From assembly GCA_028279625.1 (NCBI GenBank), contig JANQNM010000086.1:1-47353 (forward strand): a DNA stretch of 47,353 bases, in the 5' to 3' direction. Numbering within the stretch: the first letter of the stretch is position 1; the number at the start of each line of letters is the position of its first letter. Positions 1 to 47,353 of the stretch are shown here, one piece after another. The stretch comes from Candidatus Nitrosopumilus sp. (GTDB taxonomy: Archaea; Thermoproteota; Nitrososphaeria; Nitrososphaerales; Nitrosopumilaceae). Under the pieces are notes generated by a model, which made no database searches, was not told the DNA's origin, and saw only the letters and a list, made by a program, of their open reading frames with translations. The position numbers were made by a program, and so were the translations under genes.

Positions 1-168
1 AACACAAATGATCATATCTCTGCTGAAATATTGTCCTACAAGCGGAGGATCTTGTGCACCTTGTCCTTGTACTTGATGAATAGTAACACCACCGACACCG
101 ACTTTTTTGATAGCAGCAACAACTTCATCCCTTACATGAGTTGGAACGATTGCTTCGATTTTCTTCAT
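1..168 (-). CDS. glnK: P-II family nitrogen regulatory protein (partial, N-terminus)
   Basis: Reverse complement translates to MKKIEAIVPTHVRDEVVAAIKKVGVGGVTIHQVQGQGAQDPPLVGQYFSRDMIICV, a typical P-II N-terminus; runs off the window edge. Confidence 0.85.
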   Translation of the reverse strand, partial: MKKIEAIVPTHVRDEVVAAIKKVGVGGVTIHQVQGQGAQDPPLVGQYFSRDMIICV

Positions 169-294
169 AAAATTCACTTGTGTTGAATTTATTTAAATCA
201 ATAAGTCCTTTTCAGACTTGATATTCAATTCATATTTGGAATCAGGCACAAATTCAGACATTACGTTTAATTTCAAAATACGGTATAGACGGGT

Positions 295-642
295 ATGCTT
301 GATTATTCATTGAATGTTGCAGGTAGTGAATGGATAATCATAATTTTTGTAGCTTTGGTTTTGATTTTAGGGACAGGAAAACTTCCAGGTGCTGCAAAAA
401 AACTAGGAAAAGCAGTAAATGAGTACAACAAAGCAAAAAACGACATCAAAGATCATATGAAAGAAGTTACAGAAGAACCCCCAAAGATTTCAGGGCCTGT
501 AGAGACTGAAAGACAAAAGCTTGAGATGATTGCAAAATCTATTGGAGTTAAAACAGAAGAAAAAACAGATGATGAATTAAGAAAGATAATTGCTGATAAA
601 ATAGGTCAGAAAAAAATAGACGAACCTGAAACTGAAAAATAA
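295..642 (+). CDS. tatA: Sec-independent translocase TatA/E-like protein
   Basis: Single N-terminal TM helix followed by LGTGKLPGAAKKLGKAVNEYNKAKND amphipathic helix. Confidence 0.8.
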   Translation: MLDYSLNVAGSEWIIIIFVALVLILGTGKLPGAAKKLGKAVNEYNKAKNDIKDHMKEVTEEPPKISGPVETERQKLEMIAKSIGVKTEEKTDDELRKIIADKIGQKKIDEPETEK

Positions 643-1431
643 TTATTTTGATTTTTTGATTCGATACAAATCTTTGTCTAATCGTTTTTTAGCAAATTTG
701 TAATATTCTGGGACAATTTCAAAGCCTAGATACCTTCTCTTAAGAGATTTGCTAACAACTGCGACTTGTCCCGAGCCAAGGAATGGATCAAGAACAGTAT
801 CCTTTTTTTCACTAGAGTATTCCAGTATTTTTTCTATAATTTCAGAAGGAAGTTTAGTTGGAGTTTTCTCATCTCCAGTCCAGTACTCTCTTTTGATATC
901 CCAAACATCTTCTTTGTCTTTGTAATGAAGGCTGCGTCCATCCTTTGTTTTGTCATCTTTTTTGAATCTTGAAAAAGGATAGAATTTTCTTTTTTTGTCA
1001 TCCTTGCAGACATAAAGACAGTGATAATGAGATGTGACAAATTTTTTCTTTGTAACAACTCCAAATTGGTATTTCCATATTAAGTGGTTAATAGTTGTAA
1101 ATCCAACATCATCTAGTGCTCTAAGAATATCCTTGAGGTTATTCCATCCAGAAAAAACATACATGCTTCCAGAGTCCTTTAGAATTCGAAAAACCTCGCT
1201 CATCCAAGCAAAGGTAAAATCGTAATAATCTTCTGGTTTGATTTCGTTATATCCTGTTAGCACTCTAGAAGAGGTTCTGTTGTAATTTGCTTTTTTTGCC
1301 TTGAAATTTATTGCAAATGGAGGATCAGTAATTACCAAATCAATTTTGTTTTTAGGAACCTGAGTCATTCCTTCGATGCAGTTCTGATTGTAAATTTTGT
1401 CAAATTCTATTTTTTTCAAGTTTAGATTCAA
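643..1431 (-). CDS. DNA methyltransferase (N4/N6 amino-methyltransferase)
   Basis: Motif IV DPPF (VITDPPFAINF) and C-terminal motif I LDPFLGSGQVAV (beta-class order). Confidence 0.88.
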   Translation of the reverse strand: MNLNLKKIEFDKIYNQNCIEGMTQVPKNKIDLVITDPPFAINFKAKKANYNRTSSRVLTGYNEIKPEDYYDFTFAWMSEVFRILKDSGSMYVFSGWNNLKDILRALDDVGFTTINHLIWKYQFGVVTKKKFVTSHYHCLYVCKDDKKRKFYPFSRFKKDDKTKDGRSLHYKDKEDVWDIKREYWTGDEKTPTKLPSEIIEKILEYSSEKKDTVLDPFLGSGQVAVVSKSLKRRYLGFEIVPEYYKFAKKRLDKDLYRIKKSK

Positions 1432-1510
1432 AATGATTTCCTAGCTTAATAATGTCATGGAATTTACTTCTCAAACAATAAATCACGAATCAAATCCATC
1501 ATAATAGATC

Positions 1511-4021
1511 TTGAAATTCTCTTGCCCAAAATGCAAATCAAAAGTTGAGATCCAAAAAACGTTCAACAAAATGATGCATGTCTCTTGTAGCAAATGTGGA
1601 ATTGAGGATCTCTTGGAATTCTCAAAAAATCCTGATGAAGTGTTTTTGGAGTTTTTATCAAGATATGACAAAGGACTTGTGACTGAGAAAGGACTCTCAG
1701 AAGGTCTCAAAGATGAGGGAATAGTTCGTGGTGAAAATGAAATCAAAGAAATGATTGGCAATAACAAACCAGACAAAATTACCGAAGAAATCCTATATTC
1801 AAAAAAAGATTATGTCTCACAGTACAAAGTCTTGAGCAATCCTGAGCCTGAAATGGGCTCAAAAGTAGAAGATTTGGGATTAGACGAATCAATAACTGAG
1901 CATCTCAAAGAGCTAAACATTGAACAGTTTTACAAATTTCAAGAAGAGGCAATTGAAGAAATTGTATTTGGACAGAATGTTGTCATTGAGGCACCAACTG
2001 CATCAGGAAAGACTGAAGCATTTTTGATTCCAATAATTCAAAGAATCAAAAAAGAAGGAATTCAAGGAAGTGTCTTTGCAATCTTTGTTTATCCAACAAA
2101 AGCACTTGCAAGAGATCAATATCCAAAAATTCAGAAATTTGCACAGAAAATTGGAGTAGATGTCAAAGTATTTGATGGAGACACAAAACTTCCTGAAAGA
2201 AGAGAGATCATTGACAGTCCCCCACAAATTCTTGTAACAAATTTTGATGTGTTACATTATCACATGTGGCATCAAACAAAGTTCTCATCAATTCTATCAA
2301 CAACAAAAATTCTTGTAACTGATGAAGCACATGTCTATTCAGGAATTTTTGGTTCTAATGTACACTATATTATCAAGAGACTAAAGAGGATATGTACAAA
2401 CAAATTGCAATTTGTTGCAGCTTCAGCTACCTTAGAAGATGCTAAAGGATTTTGTCAACAGCTCTTTGGAGAAGAGATGCAGAAAATTCAAGGTTCAGGA
2501 AAAAAAGGTCAGACAGATTTTGCAATGTTGTTTCCCTCATTACGTACCCAAAGAGCATTAATGGTGGATTTGACAAAAAAAATAACCGGAAAAAATCACA
2601 AGACAATGGTTTTTAGCAATTCACATTTGAATTCAGAACTTTTAGCAATTCAAGCAAAAAAGCAAAAAATCAACATCAAAGTTCACAGGGCAGGTTTGAT
2701 GGCAAACTATCGGGCATCTGTTGAAAGGCAATTCAAGGAAGATAGTTTACAAGCAATTTCCTGCACTCCTACGCTCGAATTAGGCATAGATGTGGGCAAT
2801 GTAGACTGTGTAATTTCATCAACCATACCAGTAAACAGGCTTACTCAGAGAATTGGAAGGGCAGCAAGAAAAGGGCAGAAGGGTTATGCATTTTTGGCAT
2901 TAGGCAATGATCCTATTTCACAATATTACAAGAATCATCCTGATGATTATTTTGAAGATATTGAGAAAACATACATCGATCCCAAGAATCCATTTGTAGA
3001 AGAATTTCAAGTTCTAGCAATTGCATGTGATAGACCAATTTCAAAACATGAATTAAAAGAACATCAAGAAGTAATTGAACATCACATAATCAAAGAGAAC
3101 CTAAAAGAATTCAACAATAGAATAATTCCAAATTTTGATAAGATAAACTCAATGTTAAATGAATACAGTATCAGAGGAATAGGAAATTCTGTAGATATTT
3201 TCTTAAATGATAAAAAAGTTGGAGATAGAATTCTTCCAATTGCATTAGAAGAGTTACACAAAGATGCAATCTATTTTCTAGCCGGGATTCGTTATAAAGT
3301 AAAGGAGTTTGACTATCCAGAAAAAAATTATGCAAAAATAGAAAAAATTCCTAGAGACTATCCTTACTATACCAAAGCTCTCACTGAGGAATGGCCAACA
3401 ATTGAGACTGTATTTGAGAAGAGAGTTGCAAACGGTGTGGAAGTTGCATTTTGTAAATTACATATCGAAAAGAAAGTCTATGGATATGTAAACATCGAAC
3501 TAGGTCAGGAAATCACTCAAGGAGAAAAAGTACTACTTGAGACTCCATTAGAATATGATTTTGTTACAAAAGGAATTATCTTTCACGCACCCAGACCAGT
3601 AAAAGTGATTGAGGAATCTGAAGATGAAGAATATACTGAAGCCAGTGGATACCATGCAACAGAACATGTGGTAATAGAGGGAAGCAATATGATTACAGGT
3701 GGAGTTTCTCAGGACTTGGGAGGCATATCTTTGGGCACATCAGGCTTGATTTTCATCTATGATGGGGCAATTGGAGGTAGTGGAGCAAGCAAGGCTCTCT
3801 ATGACAGATTTGAAAAAGCACTTGAGAGAAGCATGTACATTGTCAAAGAGTGTCCTTGCAAAAATGAATCAGGATGTCCCAGGTGTACATTTTCGTACAG
3901 ATGTGGAAACAACAATGAATATTTGCACAAATACTCTGCATTAGAAATCCTTCAAAGAATCAATGACGGTGAAAAGACTCAGTTAATTGATCCAACAGAA
4001 GGCGATAGACCTCTAGTATGA
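1511..4021 (+). CDS. DEAD/DEAH helicase with C-terminal Cys cluster (MrfA/YprA-like, MZB/DUF1998-type)
   Basis: APTASGKTEAF, TDEAH, SATLE, QRIGRAARKGQ motifs; C-terminal CPCKNESGCPRCTFSYRCGNNNEYLHK; N-terminal zinc ribbon CPKC..CSKC; TTG start. Confidence 0.85.
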   Translation: MKFSCPKCKSKVEIQKTFNKMMHVSCSKCGIEDLLEFSKNPDEVFLEFLSRYDKGLVTEKGLSEGLKDEGIVRGENEIKEMIGNNKPDKITEEILYSKKDYVSQYKVLSNPEPEMGSKVEDLGLDESITEHLKELNIEQFYKFQEEAIEEIVFGQNVVIEAPTASGKTEAFLIPIIQRIKKEGIQGSVFAIFVYPTKALARDQYPKIQKFAQKIGVDVKVFDGDTKLPERREIIDSPPQILVTNFDVLHYHMWHQTKFSSILSTTKILVTDEAHVYSGIFGSNVHYIIKRLKRICTNKLQFVAASATLEDAKGFCQQLFGEEMQKIQGSGKKGQTDFAMLFPSLRTQRALMVDLTKKITGKNHKTMVFSNSHLNSELLAIQAKKQKINIKVHRAGLMANYRASVERQFKEDSLQAISCTPTLELGIDVGNVDCVISSTIPVNRLTQRIGRAARKGQKGYAFLALGNDPISQYYKNHPDDYFEDIEKTYIDPKNPFVEEFQVLAIACDRPISKHELKEHQEVIEHHIIKENLKEFNNRIIPNFDKINSMLNEYSIRGIGNSVDIFLNDKKVGDRILPIALEELHKDAIYFLAGIRYKVKEFDYPEKNYAKIEKIPRDYPYYTKALTEEWPTIETVFEKRVANGVEVAFCKLHIEKKVYGYVNIELGQEITQGEKVLLETPLEYDFVTKGIIFHAPRPVKVIEESEDEEYTEASGYHATEHVVIEGSNMITGGVSQDLGGISLGTSGLIFIYDGAIGGSGASKALYDRFEKALERSMYIVKECPCKNESGCPRCTFSYRCGNNNEYLHKYSALEILQRINDGEKTQLIDPTEGDRPLV

Positions 4022-4063
4022 TTAATCAAAATGGGATAAATATAACAAAAAATTAGGATATTT

Positions 4064-4897
4064 GTGGAAAAAGTAGCACTTGTAACTGGAAGTTCATCTG
4101 GAATTGGATTACAAACTGCATTATCACTTGCAAAAGACGGATATCATACATTTGCAAGTATGAGAAATACTGTAAAGGGAAAAGAGTTAGAAGAGATTGC
4201 TAAAAAAGAAAATCTTCCAATCGAAGTTATTGAGTTAGATGTTGACAAGGAAGAATCAATCGTATCAGCAATTAAGAAAATAATTGAAAATGCTGGTAGA
4301 TTAGATGTTTTAGTAAACAATGCAGGTTATGGTCAGTTTGGATGTACAGAAGATGTATCCATTGAAGATTTTAAGAAACAATTTGAGACAAATTTCTTTA
4401 GTGTTGTGAGAATCATTCAAGAAGTTGCTCCAATTATGAGAAAACAGAATTCTGGAAATATCATCAACATTAGTTCTGTTGCAGGAAGAATGGGATTGCC
4501 TGGTTCTCCAGCATATATCAGCTCAAAGTTTGCCCTAGAAGGACTAGGAGAATGTTTGAGATATGAATTAGGACAATTTGGAATAAAAACCACCTTAATT
4601 GAACCAGGAGTTATCAAAACAAACTTTTTTGATTCTATGAAGATTCCAGATTCAAAAACAGACCCAAAATACAAGCAATTAACAGATCATATCTTAGGAG
4701 GCCTGAAGATGATGGTTCAGATGGGAACCGAGCCTGCTCAGGTTGCAGATGTGGTCATGAAGGCACTTCATGATGATGAGATGCTTCCAAGATACATTGT
4801 GGGAACTGATGCTGCCATGTTTATGGAAGCAAAGAAGATGAAGACAGACATTGAGTTTGAGAAATACATGAGTAAAGAGCTATTTCCAAGTAGTTAG
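4064..4897 (+). CDS. SDR family oxidoreductase
   Basis: TGSSSGIG, NNAGYG, YISSK motifs; GTG start. Confidence 0.9.
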   Translation: MEKVALVTGSSSGIGLQTALSLAKDGYHTFASMRNTVKGKELEEIAKKENLPIEVIELDVDKEESIVSAIKKIIENAGRLDVLVNNAGYGQFGCTEDVSIEDFKKQFETNFFSVVRIIQEVAPIMRKQNSGNIINISSVAGRMGLPGSPAYISSKFALEGLGECLRYELGQFGIKTTLIEPGVIKTNFFDSMKIPDSKTDPKYKQLTDHILGGLKMMVQMGTEPAQVADVVMKALHDDEMLPRYIVGTDAAMFMEAKKMKTDIEFEKYMSKELFPSS

Positions 4898-4969
4898 ATT
4901 ACTTCGTTAAATTGATATACACATAGAATACAGTTTTTGTCAAAGTCCGCAATTTTAAAGTGAAAAAGA

Positions 4970-6634
4970 ATGACGAAATGGAAAACTCTAGAACACAAAG
5001 GAATCTTGTTTCCCCCTGCATTTGAGTCTCAAGGAATCAAGATAAAGATCAAAGGGGAATCTATCGATCTCAATTTAGACCAAGAAGAGATGGTGTATCA
5101 GTGGGCAAAAAAGAAAGACACACCATATGCTCAAGACAAGGTATTTCAGAAAAATTTTACTGCAGATTTTGCTAAAACTCTAGATTCAAAATTTAAGAAA
5201 ATCTCTTATGAAGATATTGATTTTTCAAATGCCTTCAAAGTTGTAGATAAAGAAAAAGACCTCAAAGAATTGATGACAAAAGAGGAGAAAAAAGAACAAG
5301 CAAAAAAGAGAAAAGAAATTCGCGAGGAGCTCAAAGAAAAATTTGGCATTGCAATTATGGACGGCAAAGAAGTCGAAGTTGGAAACTACATGGCTGAACC
5401 ACCAGGAATTTTTATTGGAAGAGGAGAGCATCCACTTCGAGGAAAATGGAAGCCAAGAGTCACTGCAAAAGATGTCACACTAAATCTTGGAAAAGAAGCA
5501 AAAGCACCTCCTGGTGATTGGGGCAAGATTATTCATGATAAAGATTCAATGTGGCTTGCAAGCTGGATGGATTTTCTAACTCAGAAAAGAAAGTATGTTT
5601 GGCTTTCAGATAGTTCTGATCTAAAGCAAGGAAGAGACAAGGAAAAGTACGAAAAAGCAGTCAAGCTTGAAAAAGAGATTGAGAAAATCAAAAAAGCAAT
5701 GGTAAAAGACATGAAAGATCCTAAAAAGAGAAACGTAGCTACTGCATGTTATCTAATTTATAGAACTGCAATGAGAGTTGGAGACGAAAAAGATGAAGAT
5801 GAAGCAGATACTGTAGGTGCTACAACTCTCAGAAAAGAACACATCAAGATTTCTGCAAATGCAATTGACTTTGATTTTCTTGGTAAAGACAGTGTAAGAT
5901 GGCAAGAAACAGTCAAGGCAGTTGGAGATGACAAAACATTTCAAGAGAATCTTAAAATCTTAATTGACAAGAAAAAACCAAAAGACGAGATTTTCCATGA
6001 CATCACATCAAGACATGTAAATGCATATTTTTCAGGAATTGTAAAAGGACTAACTGCCAAGGTTTTCAGAACATATTTGGCTACAACCAAAGTCAAAAAC
6101 TATCTCAAAGACCATGATGATGTTAAAAAGAAGTCAGCTAACGAGAAACTATATCATGCAAAGCTTGCAAACTTGGAAGCTGCAATAATGTGTAATCACA
6201 AAAGAACCATACCTAAAACATTTGAGCAGTCTTTACAAAAGAAAAAAGACACTTTGAAGAAAATTGAGAATGACAAGCCTTGGGTAAAATCTCAAGAGAC
6301 CCTAAAGAAAGTCGAAGACAAAGAAGCAAAGACGGATGCACAAAAAAAGACAAAGACAAAGAGAATCAAGACACTAAATGATCAAATCAAAAACAGAAAA
6401 ATAAAACACAAAGAAAGAGTTGAGAAGCTAAAGTTACAAATTGACTTATCTGAGAGGACCAGAGATTACAACCTTGGAACATCACTTCGAAACTATATCG
6501 ACCCCAGAGTTGTCAAAGCATGGACTGATGATATGGGTGCTGAATGGGAGAAATTGTATACTTCAGCACTCCAGAAGAAATTCTTGTGGGTCCAAAAAGA
6601 GAAGTTAGACTGGTCTGAGATTGCCAAAAACTAG
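4970..6634 (+). CDS. DNA topoisomerase IB (eukaryotic type)
   Basis: Catalytic C-terminus LGTSLRNYIDPRVVKAW resembling eukaryotic LGTSKLNYLDPR; RTAMRVGDEKDEDEADTVGATTLRKEHI core; N-terminal WKTLEHKGILFPP. Confidence 0.95.
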   Translation: MTKWKTLEHKGILFPPAFESQGIKIKIKGESIDLNLDQEEMVYQWAKKKDTPYAQDKVFQKNFTADFAKTLDSKFKKISYEDIDFSNAFKVVDKEKDLKELMTKEEKKEQAKKRKEIREELKEKFGIAIMDGKEVEVGNYMAEPPGIFIGRGEHPLRGKWKPRVTAKDVTLNLGKEAKAPPGDWGKIIHDKDSMWLASWMDFLTQKRKYVWLSDSSDLKQGRDKEKYEKAVKLEKEIEKIKKAMVKDMKDPKKRNVATACYLIYRTAMRVGDEKDEDEADTVGATTLRKEHIKISANAIDFDFLGKDSVRWQETVKAVGDDKTFQENLKILIDKKKPKDEIFHDITSRHVNAYFSGIVKGLTAKVFRTYLATTKVKNYLKDHDDVKKKSANEKLYHAKLANLEAAIMCNHKRTIPKTFEQSLQKKKDTLKKIENDKPWVKSQETLKKVEDKEAKTDAQKKTKTKRIKTLNDQIKNRKIKHKERVEKLKLQIDLSERTRDYNLGTSLRNYIDPRVVKAWTDDMGAEWEKLYTSALQKKFLWVQKEKLDWSEIAKN

Positions 6635-6687
6635 GAAAATTCTCCATACGTAGCATTTAATTTCCCAGATTTTTGAGATAATTTTGT

Positions 6688-6802
6688 GCCGGGGTAGCTC
6701 AGCCTGGTTAGAGTGCCAGTTCACTTGGTAATCTCTAAAGGTTCTCCAACTAAGGCAATACTCATAATCTGGAGGTCGCGAGTTCGAAACTCGCCCCCGG
6801 CA
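6688..6802 (+). tRNA. elongator tRNA-Met (anticodon CAU), intron-containing
   Basis: Acceptor GCCGGGG/CCCCGGC, T-arm GCGAGTTCGAAACTCGC; removing 6720-6759 gives anticodon stem CCAGA/TCTGG with loop CTCATAA. Confidence 0.93.
6720..6759 (+). other. tRNA-Met intron at non-canonical position 30/31 (BHB-type)
   Basis: Bulge-helix-bulge: 5' GAG-UGCC-AG|U ... GGCA-AU|A-CUC; central UGCC/GGCA 4-bp helix, two 3-nt bulges, outer GAG/CUC helix. Confidence 0.85.
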
Positions 6803-6810
6803 TTACAGAA
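6785..6810 (+). repeat. attL-like tRNA 3' end repeat
   Basis: cgaaactcgcccccggcattacagaa; 14-bp exact core cccccggcattaca shared with 37221-37234. Confidence 0.65.
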
Positions 6811-6844
6811 TCACTTTAAAGCCCACCCCTGCGTTAACTATGGC

Positions 6845-8179
6845 GTGAGTTTAAAGACAATAAAAAAACGCCAAATACACGATTACGATTCTTTAATGAG
6901 ATCCGTAAACAGACAGATTCGAATTGAATTGTCAGAGAACAATTCTGAACTAATTACAAAGTATGACAGAGAAATGGTTCGCCAATCTATTGCAGTTGCA
7001 ACAAGACAAAAACATTTGCGAACATTGCTTGGATTAACTAGACTTTTGAAAAAAGATTGGAAGGATGCAACAAAAGACGACATGGATGAACTAGTTTACG
7101 AAATAATGCAAAGACATTCAGATGAATCAGGAAAAGAAACAAACTATTCGTATGATCACAAAAAAGTTTTGAAAATTTTCATGAGATGGTTAAAGCTTGG
7201 TTCTAGAGAATTTTCTGAAGTAGGGGATCCTCCTGAAACTTCACAAATCAGAATGAAACGAGTCAAAGACAAGATAATTCGCGAAGATTTGTTAACTGAA
7301 GATGACATCTCAAGACTTTTGCATGCATGTGGCGAGAATGCAAGAGACAGAGCATTAATTGATTGTCACTATGAAGGAGGGACAAGACCTGGAGAAATTC
7401 TTTCTATTTTGATAAAACATGTAAAGTTTGATCAATATGGTGCAAACTTGCATGTTGATGGAAAAACTGGACCTAGAACCGTTCGATTGGTAAAGTCAAC
7501 ACCTAGTCTTGCAAACTGGATGGCAACTCATCCATTCAAGGACAACCCTGATGCTCCAGTGTGGATTAATCTAACAAAGAGACATTATGGCGAACAATTG
7601 ACATATCCTGCAGCTCGTGCAATGTTTGAAAGAAGAGCAAAAATTGCACATTTGGAGAAAAGAGTCAACCTAAACATGTTCAGACATAGCGAGGCCACAA
7701 ACTCTGCAAAATTCATGACAGAGGCACAGTTGAGAAAAAGACACGGATGGTCACCTGAATCCAAGATGCCGGCACGATATGTCCACATGGTAAACGCTGA
7801 TGTTGATGATGCAATCTTCAAACAACTTGGAATCAAAAAAGAAGAGGAAGTTATCAAGATGCCACAAAAATGCCACATTTGTGACATGCCAAATGCTCCA
7901 GATGCCAAAATGTGTTCAAAATGTGGAAAACCACTGGATCTTGGTACAAGTTTAGAGATTGATGAGAAAAACCAAGAACAAATCACAAAACAGAACGAAA
8001 AGATAGAAAGTTTGGAAAAAACTCTCAAATCAATGCAAAACAGTTTAGAGAAGCGAGATAAGGAATGGGAGACAGCAATTGTGAAAATACTTGAAGAACA
8101 AGCAAAAAAGTTCTCAGATCCTAACTATATCAAGAAATTAGAAGAAAAAGAAAATTCTGATGAAATTTTGTATAATTAA
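6845..8179 (+). CDS. Tyrosine recombinase/integrase with C-terminal zinc ribbon and coiled coil
   Basis: GTRPGEIL (Arg box), NMFRHSEAT, RHGWSPESKMPARYVHM (His...Tyr); zinc ribbon CHICDMPNAPDAKMCSKC. The track ORF 6713 starts inside the tRNA; GTG 6845 or ATG 6896 is more plausible. Confidence 0.87.
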   Translation: MSLKTIKKRQIHDYDSLMRSVNRQIRIELSENNSELITKYDREMVRQSIAVATRQKHLRTLLGLTRLLKKDWKDATKDDMDELVYEIMQRHSDESGKETNYSYDHKKVLKIFMRWLKLGSREFSEVGDPPETSQIRMKRVKDKIIREDLLTEDDISRLLHACGENARDRALIDCHYEGGTRPGEILSILIKHVKFDQYGANLHVDGKTGPRTVRLVKSTPSLANWMATHPFKDNPDAPVWINLTKRHYGEQLTYPAARAMFERRAKIAHLEKRVNLNMFRHSEATNSAKFMTEAQLRKRHGWSPESKMPARYVHMVNADVDDAIFKQLGIKKEEEVIKMPQKCHICDMPNAPDAKMCSKCGKPLDLGTSLEIDEKNQEQITKQNEKIESLEKTLKSMQNSLEKRDKEWETAIVKILEEQAKKFSDPNYIKKLEEKENSDEILYN

Positions 8180-8213
8180 GAAAAAACAAAACATAATGAG
8201 AAAAATCTTCTAG

Positions 8214-8223
8214 ACGCGCGCGT
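8214..8223. repeat. 10-bp palindrome ACGCGCGCGT
   Basis: Perfect self-complementary alternating CG tract in an AT-rich intergenic region. Confidence 0.6.
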
Positions 8224-8316
8224 TATCAATTACATTAAACTAATTTAATCTATGAAACGACAATTACAAAATACAAATTACAAATTTTTAGACACAACCA
8301 CCCATAATATAGGGAA

Positions 8317-8420
8317 TTTGTAACTTTGATTGATTTTGTAACTTTTCTAGGCGTGGAAAATTACAAAACAGGTTACAGAATCAATCATTTTTGTAACTTT
8401 TTGATTGATTTTGTAACTTT
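8317..8420. repeat. Iteron-like repeats: TTTGTAACTTT(TT)GATTGATTTTGTAACTTT twice direct, once inverted between
   Basis: Direct copies at 8317-8345 and 8390-8420; inverted attacaaaacaggttacagaatcaatca at 8360-8386. Confidence 0.75.
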
Positions 8421-8638
8421 GATTGAAAGTTTCCAGGCACGGATTTTTAGGAGGATTAGAAATGGCATAATTTCAAGACAAAATGAATAATTTCAAAAAA
8501 TTTACAATTATTCAAAAATTATTATTTTTTTCAAAAAAATTTCCTTTTTTGAGTTTTGGTCCGTTAAAGTAGCTATAAAATTGGTTCAAGACTCTAAAGT
8601 TCAGTTCTGTAGAGATTGAAACCATTTATGGAATCAAA

Positions 8639-9088
8639 TTAGGATTCACGTTTTCTCTTAGCCTTGAACCATTCATCATCATTTCTAAGAAAATCCCAAT
8701 CCGCTCTTGAATTTGTCAAATCATCTTGATCATGAAGGAGTAAATCAACAAAATTATCTTGATTTCCAAATCTTATTGTTCTATTTTGTTCTAAAGATTC
8801 AAGGAAGCCTTCATCAATTCTAACAAGACACCAAATTCTTTCTGCGTCAATAAATGCTGTGACTTCGATTAGAGTTTCAAAGTATGGACCTTCATCAGTA
8901 TCAATTCTATCAAAGAAGTTTCTCATTCTAAATGCTCTGTAACCCTTTATGATTTCGTGCAGGTCTCGATCATCAACTTGAATCAATGGAATATTTTGGT
9001 GCATGAACCAAGTATCAGGTTCCATAAAACCATTCTGAATTTGGTCCAAATCTTTTTGATGTTCAGCAAATTCTTCGTTACGTCTCAT
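8639..9088 (-). CDS. hypothetical protein
   Basis: 149-aa ORF, acidic, complete start/stop; no recognised domain. Confidence 0.6.
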   Translation of the reverse strand: MRRNEEFAEHQKDLDQIQNGFMEPDTWFMHQNIPLIQVDDRDLHEIIKGYRAFRMRNFFDRIDTDEGPYFETLIEVTAFIDAERIWCLVRIDEGFLESLEQNRTIRFGNQDNFVDLLLHDQDDLTNSRADWDFLRNDDEWFKAKRKRES

Positions 9089-9141
9089 ATCTAATCTATG
9101 AATTTTTTGTTTTTATGTGATCCTAAATTAGCATTTGAAGA

Positions 9142-9786
9142 TTATTTTGTTACATGCCCCTTAATTCTACCAACAACTCTATCAACTTCTTTGTCTGAAA
9201 ATATCTCATATCTGCTTTGAATGAATGGGTTAATGTTATCCATGTTTTTGACATTGACAAATTTGTACTCAGAATCATACTGAAGATTTCCACGGTTTGC
9301 TAACACAACTTTGGTCACTTGGGGGTTTCTTGGACTAAACCAAGACTTTAATGCAATCCACAGAACCATTCCAGCTCTATCTACTTGTTCATGTGGAGTA
9401 ATTCCTTTTTTCTTGTTCTTTTCAACATATGAATTTCCCCAGTTTTTTGTTTCAATTAATACAATTCCTCTTTTTGATACAACAACAAAATCCATTTGAG
9501 CTGATTTGAGATTTTTCCTTCCACGATATGTTATGTAACGACCTAAATCCATTCGAACACCACATAAAACATGAAAATTATCATCCAACTCTGATAGTTT
9601 ATCGATAACTTCTAACTCGCCTTTTGCACCACGAATCCATTTTCCTTTTTTTCTTTCTTCAATTTTGTTTATCTGTCGTTTTTTCTTCCAACGTCGAAAT
9701 TTGTTTCCTATACCTTTTTCATCAATAGAGTCAAATTCTTGCTTCATCTCTTTGTGAATTTTTCTAATATCATCTACTGTTTCCAC
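9142..9786 (-). CDS. NERD (nuclease-related) domain protein
   Basis: GAKGELEVIDKL ... SAQMDFVVVSKRGIVLIETKNW is a typical NERD core. Confidence 0.78.
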   Translation of the reverse strand: METVDDIRKIHKEMKQEFDSIDEKGIGNKFRRWKKKRQINKIEERKKGKWIRGAKGELEVIDKLSELDDNFHVLCGVRMDLGRYITYRGRKNLKSAQMDFVVVSKRGIVLIETKNWGNSYVEKNKKKGITPHEQVDRAGMVLWIALKSWFSPRNPQVTKVVLANRGNLQYDSEYKFVNVKNMDNINPFIQSRYEIFSDKEVDRVVGRIKGHVTK

Positions 9787-9983
9787 TTCATCTGGAAGTC
9801 CTTCTAAAAGGCGTTTTTCAGCATCTGCACGACCATAAATTATTGCCAGATCATTGTTATGATATTCTAAGAATTAAAAATTTGGAATTATCAACGTTTG
9901 AGCCTTAATTAGAAAAAAGGAATGCAAATAGACAATAAAATCACATATTGAAGAGTAAAACGAATATCAAATGAGAGAGAATA

Positions 9984-10922
9984 ATGCAAGAAAATAAAGG
10001 AATATCAGATATTGCATCATCTGAAGGAGATTTATCTGATTTCACAAAAATTTGCAGAGCAATATGCAATAATCGATTAATTTCAAAAGAGAAACTATTC
10101 AAAATTATTATGAATGAAATTAAAAGTAAATCAGAAGGTTCTATTGAGAGGAAACTCAGTATTATGCAGAAATTAAATTTAATAGATATTGTAAACCAAA
10201 AATATGCATTAAATTCAAATGGAAAAATTTTGATTGAGATAAGTAATGAGCCATTTGTATTTTCAGAAAAAATTGAAAAAGCATTTTATTTTATCATTTT
10301 GTTTATGTCTGATGCTAGAATTCAGCTTGCCACATTACTTCAATCAATAAATGAACAAAATGGAGATGACAAAAAGAATAACATTCTAAGATATTTTAAA
10401 ACAGATATTGCGCAGATGATTTGGAATAAACAAATCGTACAAAAAAATATTCATGATTTAGAAAAATCAAACAAAATTCCAAGCATGTTTAACAATAAAT
10501 TTTCTTGTATGAACAAATGGTTACAAATCATAGATTTGGTGGAATCAAAACAGAATGGATTACATGTGAATTTACCGAAAAAAATGATTAATTCTCTAAC
10601 AGATTCAAAGAATGTAGAGAAAATTTTTGAAGAAACCGCAACAAAATATTATCCTGAAGCAGTTAAATTCAATTTAAAAAAACATTATCAAAAACTAAGT
10701 GAATTATTTATTGAAGGTCATGAGAAATTTTGTACATCAACAGTGGGAATTAGTGATGCTGATGCAGTTGGAAAGTATGTATGTTTACAACTTTTGAAAT
10801 CAGGAATTATTCTTGAAGAAAATCACTTTTTCAAGTTAACAGGGGAACTAAAACAAGACAATATTATTCGTTCAGTAATGATCGGTAGAGATGGAAAACC
10901 CAAAAATTTTAGCGTAAATTAG
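9984..10922 (+). CDS. hypothetical protein, possible winged-helix N-terminus
   Basis: 312-aa ORF; overlaps the end of the convergent ATPase gene by 4 bp. Confidence 0.6.
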   Translation: MQENKGISDIASSEGDLSDFTKICRAICNNRLISKEKLFKIIMNEIKSKSEGSIERKLSIMQKLNLIDIVNQKYALNSNGKILIEISNEPFVFSEKIEKAFYFIILFMSDARIQLATLLQSINEQNGDDKKNNILRYFKTDIAQMIWNKQIVQKNIHDLEKSNKIPSMFNNKFSCMNKWLQIIDLVESKQNGLHVNLPKKMINSLTDSKNVEKIFEETATKYYPEAVKFNLKKHYQKLSELFIEGHEKFCTSTVGISDADAVGKYVCLQLLKSGIILEENHFFKLTGELKQDNIIRSVMIGRDGKPKNFSVN

Positions 10923-12019
10923 AGATAGCGTAGGGAGGATTTGTTGTCTTCAACAAATTTTGAATCTATAACATCTAGTTCTTGCTCTGCTGCTTCTCGA
11001 ACTAGTCTACCACAATTGGGTAGTAAAAATCCAGGATAATGATATTCAGGTCTCATTAATCTAAGTAATACTTCTAAGGAATCATCAGAAAATGGGGATA
11101 ATTTATTTTCAGGCGCGTTTGATGGATTAAAATACAAATTATGATGAACACGTAAGAATTCAGAAATATGTTCTGATGATAAACTATCTAGTCTGATTAA
11201 ATAATCAAATCGTCTAGAAAGTTGTTCAGAAAATCCCAATTCATACCATTCATCTTCTTTTTCTGCAGTAAAGGATGCAATTAATGCAAAGTTTTCTGAA
11301 AAATCATCCAATAATTCTCTTAAACTGTCACCAATAGCACTACTAAGTTTTGCAGGAGTATTTTCTAATTCATCAATAACTAATACAACAGGGCCAAAAT
11401 TTTTGCTGAGATGTAAAAGAAGTTCTTTTAATATTGTCAATCGTTTGTAGTCCCCATCAAGAGCATAGGTAATATCTAACGTGTTAAGTTCTGATGATGA
11501 AAGTCGTTCTCCAAGCAACCATTTCTTTGCTAGTTCAGGGTGATGCGCATTGGTATTAATCATATGTAGTATTCTTGCTAGTTCATTATTTGGAATTAAT
11601 TGGTTCCAAGTAGTTGGGGTTTCATTTGAAAATTCTTTTTGAACAAAAGCGCCAATATTTTTTAGATTATTTTTTATAAAATTAGACATTGCTTCTCTAT
11701 ACATAACTGAAAAAGAAGCTTCAACTGCCGGAATTAATGTATAAATGAAAACAATGTTTTTGTTTGCATCTTTAGATTTTTGATTTAGTTTTTTATTGAT
11801 AATTTTTGTTAACCACGTTTTACCACTACCTGTTTGTCCAAATATTCGTAGACCTATCCTACCACCATTTAAAATATCTTCAAAAAATCTATCAAGATCT
11901 CTTTGCACATTTTTTAAATCAGGTCTATCCCATTCAAGAAATTTTTCATCAATCAAATAGGGATTTGTAGGTTCATATGGATTTTGTACAAAATTATATT
12001 TCTCGAAATATTTGGCCAT
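10919..12019 (-). CDS. AAA/STAND-like P-loop ATPase
   Basis: Walker A FGQTGSGKTWLTK, Walker B VVLVIDELEN. Confidence 0.82.
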   Translation of the reverse strand: MAKYFEKYNFVQNPYEPTNPYLIDEKFLEWDRPDLKNVQRDLDRFFEDILNGGRIGLRIFGQTGSGKTWLTKIINKKLNQKSKDANKNIVFIYTLIPAVEASFSVMYREAMSNFIKNNLKNIGAFVQKEFSNETPTTWNQLIPNNELARILHMINTNAHHPELAKKWLLGERLSSSELNTLDITYALDGDYKRLTILKELLLHLSKNFGPVVLVIDELENTPAKLSSAIGDSLRELLDDFSENFALIASFTAEKEDEWYELGFSEQLSRRFDYLIRLDSLSSEHISEFLRVHHNLYFNPSNAPENKLSPFSDDSLEVLLRLMRPEYHYPGFLLPNCGRLVREAAEQELDVIDSKFVEDNKSSLRYL

Positions 12020-12054
12020 AATAATACTACTGACAAATGTTTTTTATTCTTATC

Positions 12055-12516
12055 TTAAGTACCACCTAAAATCGTATTAATGTATGTATGAGCATCATCG
12101 ATCAAAGTTTCTTGTTCGTTTTCAACATAAACACCTGCTTCCTTGTTTTGATGTATTGCAGTATCAGTGATGTTTAAGCTTGACACCAATAGGCTCTTCG
12201 AGTTTCCTTCTAATAACACCATTTTTGCATGAACACCTTTTCTTGACAAAATAGAAATCCCTAAATTATCTTCTAGATCTTCTACAAATTCTTGTTCAGT
12301 TTTATCTCTTGCAAGAAATTTCCGGCTTATGATTATCGTAATTTTTATCTGACTACGTACTAGCTGTTCTAATTTATCACGAAACGACACACCATTAATT
12401 GATGCGTTATGAATATGTTGACTAACAATTTTGACCTTTTTCATTCCTCTTCGTGCTGTCAATAGTTGATTTAGCCGAGATTCCAATGAATCACCAAAAA
12501 CAAATTCAATTACCAA
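12055..12516 (-). CDS. Phospholipase D-family protein (single HKD; DpdK-like candidate)
   Basis: VHAKMVLLEGNSKSLLVSSLNITDTAIHQNKEAGVYV, an HxK(x)n PLD motif. Confidence 0.78.
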   Translation of the reverse strand: MVIEFVFGDSLESRLNQLLTARRGMKKVKIVSQHIHNASINGVSFRDKLEQLVRSQIKITIIISRKFLARDKTEQEFVEDLEDNLGISILSRKGVHAKMVLLEGNSKSLLVSSLNITDTAIHQNKEAGVYVENEQETLIDDAHTYINTILGGT

Positions 12517-12532
12517 ATCATCACCTCAAAAA

Positions 12533-13579
12533 CTATGAATGTGTTATTTTATTACTCTTTTTAGTTTTTTCAATTGTGGAAAATAATGAAGCAAAATTTG
12601 TTTTTTTCATTATTTTTGAAACATAATCGTCATACCTATTTTCTTTCATTAGTTTTCTAGCTTTTTTAACTTCTTGTTGATGAACCCATGCGTTGTGAAC
12701 TGCTCTTGCTGTGAAATCTTTTTTTAATCTTGAAAGACCATAGTTTCTACACATTGGACATCTACATTTTTCTAGTTTTTCTTTTTCTTCTTTAGAGAGT
12801 TGAGGATAGGGTTTTTTTCTAACAGAGTTTGTTATCCATCTGTCTCCAATGCCTGGCATTTGAATTGCTCCAAAAGCAGCTTTTGTTCGCCATGCAGAAC
12901 TATCAAGAGAATTAGCACCAGCATAATACATCAAATGCATTGTAAGTGTTCCTCCTGTTCCAAAAACATGTAGTTTAGCGCGTGGTATTTGTTTTCTAAT
13001 TTCCATAATTACTTTCATCACATTTAGAATTCCCCCTACTCCTTTGACGTTATATAATGCAGGAACTAAGCTACCAATTCCATAAATAGAAAATTTTCCC
13101 ATTTTTTTTAATCTATTAACATACCATTTTATTTCGGGATCAGTATATCCATGAACAACTGGGATAAGAATAGGATTTTTTGTGGTTCTCTTTTTGATCA
13201 TTATTTTTGTATTTTGTAAAGTTTTGAGTTTCCGTTTCTGATTTTCAGAATCTGTATTAGTTGGAAATAACGGATGATCTAAAACTACACCATAATTTGG
13301 ATTAGTTTCTTCATAAAATGATATGATCTCTTCGGCAGAAACATCCATGATATTTTTTTTCATAAACATAAACCCACCAGAATCCATCATGACTGGACCT
13401 TGGAATCCTAAATAATCATGAATTTTTTGTTCCTTTACTTTACGAAATGCGGATGGGTGTTGCATAAAATCATACGCATTCATTAAAACTCCATCAACTT
13501 TGAAGAATTTCCAAGGTGCACTGGCATCTTGACCAACTTCTTGGCTAAACCAAAGCATAGGATATTGAATTTTAGACAT
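12533..13579 (-). CDS. dpdA: TGT-superfamily transglycosylase, DpdA-like (7-deazaguanine insertion)
   Basis: MMDSGGFMF (DSGGF), candidate nucleophile region SLDSSAWRTKAAFG, zinc site CRCPMC..H; 348 aa with no room for archaeal TGT PUA domains. Confidence 0.75.
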   Translation of the reverse strand: MSKIQYPMLWFSQEVGQDASAPWKFFKVDGVLMNAYDFMQHPSAFRKVKEQKIHDYLGFQGPVMMDSGGFMFMKKNIMDVSAEEIISFYEETNPNYGVVLDHPLFPTNTDSENQKRKLKTLQNTKIMIKKRTTKNPILIPVVHGYTDPEIKWYVNRLKKMGKFSIYGIGSLVPALYNVKGVGGILNVMKVIMEIRKQIPRAKLHVFGTGGTLTMHLMYYAGANSLDSSAWRTKAAFGAIQMPGIGDRWITNSVRKKPYPQLSKEEKEKLEKCRCPMCRNYGLSRLKKDFTARAVHNAWVHQQEVKKARKLMKENRYDDYVSKIMKKTNFASLFSTIEKTKKSNKITHS

Positions 13580-14310
13580 TAGATATTTTCTAATCTAGTT
13601 ATGAGATTTTTTAACATATAGCTATGAGCTACGCCATACATATCCCATGCAAATGAACCGCGTTTGTTTACAAGCGATCTAACCTGCTTTTTTTCTGGCA
13701 AGATTTCTAAATCTAAAGCAAATTTTTCAGAAGCCATTTCAAGCATCCTTCTATGAGTATGATCAATTTTTTGTTCAAGATTTGAAGAATAGGTTCTAAC
13801 AAAACCAATCATATGTCGATATACCTTTTTTTGTTTCATTTTCTTCAAAAATTTTCCAATATTGTCAGAAAGAAGATCTAAACTTTTGTCTAGATACTCT
13901 TCATCAAATTCTTGACCGTATTTTTTACACCACCATTCAAACAAGCCAGGACAGTCATACCATTGAAATTTTTCATAATATTCTTCTGGCACTAATCCAA
14001 AAGGTTCAGAAATTGTCATAACTTGAATTTTTTTCCTATTTCCATTTAACATGTCTAAGTAATTGTACAGTTGTTTGTATGATCTTGATTCATTGTATGG
14101 TTTTACAGTTGAACATGGAAAAATCAAAAGTGTATCTTTTTTTTCTGGTTTGTATTTTGTCATCATAAATTTCTGCCAATTTTCAATATCAGAATTATTT
14201 TTTAGACCAGTGTAGACTTGTTTTGGGTTGTAAAAACAAAGAGATTTCTTGATTTTTACGCCTTTTCCGATTTTAGACGAAACTTGATCAAATAGTTGTT
14301 GTTTTGACAC
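13579..14310 (-). CDS. Archaeosine synthase (ArcS)-like DUF5591-type protein
   Basis: LLIFPCSTVKPYNESRSYKQLY resembling ArcS PCS..KPYS.S.SH; MTISEPFGLVPEEYYEKFQWYDCPGLFEWW resembling the ArcS core; abuts the transglycosylase gene. Confidence 0.7.
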   Translation of the reverse strand: MSKQQLFDQVSSKIGKGVKIKKSLCFYNPKQVYTGLKNNSDIENWQKFMMTKYKPEKKDTLLIFPCSTVKPYNESRSYKQLYNYLDMLNGNRKKIQVMTISEPFGLVPEEYYEKFQWYDCPGLFEWWCKKYGQEFDEEYLDKSLDLLSDNIGKFLKKMKQKKVYRHMIGFVRTYSSNLEQKIDHTHRRMLEMASEKFALDLEILPEKKQVRSLVNKRGSFAWDMYGVAHSYMLKNLITRLENI

Positions 14311-14353
14311 AAATTCACCAGGAATAATAACTACTTAAATTTATCCTGAAATT

Positions 14354-14995
14354 TTAGTAATCAAATGTTGTAGAACCAAATGCTTCTTGTCTAACTGTAC
14401 ATGCAGGGCATTTTTCACAAGGAAATTCTGATGATTCATAACAACTTCTTGTATATGATAAATCAAATCCAAGTTTTTTACAATAATCAATTAATCCAGG
14501 TTTTGTATTACATGGAAAGTCTCCTTCAAAAAAAGGAGAAAAAATTCTAACTTTGTAAGGTATAGCAATTTCTGTTTCTTGTTCCTTTATCTTAAAAAAT
14601 TTAGGTTGGCCATCACCCATATCATAATCAAAAGTTGCAAGAACAATAGTAGAGATATTTTTTCCTGCAGCAAATCGGATTGCATTATTTATCATATCAG
14701 AATTTCGCAAATAGGTTCGTGATTCAAAATTATGTTTTTTAAATTCTGGAGCTGGGATATCTGTTGTTACTATGAAGGGTTCATGGAATCTAGATTTGTA
14801 ATCCTTAAAGAAAATTTTTGTGTAATGTTCAACAGATTTTGATTCAAATTCAGTATTTCTTTGTCCGTGTTTAAGAAATAAAGGGAAAACTTCACCCTCA
14901 TAATTATTTAAAATAATTTTGATTAATCCTGTACTATCTAATCCACCGGACCATAAAACAACAATTTTCTCATTTAGTAATGAAAGATCCGACAT
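14354..14995 (-). CDS. queC: QueC-like 7-cyano-7-deazaguanine (preQ0) synthase
   Basis: VVLWSGGLDSTG PP-loop; C-terminal SCYESSEFPCEKCPACTVRQEAF zinc site typical of QueC. Confidence 0.85.
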   Translation of the reverse strand: MSDLSLLNEKIVVLWSGGLDSTGLIKIILNNYEGEVFPLFLKHGQRNTEFESKSVEHYTKIFFKDYKSRFHEPFIVTTDIPAPEFKKHNFESRTYLRNSDMINNAIRFAAGKNISTIVLATFDYDMGDGQPKFFKIKEQETEIAIPYKVRIFSPFFEGDFPCNTKPGLIDYCKKLGFDLSYTRSCYESSEFPCEKCPACTVRQEAFGSTTFDY

Positions 14996-15113
14996 AATCT
15001 AAATGAAGAGTTTTTGTTTAATCAATATTTTCAATAAGGTGTTAGCATGATTTTAGATTTTCAATATTACAATAACCTACTCTTTAATTCTGATCAATTC
15101 TTAATCAGAGGTT

Positions 15114-15269
15114 ATGAAAAAAACTTATCAATGTCCTATTTGTCCTGAAACTTTTTCGTATATATCAAAAAAGCAATTAGAATGGAATATCAAAGCTCAT
15201 GAAATGGGTAATCGACATAATCTTTACCTACGAATGAAACTCAGAGAATCAAATCCTGAAGAAAAATAG
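15114..15269 (+). CDS. small C2H2-like zinc-finger protein (51 aa)
   Basis: MKKTYQCPICPETFSYISKKQLEWNIKAHEMGNRHNLYLRMKLRESNPEEK; not in the supplied ORF track. Confidence 0.6.
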   Translation: MKKTYQCPICPETFSYISKKQLEWNIKAHEMGNRHNLYLRMKLRESNPEEK

Positions 15270-15351
15270 ATAAAATTTTGTCTTACAATTATTATTGAAT
15301 ATAAGTAATGAAGACAATAATATTTTAATCCAAAATTTGATTGTTTGAGTT

Positions 15352-16524
15352 ATGGATTTTCAGATAAATCCCATTCGCGAGATGCCCATAGAAGATGCTA
15401 AATTACTTGGGCATGAAAAAATAGTAGCAAATCTCAAAACATTCCTAGAAAATGAAAACATGATCACTCCATTATCCATCGCCATTCATGGAGAATGGGG
15501 AAGTGGTAAAACAAGCATAATGAAAACATTGGAGAAAAATCTTGACAATTCAAAATTTGAAGTTTTATTTTTTGAAGCATGGAAATATGAATATTCAAAT
15601 CCATCATTAGGATTAATCACAGAGATTGCGGAAAAATATGCCACGGGCAATCTTACAAAAGACATAATTCGTGCTGGAGCATACATTCTTGCACAGAAGT
15701 ATTTAGGAGTCAATCCTGAAGAAGTCTTAAAAAATATTCGAGCTTCAAAGGCACATTCTGAAACCCTATCTGAAAAACTAAGAAAAGTGGTAGAAGATAA
15801 AATTGGTAATAAAAAATTAATCATAATAATTGATGATTTGGATAGATGTGACGTAGAAAATAGTTTACAATTACTTGCAATAACGAAATTATTTTTTGAT
15901 TTGGAAAATTGTGTATGTATTGCAGCAGTTGATTTTAAACGATTAAGACAAGCATGGAGACAAAAATATCAAATTGATAAAACATCCGATGATGATGGCA
16001 GTCAATATTTAGATAAAATCTTCCAAATTCAAATAGGAATTCCTAAACCACCAGTTGAACAAGTTAAGGAGTATGTGGAAACATTGATTGAACAAATTCC
16101 CAATAGTGTCTCAGAATTATTGGCCAACATATTACCCAAAAATCCGCGTTCAATAAAACGAATATTAAATTTAATTTCCTATCGACAGAATATTTTACAA
16201 AGTGACAACAAAGAAATCTCTGCAATTTTCTGGACATTGTTAGAAGAAATTATTTCCAACTCCAAAATAATTTATCTTCATGACTTATTGAAGAAAAATG
16301 GTGCATCTATAGGACATTTCATTTTACAAGGAAATGATTGGGCTACTGTTAAAAAATATGTACAGAATCATTTAGGAAATGATTTTTACACAAAACATGC
16401 AACCCGATTATCTATGTTTTTTGCCTTGAGTTACAATATTTGTGTCGAAAACAATATTACCAAAAATGAGATTGATGATGATTTTGTTATTCTTTATTCT
16501 GCAACTAATGAAGCTCTACGTTAA
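15352..16524 (+). CDS. KAP-family P-loop NTPase
   Basis: IHGEWGSGKTSIMKTLE Walker A, LIIIIDDLDRCD Walker B; KAP-type arrangement. Confidence 0.85.
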   Translation: MDFQINPIREMPIEDAKLLGHEKIVANLKTFLENENMITPLSIAIHGEWGSGKTSIMKTLEKNLDNSKFEVLFFEAWKYEYSNPSLGLITEIAEKYATGNLTKDIIRAGAYILAQKYLGVNPEEVLKNIRASKAHSETLSEKLRKVVEDKIGNKKLIIIIDDLDRCDVENSLQLLAITKLFFDLENCVCIAAVDFKRLRQAWRQKYQIDKTSDDDGSQYLDKIFQIQIGIPKPPVEQVKEYVETLIEQIPNSVSELLANILPKNPRSIKRILNLISYRQNILQSDNKEISAIFWTLLEEIISNSKIIYLHDLLKKNGASIGHFILQGNDWATVKKYVQNHLGNDFYTKHATRLSMFFALSYNICVENNITKNEIDDDFVILYSATNEALR

Positions 16525-16576
16525 TCAGGTCCTAATTCTCCAATTTTTCAGACACAGTATGATTTGTACATTATAA

Positions 16577-16720
16577 TCAACTCAAAGATTTAATGTGAGT
16601 GTTATTCTTTTTGAAAACTTCTTTCAATCTAAGTTCAAGATCTGCCTCTTTATTGATCTCTTCAATAATCTCTTTCAGTCTCTGCTCAATCTCCTCTTGC
16701 GTTGAAAATTTGTTCAACAT
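16577..16720 (-). CDS. small coiled-coil hypothetical protein (47 aa)
   Basis: MLNKFSTQEEIEQRLKEIIEEINKEADLELRLKEVFKKNNTHIKSLS. Confidence 0.4.
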   Translation of the reverse strand: MLNKFSTQEEIEQRLKEIIEEINKEADLELRLKEVFKKNNTHIKSLS

Positions 16721-16815
16721 GTATTGTTACACACATACCGTAATATAAGATTTATCTTGGTAATCTTATTAATCTTGGCTACATATAATTCTGAATGGTC
16801 TTACTGGTCTTATAT

Positions 16816-16965
16816 ATGGGACAGATAATAGGCGCAAGCAAGATCACTGCACGATACCAGGTGACGGTTCCCGAAAAAGTAAGAGAATCCATGGGCCTTG
16901 AGGAGGGACAAACACTGGTATTTGTTGAAGAAGATGGCAAAGTGATTTTGAAATCCGAAATTTGA
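16816..16965 (+). CDS. AbrB/MazE-like (SpoVT-type) DNA-binding protein (49 aa)
   Basis: MGQIIGASKITARYQVTVPEKVRESMGLEEGQTLVFVEEDGKVILKSEI. Confidence 0.75.
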   Translation: MGQIIGASKITARYQVTVPEKVRESMGLEEGQTLVFVEEDGKVILKSEI

Positions 16966-17002
16966 ATTTCCATTGTTGTTTCTTAGAAAATATACAAACC
17001 AA

Positions 17003-18382
17003 TCATTTCTTGAGTTTTGTCTGCATTACTGATTTTGGAACCATTTTCTTTACGGTTGAAATAATTTGCTCATATTCTTTATTTTCAATACCTAACATGG
17101 AATCATCAATACCAAAGACAATTTGATTTTTCTTTAATTCCATTAATCCTATGCCAAAAATTATTATGGATATTCTCAAAATATCACAAACTTTGTCCAA
17201 TGTTTCACGTACTTTTTGATGCTCTTGTTGTGCTATATTGTTACCATGACCTATAGTGTTTCTATAGCCATATGCATCTTCAATGATTTTTCTTATTTGT
17301 CTTCCATCTAAACCAAAATTACTTAGTAGTTTTGCAATTCTGTTGGAAATTCTATATTTGATTTCTCCTAATTCATGTTTTGCAGAAAATAATGCTTCTA
17401 ATCCTATTACTGCTGTCATCAGGTTTCTTCCATCTTCTACCATATCTAATGTAGAATTTTTATAACGCTCTAAGGCAATATTGAATCCAAACATGTCTTT
17501 TTCTTTGTTAGATTTTTGTTCAAGAATGGGGAAAAACACTTCTGCAAATTCATGAAAATTTGGAATTTCTTTGTCTGTCATTTCATATTTGTATTGAATA
17601 CGATCTTTTTGTATTGGTGACGAAGTTCCAGAACTCATAGGCCAGATTAGGCTTGAGGATTTACTTCTTAATTGTTGATGGGTTACAGAAGAAAGCCTAA
17701 ATAATCTAAAAACATCTAAAATGTTTACCATTTTAGAATGTCCCAGATTTTGATCTCCCTTAATTTTAAAAGTCAAAATTCCATCTGGAAAATTAAACAT
17801 TGGATGACGATTGTCTATATCAATATCTTGAGGCTGTAGTTTTCTAAATGAAAAATGCTGTAAAATTGTATCAGTACATGAAACAAACACGCCTAAAATT
17901 TTTGCAGTAAATTCAATAGTGACTGGAATTTCATTTAATTCCATCATTAAATTTGAGACATAATGTGTGGTTGATTTTGGTTTCCCATTAGAATATAATT
18001 TTTCAAATTCATCTTCTGCAACTCTTTTGAAAAATGTTTCTAACCACATTTCCATTTGACCAATTGGATTTTCAAATTTGTTTGTGATTGAAGTTGCTTT
18101 TACGAGACTATTTGCTAGACTTCCTAGTGTTCCATCTGTGATTAATTTTTCATCTATAATTTTTGCAATAATCTGACTCCAATCTGGTTTTGTTTCAATT
18201 TCTGTTTTAGATGTTGCACTATGGCTGTTTAATCCTGTTTTTAGTTCTGTTACAACATTTTTGTATGATTTAACAATAGGAATAAGATCCTCTTTTTCTT
18301 TAATCTGCTCAAACGACTTACTACATTCCATTTTTAACAAATTCACTGCACGAGTTAAATCATCAATTTCCATAAATGACAT
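17003..18382 (-). CDS. HEPN-like domain protein (Apea_HEPN type)
   Basis: C-terminal helices with EDAYGYRNTIGHGNN (R-x4-H) preceded by GLEALFSAKHELGEIKYRISNRIAKLL. Confidence 0.6.
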   Translation of the reverse strand: MSFMEIDDLTRAVNLLKMECSKSFEQIKEKEDLIPIVKSYKNVVTELKTGLNSHSATSKTEIETKPDWSQIIAKIIDEKLITDGTLGSLANSLVKATSITNKFENPIGQMEMWLETFFKRVAEDEFEKLYSNGKPKSTTHYVSNLMMELNEIPVTIEFTAKILGVFVSCTDTILQHFSFRKLQPQDIDIDNRHPMFNFPDGILTFKIKGDQNLGHSKMVNILDVFRLFRLSSVTHQQLRSKSSSLIWPMSSGTSSPIQKDRIQYKYEMTDKEIPNFHEFAEVFFPILEQKSNKEKDMFGFNIALERYKNSTLDMVEDGRNLMTAVIGLEALFSAKHELGEIKYRISNRIAKLLSNFGLDGRQIRKIIEDAYGYRNTIGHGNNIAQQEHQKVRETLDKVCDILRISIIIFGIGLMELKKNQIVFGIDDSMLGIENKEYEQIISTVKKMVPKSVMQTKLKK

Positions 18383-18474
18383 ATTATTTTCTTATATTTT
18401 CATATTTTGTTAAATTTATCTTAGAAGTACGTTTAGGTATAATTTGAGAAGATTGTTTTTTTGATCGGAGGGCA

Positions 18475-18603
18475 TTACACCTCTAGTTGCAAGCCGCGAA
18501 CGAGTTTATTCTTGCATTCAAGTTCTAGTGGTTGCTGACAATCTTTACAATAGTCTTTTACGTCCAACTCAATTCCACATTTTCTGCATGAATCTAATCT
18601 CAT
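18475..18603 (-). CDS. small zinc-ribbon protein (42 aa)
   Basis: MRLDSCRKCGIELDVKDYCKDCQQPLELECKNKLVRGLQLEV. Confidence 0.55.
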   Translation of the reverse strand: MRLDSCRKCGIELDVKDYCKDCQQPLELECKNKLVRGLQLEV

Positions 18604-18719
18604 TGAAAAATGCCTCTAATGCAGCGAGAACATGTGGAAAAAAAGCCCACTGTTTCATACTGGTCTAGGGTAAGAAGTTCTCGCATACAGAATTATTGGA
18701 TTGAGTCACAATATACCTT

Positions 18720-18739
18720 AGTCAGCTAATTAGCTGACT
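18720..18739. promoter_or_regulatory. 20-bp perfect palindrome AGTCAGCTAATTAGCTGACT
   Basis: Self-complementary over 20 bp, ~55 bp upstream of the 18793 small ORF. Confidence 0.6.
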
Positions 18740-18792
18740 GGGGTACATTCGAATTTACCATATCCTATCTGTTTCTACATCTAACTACTTTC

Positions 18793-18942
18793 ATGAAAAC
18801 ACAACATATCTCAAACTGGGATAAAATGGTTCATGCACCATTTAGAAAGGTTGTAAAATTCGACCTCATCTGCATGGCAATTGGTGCCATGATGGGAATT
18901 GGTGCAGGAGCTTATCTTGCTACTAGTGGAATCTTAGGCTAG
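18793..18942 (+). CDS. small single-TM membrane protein (49 aa)
   Basis: MKTQHISNWDKMVHAPFRKVVKFDLICMAIGAMMGIGAGAYLATSGILG. Confidence 0.6.
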   Translation: MKTQHISNWDKMVHAPFRKVVKFDLICMAIGAMMGIGAGAYLATSGILG

Positions 18943-18970
18943 TAGCAGTCTTTCTTTTTTCATTTTCTAC

Positions 18971-19747
18971 TCAAATAGATTTTTGATGTTTATACAATGC
19001 ATAGATTACCATCATAGATGATGCAAGCCATAATCCAGTTGCTGGATCTGCAAAGTCATAAAATGAAATGGTGTCAGTGTATCGATACAAAATATCACCT
19101 GTTGTTCCAAACAAAATGCCTATCAAAAGCAAAAACCAGGGTACAAACAAAGCTGTCTGTCTGAACACAGTAAATGCAACTATGATAAAGCCAAGAGAGG
19201 CAGCAGATTGTGCAATAACTAACAAGTTAAAGAGATATTCATCTGTATTTTCTGAGTAAGCCTCAAGCAACACCATACCATATCCTGATACAATCACAAT
19301 AGGAATTACTACAAGCAGGATCTTCTGATATGTTTCTAATTTTTCAGCAAAGTATCGTATATTGATTATGATGTGTGTGATTAGTAATGGTGTTGAGAAC
19401 ATAAACATCATTTCTGCCCAGATTCTATGCTCATAATTGCCAGATGGATCCATGTAAAAGTAAAACAAGGCCTCTCCAATGAAAAATAGCATGTAAGAAA
19501 TTCCCAAAATAAAATAAGATTTTCCAAAAATTTTTGAACCTCCATATATCCTTGAAACTGCAAAAGACGATATCGATACTGCTAGTGGCAATATCACTAT
19601 AGCAGTACTTGCAACAATTGCAGATTCAAAAAATTCTATTGGTATTTTTGGACTAAGTTGAATTGCAATTGCAATACCTAGAATTACAAGAATGATTTTG
19701 TATGACTCTCTTACTTGTGAATAAATTGTAGGAACACTAATTACCAT
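18971..19747 (-). CDS. multi-pass membrane protein
   Basis: 258 aa with about seven hydrophobic segments. Confidence 0.75.
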   Translation of the reverse strand: MVISVPTIYSQVRESYKIILVILGIAIAIQLSPKIPIEFFESAIVASTAIVILPLAVSISSFAVSRIYGGSKIFGKSYFILGISYMLFFIGEALFYFYMDPSGNYEHRIWAEMMFMFSTPLLITHIIINIRYFAEKLETYQKILLVVIPIVIVSGYGMVLLEAYSENTDEYLFNLLVIAQSAASLGFIIVAFTVFRQTALFVPWFLLLIGILFGTTGDILYRYTDTISFYDFADPATGLWLASSMMVIYALYKHQKSI

Positions 19748-19758
19748 TAGAATCTCCT

Positions 19759-20388
19759 TTACACCTGTATGGAGCTAAATGCATAGCTGTCTTTTAGAAA
19801 CTTTGTTTGAACATTTGCATTAATTGAAATGTTATCGTCGGCAATCTCAAAGACTGTTTTGTTAAATGTGGTAGCATATTCGTTTACTTTTCTTCCATCA
19901 GCAGCATGGGTAAAGCCAACCATGGTAAGTAATCCATCTGAAATTAACTCCTTTATTCTGTTATAGGTTGATGCCTTTGGTAGTTTTGATTTTGCAATAG
20001 CTTCAGGAATTGATTTTGATTCATGGAGCAATAAATCTAAAATGATTTTTTTTGCAGGATCACCATATGCCTCAAAGATAGTTTTTGCGACTCCAGGATC
20101 TTTTATTGTAATTATTGATTCATTTTTTGTGTTTTGCTCAACTGAGAGAACTTTTTTAAAAATTTTAGATTCAATGTTAGATGTGTGTTTTCCAAAAAAT
20201 TTACGCAATACCAAATCAAGTTTTGAAAAATCACCTACTGCCTCTAAAACAGAAATACCATACACGTCATGCACTTCTTTTTCGATTTTTCTAAATGTGG
20301 CTTTGCCTAAATCTTCTTCAAACGTAGATTGCACTCCTTTTGCTACAATCCTATCCAAAGAATTCATCAAATATTGTATTCCAGCCAT
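19759..20388 (-). CDS. winged-helix (TrmB/ArsR-like) transcriptional regulator
   Basis: C-terminal wHTH ...ESKSIPEAIAKSKLPKASTYNRIKELISDGLLTMVGF. Confidence 0.7.
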   Translation of the reverse strand: MAGIQYLMNSLDRIVAKGVQSTFEEDLGKATFRKIEKEVHDVYGISVLEAVGDFSKLDLVLRKFFGKHTSNIESKIFKKVLSVEQNTKNESIITIKDPGVAKTIFEAYGDPAKKIILDLLLHESKSIPEAIAKSKLPKASTYNRIKELISDGLLTMVGFTHAADGRKVNEYATTFNKTVFEIADDNISINANVQTKFLKDSYAFSSIQV

Positions 20389-20409
20389 AAAATATAAAAT
20401 CTCCTTTAT

Positions 20410-20447
20410 TAGAAATAGTCTATTATTTCTATATTTTAAGAAATAAT
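20410..20447. promoter_or_regulatory. Overlapping inverted repeats TAGAAATA-N6-TATTTCTA and ATTATTTCT-N8-AGAAATAAT
   Basis: Three AGAAATA half-sites in the divergent promoter between 20388(-) and 20474(+). Confidence 0.65.
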
Positions 20448-20473
20448 AAATAATACTATTCCATTATCATATC

Positions 20474-20731
20474 ATGAACAAAAAATCAGCTGGGATTGCA
20501 GGAATAGTCGCCATATTTGCCATAGGAATGATTGCAGCATCAGTTTCATTTTCAGAAGTTTCTGGCGAGACTGGACAAAAAAAATCAGCGCCAAGATATT
20601 CTGAGACCTGTGCACATGGACACAATGGATTTGACTGTAAACCACCTCAGTACAAAGTAGACATTTCTGAATTGCAAGACAAGACTGCAGAGTTGGAGAA
20701 ACGCGTGTTTGCATTAGAGACACGAGGTTGA
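20474..20731 (+). CDS. small secreted/membrane-anchored protein
   Basis: 85 aa with N-terminal hydrophobic helix and C-terminal coiled coil. Confidence 0.6.
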   Translation: MNKKSAGIAGIVAIFAIGMIAASVSFSEVSGETGQKKSAPRYSETCAHGHNGFDCKPPQYKVDISELQDKTAELEKRVFALETRG

Positions 20732-20841
20732 TCCATCAATCATTTTTTTCACAGTTTTGCAAATAATCCAAATCTTAAAAACCAAAGCTCGCTTTACACG
20801 ATTCGGTTTGCACACCAAATCCTGTTTAGCAAGTGTTGGTA

Positions 20842-21720
20842 TTAGTCTCGACCAAATATCCAGTCGTGAAGATGTCGAGATTCATTGATTCCTTCAACAT
20901 CTGTAAAAATTTCTTGTATTTGTTGTTTAGAATATTCATGATTTTCATCAATATAGACAACAAACCTATGTTCTGAATCAAGTACTTCCCTAGCCTGCTG
21001 TAACCAATTAGGATTAAGGGATTCAAAGTAATCTTCAAGAGTTGTTACTCGATAGAGGGTAAGTTCTTTGAGATCTTCCTCTCTTAATTGCGATTCTAGT
21101 TGGTCATCAGACAAATCAAGATGAGGCTCTAGTTCAATCATCCATCTTTCAGAGTTTTCATTCATATGAGTTACATTAAGTGCTATAAGAAGAACAAAGA
21201 TTCCAAAAAGTACGGCTGGAATTGAGACTCCAATGATTATTTTGTATCTAGTTTTCATTGGTTTAGACTCTATAGGTTGTTTTAGAAAATATTTTTTCAC
21301 ATTTGAGGTCATCAGATAAGCAACCACTATACCCATCAGAACAGTATCAAGAATGCTTTCAAATGCACTAACCAATTCTACTGAAAATAAAATCCAAGTC
21401 ACAACAGTTGTGGCAGATAAGACAATGATTGTCGGAAGTCTAATCCACGGTTTTGCATCCCAAAATCCCCACGCCATAATAAAATAAAAAAATCCAAATC
21501 CTAAATGATATGCAATTAAAGTATTCTCCAAAAGAGAATCTACAAAAAGATCAGGAATGTTTTGACCGCCAAATATCCCAAAAGAATTTTGGTAAAAAGA
21601 GTAAATTCCCTCAATAACAAACCAGATTGAAAGGATTTTAATTCCCATAGGCCTGTCAGGATTTTTCAAAGAGCTCATGTGATACACTACAAAATTATGA
21701 TATTCATAAGTGATTCGCAT
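20842..21720 (-). CDS. multi-pass membrane protein, hypothetical
   Basis: Several TM segments and a C-terminal soluble domain. Confidence 0.65.
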   Translation of the reverse strand: MRITYEYHNFVVYHMSSLKNPDRPMGIKILSIWFVIEGIYSFYQNSFGIFGGQNIPDLFVDSLLENTLIAYHLGFGFFYFIMAWGFWDAKPWIRLPTIIVLSATTVVTWILFSVELVSAFESILDTVLMGIVVAYLMTSNVKKYFLKQPIESKPMKTRYKIIIGVSIPAVLFGIFVLLIALNVTHMNENSERWMIELEPHLDLSDDQLESQLREEDLKELTLYRVTTLEDYFESLNPNWLQQAREVLDSEHRFVVYIDENHEYSKQQIQEIFTDVEGINESRHLHDWIFGRD

Positions 21721-21787
21721 CTATTGTTTTAGAAAAAACAAAAAGAAGATTTGGTAAAAATTCTAAATATTATCAAAAATCTAGTTT

Positions 21788-22846
21788 TCATATTGCCCAT
21801 CCACGTTCTTTTAATTTCCAGGCAGTATCAAAATCAACACACACCAGTGTTGAGTAATCATGTTTTATCAAACGTCTAAAATTTTCATTTTTACATACTC
21901 CATCATCATCAATTGCCTTGCTAAACTTGTCGACAACAGTCAAACCACCCATATTGGAGCCCATAATTGCAGGAGAGTTTTTCAGTTTTTTATAATATTG
22001 ATGAGTGTATAATCCAGAGTCATTGAAGTAAAGAGATGATTTTACATAGAATGGTTTTTCAGGATTTATCTTAAATTCAAAAAACTTTGCAATCTCGCTG
22101 TGTTGGTAAAAATCATTATTTAATTTTCGATTATTTTCTGCAAACTCTTGATGATCAGCATCAGTAACATTTTCTCCTCTAGGAGGATGAATCATCTTAT
22201 CTCCTTTTTGATAGGCATATCCTACAACTGCATTAAAGGTAGAGTTTGCGGCAAAGTTATCATCGCTAAAATCTACCTTTTGTACTATAGAGTATTGTTG
22301 TCCTTTTTCTAGTATTGAAAGCGGAATCATTGTATTTTTTGTGTAAATTACAGCTCTATCATTTTGAGAAAAATCAACCCATGGGATTTTTTCATAATCT
22401 ACCTGACGAGAAATAACATCTCTTGGACCGATTGATAAGATAAGTGAATCAGTCCATCCACTCTTGAACTTGTTCATATTAGAATTGGTTCCTTCAAATG
22501 AAACACTGAGGAAAATTTTGTCATAGTCAATTTCAGGATCAAGAGTCATTGTGACAGGAATTCTTCCAATAGAATTTTTATCCACAGGTATTGATTCAAA
22601 ATCAAGATGTACAGCAGATGCTGCATTTTCAGGAGATACTTCAATTATTGGAACTACGTCATCAAGACCCCAAGGACCTACAGTATACTGTAGTTTAATA
22701 TCAAAAGTAGATGGAAAATGACGAGATATTTCTGTAGGCATATTCTCAAAACTTGATGTTCCATGAAAATATTCAGCTGCAAAAGCATTAGGGATTGAAA
22801 CCATCAATATTGTAAATGCAAAAATCACCAAAAGTCTAGTTTTCAT
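21788..22846 (-). CDS. secreted hypothetical protein
   Basis: Signal peptide MKTRLLVIFAFTILMVSIPNAFA. Confidence 0.7.
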   Translation of the reverse strand: MKTRLLVIFAFTILMVSIPNAFAAEYFHGTSSFENMPTEISRHFPSTFDIKLQYTVGPWGLDDVVPIIEVSPENAASAVHLDFESIPVDKNSIGRIPVTMTLDPEIDYDKIFLSVSFEGTNSNMNKFKSGWTDSLILSIGPRDVISRQVDYEKIPWVDFSQNDRAVIYTKNTMIPLSILEKGQQYSIVQKVDFSDDNFAANSTFNAVVGYAYQKGDKMIHPPRGENVTDADHQEFAENNRKLNNDFYQHSEIAKFFEFKINPEKPFYVKSSLYFNDSGLYTHQYYKKLKNSPAIMGSNMGGLTVVDKFSKAIDDDGVCKNENFRRLIKHDYSTLVCVDFDTAWKLKERGWAI

Positions 22847-24008
22847 TTTCTATTTTTCCAATCTCAGGGGTAATTGGGACATGATAGTTTGATAGAACTG
22901 AAATAATTGATTCTCTTATGGCATCAGGATTCTTTCCTGAGACGCTGTATTCGTGTCCGTCATGTGCAAAACGGAAATGGAATTTGTTGACGCTATCATT
23001 GATATTTGGATATTTTGACTTTGTGTCATGTATCGCAACAGTGACATCGTTGATTTTCTCTAATGTCTCGTAATCATGATGGCCTCGAAGGTCACTGCAG
23101 TTGCATGCATGAATGGTCATCTCTACAATATTTGAGACAAGACCAAAATTAGAATACAGTACCTTGACTCCACCTGATAATGGAACAATATCAGCAAGCA
23201 TCATTCCTGCAAAGGTTTTTCGGATTGGCGGGTATGTAGGAAAATGTTCTGCAAACGAATCAATAATAAATTGAGAGCCTTCGGTAATTTCTTTTTGAGA
23301 GATCTCCCTTCCATGACCTATCACGCCATTTTCAGTTTTTGTAAATGATGGCGGTTCAATGAACAAGAATCCATTTTCATCAGATGACAAATCTAAATGA
23401 GGAAGTGCAATTGGGTGAATGCTTGGAATCGAGCCAAAACTAAAGATCATCACTCCATCATGTACTCTATAAAATCCACCTTTGCATGGATTTTCTATTC
23501 TTTGTCTATCGTTTCCTGGCCAATATTTTATCATACACGGATCGTCAACTGATTGCGAACTATACACTCTGTATGCAGAAACATCATTGACTCCACCACC
23601 TAACCATTCAGGTAATCGAATAATCATGAATTGTTGAAATGGATCACGATTTTCAGTGTCTTCGGGATTGGGATAGTAAAATAATTCTGCACTATCAGGT
23701 TTCATTGTGGCAATGCTATCCAAATTTACTGTTTCGATATCAGGACATGTCCAGCCACCACCAGGATACAATTTGCATCCTGCAGATAGTTTGGCATCTC
23801 TTTTAGCGTTTGGAATTTTTAGACTATCAGTTTTATCTGATTCATTCCATAACACGTCACATGTAGTACGGTCAGAAAATATCCAATGTGTACAAAATAA
23901 AACATATTCTTGATCGTCTTTTTGTATTGAAAAGCTTGACAGTAGAATTACTCCTACAAAGATAAAAATTCCAAATATTATCAAAAGCCTAGTTTTCATT
24001 TTGACCAC
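22836..24008 (-). CDS. secreted/membrane-anchored hypothetical protein
   Basis: N-terminal hydrophobic anchor; overlaps the downstream gene. Confidence 0.65.
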   Translation of the reverse strand: MVKMKTRLLIIFGIFIFVGVILLSSFSIQKDDQEYVLFCTHWIFSDRTTCDVLWNESDKTDSLKIPNAKRDAKLSAGCKLYPGGGWTCPDIETVNLDSIATMKPDSAELFYYPNPEDTENRDPFQQFMIIRLPEWLGGGVNDVSAYRVYSSQSVDDPCMIKYWPGNDRQRIENPCKGGFYRVHDGVMIFSFGSIPSIHPIALPHLDLSSDENGFLFIEPPSFTKTENGVIGHGREISQKEITEGSQFIIDSFAEHFPTYPPIRKTFAGMMLADIVPLSGGVKVLYSNFGLVSNIVEMTIHACNCSDLRGHHDYETLEKINDVTVAIHDTKSKYPNINDSVNKFHFRFAHDGHEYSVSGKNPDAIRESIISVLSNYHVPITPEIGKIENEN

Positions 24009-24432
24009 ATCTTTTGCATTTGTAATATCCTAAATCAGAAGTATGTTCACCAGGTTCTTCAATTCTCTCTTCTAAAATGAATTCAAATTCTTCAGAGCCA
24101 CACACTTTACATTTTCTTGGATTGTATTCTAAATCTTCAAATTCTTTTTTCATTTTCAAATATTCTTCTTTGGAAATTTTTTCTTCAATGTATTTTTTCT
24201 CTAAAATTCTTAATGCTTCATCATTTTGTTCTTTTTCAAATTCATTTATAGGATCTACACGCCTGTAATTCAAAAGAGAATCTTTACTACGAGACTCATG
24301 TTTTTTTGCATACCAGATAATGATTCCACCTAATCCAATACCCAAAACCAGTCCAAATGGAAATGGCATGACTGTTTGAATCAAAAAGAAAACAACAATT
24401 GCTATAATTATTCCAGTAATTATGGAATTCAT
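23989..24432 (-). CDS. membrane protein with SHOCT-like helix and C-terminal zinc ribbon
   Basis: Two TM segments, LEKKYIEEKISKEEYLKMKKEFE, CKVCGSEEFEF...YYKCKRCG. Confidence 0.65.
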   Translation of the reverse strand: MNSIITGIIIAIVVFFLIQTVMPFPFGLVLGIGLGGIIIWYAKKHESRSKDSLLNYRRVDPINEFEKEQNDEALRILEKKYIEEKISKEEYLKMKKEFEDLEYNPRKCKVCGSEEFEFILEERIEEPGEHTSDLGYYKCKRCGQNEN

Positions 24433-24481
24433 TTATGCAAGCTAAAATTTGAAACTTCTTAAAGACTTCTAATCTTTAGCC

Positions 24482-24511
24482 TGAATCTAGATAGGCTTGA
24501 ACCAGTTTTGG
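24482..24511 (+). repeat. 30-nt dispersed motif, copy 1
   Basis: tgaatctagataggcttgaaccagttttgg. Confidence 0.65.
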
Positions 24512-24547
24512 AGAAAACTTTATGAAATAATTTTGAAATTTTTTGGT

Positions 24548-25114
24548 ATGAATATAGCAGTGATTTTAGGTTCTTTAAGAAGCGACAGAAATGGTAAAAA
24601 AGTGGGTCAATACATCACAAAAAAGATTGAAGATAGAGGACACAAAGTATCATTAATTGATCCAATGGAATTGGATTTGCCAATTTTAGATAGAATGTAT
24701 AAAGAAATGAAAAATCCTGAACCTAAATTTCAAAAATTACATGATATGATAATTTCTGCTGAGGGATATGTCCCCATTACGCCAGAATACAATCATACAA
24801 CATCAGCAGCCTTGAAAAACACTCTTGATTATTGTCTTGAAGAATATTTTTTCAAACCTTCTGCCATTGTCTCCTATTCAGTAGGTTCCTTTGGTGGAGT
24901 AAATGCAGCACAACATTTACGACAAATTTTTGCAGAACTAGGTTCCCCTTCAATTCCATCTTCTCTTCAAATTTCTAAAGTACACGAAGCATTTGATGAA
25001 TCAGGAAATCTCTTACATCAAGAATATGAGAGAAGAATAGAACGTTTTCTAGATGAGTTTGAGTGGTATCTTACAGCATTTAAGAATCAGCGAGAACAAG
25101 GAACTCCTTACTGA
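24548..25114 (+). CDS. NADPH-dependent FMN reductase family protein
   Basis: MNIAVILGSLRSDRNGKKV, ITPEYNHTTSAALKNTLDY, SVGSFGGVNAAQHLR; ATG 24548 preferred over the track start 24497. Confidence 0.88.
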   Translation: MNIAVILGSLRSDRNGKKVGQYITKKIEDRGHKVSLIDPMELDLPILDRMYKEMKNPEPKFQKLHDMIISAEGYVPITPEYNHTTSAALKNTLDYCLEEYFFKPSAIVSYSVGSFGGVNAAQHLRQIFAELGSPSIPSSLQISKVHEAFDESGNLLHQEYERRIERFLDEFEWYLTAFKNQREQGTPY

Positions 25115-25141
25115 ATCCATAGAGGTTTGAAGCGTTTACGG
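25112..25141 (+). repeat. 30-nt dispersed motif, copy 2
   Basis: tgaatccatagaggtttgaagcgtttacgg; begins at the TGA stop of the FMN reductase gene. Confidence 0.65.
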
Positions 25142-25155
25142 ATAATATTTAGTTC

Positions 25156-25173
25156 ATCTAATTTGGATTAGAT
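25156..25173. repeat. Inverted repeat ATCTAAT-TTGG-ATTAGAT
   Basis: 7-bp perfect stem. Confidence 0.75.
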
Positions 25174-25207
25174 TATTGGTTCGTATCCTCTGAGATTCAC
25201 ATTTTGT

Positions 25208-27604
25208 TTATGGAGAATATGGCATGTATTTCATTGAAGTTCCAAAAGTTTCTTCCCAGATAGTTGCTTGTTCATCAGTAATTGGATAATGATCATTGTG
25301 CGTATATTGAGATTCTTTTGCAAATGAGCCACATCCGCCTGGTATCCATGGAACTGGAGTTGCAAAAGGATCTAGTTGGAATGCTATATTATGATAATCT
25401 GAATGCCAAGGACCAGGTTTTAGATAACTTTCAGAACACCCATCATCTGGTGGAGATAACATAAATTGATAGGCTGGAAATACCAAATTTCCTATCTTAA
25501 TAGCACTAATTTCCCACTTGTAGTTTCCATCTGAATTAGATTCTGTAGTTGATTGTGGACTATGAGTTGCCTTGAACTTTGCAATCAAGTCATCTAGTGC
25601 AAGAAGAGCATCGTTCATGGTATCAAATTCATGTCGTTCATTGCCAACAATCAGAGTCACTATTCCAGAATTGTAATTCACATATGGTCCATTAACATAA
25701 ACATCGCCTGATTCTGTAAATCCGTCATCTTCAGGTTCAGTTGAAGTTTCAGGTTCTGTTTCATCATAAGTTGTTGAATAATTTTCTGATTCATGTTCAT
25801 CTCCACAAACAACACACAAACCATGTTCTCCAACCTCTAAACAAGTTTGGCAGGAATCAGCACTTGTTCCAATTTCAACTTCAGATTCAACAAATTCTTC
25901 TCCACAATTTACGCATAATCCATGAGGAGCTATTTCTCCTGAACATGAAGGACATTCAAGAATACTAGGACTACTAGGATCAGTACTAATCATTTTGTGG
26001 CCTTCAATGACATCAGGGTTTAAAATTTGGTCAAGCGTTCCTTTGGGATATTTTTGTAAAATAGTCATGATGTTTCCATTTGGCAATGTAATTCCCATAA
26101 AAAAGCCAGAAGAGCCATAAACCCAGGAAGAATCATCGTCATTTGAGGGAACTAGTGGGTCAACCAAGTTATCAGATGGATTTGCGTCTTCATTTACAAT
26201 TACAAAGAAACCCCCATCAAAGGATGTAGAAGACTCTGTAAAATCAGAATTTACTGGAGGAAGTTCAGGCTCACCACGTTCAAAATATTCTATAAAAATT
26301 TCTGCACCATCTTCATTTGATAGTGTATCAATAAAAAACAAAATCATTTGTCCTTCGGGGGTAGCCATTGAATGGATGGTATTTTTAGTTGGAACTGTAT
26401 TTGATGATGACTTTTTTTTAGAAAATGAATCAATTTTAAAATCAGAGTATTCTATTCCGTTAATTTTCTCAGACACAAAATTTTGGTCAGTTCTAGATAA
26501 TTTTTGAAATTCTGGAGATTCAGAAATGATAGATAGTAAAACATCTTGAAGGTCTTCATTTGCCTGTTTTTGAGCTTTTTGAGCGTCTTTATGTGCAGAT
26601 TTTAGTTCAGATTTAGTTTCAAATGTTTTATCCATTGAATCAATTTCTGATTGTTGCCTCTCTACTGATTTTTCCAAGTCTAAAACATTGAAACCAGATT
26701 TTATTGCAATTTTCTTTGCATTTTCTGAAAATATTGTTGTTGATTTTAGAATTTCAGTGGAACGGTGAGAATCTTCTTTTGCTTTTTTCTCAAGATTTCC
26801 AAGTTCAATCATTTCATTCATTGAATTTTGATCTTTGTTTTCTGAATAAGCATCTAGAGATTGTTCATAGGATTTTTTTATGCTTTCGTATTCCCCACTT
26901 TTAATTTTTTGAAGATATGTCATGGCAAGTTCATTAGATTTTGCTGATGGCATTAATTCAAGAGGAGCCCATGCATGTTCAATTCCAAACCATGTTGGAA
27001 TGCATTTTCCTTCAGTAGTACCATCTCGTTTTGCGCACACTTCTCCTTTGTCAGCATCACAGACATTATCATCTGCACATTCTGTTGCACCCCAGCGACT
27101 ATCAATACCAAATTCTTTTGAAGTTTTATCTACCAAACCAGATGCTCCAAATGCGTTTTCAAATTTTTCTTGTCTTTCAGAGACTTCTTTTTGGATTTTT
27201 TCTGAATTGATGATTCCTTTAGTCATTAAATGACCAATAGCATTAACAATTTCATCATCTGAAATGATTCCTTCACCCCAGAATCCAAACACATCTTTTT
27301 GATAACTAGGAATGGATGGTTCTCCTTTTGGTACATTTGAGACATCTTCAAGGTCTGAGGATTGCACAAACCTATCAAGAGGAATGATATCTTGAACCAT
27401 TAAAGATTCAAGAGCATTAATCATATCAGCATCAGTGATTAGACCATCTTTCCACCACTTTGCGTTAGTTTTGAACCAGTCAGGCATCACATTTTGCGAA
27501 ATTCCTGGATCATGTTCATTGTAATCTGTCCATTGAGCATGAGACATGGTAAAAGTCTGTGAAATTAAGATAATTACAAAAAAAACTACAAAAAGCGTTT
27601 TCAC
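25208..27604 (-). CDS. large secreted protein with N-terminal WF/WW repeat modules and CxxC pairs
   Basis: Signal peptide; MPDWFKTNAKWWKDGLITDADMINALESLMVQDII repeat typical of thaumarchaeal secreted proteins; CPSCSGEIAPHGLCVNCGEEF / CQTCLEVGEHGLCVVCGDEH; GTG start. Confidence 0.75.
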   Translation of the reverse strand: MKTLFVVFFVIILISQTFTMSHAQWTDYNEHDPGISQNVMPDWFKTNAKWWKDGLITDADMINALESLMVQDIIPLDRFVQSSDLEDVSNVPKGEPSIPSYQKDVFGFWGEGIISDDEIVNAIGHLMTKGIINSEKIQKEVSERQEKFENAFGASGLVDKTSKEFGIDSRWGATECADDNVCDADKGEVCAKRDGTTEGKCIPTWFGIEHAWAPLELMPSAKSNELAMTYLQKIKSGEYESIKKSYEQSLDAYSENKDQNSMNEMIELGNLEKKAKEDSHRSTEILKSTTIFSENAKKIAIKSGFNVLDLEKSVERQQSEIDSMDKTFETKSELKSAHKDAQKAQKQANEDLQDVLLSIISESPEFQKLSRTDQNFVSEKINGIEYSDFKIDSFSKKKSSSNTVPTKNTIHSMATPEGQMILFFIDTLSNEDGAEIFIEYFERGEPELPPVNSDFTESSTSFDGGFFVIVNEDANPSDNLVDPLVPSNDDDSSWVYGSSGFFMGITLPNGNIMTILQKYPKGTLDQILNPDVIEGHKMISTDPSSPSILECPSCSGEIAPHGLCVNCGEEFVESEVEIGTSADSCQTCLEVGEHGLCVVCGDEHESENYSTTYDETEPETSTEPEDDGFTESGDVYVNGPYVNYNSGIVTLIVGNERHEFDTMNDALLALDDLIAKFKATHSPQSTTESNSDGNYKWEISAIKIGNLVFPAYQFMLSPPDDGCSESYLKPGPWHSDYHNIAFQLDPFATPVPWIPGGCGSFAKESQYTHNDHYPITDEQATIWEETFGTSMKYMPYSP

Positions 27605-27649
27605 AAATTTGTGTTTGAAAAACTATACTTAAAGATGTTCAATGATTCT

Positions 27650-27669
27650 CATCTAATTTAGATTAGATG
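27650..27669. repeat. Inverted repeat CATCTAAT-TTAG-ATTAGATG
   Basis: 8-bp perfect stem ~45 bp upstream of the 27604(-) start. Confidence 0.8.
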
Positions 27670-27671
27670 TA

Positions 27672-30134
27672 TTATGGAATTGAAAATTTGATAATAGAAT
27701 CTTCTATTGTGACATATTCATTAGTTTCATAGTCTAGATATGTCAAAGAATAGACATAGTCACCGTATCCTTCAGCCCAATATGTTACATCTACGTTGCC
27801 ATTTTCGTCTGCATGATAACTATTTCGAGTCCAAACATTATGATGATCTCCCATAATTTCGTCCCAATTGAAATCAACTACAACTTGCACCCAACCATCA
27901 AAATTTGCAAATTCCCTATCATCAGAGAGTTTCCAATGTAAAGTAACATCATGAGAGGTAGAATATGCTTGATTCACTGTAACTTGATGACTTTTTTCAA
28001 TTACACTAAAGGATGTGCTATCAGGAATTGATCCAACAATTTCATCATTGAGTGCTAGTGTGAAAAATTTAGAGGAATCCTCAGAAATGCTTGTCACTTG
28101 TGCAGTGAATTTGTCTCCAGGTTTGTAATGGTAGGCATATGCAGCAGCACTAATTTTACCATCAACAAATGAATCCCAATGGTATTCTTTTTTTCCATCA
28201 GGGAGAGTAATTGTCACTAATGCTGAATAGTTTGAAGAATAGTCCCCTTCTAAAACTTCAAGGGAGTGAGATACAGTTTCAACATCCCAATCAAATGTAA
28301 TCCACGAGAGGTCCTTCATGCCAGGAACTTCTTCATAGTATGACGATTTTGGATTTGTTGGTTTTAATTCGGGATTTGGAACCACGATTGAGAGTCCATT
28401 TGTTGTTGCAACATCAATGATTTCTGAAATATTCCATACCGTTTCATCGTATTCTATTTGTTTCAACATGAAAGTGTATGAATCCCCTATTATTGGATAA
28501 TTTACATCATTAATTGCAATGCCATTATTATCAGTCGTTATTATTTTTTCAAAGGGTGTTTCATTATTCTTTTGTACAGTTATTGTGATTTTTGCTCCAG
28601 AGAATCCCTGCCTAGTTTCAGCATCATATACTTCCCATTTGGTTTGAATTTTGTCGTTGGGTTTTGAGTAATCTCCAGATAAAATGAAAGTAGGTTGTGT
28701 TACACCTGTAGGTCTATCATCTTCTGAAAGAAAATCTTTGAATACATAATTTTCAGAATTTTCTATTGAAGGTTGTACTTCAGGTGGTTTTTCATCAGGT
28801 GGTTGTTCATCCACAATTCCTGAACAAGAAGGAATGTAAATTTCAATAGGTTCAGGATCATCCGAATAATAGTAACGAGAATCTAAAGATTTAGAAAATT
28901 TTCCAACATTTGTGTTGTCATAGAAAATGTATGTTTGACCATCAATGTCTTTCAAAGTGTAAGGAGGGTTCCAAATTTTTCCTTTTTCATCCATTATCGC
29001 TTCATAAAAAAAACTAAGTGATTTTATTTCAAATGTCCATAAACCAGATTTTGTAATTTTTTCTATTCCTGTCCTAAAAGAATAATCCCCTTCTTTGGAG
29101 AATGTACTTCCAGAATATTTTTCACCATTAGGAGAAATAACATAGTAAAACAAAAAGATGGCCTCATCTTTTATTGGTTGGTTATTCTCATCAGCTAGCG
29201 ACCAAAAAAAATCAACCTTTACCTCATCGTTTAACTCAAGGCATTTTTTGTTTGCCATTGCATTTTTTTGTACAACAAAGACTTCACATTCATATCCAGG
29301 TAATGTACATGATTCTAGTTCTTTGAAATCAGAAGATTGTAAGTGTCCCTTAACAAAATCATTTGATTCAGTTTTTTCTTCAAATGAAATAATTTCAGTG
29401 TTCATCAGAAATTCAATACCCATAACAAAATCTCGTTCTGAAATCTGTTCATTAACATACCATTTGGCATTATTTCGAATCCAGTCTGGAATGTCAATAT
29501 CATCATCAACTTGAATTTGAGTTCCAGTAGGATCCATCTCTACAGGAGTATCAACAACAATAAGATTCTCTTTGACTAGAAATCCTAAACCTGTCGCAAA
29601 TTCTTTGTCACTGATAATGTCATCAGACCACCATTCAATCACTTGCTTGAGGTGAGCTGGCAAGAGACGTTGAGTTGGTTCAAAAACAGGATATTTTTTT
29701 TCTGAATTAATTTTCTCAAAATCCTCCAACTTATTTTCTAAGTCATTCCATTTCTTTTCAAACTCTGCCTCTTTTTCCAACAAATCTGACTCTGATTTTT
29801 CTAACTTGGCCTTGTCATCATGAAGATCTTTTAGTTGTTCTTCTACATCCTCAATCTTGTCAGGAGAAACATTACTGTGTTTTAGATTGTCTAATACTTT
29901 GTTTAGTTCTGTGATTCTATCTAGAATTTCCTGATGTTTCTTCTCATATGACTGCCTTTCTTTCTCAATTCTTTCTCCTTTTTTCTCTAGTTCCTTTTTT
30001 TGCTCTAGGAGCATTTGGTGTTTTTTTGACACTCCAGGATCATGCTCATTATAGTCAGTCCATTGACCATAAGACATTGTAAAACTCTGAGAAAGCAAAA
30101 TTATTCCAAAAAATATCACAAGAAGTTTTTTCAC
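27672..30134 (-). CDS. large secreted protein, paralogous N-terminus to 25208-27604, coiled coil
   Basis: Shared QWTDYNEHDPG leader; WIRNNAKWYVNEQISERDFVMGIEFLMNTEII repeats; long coiled coil; GTG start. Confidence 0.75.
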   Translation of the reverse strand: MKKLLVIFFGIILLSQSFTMSYGQWTDYNEHDPGVSKKHQMLLEQKKELEKKGERIEKERQSYEKKHQEILDRITELNKVLDNLKHSNVSPDKIEDVEEQLKDLHDDKAKLEKSESDLLEKEAEFEKKWNDLENKLEDFEKINSEKKYPVFEPTQRLLPAHLKQVIEWWSDDIISDKEFATGLGFLVKENLIVVDTPVEMDPTGTQIQVDDDIDIPDWIRNNAKWYVNEQISERDFVMGIEFLMNTEIISFEEKTESNDFVKGHLQSSDFKELESCTLPGYECEVFVVQKNAMANKKCLELNDEVKVDFFWSLADENNQPIKDEAIFLFYYVISPNGEKYSGSTFSKEGDYSFRTGIEKITKSGLWTFEIKSLSFFYEAIMDEKGKIWNPPYTLKDIDGQTYIFYDNTNVGKFSKSLDSRYYYSDDPEPIEIYIPSCSGIVDEQPPDEKPPEVQPSIENSENYVFKDFLSEDDRPTGVTQPTFILSGDYSKPNDKIQTKWEVYDAETRQGFSGAKITITVQKNNETPFEKIITTDNNGIAINDVNYPIIGDSYTFMLKQIEYDETVWNISEIIDVATTNGLSIVVPNPELKPTNPKSSYYEEVPGMKDLSWITFDWDVETVSHSLEVLEGDYSSNYSALVTITLPDGKKEYHWDSFVDGKISAAAYAYHYKPGDKFTAQVTSISEDSSKFFTLALNDEIVGSIPDSTSFSVIEKSHQVTVNQAYSTSHDVTLHWKLSDDREFANFDGWVQVVVDFNWDEIMGDHHNVWTRNSYHADENGNVDVTYWAEGYGDYVYSLTYLDYETNEYVTIEDSIIKFSIP

Positions 30135-30180
30135 AAATTTGTGATTGAGGAACTTTACTTAAAGCTGATCTATAATTATC

Positions 30181-30198
30181 ATCTAATTTTGATTAGAT
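30181..30198. repeat. Inverted repeat ATCTAAT-TTTG-ATTAGAT
   Basis: 7-bp perfect stem ~45 bp upstream of the 30134(-) start. Confidence 0.8.
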
Positions 30199-30205
30199 AA
30201 CTAAT

Positions 30206-31384
30206 CTAAAATGGAGTTCCTGTACCAGTACTCAAATCTACAATTATTTCGTTAAATCGTGGGTCACTACTCAAATCAGAACGTACTGTAACAGTTACAT
30301 CACCTGAAACTCCAAGAGGCACATTACCTGAAATCGTTGTTCCATCTGCACTTACAGAAATATTGTCAGCTGTGATTACATCAAAAAATACACTGTCTCC
30401 TGATTGGATTCGTCCACATGAATCTGTTATAGTAAATACATCTCCATGATTTAGTTCAGTAGGATCAATTGTTGGATCAGATTCGCATATTGGTGGTTCT
30501 GGACACGAAATAGCATTTCCTGAAACATTGTTGCTTGAATCATATCCAACACAATCTCCAGTCGTGCCTGAAATCTTTAGATTTCCATCAATATTGTTTC
30601 CAGTAATAGCAACATCTTGATTTTTCTTCAAGTCAACGTTTCCATTAATTTGGCTATCAGTAATTATTACAGAGTTACTCTTTTTTACACTAACATTTCC
30701 ATTGACAGAAGAATTCTCAAGGATTAGATTTCCACCTTTTTTGACATCAATATTACCATTGACATCACCGCCATTTTTCACAACAAGTGTTCCACCTTTT
30801 ACTTTGATGTTACCATTGATGAAAGCGCCATCAACTATTACAGTCTCATCAAATTTGATTGTAAGATTGTCATTGTAGTCATCTGTGATAACTATCGTAC
30901 TAGGATCAAATTGTAGAATTGTTTCAATTGGAGCAAAGGAAATTACTTGTTGACCGTTAGTTAGATGTTGTAATCCATAAACTACATTCCAATCAGAAGG
31001 ATTTCCAGATGTATCAAATCCTTCAACCACAGCATCTATTGAGAAAGATTCATTTGGAATGTCAAAGAAAACGGAATTTATTGTAATTGTATTAATGTAT
31101 GATGCAATTACAGGAGGATTTTCATTATTTCCATCAGATACTTCAACAGCCATGATATCTTGTGAGGCAGTTACAGGATTTTGAATACCAAGAATTACTG
31201 CCCAATTATCAGTTAGTGGTTCGAATCCCTCAAAAGTTACATCAACTGTTAGTTTGCCATTTTCTATGATATATTGTGAATCAGTCATGGTTGCTCCAGG
31301 TGGGATAAATTGTGCAAAAGCAGGAGTTGCAAATGTTCCTAAAATCAAAATACTTGCTAAAATTGGAACTGCTAGTTTTGACAC
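30206..31384 (-). CDS. secreted beta-solenoid repeat protein
   Basis: Repeats INGNIKVKGGTLVVKNGGDVNGNIDVKKGGNLILENSSVNGNVSVKKSNSVIITDSQINGNVDLKKNQDV; signal peptide; GTG start. Confidence 0.75.
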   Translation of the reverse strand: MSKLAVPILASILILGTFATPAFAQFIPPGATMTDSQYIIENGKLTVDVTFEGFEPLTDNWAVILGIQNPVTASQDIMAVEVSDGNNENPPVIASYINTITINSVFFDIPNESFSIDAVVEGFDTSGNPSDWNVVYGLQHLTNGQQVISFAPIETILQFDPSTIVITDDYNDNLTIKFDETVIVDGAFINGNIKVKGGTLVVKNGGDVNGNIDVKKGGNLILENSSVNGNVSVKKSNSVIITDSQINGNVDLKKNQDVAITGNNIDGNLKISGTTGDCVGYDSSNNVSGNAISCPEPPICESDPTIDPTELNHGDVFTITDSCGRIQSGDSVFFDVITADNISVSADGTTISGNVPLGVSGDVTVTVRSDLSSDPRFNEIIVDLSTGTGTPF

Positions 31385-31445
31385 AATAAAAAATGAAAAT
31401 ATGATCGTCTTAAAGATATCCTTGTAATATTACAGATGTTACATA

Positions 31446-31461
31446 TCTAATGTAGATTAGA
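31446..31461. repeat. Inverted repeat TCTAAT-GTAG-ATTAGA
   Basis: 6-bp perfect stem upstream of the 31384(-) start. Confidence 0.7.
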
Positions 31462-31500
31462 AAAAGAAACATCCAAAGCACTGAAAAAAAATTCTAAAAC

Positions 31501-32064
31501 ATGAGCGAAGATCTTACCAAACTTCCATTTTATCTACCTAAACCAGAAGACGATAGAAGAGCAAATCATCTTTTGGGACGGCAAATGCCAAAGATAGTAC
31601 TCCCTTCAACAAAAACGAGTTTTTTAGATTTTTCAAAAATTGCAAAAAAATATGTGATTTTGTATTTTTTTCCGATGATGGGAATGCCAGGAAAGGAATT
31701 GCCATCAGGATGGAATGAAATTCCAGGTGCAAGAGGATGTACGCCTCAAAATATAACATTTAGTGAGAATAATGATTCTTTAAAAAAATTTAATGCAGTT
31801 TCAATTGGAGTGTCTTCTCAGTCAATATATGACTTGGAACAACTATCATCTATTAGGAAACTATCACAGGAGATAGTTTCTGATAACAAATTAGAATTTC
31901 AAAAAAATCTCAACATTCCAATCTTTGAAATTGAAGATAAAATTATGTACAAACGACTAACATTGATTGTCAAAGATTCAAAAATTATCAAAGTGTTTTA
32001 TCCGGTTTTTCCACCTGACAAACATATTTTTGAAATCTTAGAGTGGTTAAAGAAAAATGATTGA
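31501..32064 (+). CDS. redoxin/peroxiredoxin-like protein
   Basis: YVILYFFPMMGMPG...PGARGCTPQNITFSENNDSLKKFNAVSIGVSS. Confidence 0.8.
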   Translation: MSEDLTKLPFYLPKPEDDRRANHLLGRQMPKIVLPSTKTSFLDFSKIAKKYVILYFFPMMGMPGKELPSGWNEIPGARGCTPQNITFSENNDSLKKFNAVSIGVSSQSIYDLEQLSSIRKLSQEIVSDNKLEFQKNLNIPIFEIEDKIMYKRLTLIVKDSKIIKVFYPVFPPDKHIFEILEWLKKND

Positions 32065-32083
32065 TTTGCACGCCAAATATTGG

Positions 32084-33046
32084 TTATCGAGTATTAGTCA
32101 CACATGAATTACAGATATGCTCAATGTGACGATGATCTGTTCCACAACATCCACCTAAAACATTCAAATGATTCATTGCTGTTCTAAGTTCTCTATACTG
32201 TTCTGCTAACATTTCAGGATCACCATCATCTAGTTCTGTAGATTCATCAAGTTCGGCATGACTTTTTTCGGAAGCATTAGCTCTTACGCCCTTTATTCTG
32301 TTTATCCAAGAAGAGCTTCCATCAAGAGTTGTCACAAAATGATTGGGATGAGCACAATTTATCATAAAATATTCTACAGCATTGTTTGTTACTTTGTCTG
32401 TATATGCAATTGCATCTTTTAGGGATTGTCCAGTAACTAATCTTCCATCAGTCTCAACAGTAAAAGCAATTACTACTGGCATGTCAACATTTTTTGCAGC
32501 ACGAATAATTCCTATAGCTTCTTCGACATAATTAATCGTCAATCCAGTAATCATATCAGCATTAGTTTTGCTAAATGTTTGAATTTGATTTTGGTGATAT
32601 TTTTCAGATTCAATTTCATTCATTAAAAATTTGGGCTTATAACCATCACTTCGTGGACCAACACATCCACTAATTACTATCTTTGAATTGTTATTTTCAT
32701 TCAAATCACGCATGTCACTCAACATAGAAATTGATTTTTTGTTTAAATCTGAAAGTTCTTGTTCATTATAGCCCAATTTTTGTGCCCAATCTATACTTGC
32801 TCTCCAAGTAGGACTATCCAAAATCAAACCAATGTTATTTCTTGATGCAAGGTCTACGTAACTTTGATAGTACTTTTGGATTGTTTCATAACCAGTGTTA
32901 TCTTTTAGTAAATCAAATGCGGCAAAATATGGTAGTTCAATGCCATTGTGAAAAATCAGAGTCGTTTCCAAACCACCATCAGTAATGAAAACATCAGTAG
33001 ACATTTGGGGTAGATTATTACGATATTTTGTCATATAGCAAATCAT
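32084..33046 (-). CDS. homocysteine S-methyltransferase family protein
   Basis: TDGGLETTLIF, ISGCVGPRSDGY, MINCAHPNHF, LGGCCGTDHRHI zinc-Cys motifs. Confidence 0.9.
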   Translation of the reverse strand: MICYMTKYRNNLPQMSTDVFITDGGLETTLIFHNGIELPYFAAFDLLKDNTGYETIQKYYQSYVDLASRNNIGLILDSPTWRASIDWAQKLGYNEQELSDLNKKSISMLSDMRDLNENNNSKIVISGCVGPRSDGYKPKFLMNEIESEKYHQNQIQTFSKTNADMITGLTINYVEEAIGIIRAAKNVDMPVVIAFTVETDGRLVTGQSLKDAIAYTDKVTNNAVEYFMINCAHPNHFVTTLDGSSSWINRIKGVRANASEKSHAELDESTELDDGDPEMLAEQYRELRTAMNHLNVLGGCCGTDHRHIEHICNSCVTNTR

Positions 33047-33091
33047 TAGATTCGAATTTATTTATATTTCAATTCTTACAAATTTGAAATC

Positions 33092-33283
33092 ATGAATAAG
33101 AAAATTTTGATTATGATAATTATTGCAGGAGTAGGTCTTCCGATTCAGATAATTCTGGCATCATTGTATCCTGCATCAGAGTATAGTTTCACATTAGGTG
33201 TTGCTCTAGCCATATTAGGAATAATTTTGGCAATTGAGATTGCATTATACAACAAAGTAAGAAAAGAAATTCCAAAAAACTGA
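33092..33283 (+). CDS. small membrane protein
   Basis: 63 aa, two TM segments. Confidence 0.55.
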   Translation: MNKKILIMIIIAGVGLPIQIILASLYPASEYSFTLGVALAILGIILAIEIALYNKVRKEIPKN

Positions 33284-33310
33284 ATCCTTAGAGGCTTGAA
33301 CCAATTTAGG
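33281..33310 (+). repeat. 30-nt dispersed motif, copy 3
   Basis: tgaatccttagaggcttgaaccaatttagg; begins at the TGA stop of 33092-33283. Confidence 0.65.
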
Positions 33311-33311
33311 T

Positions 33312-33515
33312 TCAAAGTAAATGAAAAAATTCTAGAATTCTGACATAAAGATTTTCACACTGATAATGATCATTAACTACCCAGCAATGCATAAGCCATT
33401 GCCATTCATCAATCTTGATCCAGTATCCAACTCTGTAAATATTTAGAAGATGATTAATTCCAAGCCAGCCTAGAATTACTGTAATTACAAATAAAATCAG
33501 ATTTCTAATTTTCAT
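33312..33515 (-). CDS. small membrane protein
   Basis: 67 aa with N-terminal TM. Confidence 0.5.
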   Translation of the reverse strand: MKIRNLILFVITVILGWLGINHLLNIYRVGYWIKIDEWQWLMHCWVVNDHYQCENLYVRILEFFHLL

Positions 33516-33522
33516 TTTTTCA

Positions 33523-35226
33523 TCATCTATTTTCAGAAATGTAGATGATGTAGTTCATCCATTCGTAGAGTTCTTCTGTATCTGGATTTGCAGCAGAAAG
33601 TGCAAAGGAATTTACGCCTTCATACGAACTAGGGGGCTCATCAATTATCCAATCATCCTGAGGATCTATCCAAATTGAAAAGGAATTTTTTCCATTGTCA
33701 CTTATTCCATCAATTTTGTATGGAATAGTATCTTGGTTTACAAAACGAAATGTTGTATTTGGGTTATCTGGATAGTAAACAACAAAGTTCTTGCGATGCT
33801 CAATTGTTTCAGGCAAAATTATTACTTCAAAGGTATCAAAGTGATCATCGCATTCTACAAAGACCCACAACATGGATTTGCCTTCAGTTGGTTTTTCAAA
33901 TGTAAATTCTACTCCATTAGAGTCTTCCTCAGCAGAATAAACTAGATCAATATTTGTCACAACAATGTCTGTTGGGTTTTTGTATGCATACCATCCCCAC
34001 TGAATCAACTCCTGTGATGCAGGGCAGTATTCATTGACTACATTATTTGAGCCTGAAACAGTAGCAGAGGTAATTGAATCAAAGCCTTGTGCATATCCAC
34101 GATGAATTAACTCTCTCATAGCATATCCTGATGCGCAAAATGCAGTTCCATCAGATGTTTTGTAACTGCGATATAGATCATGATTGCATTTGACTTTTTC
34201 TGGTTCTATTCCATTTTGTTGTTGAGAAAAAGGAGATGGACGTATTATGTTACAATTCTCATCAACTTCTGCACCACGATAGTCCAAACAAAGATTTTCA
34301 CCAGGAATTTCAATTACGGGTCCCCAGATTCCAGTTGAATTTGATTGAGGTGTTTGTTCTTTAACAACACAAATTCCATCTTGTAGTGTAGTTCCAAGCC
34401 CACAGTTCTCATAGATTGGTTTGTCTTGTTCAGGTTCTGGAATCAGAGAATCATGAACTCTAGACTCTGCAACAATATCCAAATCGTCATGAATGTGATA
34501 TGGTTCTGGAAGTGTATAATCAGTATACTGTGCATATATTGCATCTTCAGGCATTGTGAAAAGTCTGTTTCCGCTTGAAGAACTGTTTTGTGAAAAAGAG
34601 ACGGTTGTTTCAAATATTCCTGACTCTTCTTCTGTCTCTATTGCATCAACTAGGATTCCTGCCTTGTCTGAATCAGAGAAAACATGGATTGGTAGTTTGT
34701 CCAATGTTTCAGGATTGAGGTTCATGTCAGGATCAATTACTTGCAGTTTTGCAGTCTCATCTAACTGAGGTTTTGGTAAATCAAAGGAAATTTCTCCCAC
34801 ATTCCATGCAATCTTTGTAGTTGTCTTGATTTTGGTTCCATCATTAAGATTAACTAATATCTCCAATTTCTCATCACGAGCTGATTCCAAAAAGCCATTG
34901 TTGGGTCCACTTCCTGTTGTTCTAGGATTAGTGTCAGGTTTACCATCCCCATCAACATCATGTAAAAATCCAGTAAGAATTACCTCACCAGTGTATAGTC
35001 CATTTCCTGCTTTTGATAACTTGTATGACTTTAGTTCATTATTCCCAACTGAGATCTGTATTGTGTCTTGTTTGTGATCAAAACCATGAACCATTAATCG
35101 TATCTTTACCTTGTCAGTCCAAGAATAGTTGCCCTTGTCTAAAGACAAGGAACCATATGCATCAGAAATAGTTACAGGAATCAATACCATAACAAATAGA
35201 ATAATTGTAATGATTCCTAATCTCAT
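33523..35226 (-). CDS. secreted beta-rich cell-surface protein
   Basis: Signal peptide MRLGIITIILFVMVLIPVTISDAYG; Ig-like LDKGNYSWTDKVKIRL repeats. Confidence 0.7.
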   Translation of the reverse strand: MRLGIITIILFVMVLIPVTISDAYGSLSLDKGNYSWTDKVKIRLMVHGFDHKQDTIQISVGNNELKSYKLSKAGNGLYTGEVILTGFLHDVDGDGKPDTNPRTTGSGPNNGFLESARDEKLEILVNLNDGTKIKTTTKIAWNVGEISFDLPKPQLDETAKLQVIDPDMNLNPETLDKLPIHVFSDSDKAGILVDAIETEEESGIFETTVSFSQNSSSSGNRLFTMPEDAIYAQYTDYTLPEPYHIHDDLDIVAESRVHDSLIPEPEQDKPIYENCGLGTTLQDGICVVKEQTPQSNSTGIWGPVIEIPGENLCLDYRGAEVDENCNIIRPSPFSQQQNGIEPEKVKCNHDLYRSYKTSDGTAFCASGYAMRELIHRGYAQGFDSITSATVSGSNNVVNEYCPASQELIQWGWYAYKNPTDIVVTNIDLVYSAEEDSNGVEFTFEKPTEGKSMLWVFVECDDHFDTFEVIILPETIEHRKNFVVYYPDNPNTTFRFVNQDTIPYKIDGISDNGKNSFSIWIDPQDDWIIDEPPSSYEGVNSFALSAANPDTEELYEWMNYIIYISENR

Positions 35227-35272
35227 ATCGAGTGTTTTTTAGGATATTTGATAAAGTGTTCTACTAAATGGG

Positions 35273-35302
35273 TGAATCCTATAAGGCTTGAATCGTTATT
35301 GG
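35273..35302 (+). repeat. 30-nt dispersed motif, copy 4
   Basis: tgaatcctataaggcttgaatcgttattgg. Confidence 0.65.
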
Positions 35303-35350
35303 AAATAAAAATAAACACAGGATCAATAAATGATTTCAAATTTGGTACTG

Positions 35351-35569
35351 TTAGATTTTCTTTAGAATTTTTACGACCTCAGAATTTTCCTTTATCCATG
35401 TCTTAAGATATGCAAAAAAGAGATTCTCCAAGTCATCAACTAGTCCTTCGAGCCTAGGATCTGAGCGTAAATCCTTGAATTCTTCATCCAATGTTTCAAT
35501 GATAGTGTTAAGACCTCGATTTGAAGTCTCTAATTTTTCAATTGCCTCACTTACCCCCATAGGGTGCAA
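35351..35569 (-). CDS. small helical hypothetical protein
   Basis: 72-aa ORF, amphipathic helices. Confidence 0.5.
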   Translation of the reverse strand: MHPMGVSEAIEKLETSNRGLNTIIETLDEEFKDLRSDPRLEGLVDDLENLFFAYLKTWIKENSEVVKILKKI

Positions 35570-35701
35570 TTAATTCTCATCAGCACTTAACTGTAATTGC
35601 AACTTTTCAGTTTTGGGAAATTCAAGAAAATGGATGTAAGAAAAAAAGACAACAATTTAGATCTTGGATTAAATATGAGATGATGAGAATCATAAGATGA
35701 T

Positions 35702-35932
35702 ATGGCATTCAAAGTAAAATACCGATTTAAAGAGGACAAGAAATCATACAGTTGTGTTTTGACATATCAACAGTACAAAAACTTCAAGGAGTTGCCAATA
35801 GTTGTAGAATGTGAAGTAGTAAAAAAGAATCAAAAAAACTTTGAAGAATACAAAAAAGACATGGAAAGAGCACTAGAGTTGGCAGTTCATAACGACAAGA
35901 GTCACATTAGAAAACTATCAGAAAACGTATAG
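35702..35932 (+). CDS. small hypothetical protein
   Basis: 76-aa ORF. Confidence 0.5.
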   Translation: MAFKVKYRFKEDKKSYSCVLTYQQYKNFKELPIVVECEVVKKNQKNFEEYKKDMERALELAVHNDKSHIRKLSENV

Positions 35933-35933
35933 A

Positions 35934-36086
35934 CTAGTTGCCATAGGTCAGCATTACTTTTTGTTTCAAAATGCTTGCAAGTTCTTCATAGAGTTGTTCT
36001 AGATCTTCCAAAGTAGGATCTTTGTCAATGATTTGTTCAACTTTTTTTTCAAATAATCGAAGTTGGTCATACTCTAAGAGATTCAT
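35934..36086 (-). CDS. small helical hypothetical protein (50 aa)
   Basis: MNLLEYDQLRLFEKKVEQIIDKDPTLEDLEQLYEELASILKQKVMLTYGN. Confidence 0.45.
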   Translation of the reverse strand: MNLLEYDQLRLFEKKVEQIIDKDPTLEDLEQLYEELASILKQKVMLTYGN

Positions 36087-36278
36087 TACTTAATGAAACA
36101 CTGCCAAGTACTTTATCGTCTTTGTGTAATTTTATGTTACATGTTTTTTTGAAAACATAAATAATGATATGCTAGTATATTATTAACATAATACAATTTT
36201 TATAATACTCTAATATCATCATACTATGTCATGTGATTTTCAACCATGTCATGAGATTAGTGTGAGATCAAAGGCGAA

Positions 36279-36638
36279 GTGAAGGATGGAAAAGCCCTTT
36301 CAGTATACATTCTCAAAGACGATGGCAAAGCAGGACCAAAAATTCATTTCAAAGACGTCATTGCTCAAGCAAAAAAATTAGTTGATGATGATATTTGGGA
36401 TAGAGAAGGGACATTTCCAGCACCAGATTCAAAGGAATGTCCTGAAGATTGTGAGTGTATTCATACAAAAGTTGAATGTAGTGAATGGAAAAAGTTCACC
36501 ATCACCAAACGTTTCAAGTTTGGGGCTCAAAAGTACATTGCAGTAGCAAGTCTTGAGCGTCAAATTTGTCAAAATTATGGTGTATGTGCTTGTGCTGATG
36601 GTGATGATGAAGAGATTCACGAAGTTCAGCCAGAATAA
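36279..36638 (+). CDS. hypothetical cysteine-containing protein
   Basis: 119 aa, CPEDCECIHTKVEC and CQNYGVCAC clusters; GTG start. Confidence 0.55.
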   Translation: MKDGKALSVYILKDDGKAGPKIHFKDVIAQAKKLVDDDIWDREGTFPAPDSKECPEDCECIHTKVECSEWKKFTITKRFKFGAQKYIAVASLERQICQNYGVCACADGDDEEIHEVQPE

Positions 36639-36766
36639 CCACAACCCAAATTTCATTTTTTTAGAAAATCAATCTAAAGACAGAACAGTTCCTTGTAAAA
36701 TTACGTCAGACTAGTTCATCATAGTATAGAAAATGTTAAAGAACAAAAAAACAATCTAAGGGTATT

Positions 36767-37093
36767 ATGGTATACAAAAAGCCAGTAGACACAACATTGC
36801 AGATGATTTTTGCTGTAATTCCTGTATTAGATATTGTTGCAAGTTATAGAGTTCAGAAATTAAGATTAGGGTTGCTATTTTTTTGGGCTGGAGGAGCAAT
36901 AGTTCAGTTCATTCAATTTTTTGTATTTTTTGGAGAAGAGCATTATTTGTTCTTTGGTGAGTTTGAAGCACGATTACCTGAAAGCGTAATTTTGTTTACA
37001 ATTCTATTTGTTTTTCTCAAAGCAGTGGTAATGGGAATATGGTCAGATAAATGGAATAAACAGTTTGATGTTAAAATCAGAATTAAAGAATAA
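36767..37093 (+). CDS. membrane protein
   Basis: 108 aa, three hydrophobic segments. Confidence 0.6.
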   Translation: MVYKKPVDTTLQMIFAVIPVLDIVASYRVQKLRLGLLFFWAGGAIVQFIQFFVFFGEEHYLFFGEFEARLPESVILFTILFVFLKAVVMGIWSDKWNKQFDVKIRIKE

Positions 37094-37211
37094 TTCAAAA
37101 AGAATCAAGCCCATACGGAATTGGTTCACAGACCAATAGTCGTTTTATGAGTATTGGTTTGAAAGAATGGTTTTTTGTGCGTAAATAAGGCGCGGCATCA
37201 AACTGATCTGA

Positions 37212-37237
37212 CAAAACTCACCCCCGGCATTACAAAT
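37212..37237 (+). repeat. attR-like remnant of tRNA-Met 3' end
   Basis: caaaactcacccccggcattacaaat versus tRNA cgaaactcgcccccggcattacagaa. Confidence 0.65.
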
Positions 37238-37244
37238 TTTTTTA

Positions 37245-37367
37245 TTACCAAGCATCAAGACCTTTACTTTCTTTTTTCACTCCCCATTTGTGTTCAATTT
37301 GCAAATGAACCTCAAGTTTCCTAGGAGATTCTAAAACAACATTACAGATAAGACAACGATAACTCAT
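37245..37367 (-). CDS. small C2H2-like zinc-finger protein (40 aa)
   Basis: MSYRCLICNVVLESPRKLEVHLQIEHKWGVKKESKGLDAW. Confidence 0.55.
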   Translation of the reverse strand: MSYRCLICNVVLESPRKLEVHLQIEHKWGVKKESKGLDAW

Positions 37368-37424
37368 GGAATGAAAACTAGAACGGTTTTGGATTAAAAA
37401 TAGAGGTTATAATGAAAAAAAGAT

Positions 37425-38351
37425 CTATTGGGATAAAACCCATTCATAGATGAATTTGACTTGTTCCATCATTACTGCATTGATTTGAACTATTTTCTCT
37501 TCTAGTTCTGATATTGTTTGTCGAAGCATTTGATTTTCTTCTTCAAGTTCTGAAATTCTTTGTTCTAGTTTGAAAACTTCATCGTTATCATAGGGTGTAG
37601 GATATGGTTCTGGATAATCGTGTTCAGGATATCCATAATCATCATATTCTCTATCATCATATTTTTCAAAGAATAATACAACTCGTTTTGCTTCTTCATA
37701 ACTCAAATCAGTTTCAGAAACTATCAATTTAACAAGTTCATCAATCTGTCCTAATTCCCATAGATGCTTTATTTTGTCCATAGGAATTGCATCTGTTATT
37801 CTATCAGCTAGATGTTCTATTGATTCCCACTCAGGATCATATTTGTGTGGTTCATCATATTCTTTGTAGTCGTAATCATCATATTCGTATATATCATCAT
37901 CGTATTCGTATCTATCATCATCGTATTCGTATCTATCATCATCGTATTTTTCATAGTATTTTCTTGCTTCTTCATCAATATGTCTTAGTTCTTTTTCAAA
38001 GAGTTCTTCAATTTCTTCAAATTGATGCATCATCTTTTCTTCAAGATCATGCCTTTTTTCTTCAAATTCAAAGAATAATTCATCAAACATCTTGTTGATT
38101 TCAAACTCACTAAGTTCAGGATTATTCTCTATTTTTTCATAGATTCCCATTTTTTGTTCTTCATAATCTTTTTCTAATTCTTCGAATTGTTCTTGAAACT
38201 CTCTGTCAATTTGATGTTTTTTCTCTTCAAATTCTTTTTCAATTTCTCGGTATTTGTCATCCCACTTGTCATCATATTCAGCAATTGCAGGAGTGATCAT
38301 CCCTACAAACAAAATTGCAAATAGACCAAGTATTGGAAGTGTTTTTTGCAT
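37425..38351 (-). CDS. secreted acidic coiled-coil protein with DDRYEYDD repeats
   Basis: Signal peptide, long charged coiled coil, tandem DDRYEYDDDRYEYDDDIYEYDD. Confidence 0.7.
   Translation of the reverse strand: MQKTLPILGLFAILFVGMITPAIAEYDDKWDDKYREIEKEFEEKKHQIDREFQEQFEELEKDYEEQKMGIYEKIENNPELSEFEINKMFDELFFEFEEKRHDLEEKMMHQFEEIEELFEKELRHIDEEARKYYEKYDDDRYEYDDDRYEYDDDIYEYDDYDYKEYDEPHKYDPEWESIEHLADRITDAIPMDKIKHLWELGQIDELVKLIVSETDLSYEEAKRVVLFFEKYDDREYDDYGYPEHDYPEPYPTPYDNDEVFKLEQRISELEEENQMLRQTISELEEKIVQINAVMMEQVKFIYEWVLSQ
37876..37950. repeat. ~21-nt tandem coding repeat (tatcatcatcgtattcgtatc)
   Basis: About three near-identical units encoding DDRYEYD. Confidence 0.75.
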
Positions 38352-38433
38352 TATTTTTCAAAAAGGAATTTTCCATTTAAGGTCAAGCATGTAATGTATA
38401 GTAACAGTTATCAATCAAAAATCAAGTTTAAAC

Positions 38434-38886
38434 CTAATCCAAATTCAAAGTAAATGAAAGTGCAGATTGTTCAAATCCTATTTTCTTATAAAATTGATGA
38501 GAATCTAGTCGTTGATTTCCAGATTCCAGTCTAATTCTATGACAATTCTCATCTTTTCCAAGTTTTATGCATGAATTGACTAGTTCTTTTCCTATTCCTT
38601 GATTACGGTGTTTTTCTAAAACTACCAGTTCTGGAATATACAACTCCAAAGAATCACGGTTAAGACGATGCAAAAACACTATACTCACAATTCCAACAAT
38701 TTCAATTTCATTTAGTTGAGCAACAAGGAGTTTTTTGTCTGAATCCAAAATGTGTTTTTTTACTAGATTTCGAAATGTTTCAACATCAGAATCTTTTTCA
38801 GGTTTGGGACGTCCAAGTTCATACAACAATCCAAGAATAATAGGAATGTCCTTTTCAGTTGCATCTCTTATCACAACTTTTTCCAT
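38434..38886 (-). CDS. GNAT family N-acetyltransferase
   Basis: ELVVLEKHRNQGIGKELVNSCIKLG acetyl-CoA motif; HQFYKKIGF. Confidence 0.88.
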   Translation of the reverse strand: MEKVVIRDATEKDIPIILGLLYELGRPKPEKDSDVETFRNLVKKHILDSDKKLLVAQLNEIEIVGIVSIVFLHRLNRDSLELYIPELVVLEKHRNQGIGKELVNSCIKLGKDENCHRIRLESGNQRLDSHQFYKKIGFEQSALSFTLNLD

Positions 38887-38994
38887 ATCAAAATAAAACG
38901 TTCAAGACTTAAGAATGAGATCATATGTCTGAATTCTTTTTTGCGAATTAGCATTAGGTTTCTTTAAGGAGAAACGACATACAATGGGATAGAA

Positions 38995-39471
38995 TTGAAG
39001 TCAAACGATAAAATTTTGATTATTGCAGGATTAGTTGCAGGAATGGTAGGATTAGCAGTAATGATTGGGTATATCGGTCAAGGAAATGTTAGACATGTCT
39101 CAATTTTTTGGACTGAAAAAGTAGAGCAGACAGTGATTTTTGAAGAAATTGATGGAGAAGCCCAGATTAGAGCAGTCAAAGGAGTTGGAGGAGAAGCAAA
39201 TCCAACATTGATCTCTAGAACATCATTTGCATACATTCTAACTGTAATTAATAATGGAACAACTTTTCATAGACTCTACATTGATGGTTTTAATGTTCAA
39301 ACTGATCTTTTAGAACCAGGACAACAAGACACAATCACGATTTATCCAGAGGAGGAAGGAGAATTCACTTATTATGATAAGAAACAGTATCTAAAACCAC
39401 TAGGCAAAATCAAAATATTCACCGTAGTTCCTAGTGATGAATTTACTGGAATATGGAAAGATTTGATTTAA
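38995..39471 (+). CDS. membrane-anchored protein, cupredoxin-like fold possible
   Basis: N-terminal TM, then beta-rich domain LEPGQQDTITIYPEEEGEFTYYD. Confidence 0.55.
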   Translation: MKSNDKILIIAGLVAGMVGLAVMIGYIGQGNVRHVSIFWTEKVEQTVIFEEIDGEAQIRAVKGVGGEANPTLISRTSFAYILTVINNGTTFHRLYIDGFNVQTDLLEPGQQDTITIYPEEEGEFTYYDKKQYLKPLGKIKIFTVVPSDEFTGIWKDLI

Positions 39472-40362
39472 TCATTTTTTTCCAATAACAAAATCTACTT
39501 TGTAGTTTAATGTTGCACGAGGATTAATTTTTAGATTCCATGGAAGAAAGGAAGGTCTTTTTGTTTTTGAGTTAATTTTAAAACCAAAATTTTGAAGATT
39601 TGTGCGTAAAGTAGATTCGTCAAGTGTATTTTTGACAGAATTCACACCTCTATCAAAATCATAAGGATCAGAAATTACAAAAAATCCTTTAGAGATTTGT
39701 TTGGAGATGTGTTTTAATAATTCTAGAGGTTCAATTAGTTCTAAAAGATTTAGAGCTAATACGAGATCAAATTGTAATTTTCCAAAAGGAGAAGAAATTG
39801 AATCTGCAACAAAATAATCAAGATTTTCTTTTGAAGATTTTTTTGCTTGCTTTAATGCACTAAAAGATCTATCTATACCAAAAACCATATCATGTTTATC
39901 TGCAAGAAAGGAAGTCATTATTCCAATCGAGCAACCATGTTCCAACACAAATTTTGAGGATGGAATTGCATTTAGATTGTTTTTCATTAAATGGTAAAAT
40001 TTTGAATTTTTGCTATTTTCATATATTTTTGTCCATCGTTCTTCAAGTGTTGTTCTATCATTGTTTATTTTTGATTTTTTCAATAATGATTTTTTTATGA
40101 ATTTTTTTAATGTTGGGCTAGATGTTGATTTGTAAAGTTTTCCTCCCAAAATCTTTCTTGACTCAAGATATTTAGAAAAATCATCCCACAAAACAGGGAT
40201 TTTTTCTAATATGGGAAATTCCAGATTACATTTCTTGCATTGTAAAATCCCTTCATCAATTTCTTTACTGGTTTTGAAGATATCTGATTCTAGTTTAGAA
40301 CCACAACGAACACATCTAAGAAAATCAAGACTAGATTTTAGCATTTTTAGACAACAAATCAA
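39472..40362 (-). CDS. class I SAM methyltransferase with Trm112-like N-terminal zinc ribbon
   Basis: CVRCGSKLES...LQCKKCNLEFPI; VLEHGCSIGIMTSFLADKHDMVFGID. Confidence 0.75.
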   Translation of the reverse strand: MICCLKMLKSSLDFLRCVRCGSKLESDIFKTSKEIDEGILQCKKCNLEFPILEKIPVLWDDFSKYLESRKILGGKLYKSTSSPTLKKFIKKSLLKKSKINNDRTTLEERWTKIYENSKNSKFYHLMKNNLNAIPSSKFVLEHGCSIGIMTSFLADKHDMVFGIDRSFSALKQAKKSSKENLDYFVADSISSPFGKLQFDLVLALNLLELIEPLELLKHISKQISKGFFVISDPYDFDRGVNSVKNTLDESTLRTNLQNFGFKINSKTKRPSFLPWNLKINPRATLNYKVDFVIGKK

Positions 40363-40424
40363 TTATTTGTAAACTAATAATTCTTTGAAGAAAAATTGCA
40401 AGATAATATTAAATGTAGTAATTT

Positions 40425-41636
40425 TTGATTTTATGCAAATTGGGAGAATTTGAAGAATTTGCTGAGGCCTTATTTGGTCAATTATCAGTAGAAATTAACG
40501 AAGAAAAAGAGATTGCAGAGCTAGCAATCAAGGCTAAAGAAGACCTCTCAGGAAAGGTACAATTCAAAGATTTAGAGGATATCACAAAAGAAGTGTTTCC
40601 TGCCTATAAAGAAAAAATAGAAGAATTTTTAGGAATTAAAGTTCCAGATAATATTCAAGTTGAATTTCCCGAATTAGATGATTTAAAGAAACTAAAAGGT
40701 GACAAAGTGTTTGCAGACAAAGAATCAAGAGAGTTTGTAAATGAGTTATTTGGAGCAGTTGCAAAAGAAGATCTAAAAAAGATTGCAGAGTTAATGCAAC
40801 AAAACACTGCAAAATATCTTGTCTATTCTACATATGCAATACAATACATTTCAAAAATTACCACAACGTATGGTGACTATCTTAATTCAGTGATTTATTT
40901 GAACAAATTCATTTTGTCAAGATATCCTCAAATAATTTTGCATAAACAAGGGGAACCATACGAATCTAGATTTGAAAATGTAAACTCTGGATATCTTGGT
41001 GCAGTAAAGATGACAGTTCTTGAAGAATTAATTCATTCAGCACAAGAAAATCTTCAGCAAGTAAACATGAATGCTGCAATGCAGGTAAATAAAATCAATG
41101 AAGAACTTGCAAGCATTATTTTGTCATTAGATACTGAAACTACCAACACTCTTTCAGAATATTGTCAATTACAAGCAGTTCCGGATGATTTTCCATTTGC
41201 AAAAAAAGCAAATCTGTTTTTCTTTTTAAATCCAGACCATTTTCTAATTGAGCAAATTGGACCTGATGTAATGACATTTACTCATGTAGAGATTGATCCT
41301 AAAATTGGAGAAGCAATTCCAGAGTTATTAGATATTTACAAAAGATGGCTTGTTCCAATCCAACAACATCATGCTGCATTTACTGCAATGGAAGGCATGG
41401 CAGGATTTGCAATTGAAAATATCTTAAAGGATGATCAGGATTTTCAAAACTATCTAACTACGTTTATGGGCACTGATTTTTCATCATATCAAGTAAGGAA
41501 GAGCATGGGAAAGGATTTCACTAAAGCAGTTTATGAAAAATTAGGCAAGGATACCTTCAAAAAAATGATTGGAATTCCTCCAAATACTAGAGAGTTAAAG
41601 GATCCTCAACTATACATTAACAAATTGAGCCAGTAA
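40425..41636 (+). CDS. hypothetical protein (conserved-looking)
   Basis: 403-aa ORF, no recognised motif; true start may be TTG 40440. Confidence 0.6.
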   Translation: MILCKLGEFEEFAEALFGQLSVEINEEKEIAELAIKAKEDLSGKVQFKDLEDITKEVFPAYKEKIEEFLGIKVPDNIQVEFPELDDLKKLKGDKVFADKESREFVNELFGAVAKEDLKKIAELMQQNTAKYLVYSTYAIQYISKITTTYGDYLNSVIYLNKFILSRYPQIILHKQGEPYESRFENVNSGYLGAVKMTVLEELIHSAQENLQQVNMNAAMQVNKINEELASIILSLDTETTNTLSEYCQLQAVPDDFPFAKKANLFFFLNPDHFLIEQIGPDVMTFTHVEIDPKIGEAIPELLDIYKRWLVPIQQHHAAFTAMEGMAGFAIENILKDDQDFQNYLTTFMGTDFSSYQVRKSMGKDFTKAVYEKLGKDTFKKMIGIPPNTRELKDPQLYINKLSQ

Positions 41637-41639
41637 TAA

Positions 41640-42458
41640 TTGAAAGAAGAATTTGATCCATTTGTAGCAGAATGGTTTTCTTTTGTAAAAAATCCAAATT
41701 TCAACTTGGTAGAAAAATGTCTAAAATTTGCTCAAATTTTAGAATATCCAGATCTCAATGTAGATGAATACATTCAAAAAATTAATCGGATAGGAATGTC
41801 ATTAAAAGAATCAGTTAGCGATGTAAAAAATCCAACGTATCTAATTTCTATGTTAAACGAACATCTCTTTGAAAATTTAGGTTTTAGTGGAGATGATGAT
41901 GATTACTATGATCCAAAAAATAATTTTCTAAATGAAGTTATTGATAAAAAAACAGGATTGCCCATTACAATTTCAATTCTTTATGCTGAAGTTGCAAAAT
42001 TCATAGGTTTAGATCTTAAGATAGTTGGTTTTCCAAGTCATATTTTGGTAAAATACAACGAAGAGATGATTTTAGATCCATTTTATGATGGCCGTCTTTT
42101 AGATATAGATGATTTACAAGAAATTCTCGACACAAACTTTGGTGGAGAATTAGAATTTCAACCAGAATTTCTTGATGAAATCAATACAGAACAAATCCTT
42201 GTAAGATTAACACGTAACTTGAAAAATTCCTATGCTCAATCATTTGTTTATGACAAAGCATTAAGATGTGTCAATATGATTTTGGCAATTGAGTCAGAAT
42301 CTCCGGAGGATATTAGAGACAAAGGAATTTTAGAAGAAAGATTTCTAAATTCAGAAACTGCATTAGAATATTTGAACAAATATTTAGAAATAAATCCAAA
42401 CGCAGAAGATGTAGATTTTATTTTAGAATTAATTAGAAGTATAAAGACAAAGGATTAA
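41640..42458 (+). CDS. SirB1-like transglutaminase-like/TPR protein
   Basis: NEVIDKKTGLPITISILYAEVAKFIGLDLKIVGFPSHILVKY. Confidence 0.8.
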   Translation: MKEEFDPFVAEWFSFVKNPNFNLVEKCLKFAQILEYPDLNVDEYIQKINRIGMSLKESVSDVKNPTYLISMLNEHLFENLGFSGDDDDYYDPKNNFLNEVIDKKTGLPITISILYAEVAKFIGLDLKIVGFPSHILVKYNEEMILDPFYDGRLLDIDDLQEILDTNFGGELEFQPEFLDEINTEQILVRLTRNLKNSYAQSFVYDKALRCVNMILAIESESPEDIRDKGILEERFLNSETALEYLNKYLEINPNAEDVDFILELIRSIKTKD

Positions 42459-42625
42459 TCAATAATCGAATCGATGTCTTGTCCTTTTTTGATCATAGAT
42501 ATTTCGTGACGAGCAATTTTATTTCTTAGTGCTTTTTTGAGAATATCTACTTCACTTCTTAACAATGCAATTTCATCTTCAAGTTTTGCAACTCGTTCAT
42601 AGATGGTTTCGGCTTCTGAACTCAT
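42455..42625 (-). CDS. small coiled-coil protein (56 aa)
   Basis: MSSEAETIYERVAKLEDEIALLRSEVDILKKALRNKIARHEISMIKKGQDIDSIID. Confidence 0.6.
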   Translation of the reverse strand: MSSEAETIYERVAKLEDEIALLRSEVDILKKALRNKIARHEISMIKKGQDIDSIID

Positions 42626-42698
42626 GATTATCTATCAAGAAAAAATTGTCTTAAAAAGTTATGGGTAAATATTTTGATGGGCAGGTTAGCTTTTTGAA

Positions 42699-42860
42699 CT
42701 ATAATTCAAATTCTTGGCGGCATTTTTCACATTTGCCTCGCTCTTCACCTGGTGGACCAAGGATGAATATCTTACCTATTACTTTGCAAATAGGACATAA
42801 TCCAGTAGTTGCGTTCTTTGGACCAGTGCGAATGATTTTTTGTGTTTTTCTACGTCCCAT
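42699..42860 (-). CDS. small zinc-ribbon protein (53 aa)
   Basis: MGRRKTQKIIRTGPKNATTGLCPICKVIGKIFILGPPGEERGKCEKCRQEFEL. Confidence 0.65.
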   Translation of the reverse strand: MGRRKTQKIIRTGPKNATTGLCPICKVIGKIFILGPPGEERGKCEKCRQEFEL

Positions 42861-42900
42861 TGGCAAGAAATCGCAATTTCGGCCTATTAAGGGTTAGTGG

Positions 42901-42984
42901 CGCGGGGAGGGGGATTTGAACCCCCGTGTCCTTGCGGACATGGGATTAGCAATCCCACGCCCTACCAGGCTAGGCGATCCCCGC
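42901..42984 (-). tRNA. tRNA-Ser (anticodon GCU)
   Basis: GCGGGGA/TCCCCGC acceptor, anticodon loop TTGCTAA, long variable arm, GGTTCAAAT T-loop. Confidence 0.93.
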
Positions 42985-43017
42985 ACAAAGATGCCTAGAA
43001 TTAATCTGTAAATAAAT

Positions 43018-43767
43018 TCAATCGTCGTGAAATTGGCTATAATTATCCACTATTTCACTAATAGGAAGTCTCTTGCCACCTACAATTTTGAGTTCCACAT
43101 GGACTTTTTTATCTTCAATTGTTAGAATGTTATAGGTATTCTCAAACAATCCTCTAACTCTTTCAGAAGTAGCCGTGCCAGCATTTACTACTGTCAGTGA
43201 ACCAAAATTCCAGGCCCAAGGTCTATGTTTGTGTCCACATAAAACCGCATCAACTTTTGTGTCCAATACAGTTCGTAGAACATCACCAGCATCAACAACT
43301 GTTAACTGATCAGAACCAGTATCAGGAATTGCAATGAGGTGGTGATGCATTGCAACAATCTTTACCTTGTCTTTGTATTTTTTCATAGTTCGTTCTAACC
43401 ATAAATTCTGACGGTATCCAACCTCACCTTCATTTCTATCAGGTCTGGCAGTTCCAACTGTAACTAGAACTATATCATCATCTAATTCGTTTACAGTTTC
43501 AAATGGAAAGTATTTTTTAAAAAGCAGATAACCAGTATTTCTATAATCGTGATTACCACTAATTGCAATAATCTTTTTTGTGTTAAATTTTGTCAAGAGA
43601 GATTTACATTTTTCATATTCTTTCATCAGTCCTTCATTTGTCAAATCTCCAGTTAGAACAATTACATCAGGATTTAGTTGATTTACTTCTTCAACTAATG
43701 TATCAAATTTTTCTTGTAGGAATTGGGAACCAACATGTAGATCAGAAATCTGTACTATTTGCATTTG
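43018..43767 (-). CDS. metallophosphoesterase
   Basis: MQIVQISDLHVGSQF, VLTGDLTNEG, SGNHDYR, HHHLI, CGHKH; start moved from track 43830 to ATG 43767. Confidence 0.9.
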   Translation of the reverse strand, partial: QMQIVQISDLHVGSQFLQEKFDTLVEEVNQLNPDVIVLTGDLTNEGLMKEYEKCKSLLTKFNTKKIIAISGNHDYRNTGYLLFKKYFPFETVNELDDDIVLVTVGTARPDRNEGEVGYRQNLWLERTMKKYKDKVKIVAMHHHLIAIPDTGSDQLTVVDAGDVLRTVLDTKVDAVLCGHKHRPWAWNFGSLTVVNAGTATSERVRGLFENTYNILTIEDKKVHVELKIVGGKRLPISEIVDNYSQFHDD

Positions 43768-43874
43768 AATAAATTTTATCAAATTAGCTATTAAATCATC
43801 ACTATAGAAAGTATGTAGAAAAATTTTCAAATCAAGGTAGAATTAAATAATAAACACCTCAAAATCTTGCAGTT

Positions 43875-44906
43875 TTGAGCAAAAAAGCCGCAGTTATGAA
43901 AGGAGATGGAATTGGACCTGAAGTTGTCGATTCGATGCTTAAAGTTCTAAAAGAATGCAATTTTCAATCAGAATTAATCCTGTGTGAAGCAGGCTCAGAG
44001 CAATGGGAGAAAAATGGAAGAAAAAATGCATCATATATTCCAGATGCAACTATGAAAATTTTAGAAGAAACAGATTGTTGTTTTAAGGGGCCTACTACAA
44101 CCATCCCAGTTCCAGGTGCACCTAGAAGTGTTGCAGTTACATTGAGACAAAAATTTGATCTTTATGCAAATATCAGACCAACTAAAACTTATGACAGATT
44201 AACTCCTGACAGAAAACTTGATTGTGTATGTTTTAGAGAAGCTACAGAAGGACTCTACACAGGAGTAGAAGCAAAAATTACAGATGATGCAGCAATAGCA
44301 ATCAGAAAAATCACAAGACATGGAAGTAGAAGATTAATTGATTCAGCAGTTGATTGGGCAAACAAATTCAACATGAAAAAAATGGTTGCAGTTACTAAAA
44401 GAAATATCCTCAAACAAACTGATGGAATATTTTGGGAAGAAACCCAAAAAGCAGTTGAAGGTACAGGAATTGAATTATCTGAAATTTACATTGATAACAT
44501 GGCACAACAGATGGTCATTGCAACTGAACAGTTCAATGGTTCAGTACTAGTTAGTACCAATTTGTTTATGGATATTATTTCAGAACTTGCATCTGCATTG
44601 GTAGGTTCAATTGGATTAATCTATTCTGCAAATATTGGAGATAACTATGCAATGTTTGAAGCAGCACATGGAAGTGCTCCACAATTTGCAGGACAAAACA
44701 AAGTAAATCCTACTGCAACAGTATTATCAGGAGCTTGGATGGCCGATTATCTTGGTGAGAGAGATATCAGAGATGCAATCTTTGCTGCAACTGAACAAGT
44801 AATCAATGAAGGAAAAGCAGTAACTTGGGACATTGGTGGAGATGCATCAACAACTCAAATGACAGATGCAATTATCACTTATGCAAAAGAAAAACTTCGA
44901 AAATAA
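43875..44906 (+). CDS. isocitrate/isopropylmalate dehydrogenase family protein
   Basis: GDGIGPEVVDSML, NIRPTKTYDRL, AAHGSAPQFAGQNKVNPTATVLSGAWM. Confidence 0.9.
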   Translation: MSKKAAVMKGDGIGPEVVDSMLKVLKECNFQSELILCEAGSEQWEKNGRKNASYIPDATMKILEETDCCFKGPTTTIPVPGAPRSVAVTLRQKFDLYANIRPTKTYDRLTPDRKLDCVCFREATEGLYTGVEAKITDDAAIAIRKITRHGSRRLIDSAVDWANKFNMKKMVAVTKRNILKQTDGIFWEETQKAVEGTGIELSEIYIDNMAQQMVIATEQFNGSVLVSTNLFMDIISELASALVGSIGLIYSANIGDNYAMFEAAHGSAPQFAGQNKVNPTATVLSGAWMADYLGERDIRDAIFAATEQVINEGKAVTWDIGGDASTTQMTDAIITYAKEKLRK

Positions 44907-45443
44907 TTATTCCTTTATTGCTTCAACAAGAATCAATTCCTCAAAGAAGAGTTTCTTTTTTGCTAAAATTCTTGTTTTCAAGCCTAGTTTTTGTGCGTAA
45001 TTTATCAATTTTTGATAATTGGAAAGAGAAGAAGTTACAAAAACAAATTTTCCTTTATTTTGGATATTTGGAATTACTGAATCAAAAATTTTTTTTGGAA
45101 TTGCAAAGCCTTCCTCTCCACCGTCAGTTGCAATATCAAGTACCTCATCAGTTGCAAGATATGGAAGATTACATACAACAAAGTCAAATTTAGAATTTAT
45201 TGCATCAGAACCATTACAGCATATCAAATTAGGTGTTTTGTAAGTTTGATTTTTGAGCACTTCAAAATTGATGTCAGTTCCAACTACATAGGAAAAATTT
45301 TCTGACAAGAGTTTTGTTAGATATCCTGAACCACTTCCAACATCTAACGCAAAATTACCTTTTTCATTTTCAATATTATTTGCTATGAAAAAAGTATCCT
45401 CAGATGGAGGATATTCATCATTTTTCAAGAATTTTGTTTGCAA
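44907..45443 (-). CDS. HemK-like class I methyltransferase
   Basis: YPPSEDTFFIANNIENEKGNFALDVGSGSGYL; VCNLPYLATDE. Confidence 0.85.
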   Translation of the reverse strand: MQTKFLKNDEYPPSEDTFFIANNIENEKGNFALDVGSGSGYLTKLLSENFSYVVGTDINFEVLKNQTYKTPNLICCNGSDAINSKFDFVVCNLPYLATDEVLDIATDGGEEGFAIPKKIFDSVIPNIQNKGKFVFVTSSLSNYQKLINYAQKLGLKTRILAKKKLFFEELILVEAIKE

Positions 45444-46125
45444 GATTGATTATTTCATCTCCTGAAAGATCATCTACTCTTCTGTCTATTACAGTTTCTT
45501 TGTTAAACTGTTTTAAGATATTCTTAACTGTTTTTCTTCTATATGAAAAAATTTTGTTTATAGTCTGAATGACATCTTTAGGCAAAGTGTTTTTTTGTTT
45601 TATTTTTAATATCATTGAATCGACTTTAGGAGGAGGTGAAAAATTGTTTTTATTTACTTTAGATATTTGAGAAATATCAAAGCAGTGTTCTGCAATTACA
45701 CTCACAGCTTTTCTGTTTTTAGAAGATTTTGCTACAAGTTTTTCAGCAAATTCTTTTTGAACCATAATAACGCCATGTGAAAACGTAGTTTGTGCAAGCC
45801 ATTCAATTGCATCTTTGCTTCTAGAATAGGGTAAATTTGAAACAAATATCGAAAAAACATCTCTTTTCTTAAGACCATCACCAGACTTTAGAATTAAATT
45901 GTCAATTTCAGAAAATTCAGATTTTGCATTTTTTATGAGATTTTCATCAGCATCTATTGAGATGACCTTTTGTGCCTTTTTACATAATAATGGAGTTAGA
46001 ATTCCCTGTCCAGTTCCTAGCTCAAAAACAGTGTCTTTTTTTGAGATTTTAGCCTCTGAAACAATTGTTTGTGCAATTGAATTTGAATTAAGGAAGTGTT
46101 GGCCTAGTCTTTTTCGTTTTATCAT
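45418..46125 (-). CDS. ksgA: 16S rRNA adenine dimethyltransferase
   Basis: RLGQHFLNSNSIAQTIV, FELGTGQGILTPLL, VSNLPYSRSKDAI. Confidence 0.92.
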   Translation of the reverse strand: MIKRKRLGQHFLNSNSIAQTIVSEAKISKKDTVFELGTGQGILTPLLCKKAQKVISIDADENLIKNAKSEFSEIDNLILKSGDGLKKRDVFSIFVSNLPYSRSKDAIEWLAQTTFSHGVIMVQKEFAEKLVAKSSKNRKAVSVIAEHCFDISQISKVNKNNFSPPPKVDSMILKIKQKNTLPKDVIQTINKIFSYRRKTVKNILKQFNKETVIDRRVDDLSGDEIINLANKILEK

Positions 46126-46688
46126 CTCTTTACAAAGAGATTCATTCTACTTTCGCCAGTAATTTCATCCATTATTCGTTCTGTTATGTGTTTAATTGGT
46201 TCTTTGAATCCAACGCGTTCTTGCAAATCTTCATAGCTTTCAAACTTTTTCTTTTCTCTTTCTTCAAGCATTGTTTTCATGTAGGTTTTACCAATTCCAG
46301 GAATTAGTTCAAGAGCATGAATTCTTGGAGTTAAAGGTCGTGCATTGTTGAGATATTCTACAAATTTAGATTCGTTATTTGTAACAATATTTTCTACCAC
46401 TGTTGGTAGTTCACTCTGTGCAGATGAGGATGTTTTTTCATAATCCATTTTTCCTAATACAGAAAGAACTTTGGTCCGTCCTTCTTTTCCGATATAGATT
46501 CTTTCACCTACCTCAAATGTAGAGTTTGGAACACCAAGAACTTCTAAAAGAGTTAACCGGTCTTCTCCTATTGCAGTTACAATAATTCCTTCTCGTCCTC
46601 TTACAGTAGACGATTTTCCTCTAGGATTGAAATCTAGAACATATGCATATTCCTCATATTTTCTAGGTGGGGGTTGTGCCCTGTACAA
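46122..46688 (-). CDS. DUF655 family protein
   Basis: YAYVLDFNPRGKSS...GREGIIVTAIGEDRLTLLEV; HhH ELIPGIGKTYMKTMLEERE. Confidence 0.9.
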   Translation of the reverse strand: MYRAQPPPRKYEEYAYVLDFNPRGKSSTVRGREGIIVTAIGEDRLTLLEVLGVPNSTFEVGERIYIGKEGRTKVLSVLGKMDYEKTSSSAQSELPTVVENIVTNNESKFVEYLNNARPLTPRIHALELIPGIGKTYMKTMLEEREKKKFESYEDLQERVGFKEPIKHITERIMDEITGESRMNLFVKR

Positions 46689-46708
46689 AATAAAATACTC
46701 CTAAAAAC

Positions 46709-47035
46709 TTACGAATGCTCCTTAATTATCTTGAGCATTTTTTCTAGAGTTTCTGCAAGAATTAGTTTTTTCCAACCAAATGTGAAAGAACGCAACTCAG
46801 CCAAACTTGTTGGTCTAATGTTTACAATTTCAACAGCTTCTTCTTCTGTTAATTCACATTCTTTGATGAGTTTCTTTTTCATTTCTTTTGCATCTTTAGG
46901 ATCAATTGATACAAACTTTGAAACATAATCATGGGTCCAACGTTGAATTTGGTCCATCTCTTCAGGATCAACTTTACTTAAAATTTCTTTTACTTCTGAA
47001 AGAGAAATAGCTTGTTTCTTTTGAACTTCTTCCAT
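46709..47035 (-). CDS. rpoF: DNA-directed RNA polymerase subunit F (Rpb4-like)
   Basis: ELTEEEAVEIVNIRPTSLAELRSF and conserved L21e-RpoF-DUF655-KsgA synteny. Confidence 0.9.
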   Translation of the reverse strand: MEEVQKKQAISLSEVKEILSKVDPEEMDQIQRWTHDYVSKFVSIDPKDAKEMKKKLIKECELTEEEAVEIVNIRPTSLAELRSFTFGWKKLILAETLEKMLKIIKEHS

Positions 47036-47037
47036 AT

Positions 47038-47337
47038 CTATACACCGAATGGTTTTATGTGATCCAATCTAGTGATTAAGGTTTTCGATTTATCTCCTAA
47101 TTTTACATCTAGAGTGATAGCACGTCTGCCAATGTTTGTAATTACACCTACTTTACCATGGTATCGTCTGTGTGGCAATCCTTTGTGCTGTCTTGGATCG
47201 ATAATGACAAGTGCTTGTTGACCTTCTTGGTATTCACGTAACAAGAATGAGGCGCCTCTAGGGGCTTTTTTCTTCATTACAGATCTGGATTTATGCTTAA
47301 ATCCATGTGAACGACCATGAGATTTCTTAGTTGCCAT
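47038..47337 (-). CDS. rpl21e: ribosomal protein L21e
   Basis: GRSHGFKHKSRSVMKKKAPRG...VVIIDPRQHKGLPHRRYHGKVGVI-like L21e signature. Confidence 0.95.
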   Translation of the reverse strand: MATKKSHGRSHGFKHKSRSVMKKKAPRGASFLLREYQEGQQALVIIDPRQHKGLPHRRYHGKVGVITNIGRRAITLDVKLGDKSKTLITRLDHIKPFGV

Positions 47338-47353
47338 GTAGTGTAAAACCTTC

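Follow-up and report, generated by a model that had tools for sequence, protein, structure and literature searches.

Cryptic integrated elements (CIE) have been catalogued in Thaumarchaeota, where they range from 2.6 to 98 kb in size (median 17 kb) and have direct repeats with a median length of 17 bp (Krupovic et al. 2019, PMC6563490). Dpd systems carry out DNA modification and restriction based on dPreQ0 and dADG (Hutinet et al. 2019, PMC6884629), and Vibrio phage nt-1 combines DpdA2 with ArcS (PMC6884629). BREX-Related Capture systems consist of HerA/FtsK and a guanine transglycosylase (TGT) (PMC12839542). The window analysed here, a 47,353-bp contig of Candidatus Nitrosopumilus sp., contains 30,427 bp between attL and attR at a tRNA-Met gene (Table 1), almost certainly a mobile element that integrated site-specifically and belongs to the cryptic integrated kind. 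As a mobile island it is ordinary and fits the thaumarchaeal CIE: an integrase lies at one end; the direct repeats are short (14 bp), with one inside the target gene; the target is a tRNA 3' end, as in CIE, whose targets include intron-containing tRNA genes; virion and conjugation genes are lacking; the cargo is metabolic and restriction-related; the size is within the CIE range; and three relatives (G024, G025 and G047) have an empty site, apart from an extra 1.7 kb outside attR. In contrast to the catalogued elements, the island is larger than the median of 17 kb, sits in a tRNA-Met hotspot traced over 52 genomes, and has a 7-deazaguanine-type operon, QueC not being found by a text search of PMC6563490.

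The 3' sequence of the tRNA-Met gene recurs in the same orientation with an exact 14-bp core, just as the first-pass annotation had described. The stretches at 6785-6810 and 37212-37237 are identical at 22 of 26 positions, and the core CCCCCGGCATTACA is found twice on the forward strand and never on the reverse strand of the whole genome (1.47 Mb), both times at the att sites; the reversed-pattern control gave no occurrence in the genome, and about 9e-6 occurrences per strand are expected by chance in the window. The target gene, which we take to be of the elongator type, is still intact and contains a noncanonical intron of about 40 nt, most likely the reason that ARAGORN did not call it. Because the tRNA proper ends at 6802, the core comprises 9 nt of tRNA and 5 nt beyond. 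The closest mismatch between the two copies, G6793 versus A37220, is immediately left of the 14-bp block, which places strand exchange inside it.

Table 1. Features of the tRNA-Met island and its flanks (positions in the window).
Feature	Position	Strand	Evidence
Topoisomerase IB gene, left flank	4970..6634	+	Pfam Topoisom_I 3.6e-73
tRNA-Met (anticodon CAT), intron-containing	6688..6802	+	Rfam tRNA model RF00005 48.2 bits, sequence
attL core CCCCCGGCATTACA	6794..6807	+	Exact 14-bp repeat
Tyrosine recombinase, 427 aa	6896..8179	+	Pfam PF00589 1.1e-13
Protein without family match, 149 aa	8639..9088	-	Family searches including PHROGs
NERD nuclease-related protein	9142..9786	-	Pfam PF08378 1.2e-12
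Protein without family match, 312 aa, convergent with AAA gene	9984..10922	+	
AAA ATPase, last operon gene	10919..12019	-	AAA_22 1.9e-6
PLD-family nuclease (DrmC/DpdK-like)	12055..12516	-	PLDc_2 5.1e-9; DrmC 5e-11
Short DpdA-like guanine transglycosylase, 348 aa	12533..13579	-	TGT 9.8e-24; PADLOC DpdA 3.2e-17
ArcS-like DUF5591 protein	13579..14310	-	PF17884 2.8e-14; ArcS 1.8e-14; alignment
QueC-like preQ0 synthase	14354..14995	-	PF06508 5e-19
KAP P-loop NTPase (QatA/PDC-S20-like)	15352..16524	+	PF07693 4e-36; PDC-S20 4.9e-31
Protein with weak C-terminal HEPN-like match	17003..18382	-	PF18735 0.0042, below cut-off
Right-block cargo: membrane and secreted proteins	18971..24432	-	Homologues in other islands
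Right-block cargo: FMN reductase, secreted proteins, redoxin, S-methyltransferase	24497..35226		Pfam
Element-derived attR arm GGCATCAAACTGATCTGACAAAACTC	37194..37219	+	Motif directly before CCCCCGGCA in relatives
attR core CCCCCGGCATTACA	37221..37234	+	Exact 14-bp repeat
Accessory segment outside attR	37240..38937		Missing from empty sites; homologues elsewhere in relatives
Coiled-coil protein, segment outside attR	37425..38351		
GNAT, segment outside attR	38434..38886		
Conserved right flank: cupredoxin, methyltransferase, following genes	38938..42900		Matches in relatives

The tyrosine recombinase that had been reported just inside the left end is separated from the tRNA by 94 bp and lies inside the element beside the att site. 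It has a C-terminal zinc ribbon and coiled coil, and judged by its sequence it is intact: R164, K190, R263-H264, W285 and Y296 are conserved in an alignment of 25 rows. Because the catalytic residues of the integrase are retained, the suggestion of a decayed island finds no support; neither a relaxase nor a conjugation gene was detected in the island. Homologues of the integrase are present in 39 of 96 genus genomes. In the best explanation, the recombinase joined a circular attP to the chromosomal tRNA-Met 3' end (attB); the tRNA is intact on the integrase side, and a partial tRNA copy is present at the far end. A circular intermediate and present-day excision are what we infer, and the predicted attP, read from the right end of the element to its left end (...GGCATCAAACTGATCTGACAAAACTCACCCCCGGCATTACAGAATCACTTTAAAGCCC...), gives a sequence on which excision can be tested directly, with read mapping or PCR. 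In G009 the inverted arms of attP are clearly symmetrical; in the window alone the symmetry is not significant (324 of 2000 shuffles were as good), and the inverted arm repeats were therefore dropped as proof of attP.

Several features of the locus recur in other genomes of the genus. The attR arm motif is found immediately 5' of CCCCCGGCA in 10 genus genomes, the source genome counted, with a reversed-pattern control of zero. In the complete genome G007, an integrase 60% identical to that of the window (1213048-1214277) lies beside the same tRNA, the arm motif follows 38.7 kb away at 1251606, and the core flank begins directly after it, at 1251725; the homologous integrases, the matching attR arms and the directly abutting core DNA of G007 bear out the proposal that the repeats are attL and attR. 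An 86%-identical integrase is found at the same tRNA-Met in G041. Among 52 genomes, the insert at this site varies from 6 bp to 77 kb and exceeds 20 kb in 14; the tRNA-Met site is an integration hotspot, reused in many genomes of the genus. The first-pass annotation had named two findings that would speak against an island, conservation of the 6.8-37.2 kb gene order in relatives and a copy of the 37212 repeat in island-free strains: the interior gene order is kept in no relative searched, and the empty-site strains have a single repeat copy, which is the tRNA itself. The locus provides an example of a hotspot with clear bounds, in which one tRNA-Met site, integrases of the same family and a conserved attachment arm are combined with interchangeable cargo.

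The chromosomal flanks are conserved, and those of the window are only about 80% identical to the nearest relatives. Topoisomerase IB adjoins the tRNA in most relatives; a topoisomerase-tRNA query matches the DNA of 92 of the 96 genus genomes, and a query of positions 38400-42900 finds matches in 95. The source genome is a draft of 119 contigs (90.5% complete, 4.8% contamination), but a single contig contains both chromosomal flanks, with their genes arranged as in relatives, which makes a chimeric assembly unlikely. The earlier description of an accessory interior between core flanks holds for the interior and the left flank, but on the right the core begins at about 38,938 and not after 37,237. 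Likewise, the expected empty site exists in three relatives (G024, G025 and G047, with 6, 71 and 86 bp from the tRNA to the 38.9 kb flank), but its junction joins about 6802 to about 38,938 rather than about 6810 to about 37235. Positions 37,240-38,937 therefore form a second accessory segment outside attR, probably the remnant of an earlier occupant or older insertion.

It is likely that the whole accessory block (6,803-38,937) is a stacked island produced by at least two insertions at the same tRNA, with the repeat at 37,221 as the outer end of the youngest, a reading that refines the best explanation without contradicting it. The empty sites connect the tRNA to 38,938 and not to 37,238, and G008, G058, G001, G094 and G079 have 2.7-46 kb more between the attR-like arm and the core flank. 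However, the sequence around 38,938 yielded no eroded copy of the tRNA, so that an independent 1.7 kb insertion is equally possible. The interior of the element could also be composite. An unlikely origin is a provirus or integrative-conjugative element that has degenerated and no longer has its genes for structural proteins or conjugation: transitions between integrative-conjugative and cryptic elements are known (PMC6563490), and the AAA protein shows weak similarity to replication-type proteins (Orc1/Cdc6 7.6e-5, clamp loader 1.5e-5, helicase loader 1.8e-4), but this protein is better explained by its homologues near transglycosylase genes. When the main island genes were scanned with Pfam and ten proteins with PHROGs, no virion, casposase or conjugation genes were found, and nothing matched a capsid, terminase, portal, relaxase or VirB-type protein, in agreement with the earlier statement that capsid and conjugation genes are not evident, and the element was classed neither as a provirus nor as an integrative-conjugative element. 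An ordinary chromosomal variable region, with repeats that match by coincidence or are remains of ancient tRNAs, would suit the dispersal of right-block homologues in relatives' chromosomes, but is highly improbable given a chance expectation of about 1e-5 for the repeat, the conserved arm motif, the empty sites and the homologous island of G007, which contradicts it.

The site-specifically integrated element carries a five-gene operon (QueC, ArcS-like DUF5591 protein, DpdA-like transglycosylase, PLD nuclease and AAA ATPase) for which no DNA-level match was found in the other 95 genomes of the genus. Its QueC is a second, divergent copy, the host QueC being located on another contig (C69, match 4.2e-50), and the DUF5591 protein has the motif PC-x3-KPY-x2-S-x2-Y. 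The DpdA-like protein retains the catalytic Asp66/Asp226 and zinc ligands in an alignment, and scores 64 bits, below the DpdA family cut-off of 200. It consists of the TGT domain only, with no PUA or other ArcTGT C-terminal domains, and falls outside the host ArcTGT clade in a tree (99/99), and on these two grounds origin by duplication of the host ArcTGT was rejected; a scan of the genome_contigs set with this protein gave a single distant match. The PLD nuclease matches DpdK at 3.3e-4, below cut-off. The AAA ATPase has homologues among the ATPases located close to short TGTs in G108 and on plasmids of haloarchaea (7.6e-14 to 7.5e-10; alignment). The DpdA-DUF5591 pair recurs in STSV viruses, as adjacent genes in STSV1, and in other archaeal loci, and G108 and G523 combine such genes with HerA and NurA.

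With slightly less than even confidence, the operon may be read from its genes as a compact archaeal DNA modification-restriction system, a distinct 7-deazaguanine branch that has the DpdA-DUF5591 pair at its centre and travels with viruses and tRNA-targeting elements. The QueC copy is predicted to supply preQ0, which the short DpdA-like enzyme would put into DNA by base swap; the DUF5591 protein would turn it into a base resembling archaeosine, and DNA without the mark would be cut by the PLD nuclease together with the AAA ATPase. At least part of the element's persistence is probably owed to its cargo, in which this operon is the strongest candidate for a defence module that benefits the host. 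The cargo points to a rare archaeal form of 7-deazaguanine marking of DNA, for which nucleoside mass spectrometry would provide a test.

Like Dpd systems, the operon unites a TGT-type base-exchange enzyme with QueC, an ATPase and a DpdK-like PLD nuclease. In contrast to them, the island has a short archaeal transglycosylase under the DpdA cut-off, and the place that DpdC takes in bacteria is filled by an ArcS-like DUF5591 protein; neither DpdB nor DpdC had a match among ten left-block proteins. The coupling of a TGT to ATPases in an anti-invader context resembles BREX-Related Capture, but HerA/FtsK, PglZ and STAND NTPase are absent beside the window operon, so it was not assigned to that class. 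A QatA-like KAP NTPase near a QueC-like gene recalls Qat systems, but the KAP gene is divergent from the operon, QatB and QatD are lacking, and the island QueC scores higher as QueC than as QatC; with nothing matched beyond KAP and QueC, this assignment was dropped.

The remaining cargo is varied. The 312-aa protein is not the partner of about 299 aa found in haloarchaeal TGT operons (hhalign probability 0.2%). Some genes of 18971-24432 are common to the tRNA-Met islands of G001 and G009 (best identity 64-68%). Those of 24497-35226, including one for a secreted protein with a transglutaminase-elicitor match, have scattered matches elsewhere in relatives.

The two repeats that the first-pass annotation took for attachment sites lie exactly where it placed them: a 14-bp block, CCCCCGGCATTACA, marks both ends of the element and has no further occurrence in the 1.47 Mb genome, a draft assembly of which the window is one complete contig. 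On the left, the block forms the 3' end of a tRNA-Met gene (anticodon CAT), which we take to encode an elongator tRNA. The gene was not detected by ARAGORN, most likely because its intron interrupts the anticodon stem. Leftwards of the 14-bp core, the two ends first differ at G6793 versus A37220, which places the crossover inside the core, provided that the left half of attL comes from the chromosome. Directly 5' of the core at the right end of the island is an arm, GGCATCAAACTGATCTGACAAAACTC. Of the 96 genomes of the genus, 24 carry it with up to three mismatches; the reversed pattern, as a control, had zero matches in the same search. The arm leads straight into CCCCCGGCA in ten genomes, including the window's own.

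The integrase of the island is full-length, has a conserved zinc ribbon, and in alignment shares with its relatives the arginine, lysine, RH, tryptophan and tyrosine positions. The clearest attachment-site parallel is the complete genome G007, in which an integrase 60% identical to that of the window adjoins the same tRNA, and arm and core recur 38.7 kb further on, with the core flank starting directly afterwards. Genome G041 has an integrase 86% identical to the window's at the same tRNA. A second intact integrase of the family, on contig C24 of the window's own genome and 45% identical to the first, probably marks another island.

Across the 96 genomes, the left flank (topoisomerase IB gene and tRNA) and the right-flank genes from 38.94 kb are conserved. 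Empty sites, which the first-pass annotation had predicted with a right junction at ~37,235, were found in three genomes, G024, G025 and G047, with tRNA-to-right-flank gaps of 6, 71 and 86 bp, respectively, but their right flank begins at the equivalent of 38,938-38,990. Each carries a single copy of the repeat, in keeping with the expectation that island-free strains would lack the right-hand repeat. In 52 genomes, the window's included, a single contig carries both flanks; the inserts at tRNA-Met in these are between 6 bp and 77 kb long, exceeding 4.8 kb in 20 and 20 kb in 14. Gaps of ~1.8-2.4 kb are probably near-empty sites for the most part, because the first right-flank genes are mostly too diverged to match. 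The segment between attR and the core flank is missing at empty sites, and homologues of both its genes occur at other loci in relatives; five genomes (G008, G058, G001, G094 and G079) likewise have extra DNA that separates an attR-like motif from the core flank. This arrangement is read as a putative stacking of successive insertions, although no eroded att copy remains near 38.9 kb.

In its tested features the element agrees with the Thaumarchaeota cryptic integrated elements (PMC6563490), an already known class that it joins as a further member; what goes beyond routine is the evidence for a hotspot and the five-gene operon. This agreement, together with a NitrOD1 match in the window, suggests that the host is an ammonia-oxidising archaeon close to Nitrosopumilus. 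At DNA level the operon genes match no other genome of the genus. Elsewhere in the host genome, contig C69 encodes a QueC and contig C7 a full-length protein that weakly matches DUF5591; therefore the QueC and DUF5591 (ArcS-like) copies of the island are additional. The DpdA-like protein does not have the C-terminal domains that tRNA enzymes carry. In alignment it retains the two catalytic aspartates as well as the zinc ligands, and in a tree with some long branches it falls outside the host ArcTGT clade, grouped with proteins of other mobile elements.

DUF5591 proteins of this kind are rare (3 of 400 genomes of the phylum). The gene adjoins a DpdA-like gene in Sulfolobus virus STSV1 and in genomes G108 and G197, where the neighbours, named by eye, are NurA, HerA and a large ATPase in the former and virus-like in the latter; in G523 the two genes share an operon, separated by one gene, and HerA, NurA and a large ATPase are also there. 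The AAA protein of the window is homologous to ATPases near short TGTs on haloarchaeal plasmids. DpdA puts 7-deazaguanines into phage DNA (PMC6884629), and TGT has been linked to HerA systems (PMC12839542); a 7-deazaguanine function of the island operon is suggested by association only. Two further gene sets were observed at comparison loci, one a recurring archaeal operon and the other found in haloarchaeal plasmids and one genome of the window's class.

Features of the element, its borders and the comparison loci (window coordinates unless a contig or locus is named)
Feature	Position	Description
tRNA-Met gene	6688-6802	48.2 bits (Rfam tRNA model); intron ~40 nt
CCCCCGGCATTACA, left and right copies	6794; 37221	core of attL and attR
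Left block	8.6-18.4 kb	defence-like: NERD protein, five-gene operon, KAP NTPase
Operon		minus strand; QueC, DUF5591, DpdA-like transglycosylase, PLD nuclease, AAA ATPase; intergenic gaps -1 to 43 bp
KAP NTPase		left block, divergent from operon
459-aa protein	17003-18382	weak HEPN-like match at C-terminal end
Repeated segment	18508-18966	459 bp with small membrane-protein ORF
Its second copy	C101, 21177-21635	adjoins arginyl-tRNA synthetase gene
Right block	18.9-37.1 kb	secreted and membrane proteins, redox or one-carbon enzymes
Secreted pair	25208-30134	two neighbouring large proteins
Segment outside attR	37,240-38,937	coiled-coil protein, GNAT acetyltransferase
Second integrase	C24, 40615-41826
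Archaeal operon	L191, 1420-10306; L225, 906-10948	NurA, HerA, large ATPase, DUF5591, DpdA-like transglycosylase; in L225 also a ~255-aa gene, PCNA-like by eye
Three-gene set	L213, 8758-11842; L214, 8758-11842; L192, 2438-5534	short TGT, ~290-aa protein, BREX-type ATPase

The right block has scattered single-gene matches among relatives, and a few of its genes are shared with the islands at the same tRNA-Met in genomes G001 and G009. The repeated segment is 96% identical to its copy on contig C101 of the same genome, with 70-86% matches in many relatives; it is a recent copy and a possible recombination seam between the left and right cargo blocks. The common N-terminal motif QWTDYNEHDPG of the secreted pair, one of which has a transglutaminase-elicitor match, suggests a tandem duplication. 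The 459-aa protein could be an RNase effector.

Follow-up and report, generated by a model that had tools for sequence, protein, structure and literature searches.

The window analyzed here is the whole stretch of 47,353 nucleotides from the archaeon Candidatus Nitrosopumilus sp. (contig JANQNM010000086.1). It carries a variable, mobile-looking island in which genes for a QueC-like enzyme, an ArcS-core protein, a DpdA-like transglycosylase, a PLD nuclease, and an AAA ATPase form a tight run on the minus strand, with successive gaps of 43, −1, 16, and 35 bp; the ArcS-core and DpdA-like genes thus overlap by 1 bp. The features are as follows.

6688–6802, plus strand: tRNA with a CAT anticodon and an intron, bordering the island on its left (Rfam tRNA, 48.2 bits; conserved in relatives)
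6713–8179, plus strand: tyrosine recombinase, ORF as listed (Pfam Phage_integrase, 1e-13)
6803–39473, strand not applicable: variable island of approximately 33 kb, from the tRNA to the resumption of synteny (blastn against G022)
9984–10922, plus strand: 312-aa protein, convergent to the run and possibly part of the system (no convincing family match)
10919–12019, minus strand: AAA ATPase of 366 aa with Walker A at residue 61 and Walker B at 213 (homology to BrxC/D-type ATPase)
12055–12516, minus strand: PLD-type nuclease of 153 aa with a single HKD motif (HxK at residue 96), DrmC/DpdK-like (Pfam PLDc_2, 5e-9)
12533–13579, minus strand: DpdA-like transglycosylase of 348 aa, comprising the catalytic domain without PUA (Pfam TGT, PADLOC DpdA, alignment, and fold)
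13579–14310, minus strand: stand-alone ArcS-core (DUF5591) protein, 243 aa (Pfam/NCBIfam, AlphaFold2 model, and homologs)
14354–14995, minus strand: QueC-like enzyme, 213 aa (Pfam QueC, 5e-19; phrog_1550, 2.2e-28; alignment with the host QueC)

When the window was compared by blastn with a genome of the same genus (G022), matches were found at 6654–6802 and from 39474 onward, and the intervening DNA had no match. Because the flanks of the island are syntenic with the genus, a binning artefact is unlikely. The CAT-anticodon tRNA is the probable attachment site of the island; no second copy of its 3′ end was detected at the right edge within three mismatches, and the true start of the recombinase probably lies downstream of the tRNA, not at position 6713. 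The ArcS-core protein had no match in same-genus genomes (150 relatives searched). Elsewhere on the island, a KAP-family NTPase resembling QatA and PDC-S20 (15352–16524) lies upstream of the run and is divergent from it, a 459-aa protein (17003–18382) weakly matches HEPN (RiboL-PSP) and may be a further defence gene, and a protein with a NERD nuclease-related domain is encoded at 9142–9786. A 798-aa protein (25208–27604) matches the transglutaminase-elicitor domain (5e-18), which is unexpected for an archaeal island.

The gene at 13579–14310 had been described, in a sequence-only reading, as encoding a 243-aa ArcS-like protein coupled to the adjacent DpdA-like gene. Its coordinates and length stood, although the strand proved to be minus: the ORF starts with GTG at 14310, and the plus-strand frame is riddled with stops. 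The motifs named in that reading are all present (PCS at residues 65–67, KPY at 70–72, SRSY at 75–78, GLVPEE, and YDCP at 118–121), and the proposed identity was borne out by both profile and fold. Pfam DUF5591 matched with an E value of 2.8e-14 (53.7 bits, above the gathering cut-off of 26). The NCBIfam ArcS model gave 53.3 bits, below its full-length cut-off of 440, and the match spanned profile positions 277–356 of 575; this confinement to the core of the profile means that the protein corresponds to just the core of ArcS, the TGT-like and PUA parts being absent. The AlphaFold2 model, built from a 16-sequence alignment of the window and locus proteins, had a mean pLDDT of 90, and the suggested comparison with ArcS structures returned 2Q07 (AF0587, an ArcS-core relative) as the top PDB match (Foldseek, E = 3e-5; VIA-align, 137 residues aligned with Z = 13.8 and rmsd 2.5), with the next rows at Z of approximately 6. 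SMUG1-like folds, weak matches at Z of approximately 6, were discarded as evidence. AF0587 was also the sole solved sequence to match the protein credibly, across the PC..KPY..S block. Residues W45, P65, C66, K70, P71, Y72, S101, E102, P103, P108, E110, Y112, Y118, L147, and H186 were invariant in the alignment. The ArcS motif reads PCx3KPYx2Sx2H, and every residue of it is kept in the window protein except the last, where His is replaced by Tyr. The Tyr is shared with the relatives in Ca. Nitrosothermus koennekii, G431, and G449, and the proteins of the STSV viruses and of family f35 have His.

The neighboring DpdA-like protein (Pfam TGT, 9.8e-24; PADLOC DpdA, 3.2e-17) has neither a PUA domain nor any other C-terminal domain. 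It retains D66, D101, H143, H204, D226, and the zinc site CxCxxC..H, and the TGT catalytic residues D66, D101, and D226 are invariant. Two features link it to the characterized DpdA of phage 9g and are absent from TgtA, that of the host included: a KAAFGAI-type block following the catalytic Asp (DSSAWRTKAAFGAIQMPG versus DSSSWIQSAAFGAIETPK) and a His, H143, where QGG stands. H204 aligns with His 196 of the phage 9g protein, but archaeal TgtA also has His here, so that this residue separates the window protein from DpdA2 only. Among the NCBIfam models, TgtA (TIGR00432) scored 101 bits and DpdA 64 bits against an equivalog cut-off of 200, and we therefore call the protein DpdA-like rather than a bacterial DpdA equivalog. 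The nearest solved fold to its structure model, which is of moderate quality (pLDDT 74.5), was arcTGT (1IQ8, Z = 26.9), and a comparison of this predicted fold cannot tell DpdA from TgtA. In the phylogenetic tree its placement was unsure, beside the TgtA side of the branch dividing the pair members from TgtA (96/89). The gene product probably swaps modified guanines into DNA. Its closest relative found (E = 8e-43) is encoded on the cyanobacterial Aulosira laxa plasmid6 (L145, 1674–10011), where it is preceded by SbcC/SbcD-like genes and a gene weakly resembling HerA.

The coupling of the ArcS-core and DpdA-like genes proved to recur across unrelated loci: the pair was found in the window, in N. 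koennekii, in G449, in seven loci of family f35, which from its similarity to STSV appears to be the Sulfolobaceae, and in the viruses STSV1 and STSV4. The gene order differs between lineages, so that the linkage has been kept while the order changed. In N. koennekii (G132), a full-length ArcS-core relative with 50% identity is convergent to, and overlaps, a DpdA-like gene, which argues that the pairing in the window is not due to chance. The two genes also overlap in STSV1 and STSV4, and STSV2 matches both. When a 300-genome sample of the phylum was scanned, nine further ArcS-core matches exceeded 120 bits, eight of them with a DpdA-like gene nearby (G449 and the seven f35 loci). No DpdA was found in the stretches read beside the window-type ArcS-core of G431 (L077, 6265–7023) or near the lower-scoring matches of family f56 (G517, G473, G585, and G488). 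The scan of genome contigs with the ArcS-core yielded N. koennekii as the sole match. Viral contigs gave no match to the single window ArcS-core or QueC sequence and no relative with a two-sequence alignment; broader alignments matched STSV1/2 only. In G443/G552 and G449, which belong to two families, the pair and the genes for HerA, a large protein, and NurA form a single run on one strand, and the NurA genes are extra copies. Runs of this composition (L097, 215–8234; L098, 903–10852) are a candidate modification-restriction system. At three other loci (L019, 8390–9864; L020, 7017–8890; L094, 6070–7499), a stand-alone ArcS-core lies beside a short RaSEA homolog, apparently forming a split archaeosine synthase.

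Downstream of the pair, the PLD nuclease matched PADLOC DrmC (5e-11) and, weakly and under the cut-off, NCBIfam DpdK (3e-4). The AAA ATPase is similar to a Haloferax protein (8e-15) that itself matches BrxC_BrxD (1e-15). In haloarchaeal plasmids, the BrxC/D-type ATPase lies two genes after DpdA, and this order of DpdA, an intervening gene, and ATPase parallels the DpdA–PLD–AAA order of the window. One of these plasmids, Haloferax pBNX82-4 (L147, 3784–10328), groups genes for a 964-aa TGT/DUF6884 protein, a DpdA-like protein, a 298-aa protein, a BrxC/D ATPase, and a QueD-like protein, and its DpdA-like, 298-aa, and ATPase genes were found again in a Halobaculum plasmid (L146). For the 312-aa protein convergent to the window run, profile scans gave no credible family match, and comparison with the 255-, 298-, and 235-aa proteins of other runs did not support a similarity. 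In the PADLOC and NCBIfam searches of the run, no DpdB, DpdC, helicase, or other Dpd gene was recognized; the only Dpd matches were those to DpdA and the sub-cut-off match to DpdK.

The host genome has a full TgtA gene, separate from the island, and, on contig 69, a canonical QueC with SGGxDS, YGQ...E, VPIRN, the zinc cysteines, and YPDC intact. The canonical QueC signature comprises SGGxDS, the zinc motif, YxQxHxxE, and YPDC, and alanine mutants of Escherichia coli QueC at Y35 and Y131 are inactive (PMC13329287). In an alignment with the host QueC, the island protein retains SGGLDS and the zinc cysteines, but Tyr35 of YxQxHxxE is replaced by His and YPDC by MGDG, and these two departures fall at E. 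coli positions Y35 and Y131. The island QueC may thus be not a plain preQ0 synthase but an enzyme of a related, different reaction. The search for a RaSEA partner proposed in the sequence-only reading detected none in the 90.5%-complete genome, where only an Elp3 protein scored (34 bits against a cut-off of 212), and a QueF-like protein was likewise not found; as the genome is approximately 90% complete, both absences are provisional. With no detectable RaSEA, a lysine adduct is possible as the end product.

On this evidence, we consider it moderately probable that the locus represents an archaeal form of Dpd-type DNA 7-deazaguanine modification-restriction, in which DpdA inserts preQ0, the ArcS-core replaces DpdC at the nitrile, and the PLD nuclease and ATPase attack unmarked DNA. 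The canonical host QueC would supply preQ0, with the divergent island QueC possibly aiding or redirecting this supply, and the DpdA-like enzyme would then swap guanine in DNA for preQ0. The ArcS-core would attack the nitrile of preQ0 once this is in DNA, a role that falls to DpdC in bacteria, and by homology would add an amine. The amine would most likely be lysine, as with the ArcS of Thermococcus kodakarensis, which transfers lysine even to the preQ0 nucleoside (PMC11298593). Without RaSEA, the preQ0–lysine adduct could stay as the final base; ammonia or water in place of lysine would give dG+ or dADG. Any DNA lacking the mark would be the target of the PLD nuclease and the BrxC/D-like ATPase. 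A more specific proposal, that the DNA of this archaeon bears the preQ0–lysine adduct or another amidine 7-deazaguanine as a stable self-mark, made by DpdA and a free-standing ArcS core without RaSEA, within a widespread archaeal modification-restriction family common to viruses like STSV1, is one we hold only tentatively and regard as doubtful. The original STSV1 paper reportedly termed the DNA of this virus unusually modified. STSV1 was nevertheless dropped as proof of 7-deazaguanine, because a cytosine modification was detected and a methylase indicated in the accessible part of a report on it (PMC11208441).

The pair might instead act on tRNA, a second transglycosylase and the ArcS-core together installing archaeosine, or a lysine adduct, at a different position in tRNA. 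The arcTGT fold and the higher TIGR00432 score of the DpdA-like protein accord with this, as do the ArcS-cores that adjoin RaSEA homologs elsewhere and presumably serve tRNA, and no QueF-like protein or RaSEA was detected in the host for its own tRNA archaeosine. In family f35, the DpdA-like gene occurs in 18 of 31 genomes and its presence or absence is fixed by genus, which is compatible with a housekeeping role. However, 30 of these 31 genomes, with or without the pair, have a QueC of Gat-QueC size (463–511 aa), indicating that their tRNA archaeosine has a route independent of the pair, and the Nitrosopumilus host already has a full TgtA. Moreover, PUA is missing from the DpdA-like enzymes, which have the DpdA-type block, and the pair sits in viruses, in a tRNA-linked island, and in runs with HerA/NurA or PLD/ATPase genes. 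We think an action on tRNA unlikely. It is also quite improbable, in our judgement, that the genes form a modification-only or counter-defence cassette marking the DNA of a mobile element, with the PLD and ATPase genes as unrelated neighbors. The window island does have a recombinase, and no adjoining PLD or BrxC/D-like ATPase was recognized in STSV1/2/4 or in the virus-like N. koennekii stretch; yet in the window the two genes follow on the same strand at spacings of 16 and 35 bp, haloarchaeal plasmids carry DpdA near a homologous ATPase, and HerA/NurA runs occur at other loci. Defence of the QatABCD/Cap9 type, in which a QueC-like protein attaches 7-deazaguanine to a protein and DpdA and the ArcS-core are secondary, is very improbable: although the KAP NTPase resembles QatA (2.9e-26) and the island QueC deviates from the canonical signature, the latter has 213 aa versus approximately 400 aa for QatC (PMC13329287) and scores 15.7 bits with the QatC model (cut-off 280), and the KAP gene lies on the opposite strand, apart from the run, with no QatB, QatD, or CD-NTase recognized among the proteins scanned around it.

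The modification-restriction reading invites comparison with several known systems. ArcS, which works with RaSEA to complete the archaeal tRNA base archaeosine, shares with the window protein the core domain, the PCx3KPYx2S motif, and the AF0587 fold (PMC11298593), but the window protein lacks the TGT-like and PUA domains, has Tyr as the last motif residue, and is accompanied by a DpdA-like partner, with no RaSEA found. A thaumarchaeal TGT without PUA had been raised earlier as a possible DNA modifier (PMC6790972). Our search found no literature naming DUF5591 or an archaeal DpdA/ArcS-core cassette, in coverage lying mostly outside subscription journals, and the supplementary tables of a 2019 survey, which was accessible in part, may already include STSV1/2. 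The STSV1, STSV2, and STSV4 viruses have DpdA-like and DUF5591 genes as the window does, but their ArcS-cores form a subfamily of 187–190 aa that keeps the motif His, and no QueC, PLD, or BrxC/D-like ATPase was recognized beside them. In bacteria, Vibrio phage nt-1 pairs DpdA2 with an ArcS homolog, so that the DpdA/ArcS pairing itself is not new and the sequence-only reading was overstated on this point, and the DNA of nt-1 contains mainly dPreQ0, some dADG, and traces of dG+; in the accessible part of that report, the role of ArcS homologs beside DNA transglycosylases is left open and the tables list no lysine adduct, although such an adduct could have been missed (PMC6884629). Its stand-alone DUF5591 gene is VPFG_00169 (226 aa). 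VPFG_00173 was ruled out as the nt-1 ArcS, as its product starts with MCGLFAA and is class-II amidotransferase-like. The window resembles nt-1 in combining a transglycosylase, a stand-alone DUF5591 protein, and QueC, but DpdA2 is, according to the same part of the report, a different subfamily without the His 196 of DpdA, whereas the window protein has H204 (PMC6884629); nt-1 is moreover a phage with its own preQ0 genes, and no adjoining PLD/ATPase run was seen in it. BREX-related HerA/FtsK capture systems, archaeal ones included, likewise associate a TGT with a BrxC-like ATPase and HerA, and according to their authors' proposal dPreQ0 by itself may serve as the mark; the accessible part of that description does not mention an ArcS-core or QueC (PMC12839542), and PglZ, DUF4007, and GNAT were not recognized in the window run. 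Bacterial Dpd clusters, which contain DpdA, an ATPase, a helicase, and a PLD nuclease, restrict unmodified DNA, and the window shares with them DpdA, a preQ0 synthesis gene, an ATPase, a PLD-family nuclease, and a location in a genomic island (PMC5567051). It differs from them in having an ArcS-core for DpdC and an archaeal host, and in that DpdB, helicases, and other Dpd genes were unrecognized. The presence of the pair in Sulfolobaceae-like chromosomes and in isolated STSV viruses makes the ArcS question raised by phage nt-1, and a possible undescribed archaeal DNA base, testable by mass spectrometry. Should the pair prove to act on DNA, archaea would possess a Dpd-like defence of their own, in which both the base and the enzyme that completes it differ from those of the bacterial dADG/DpdC route.
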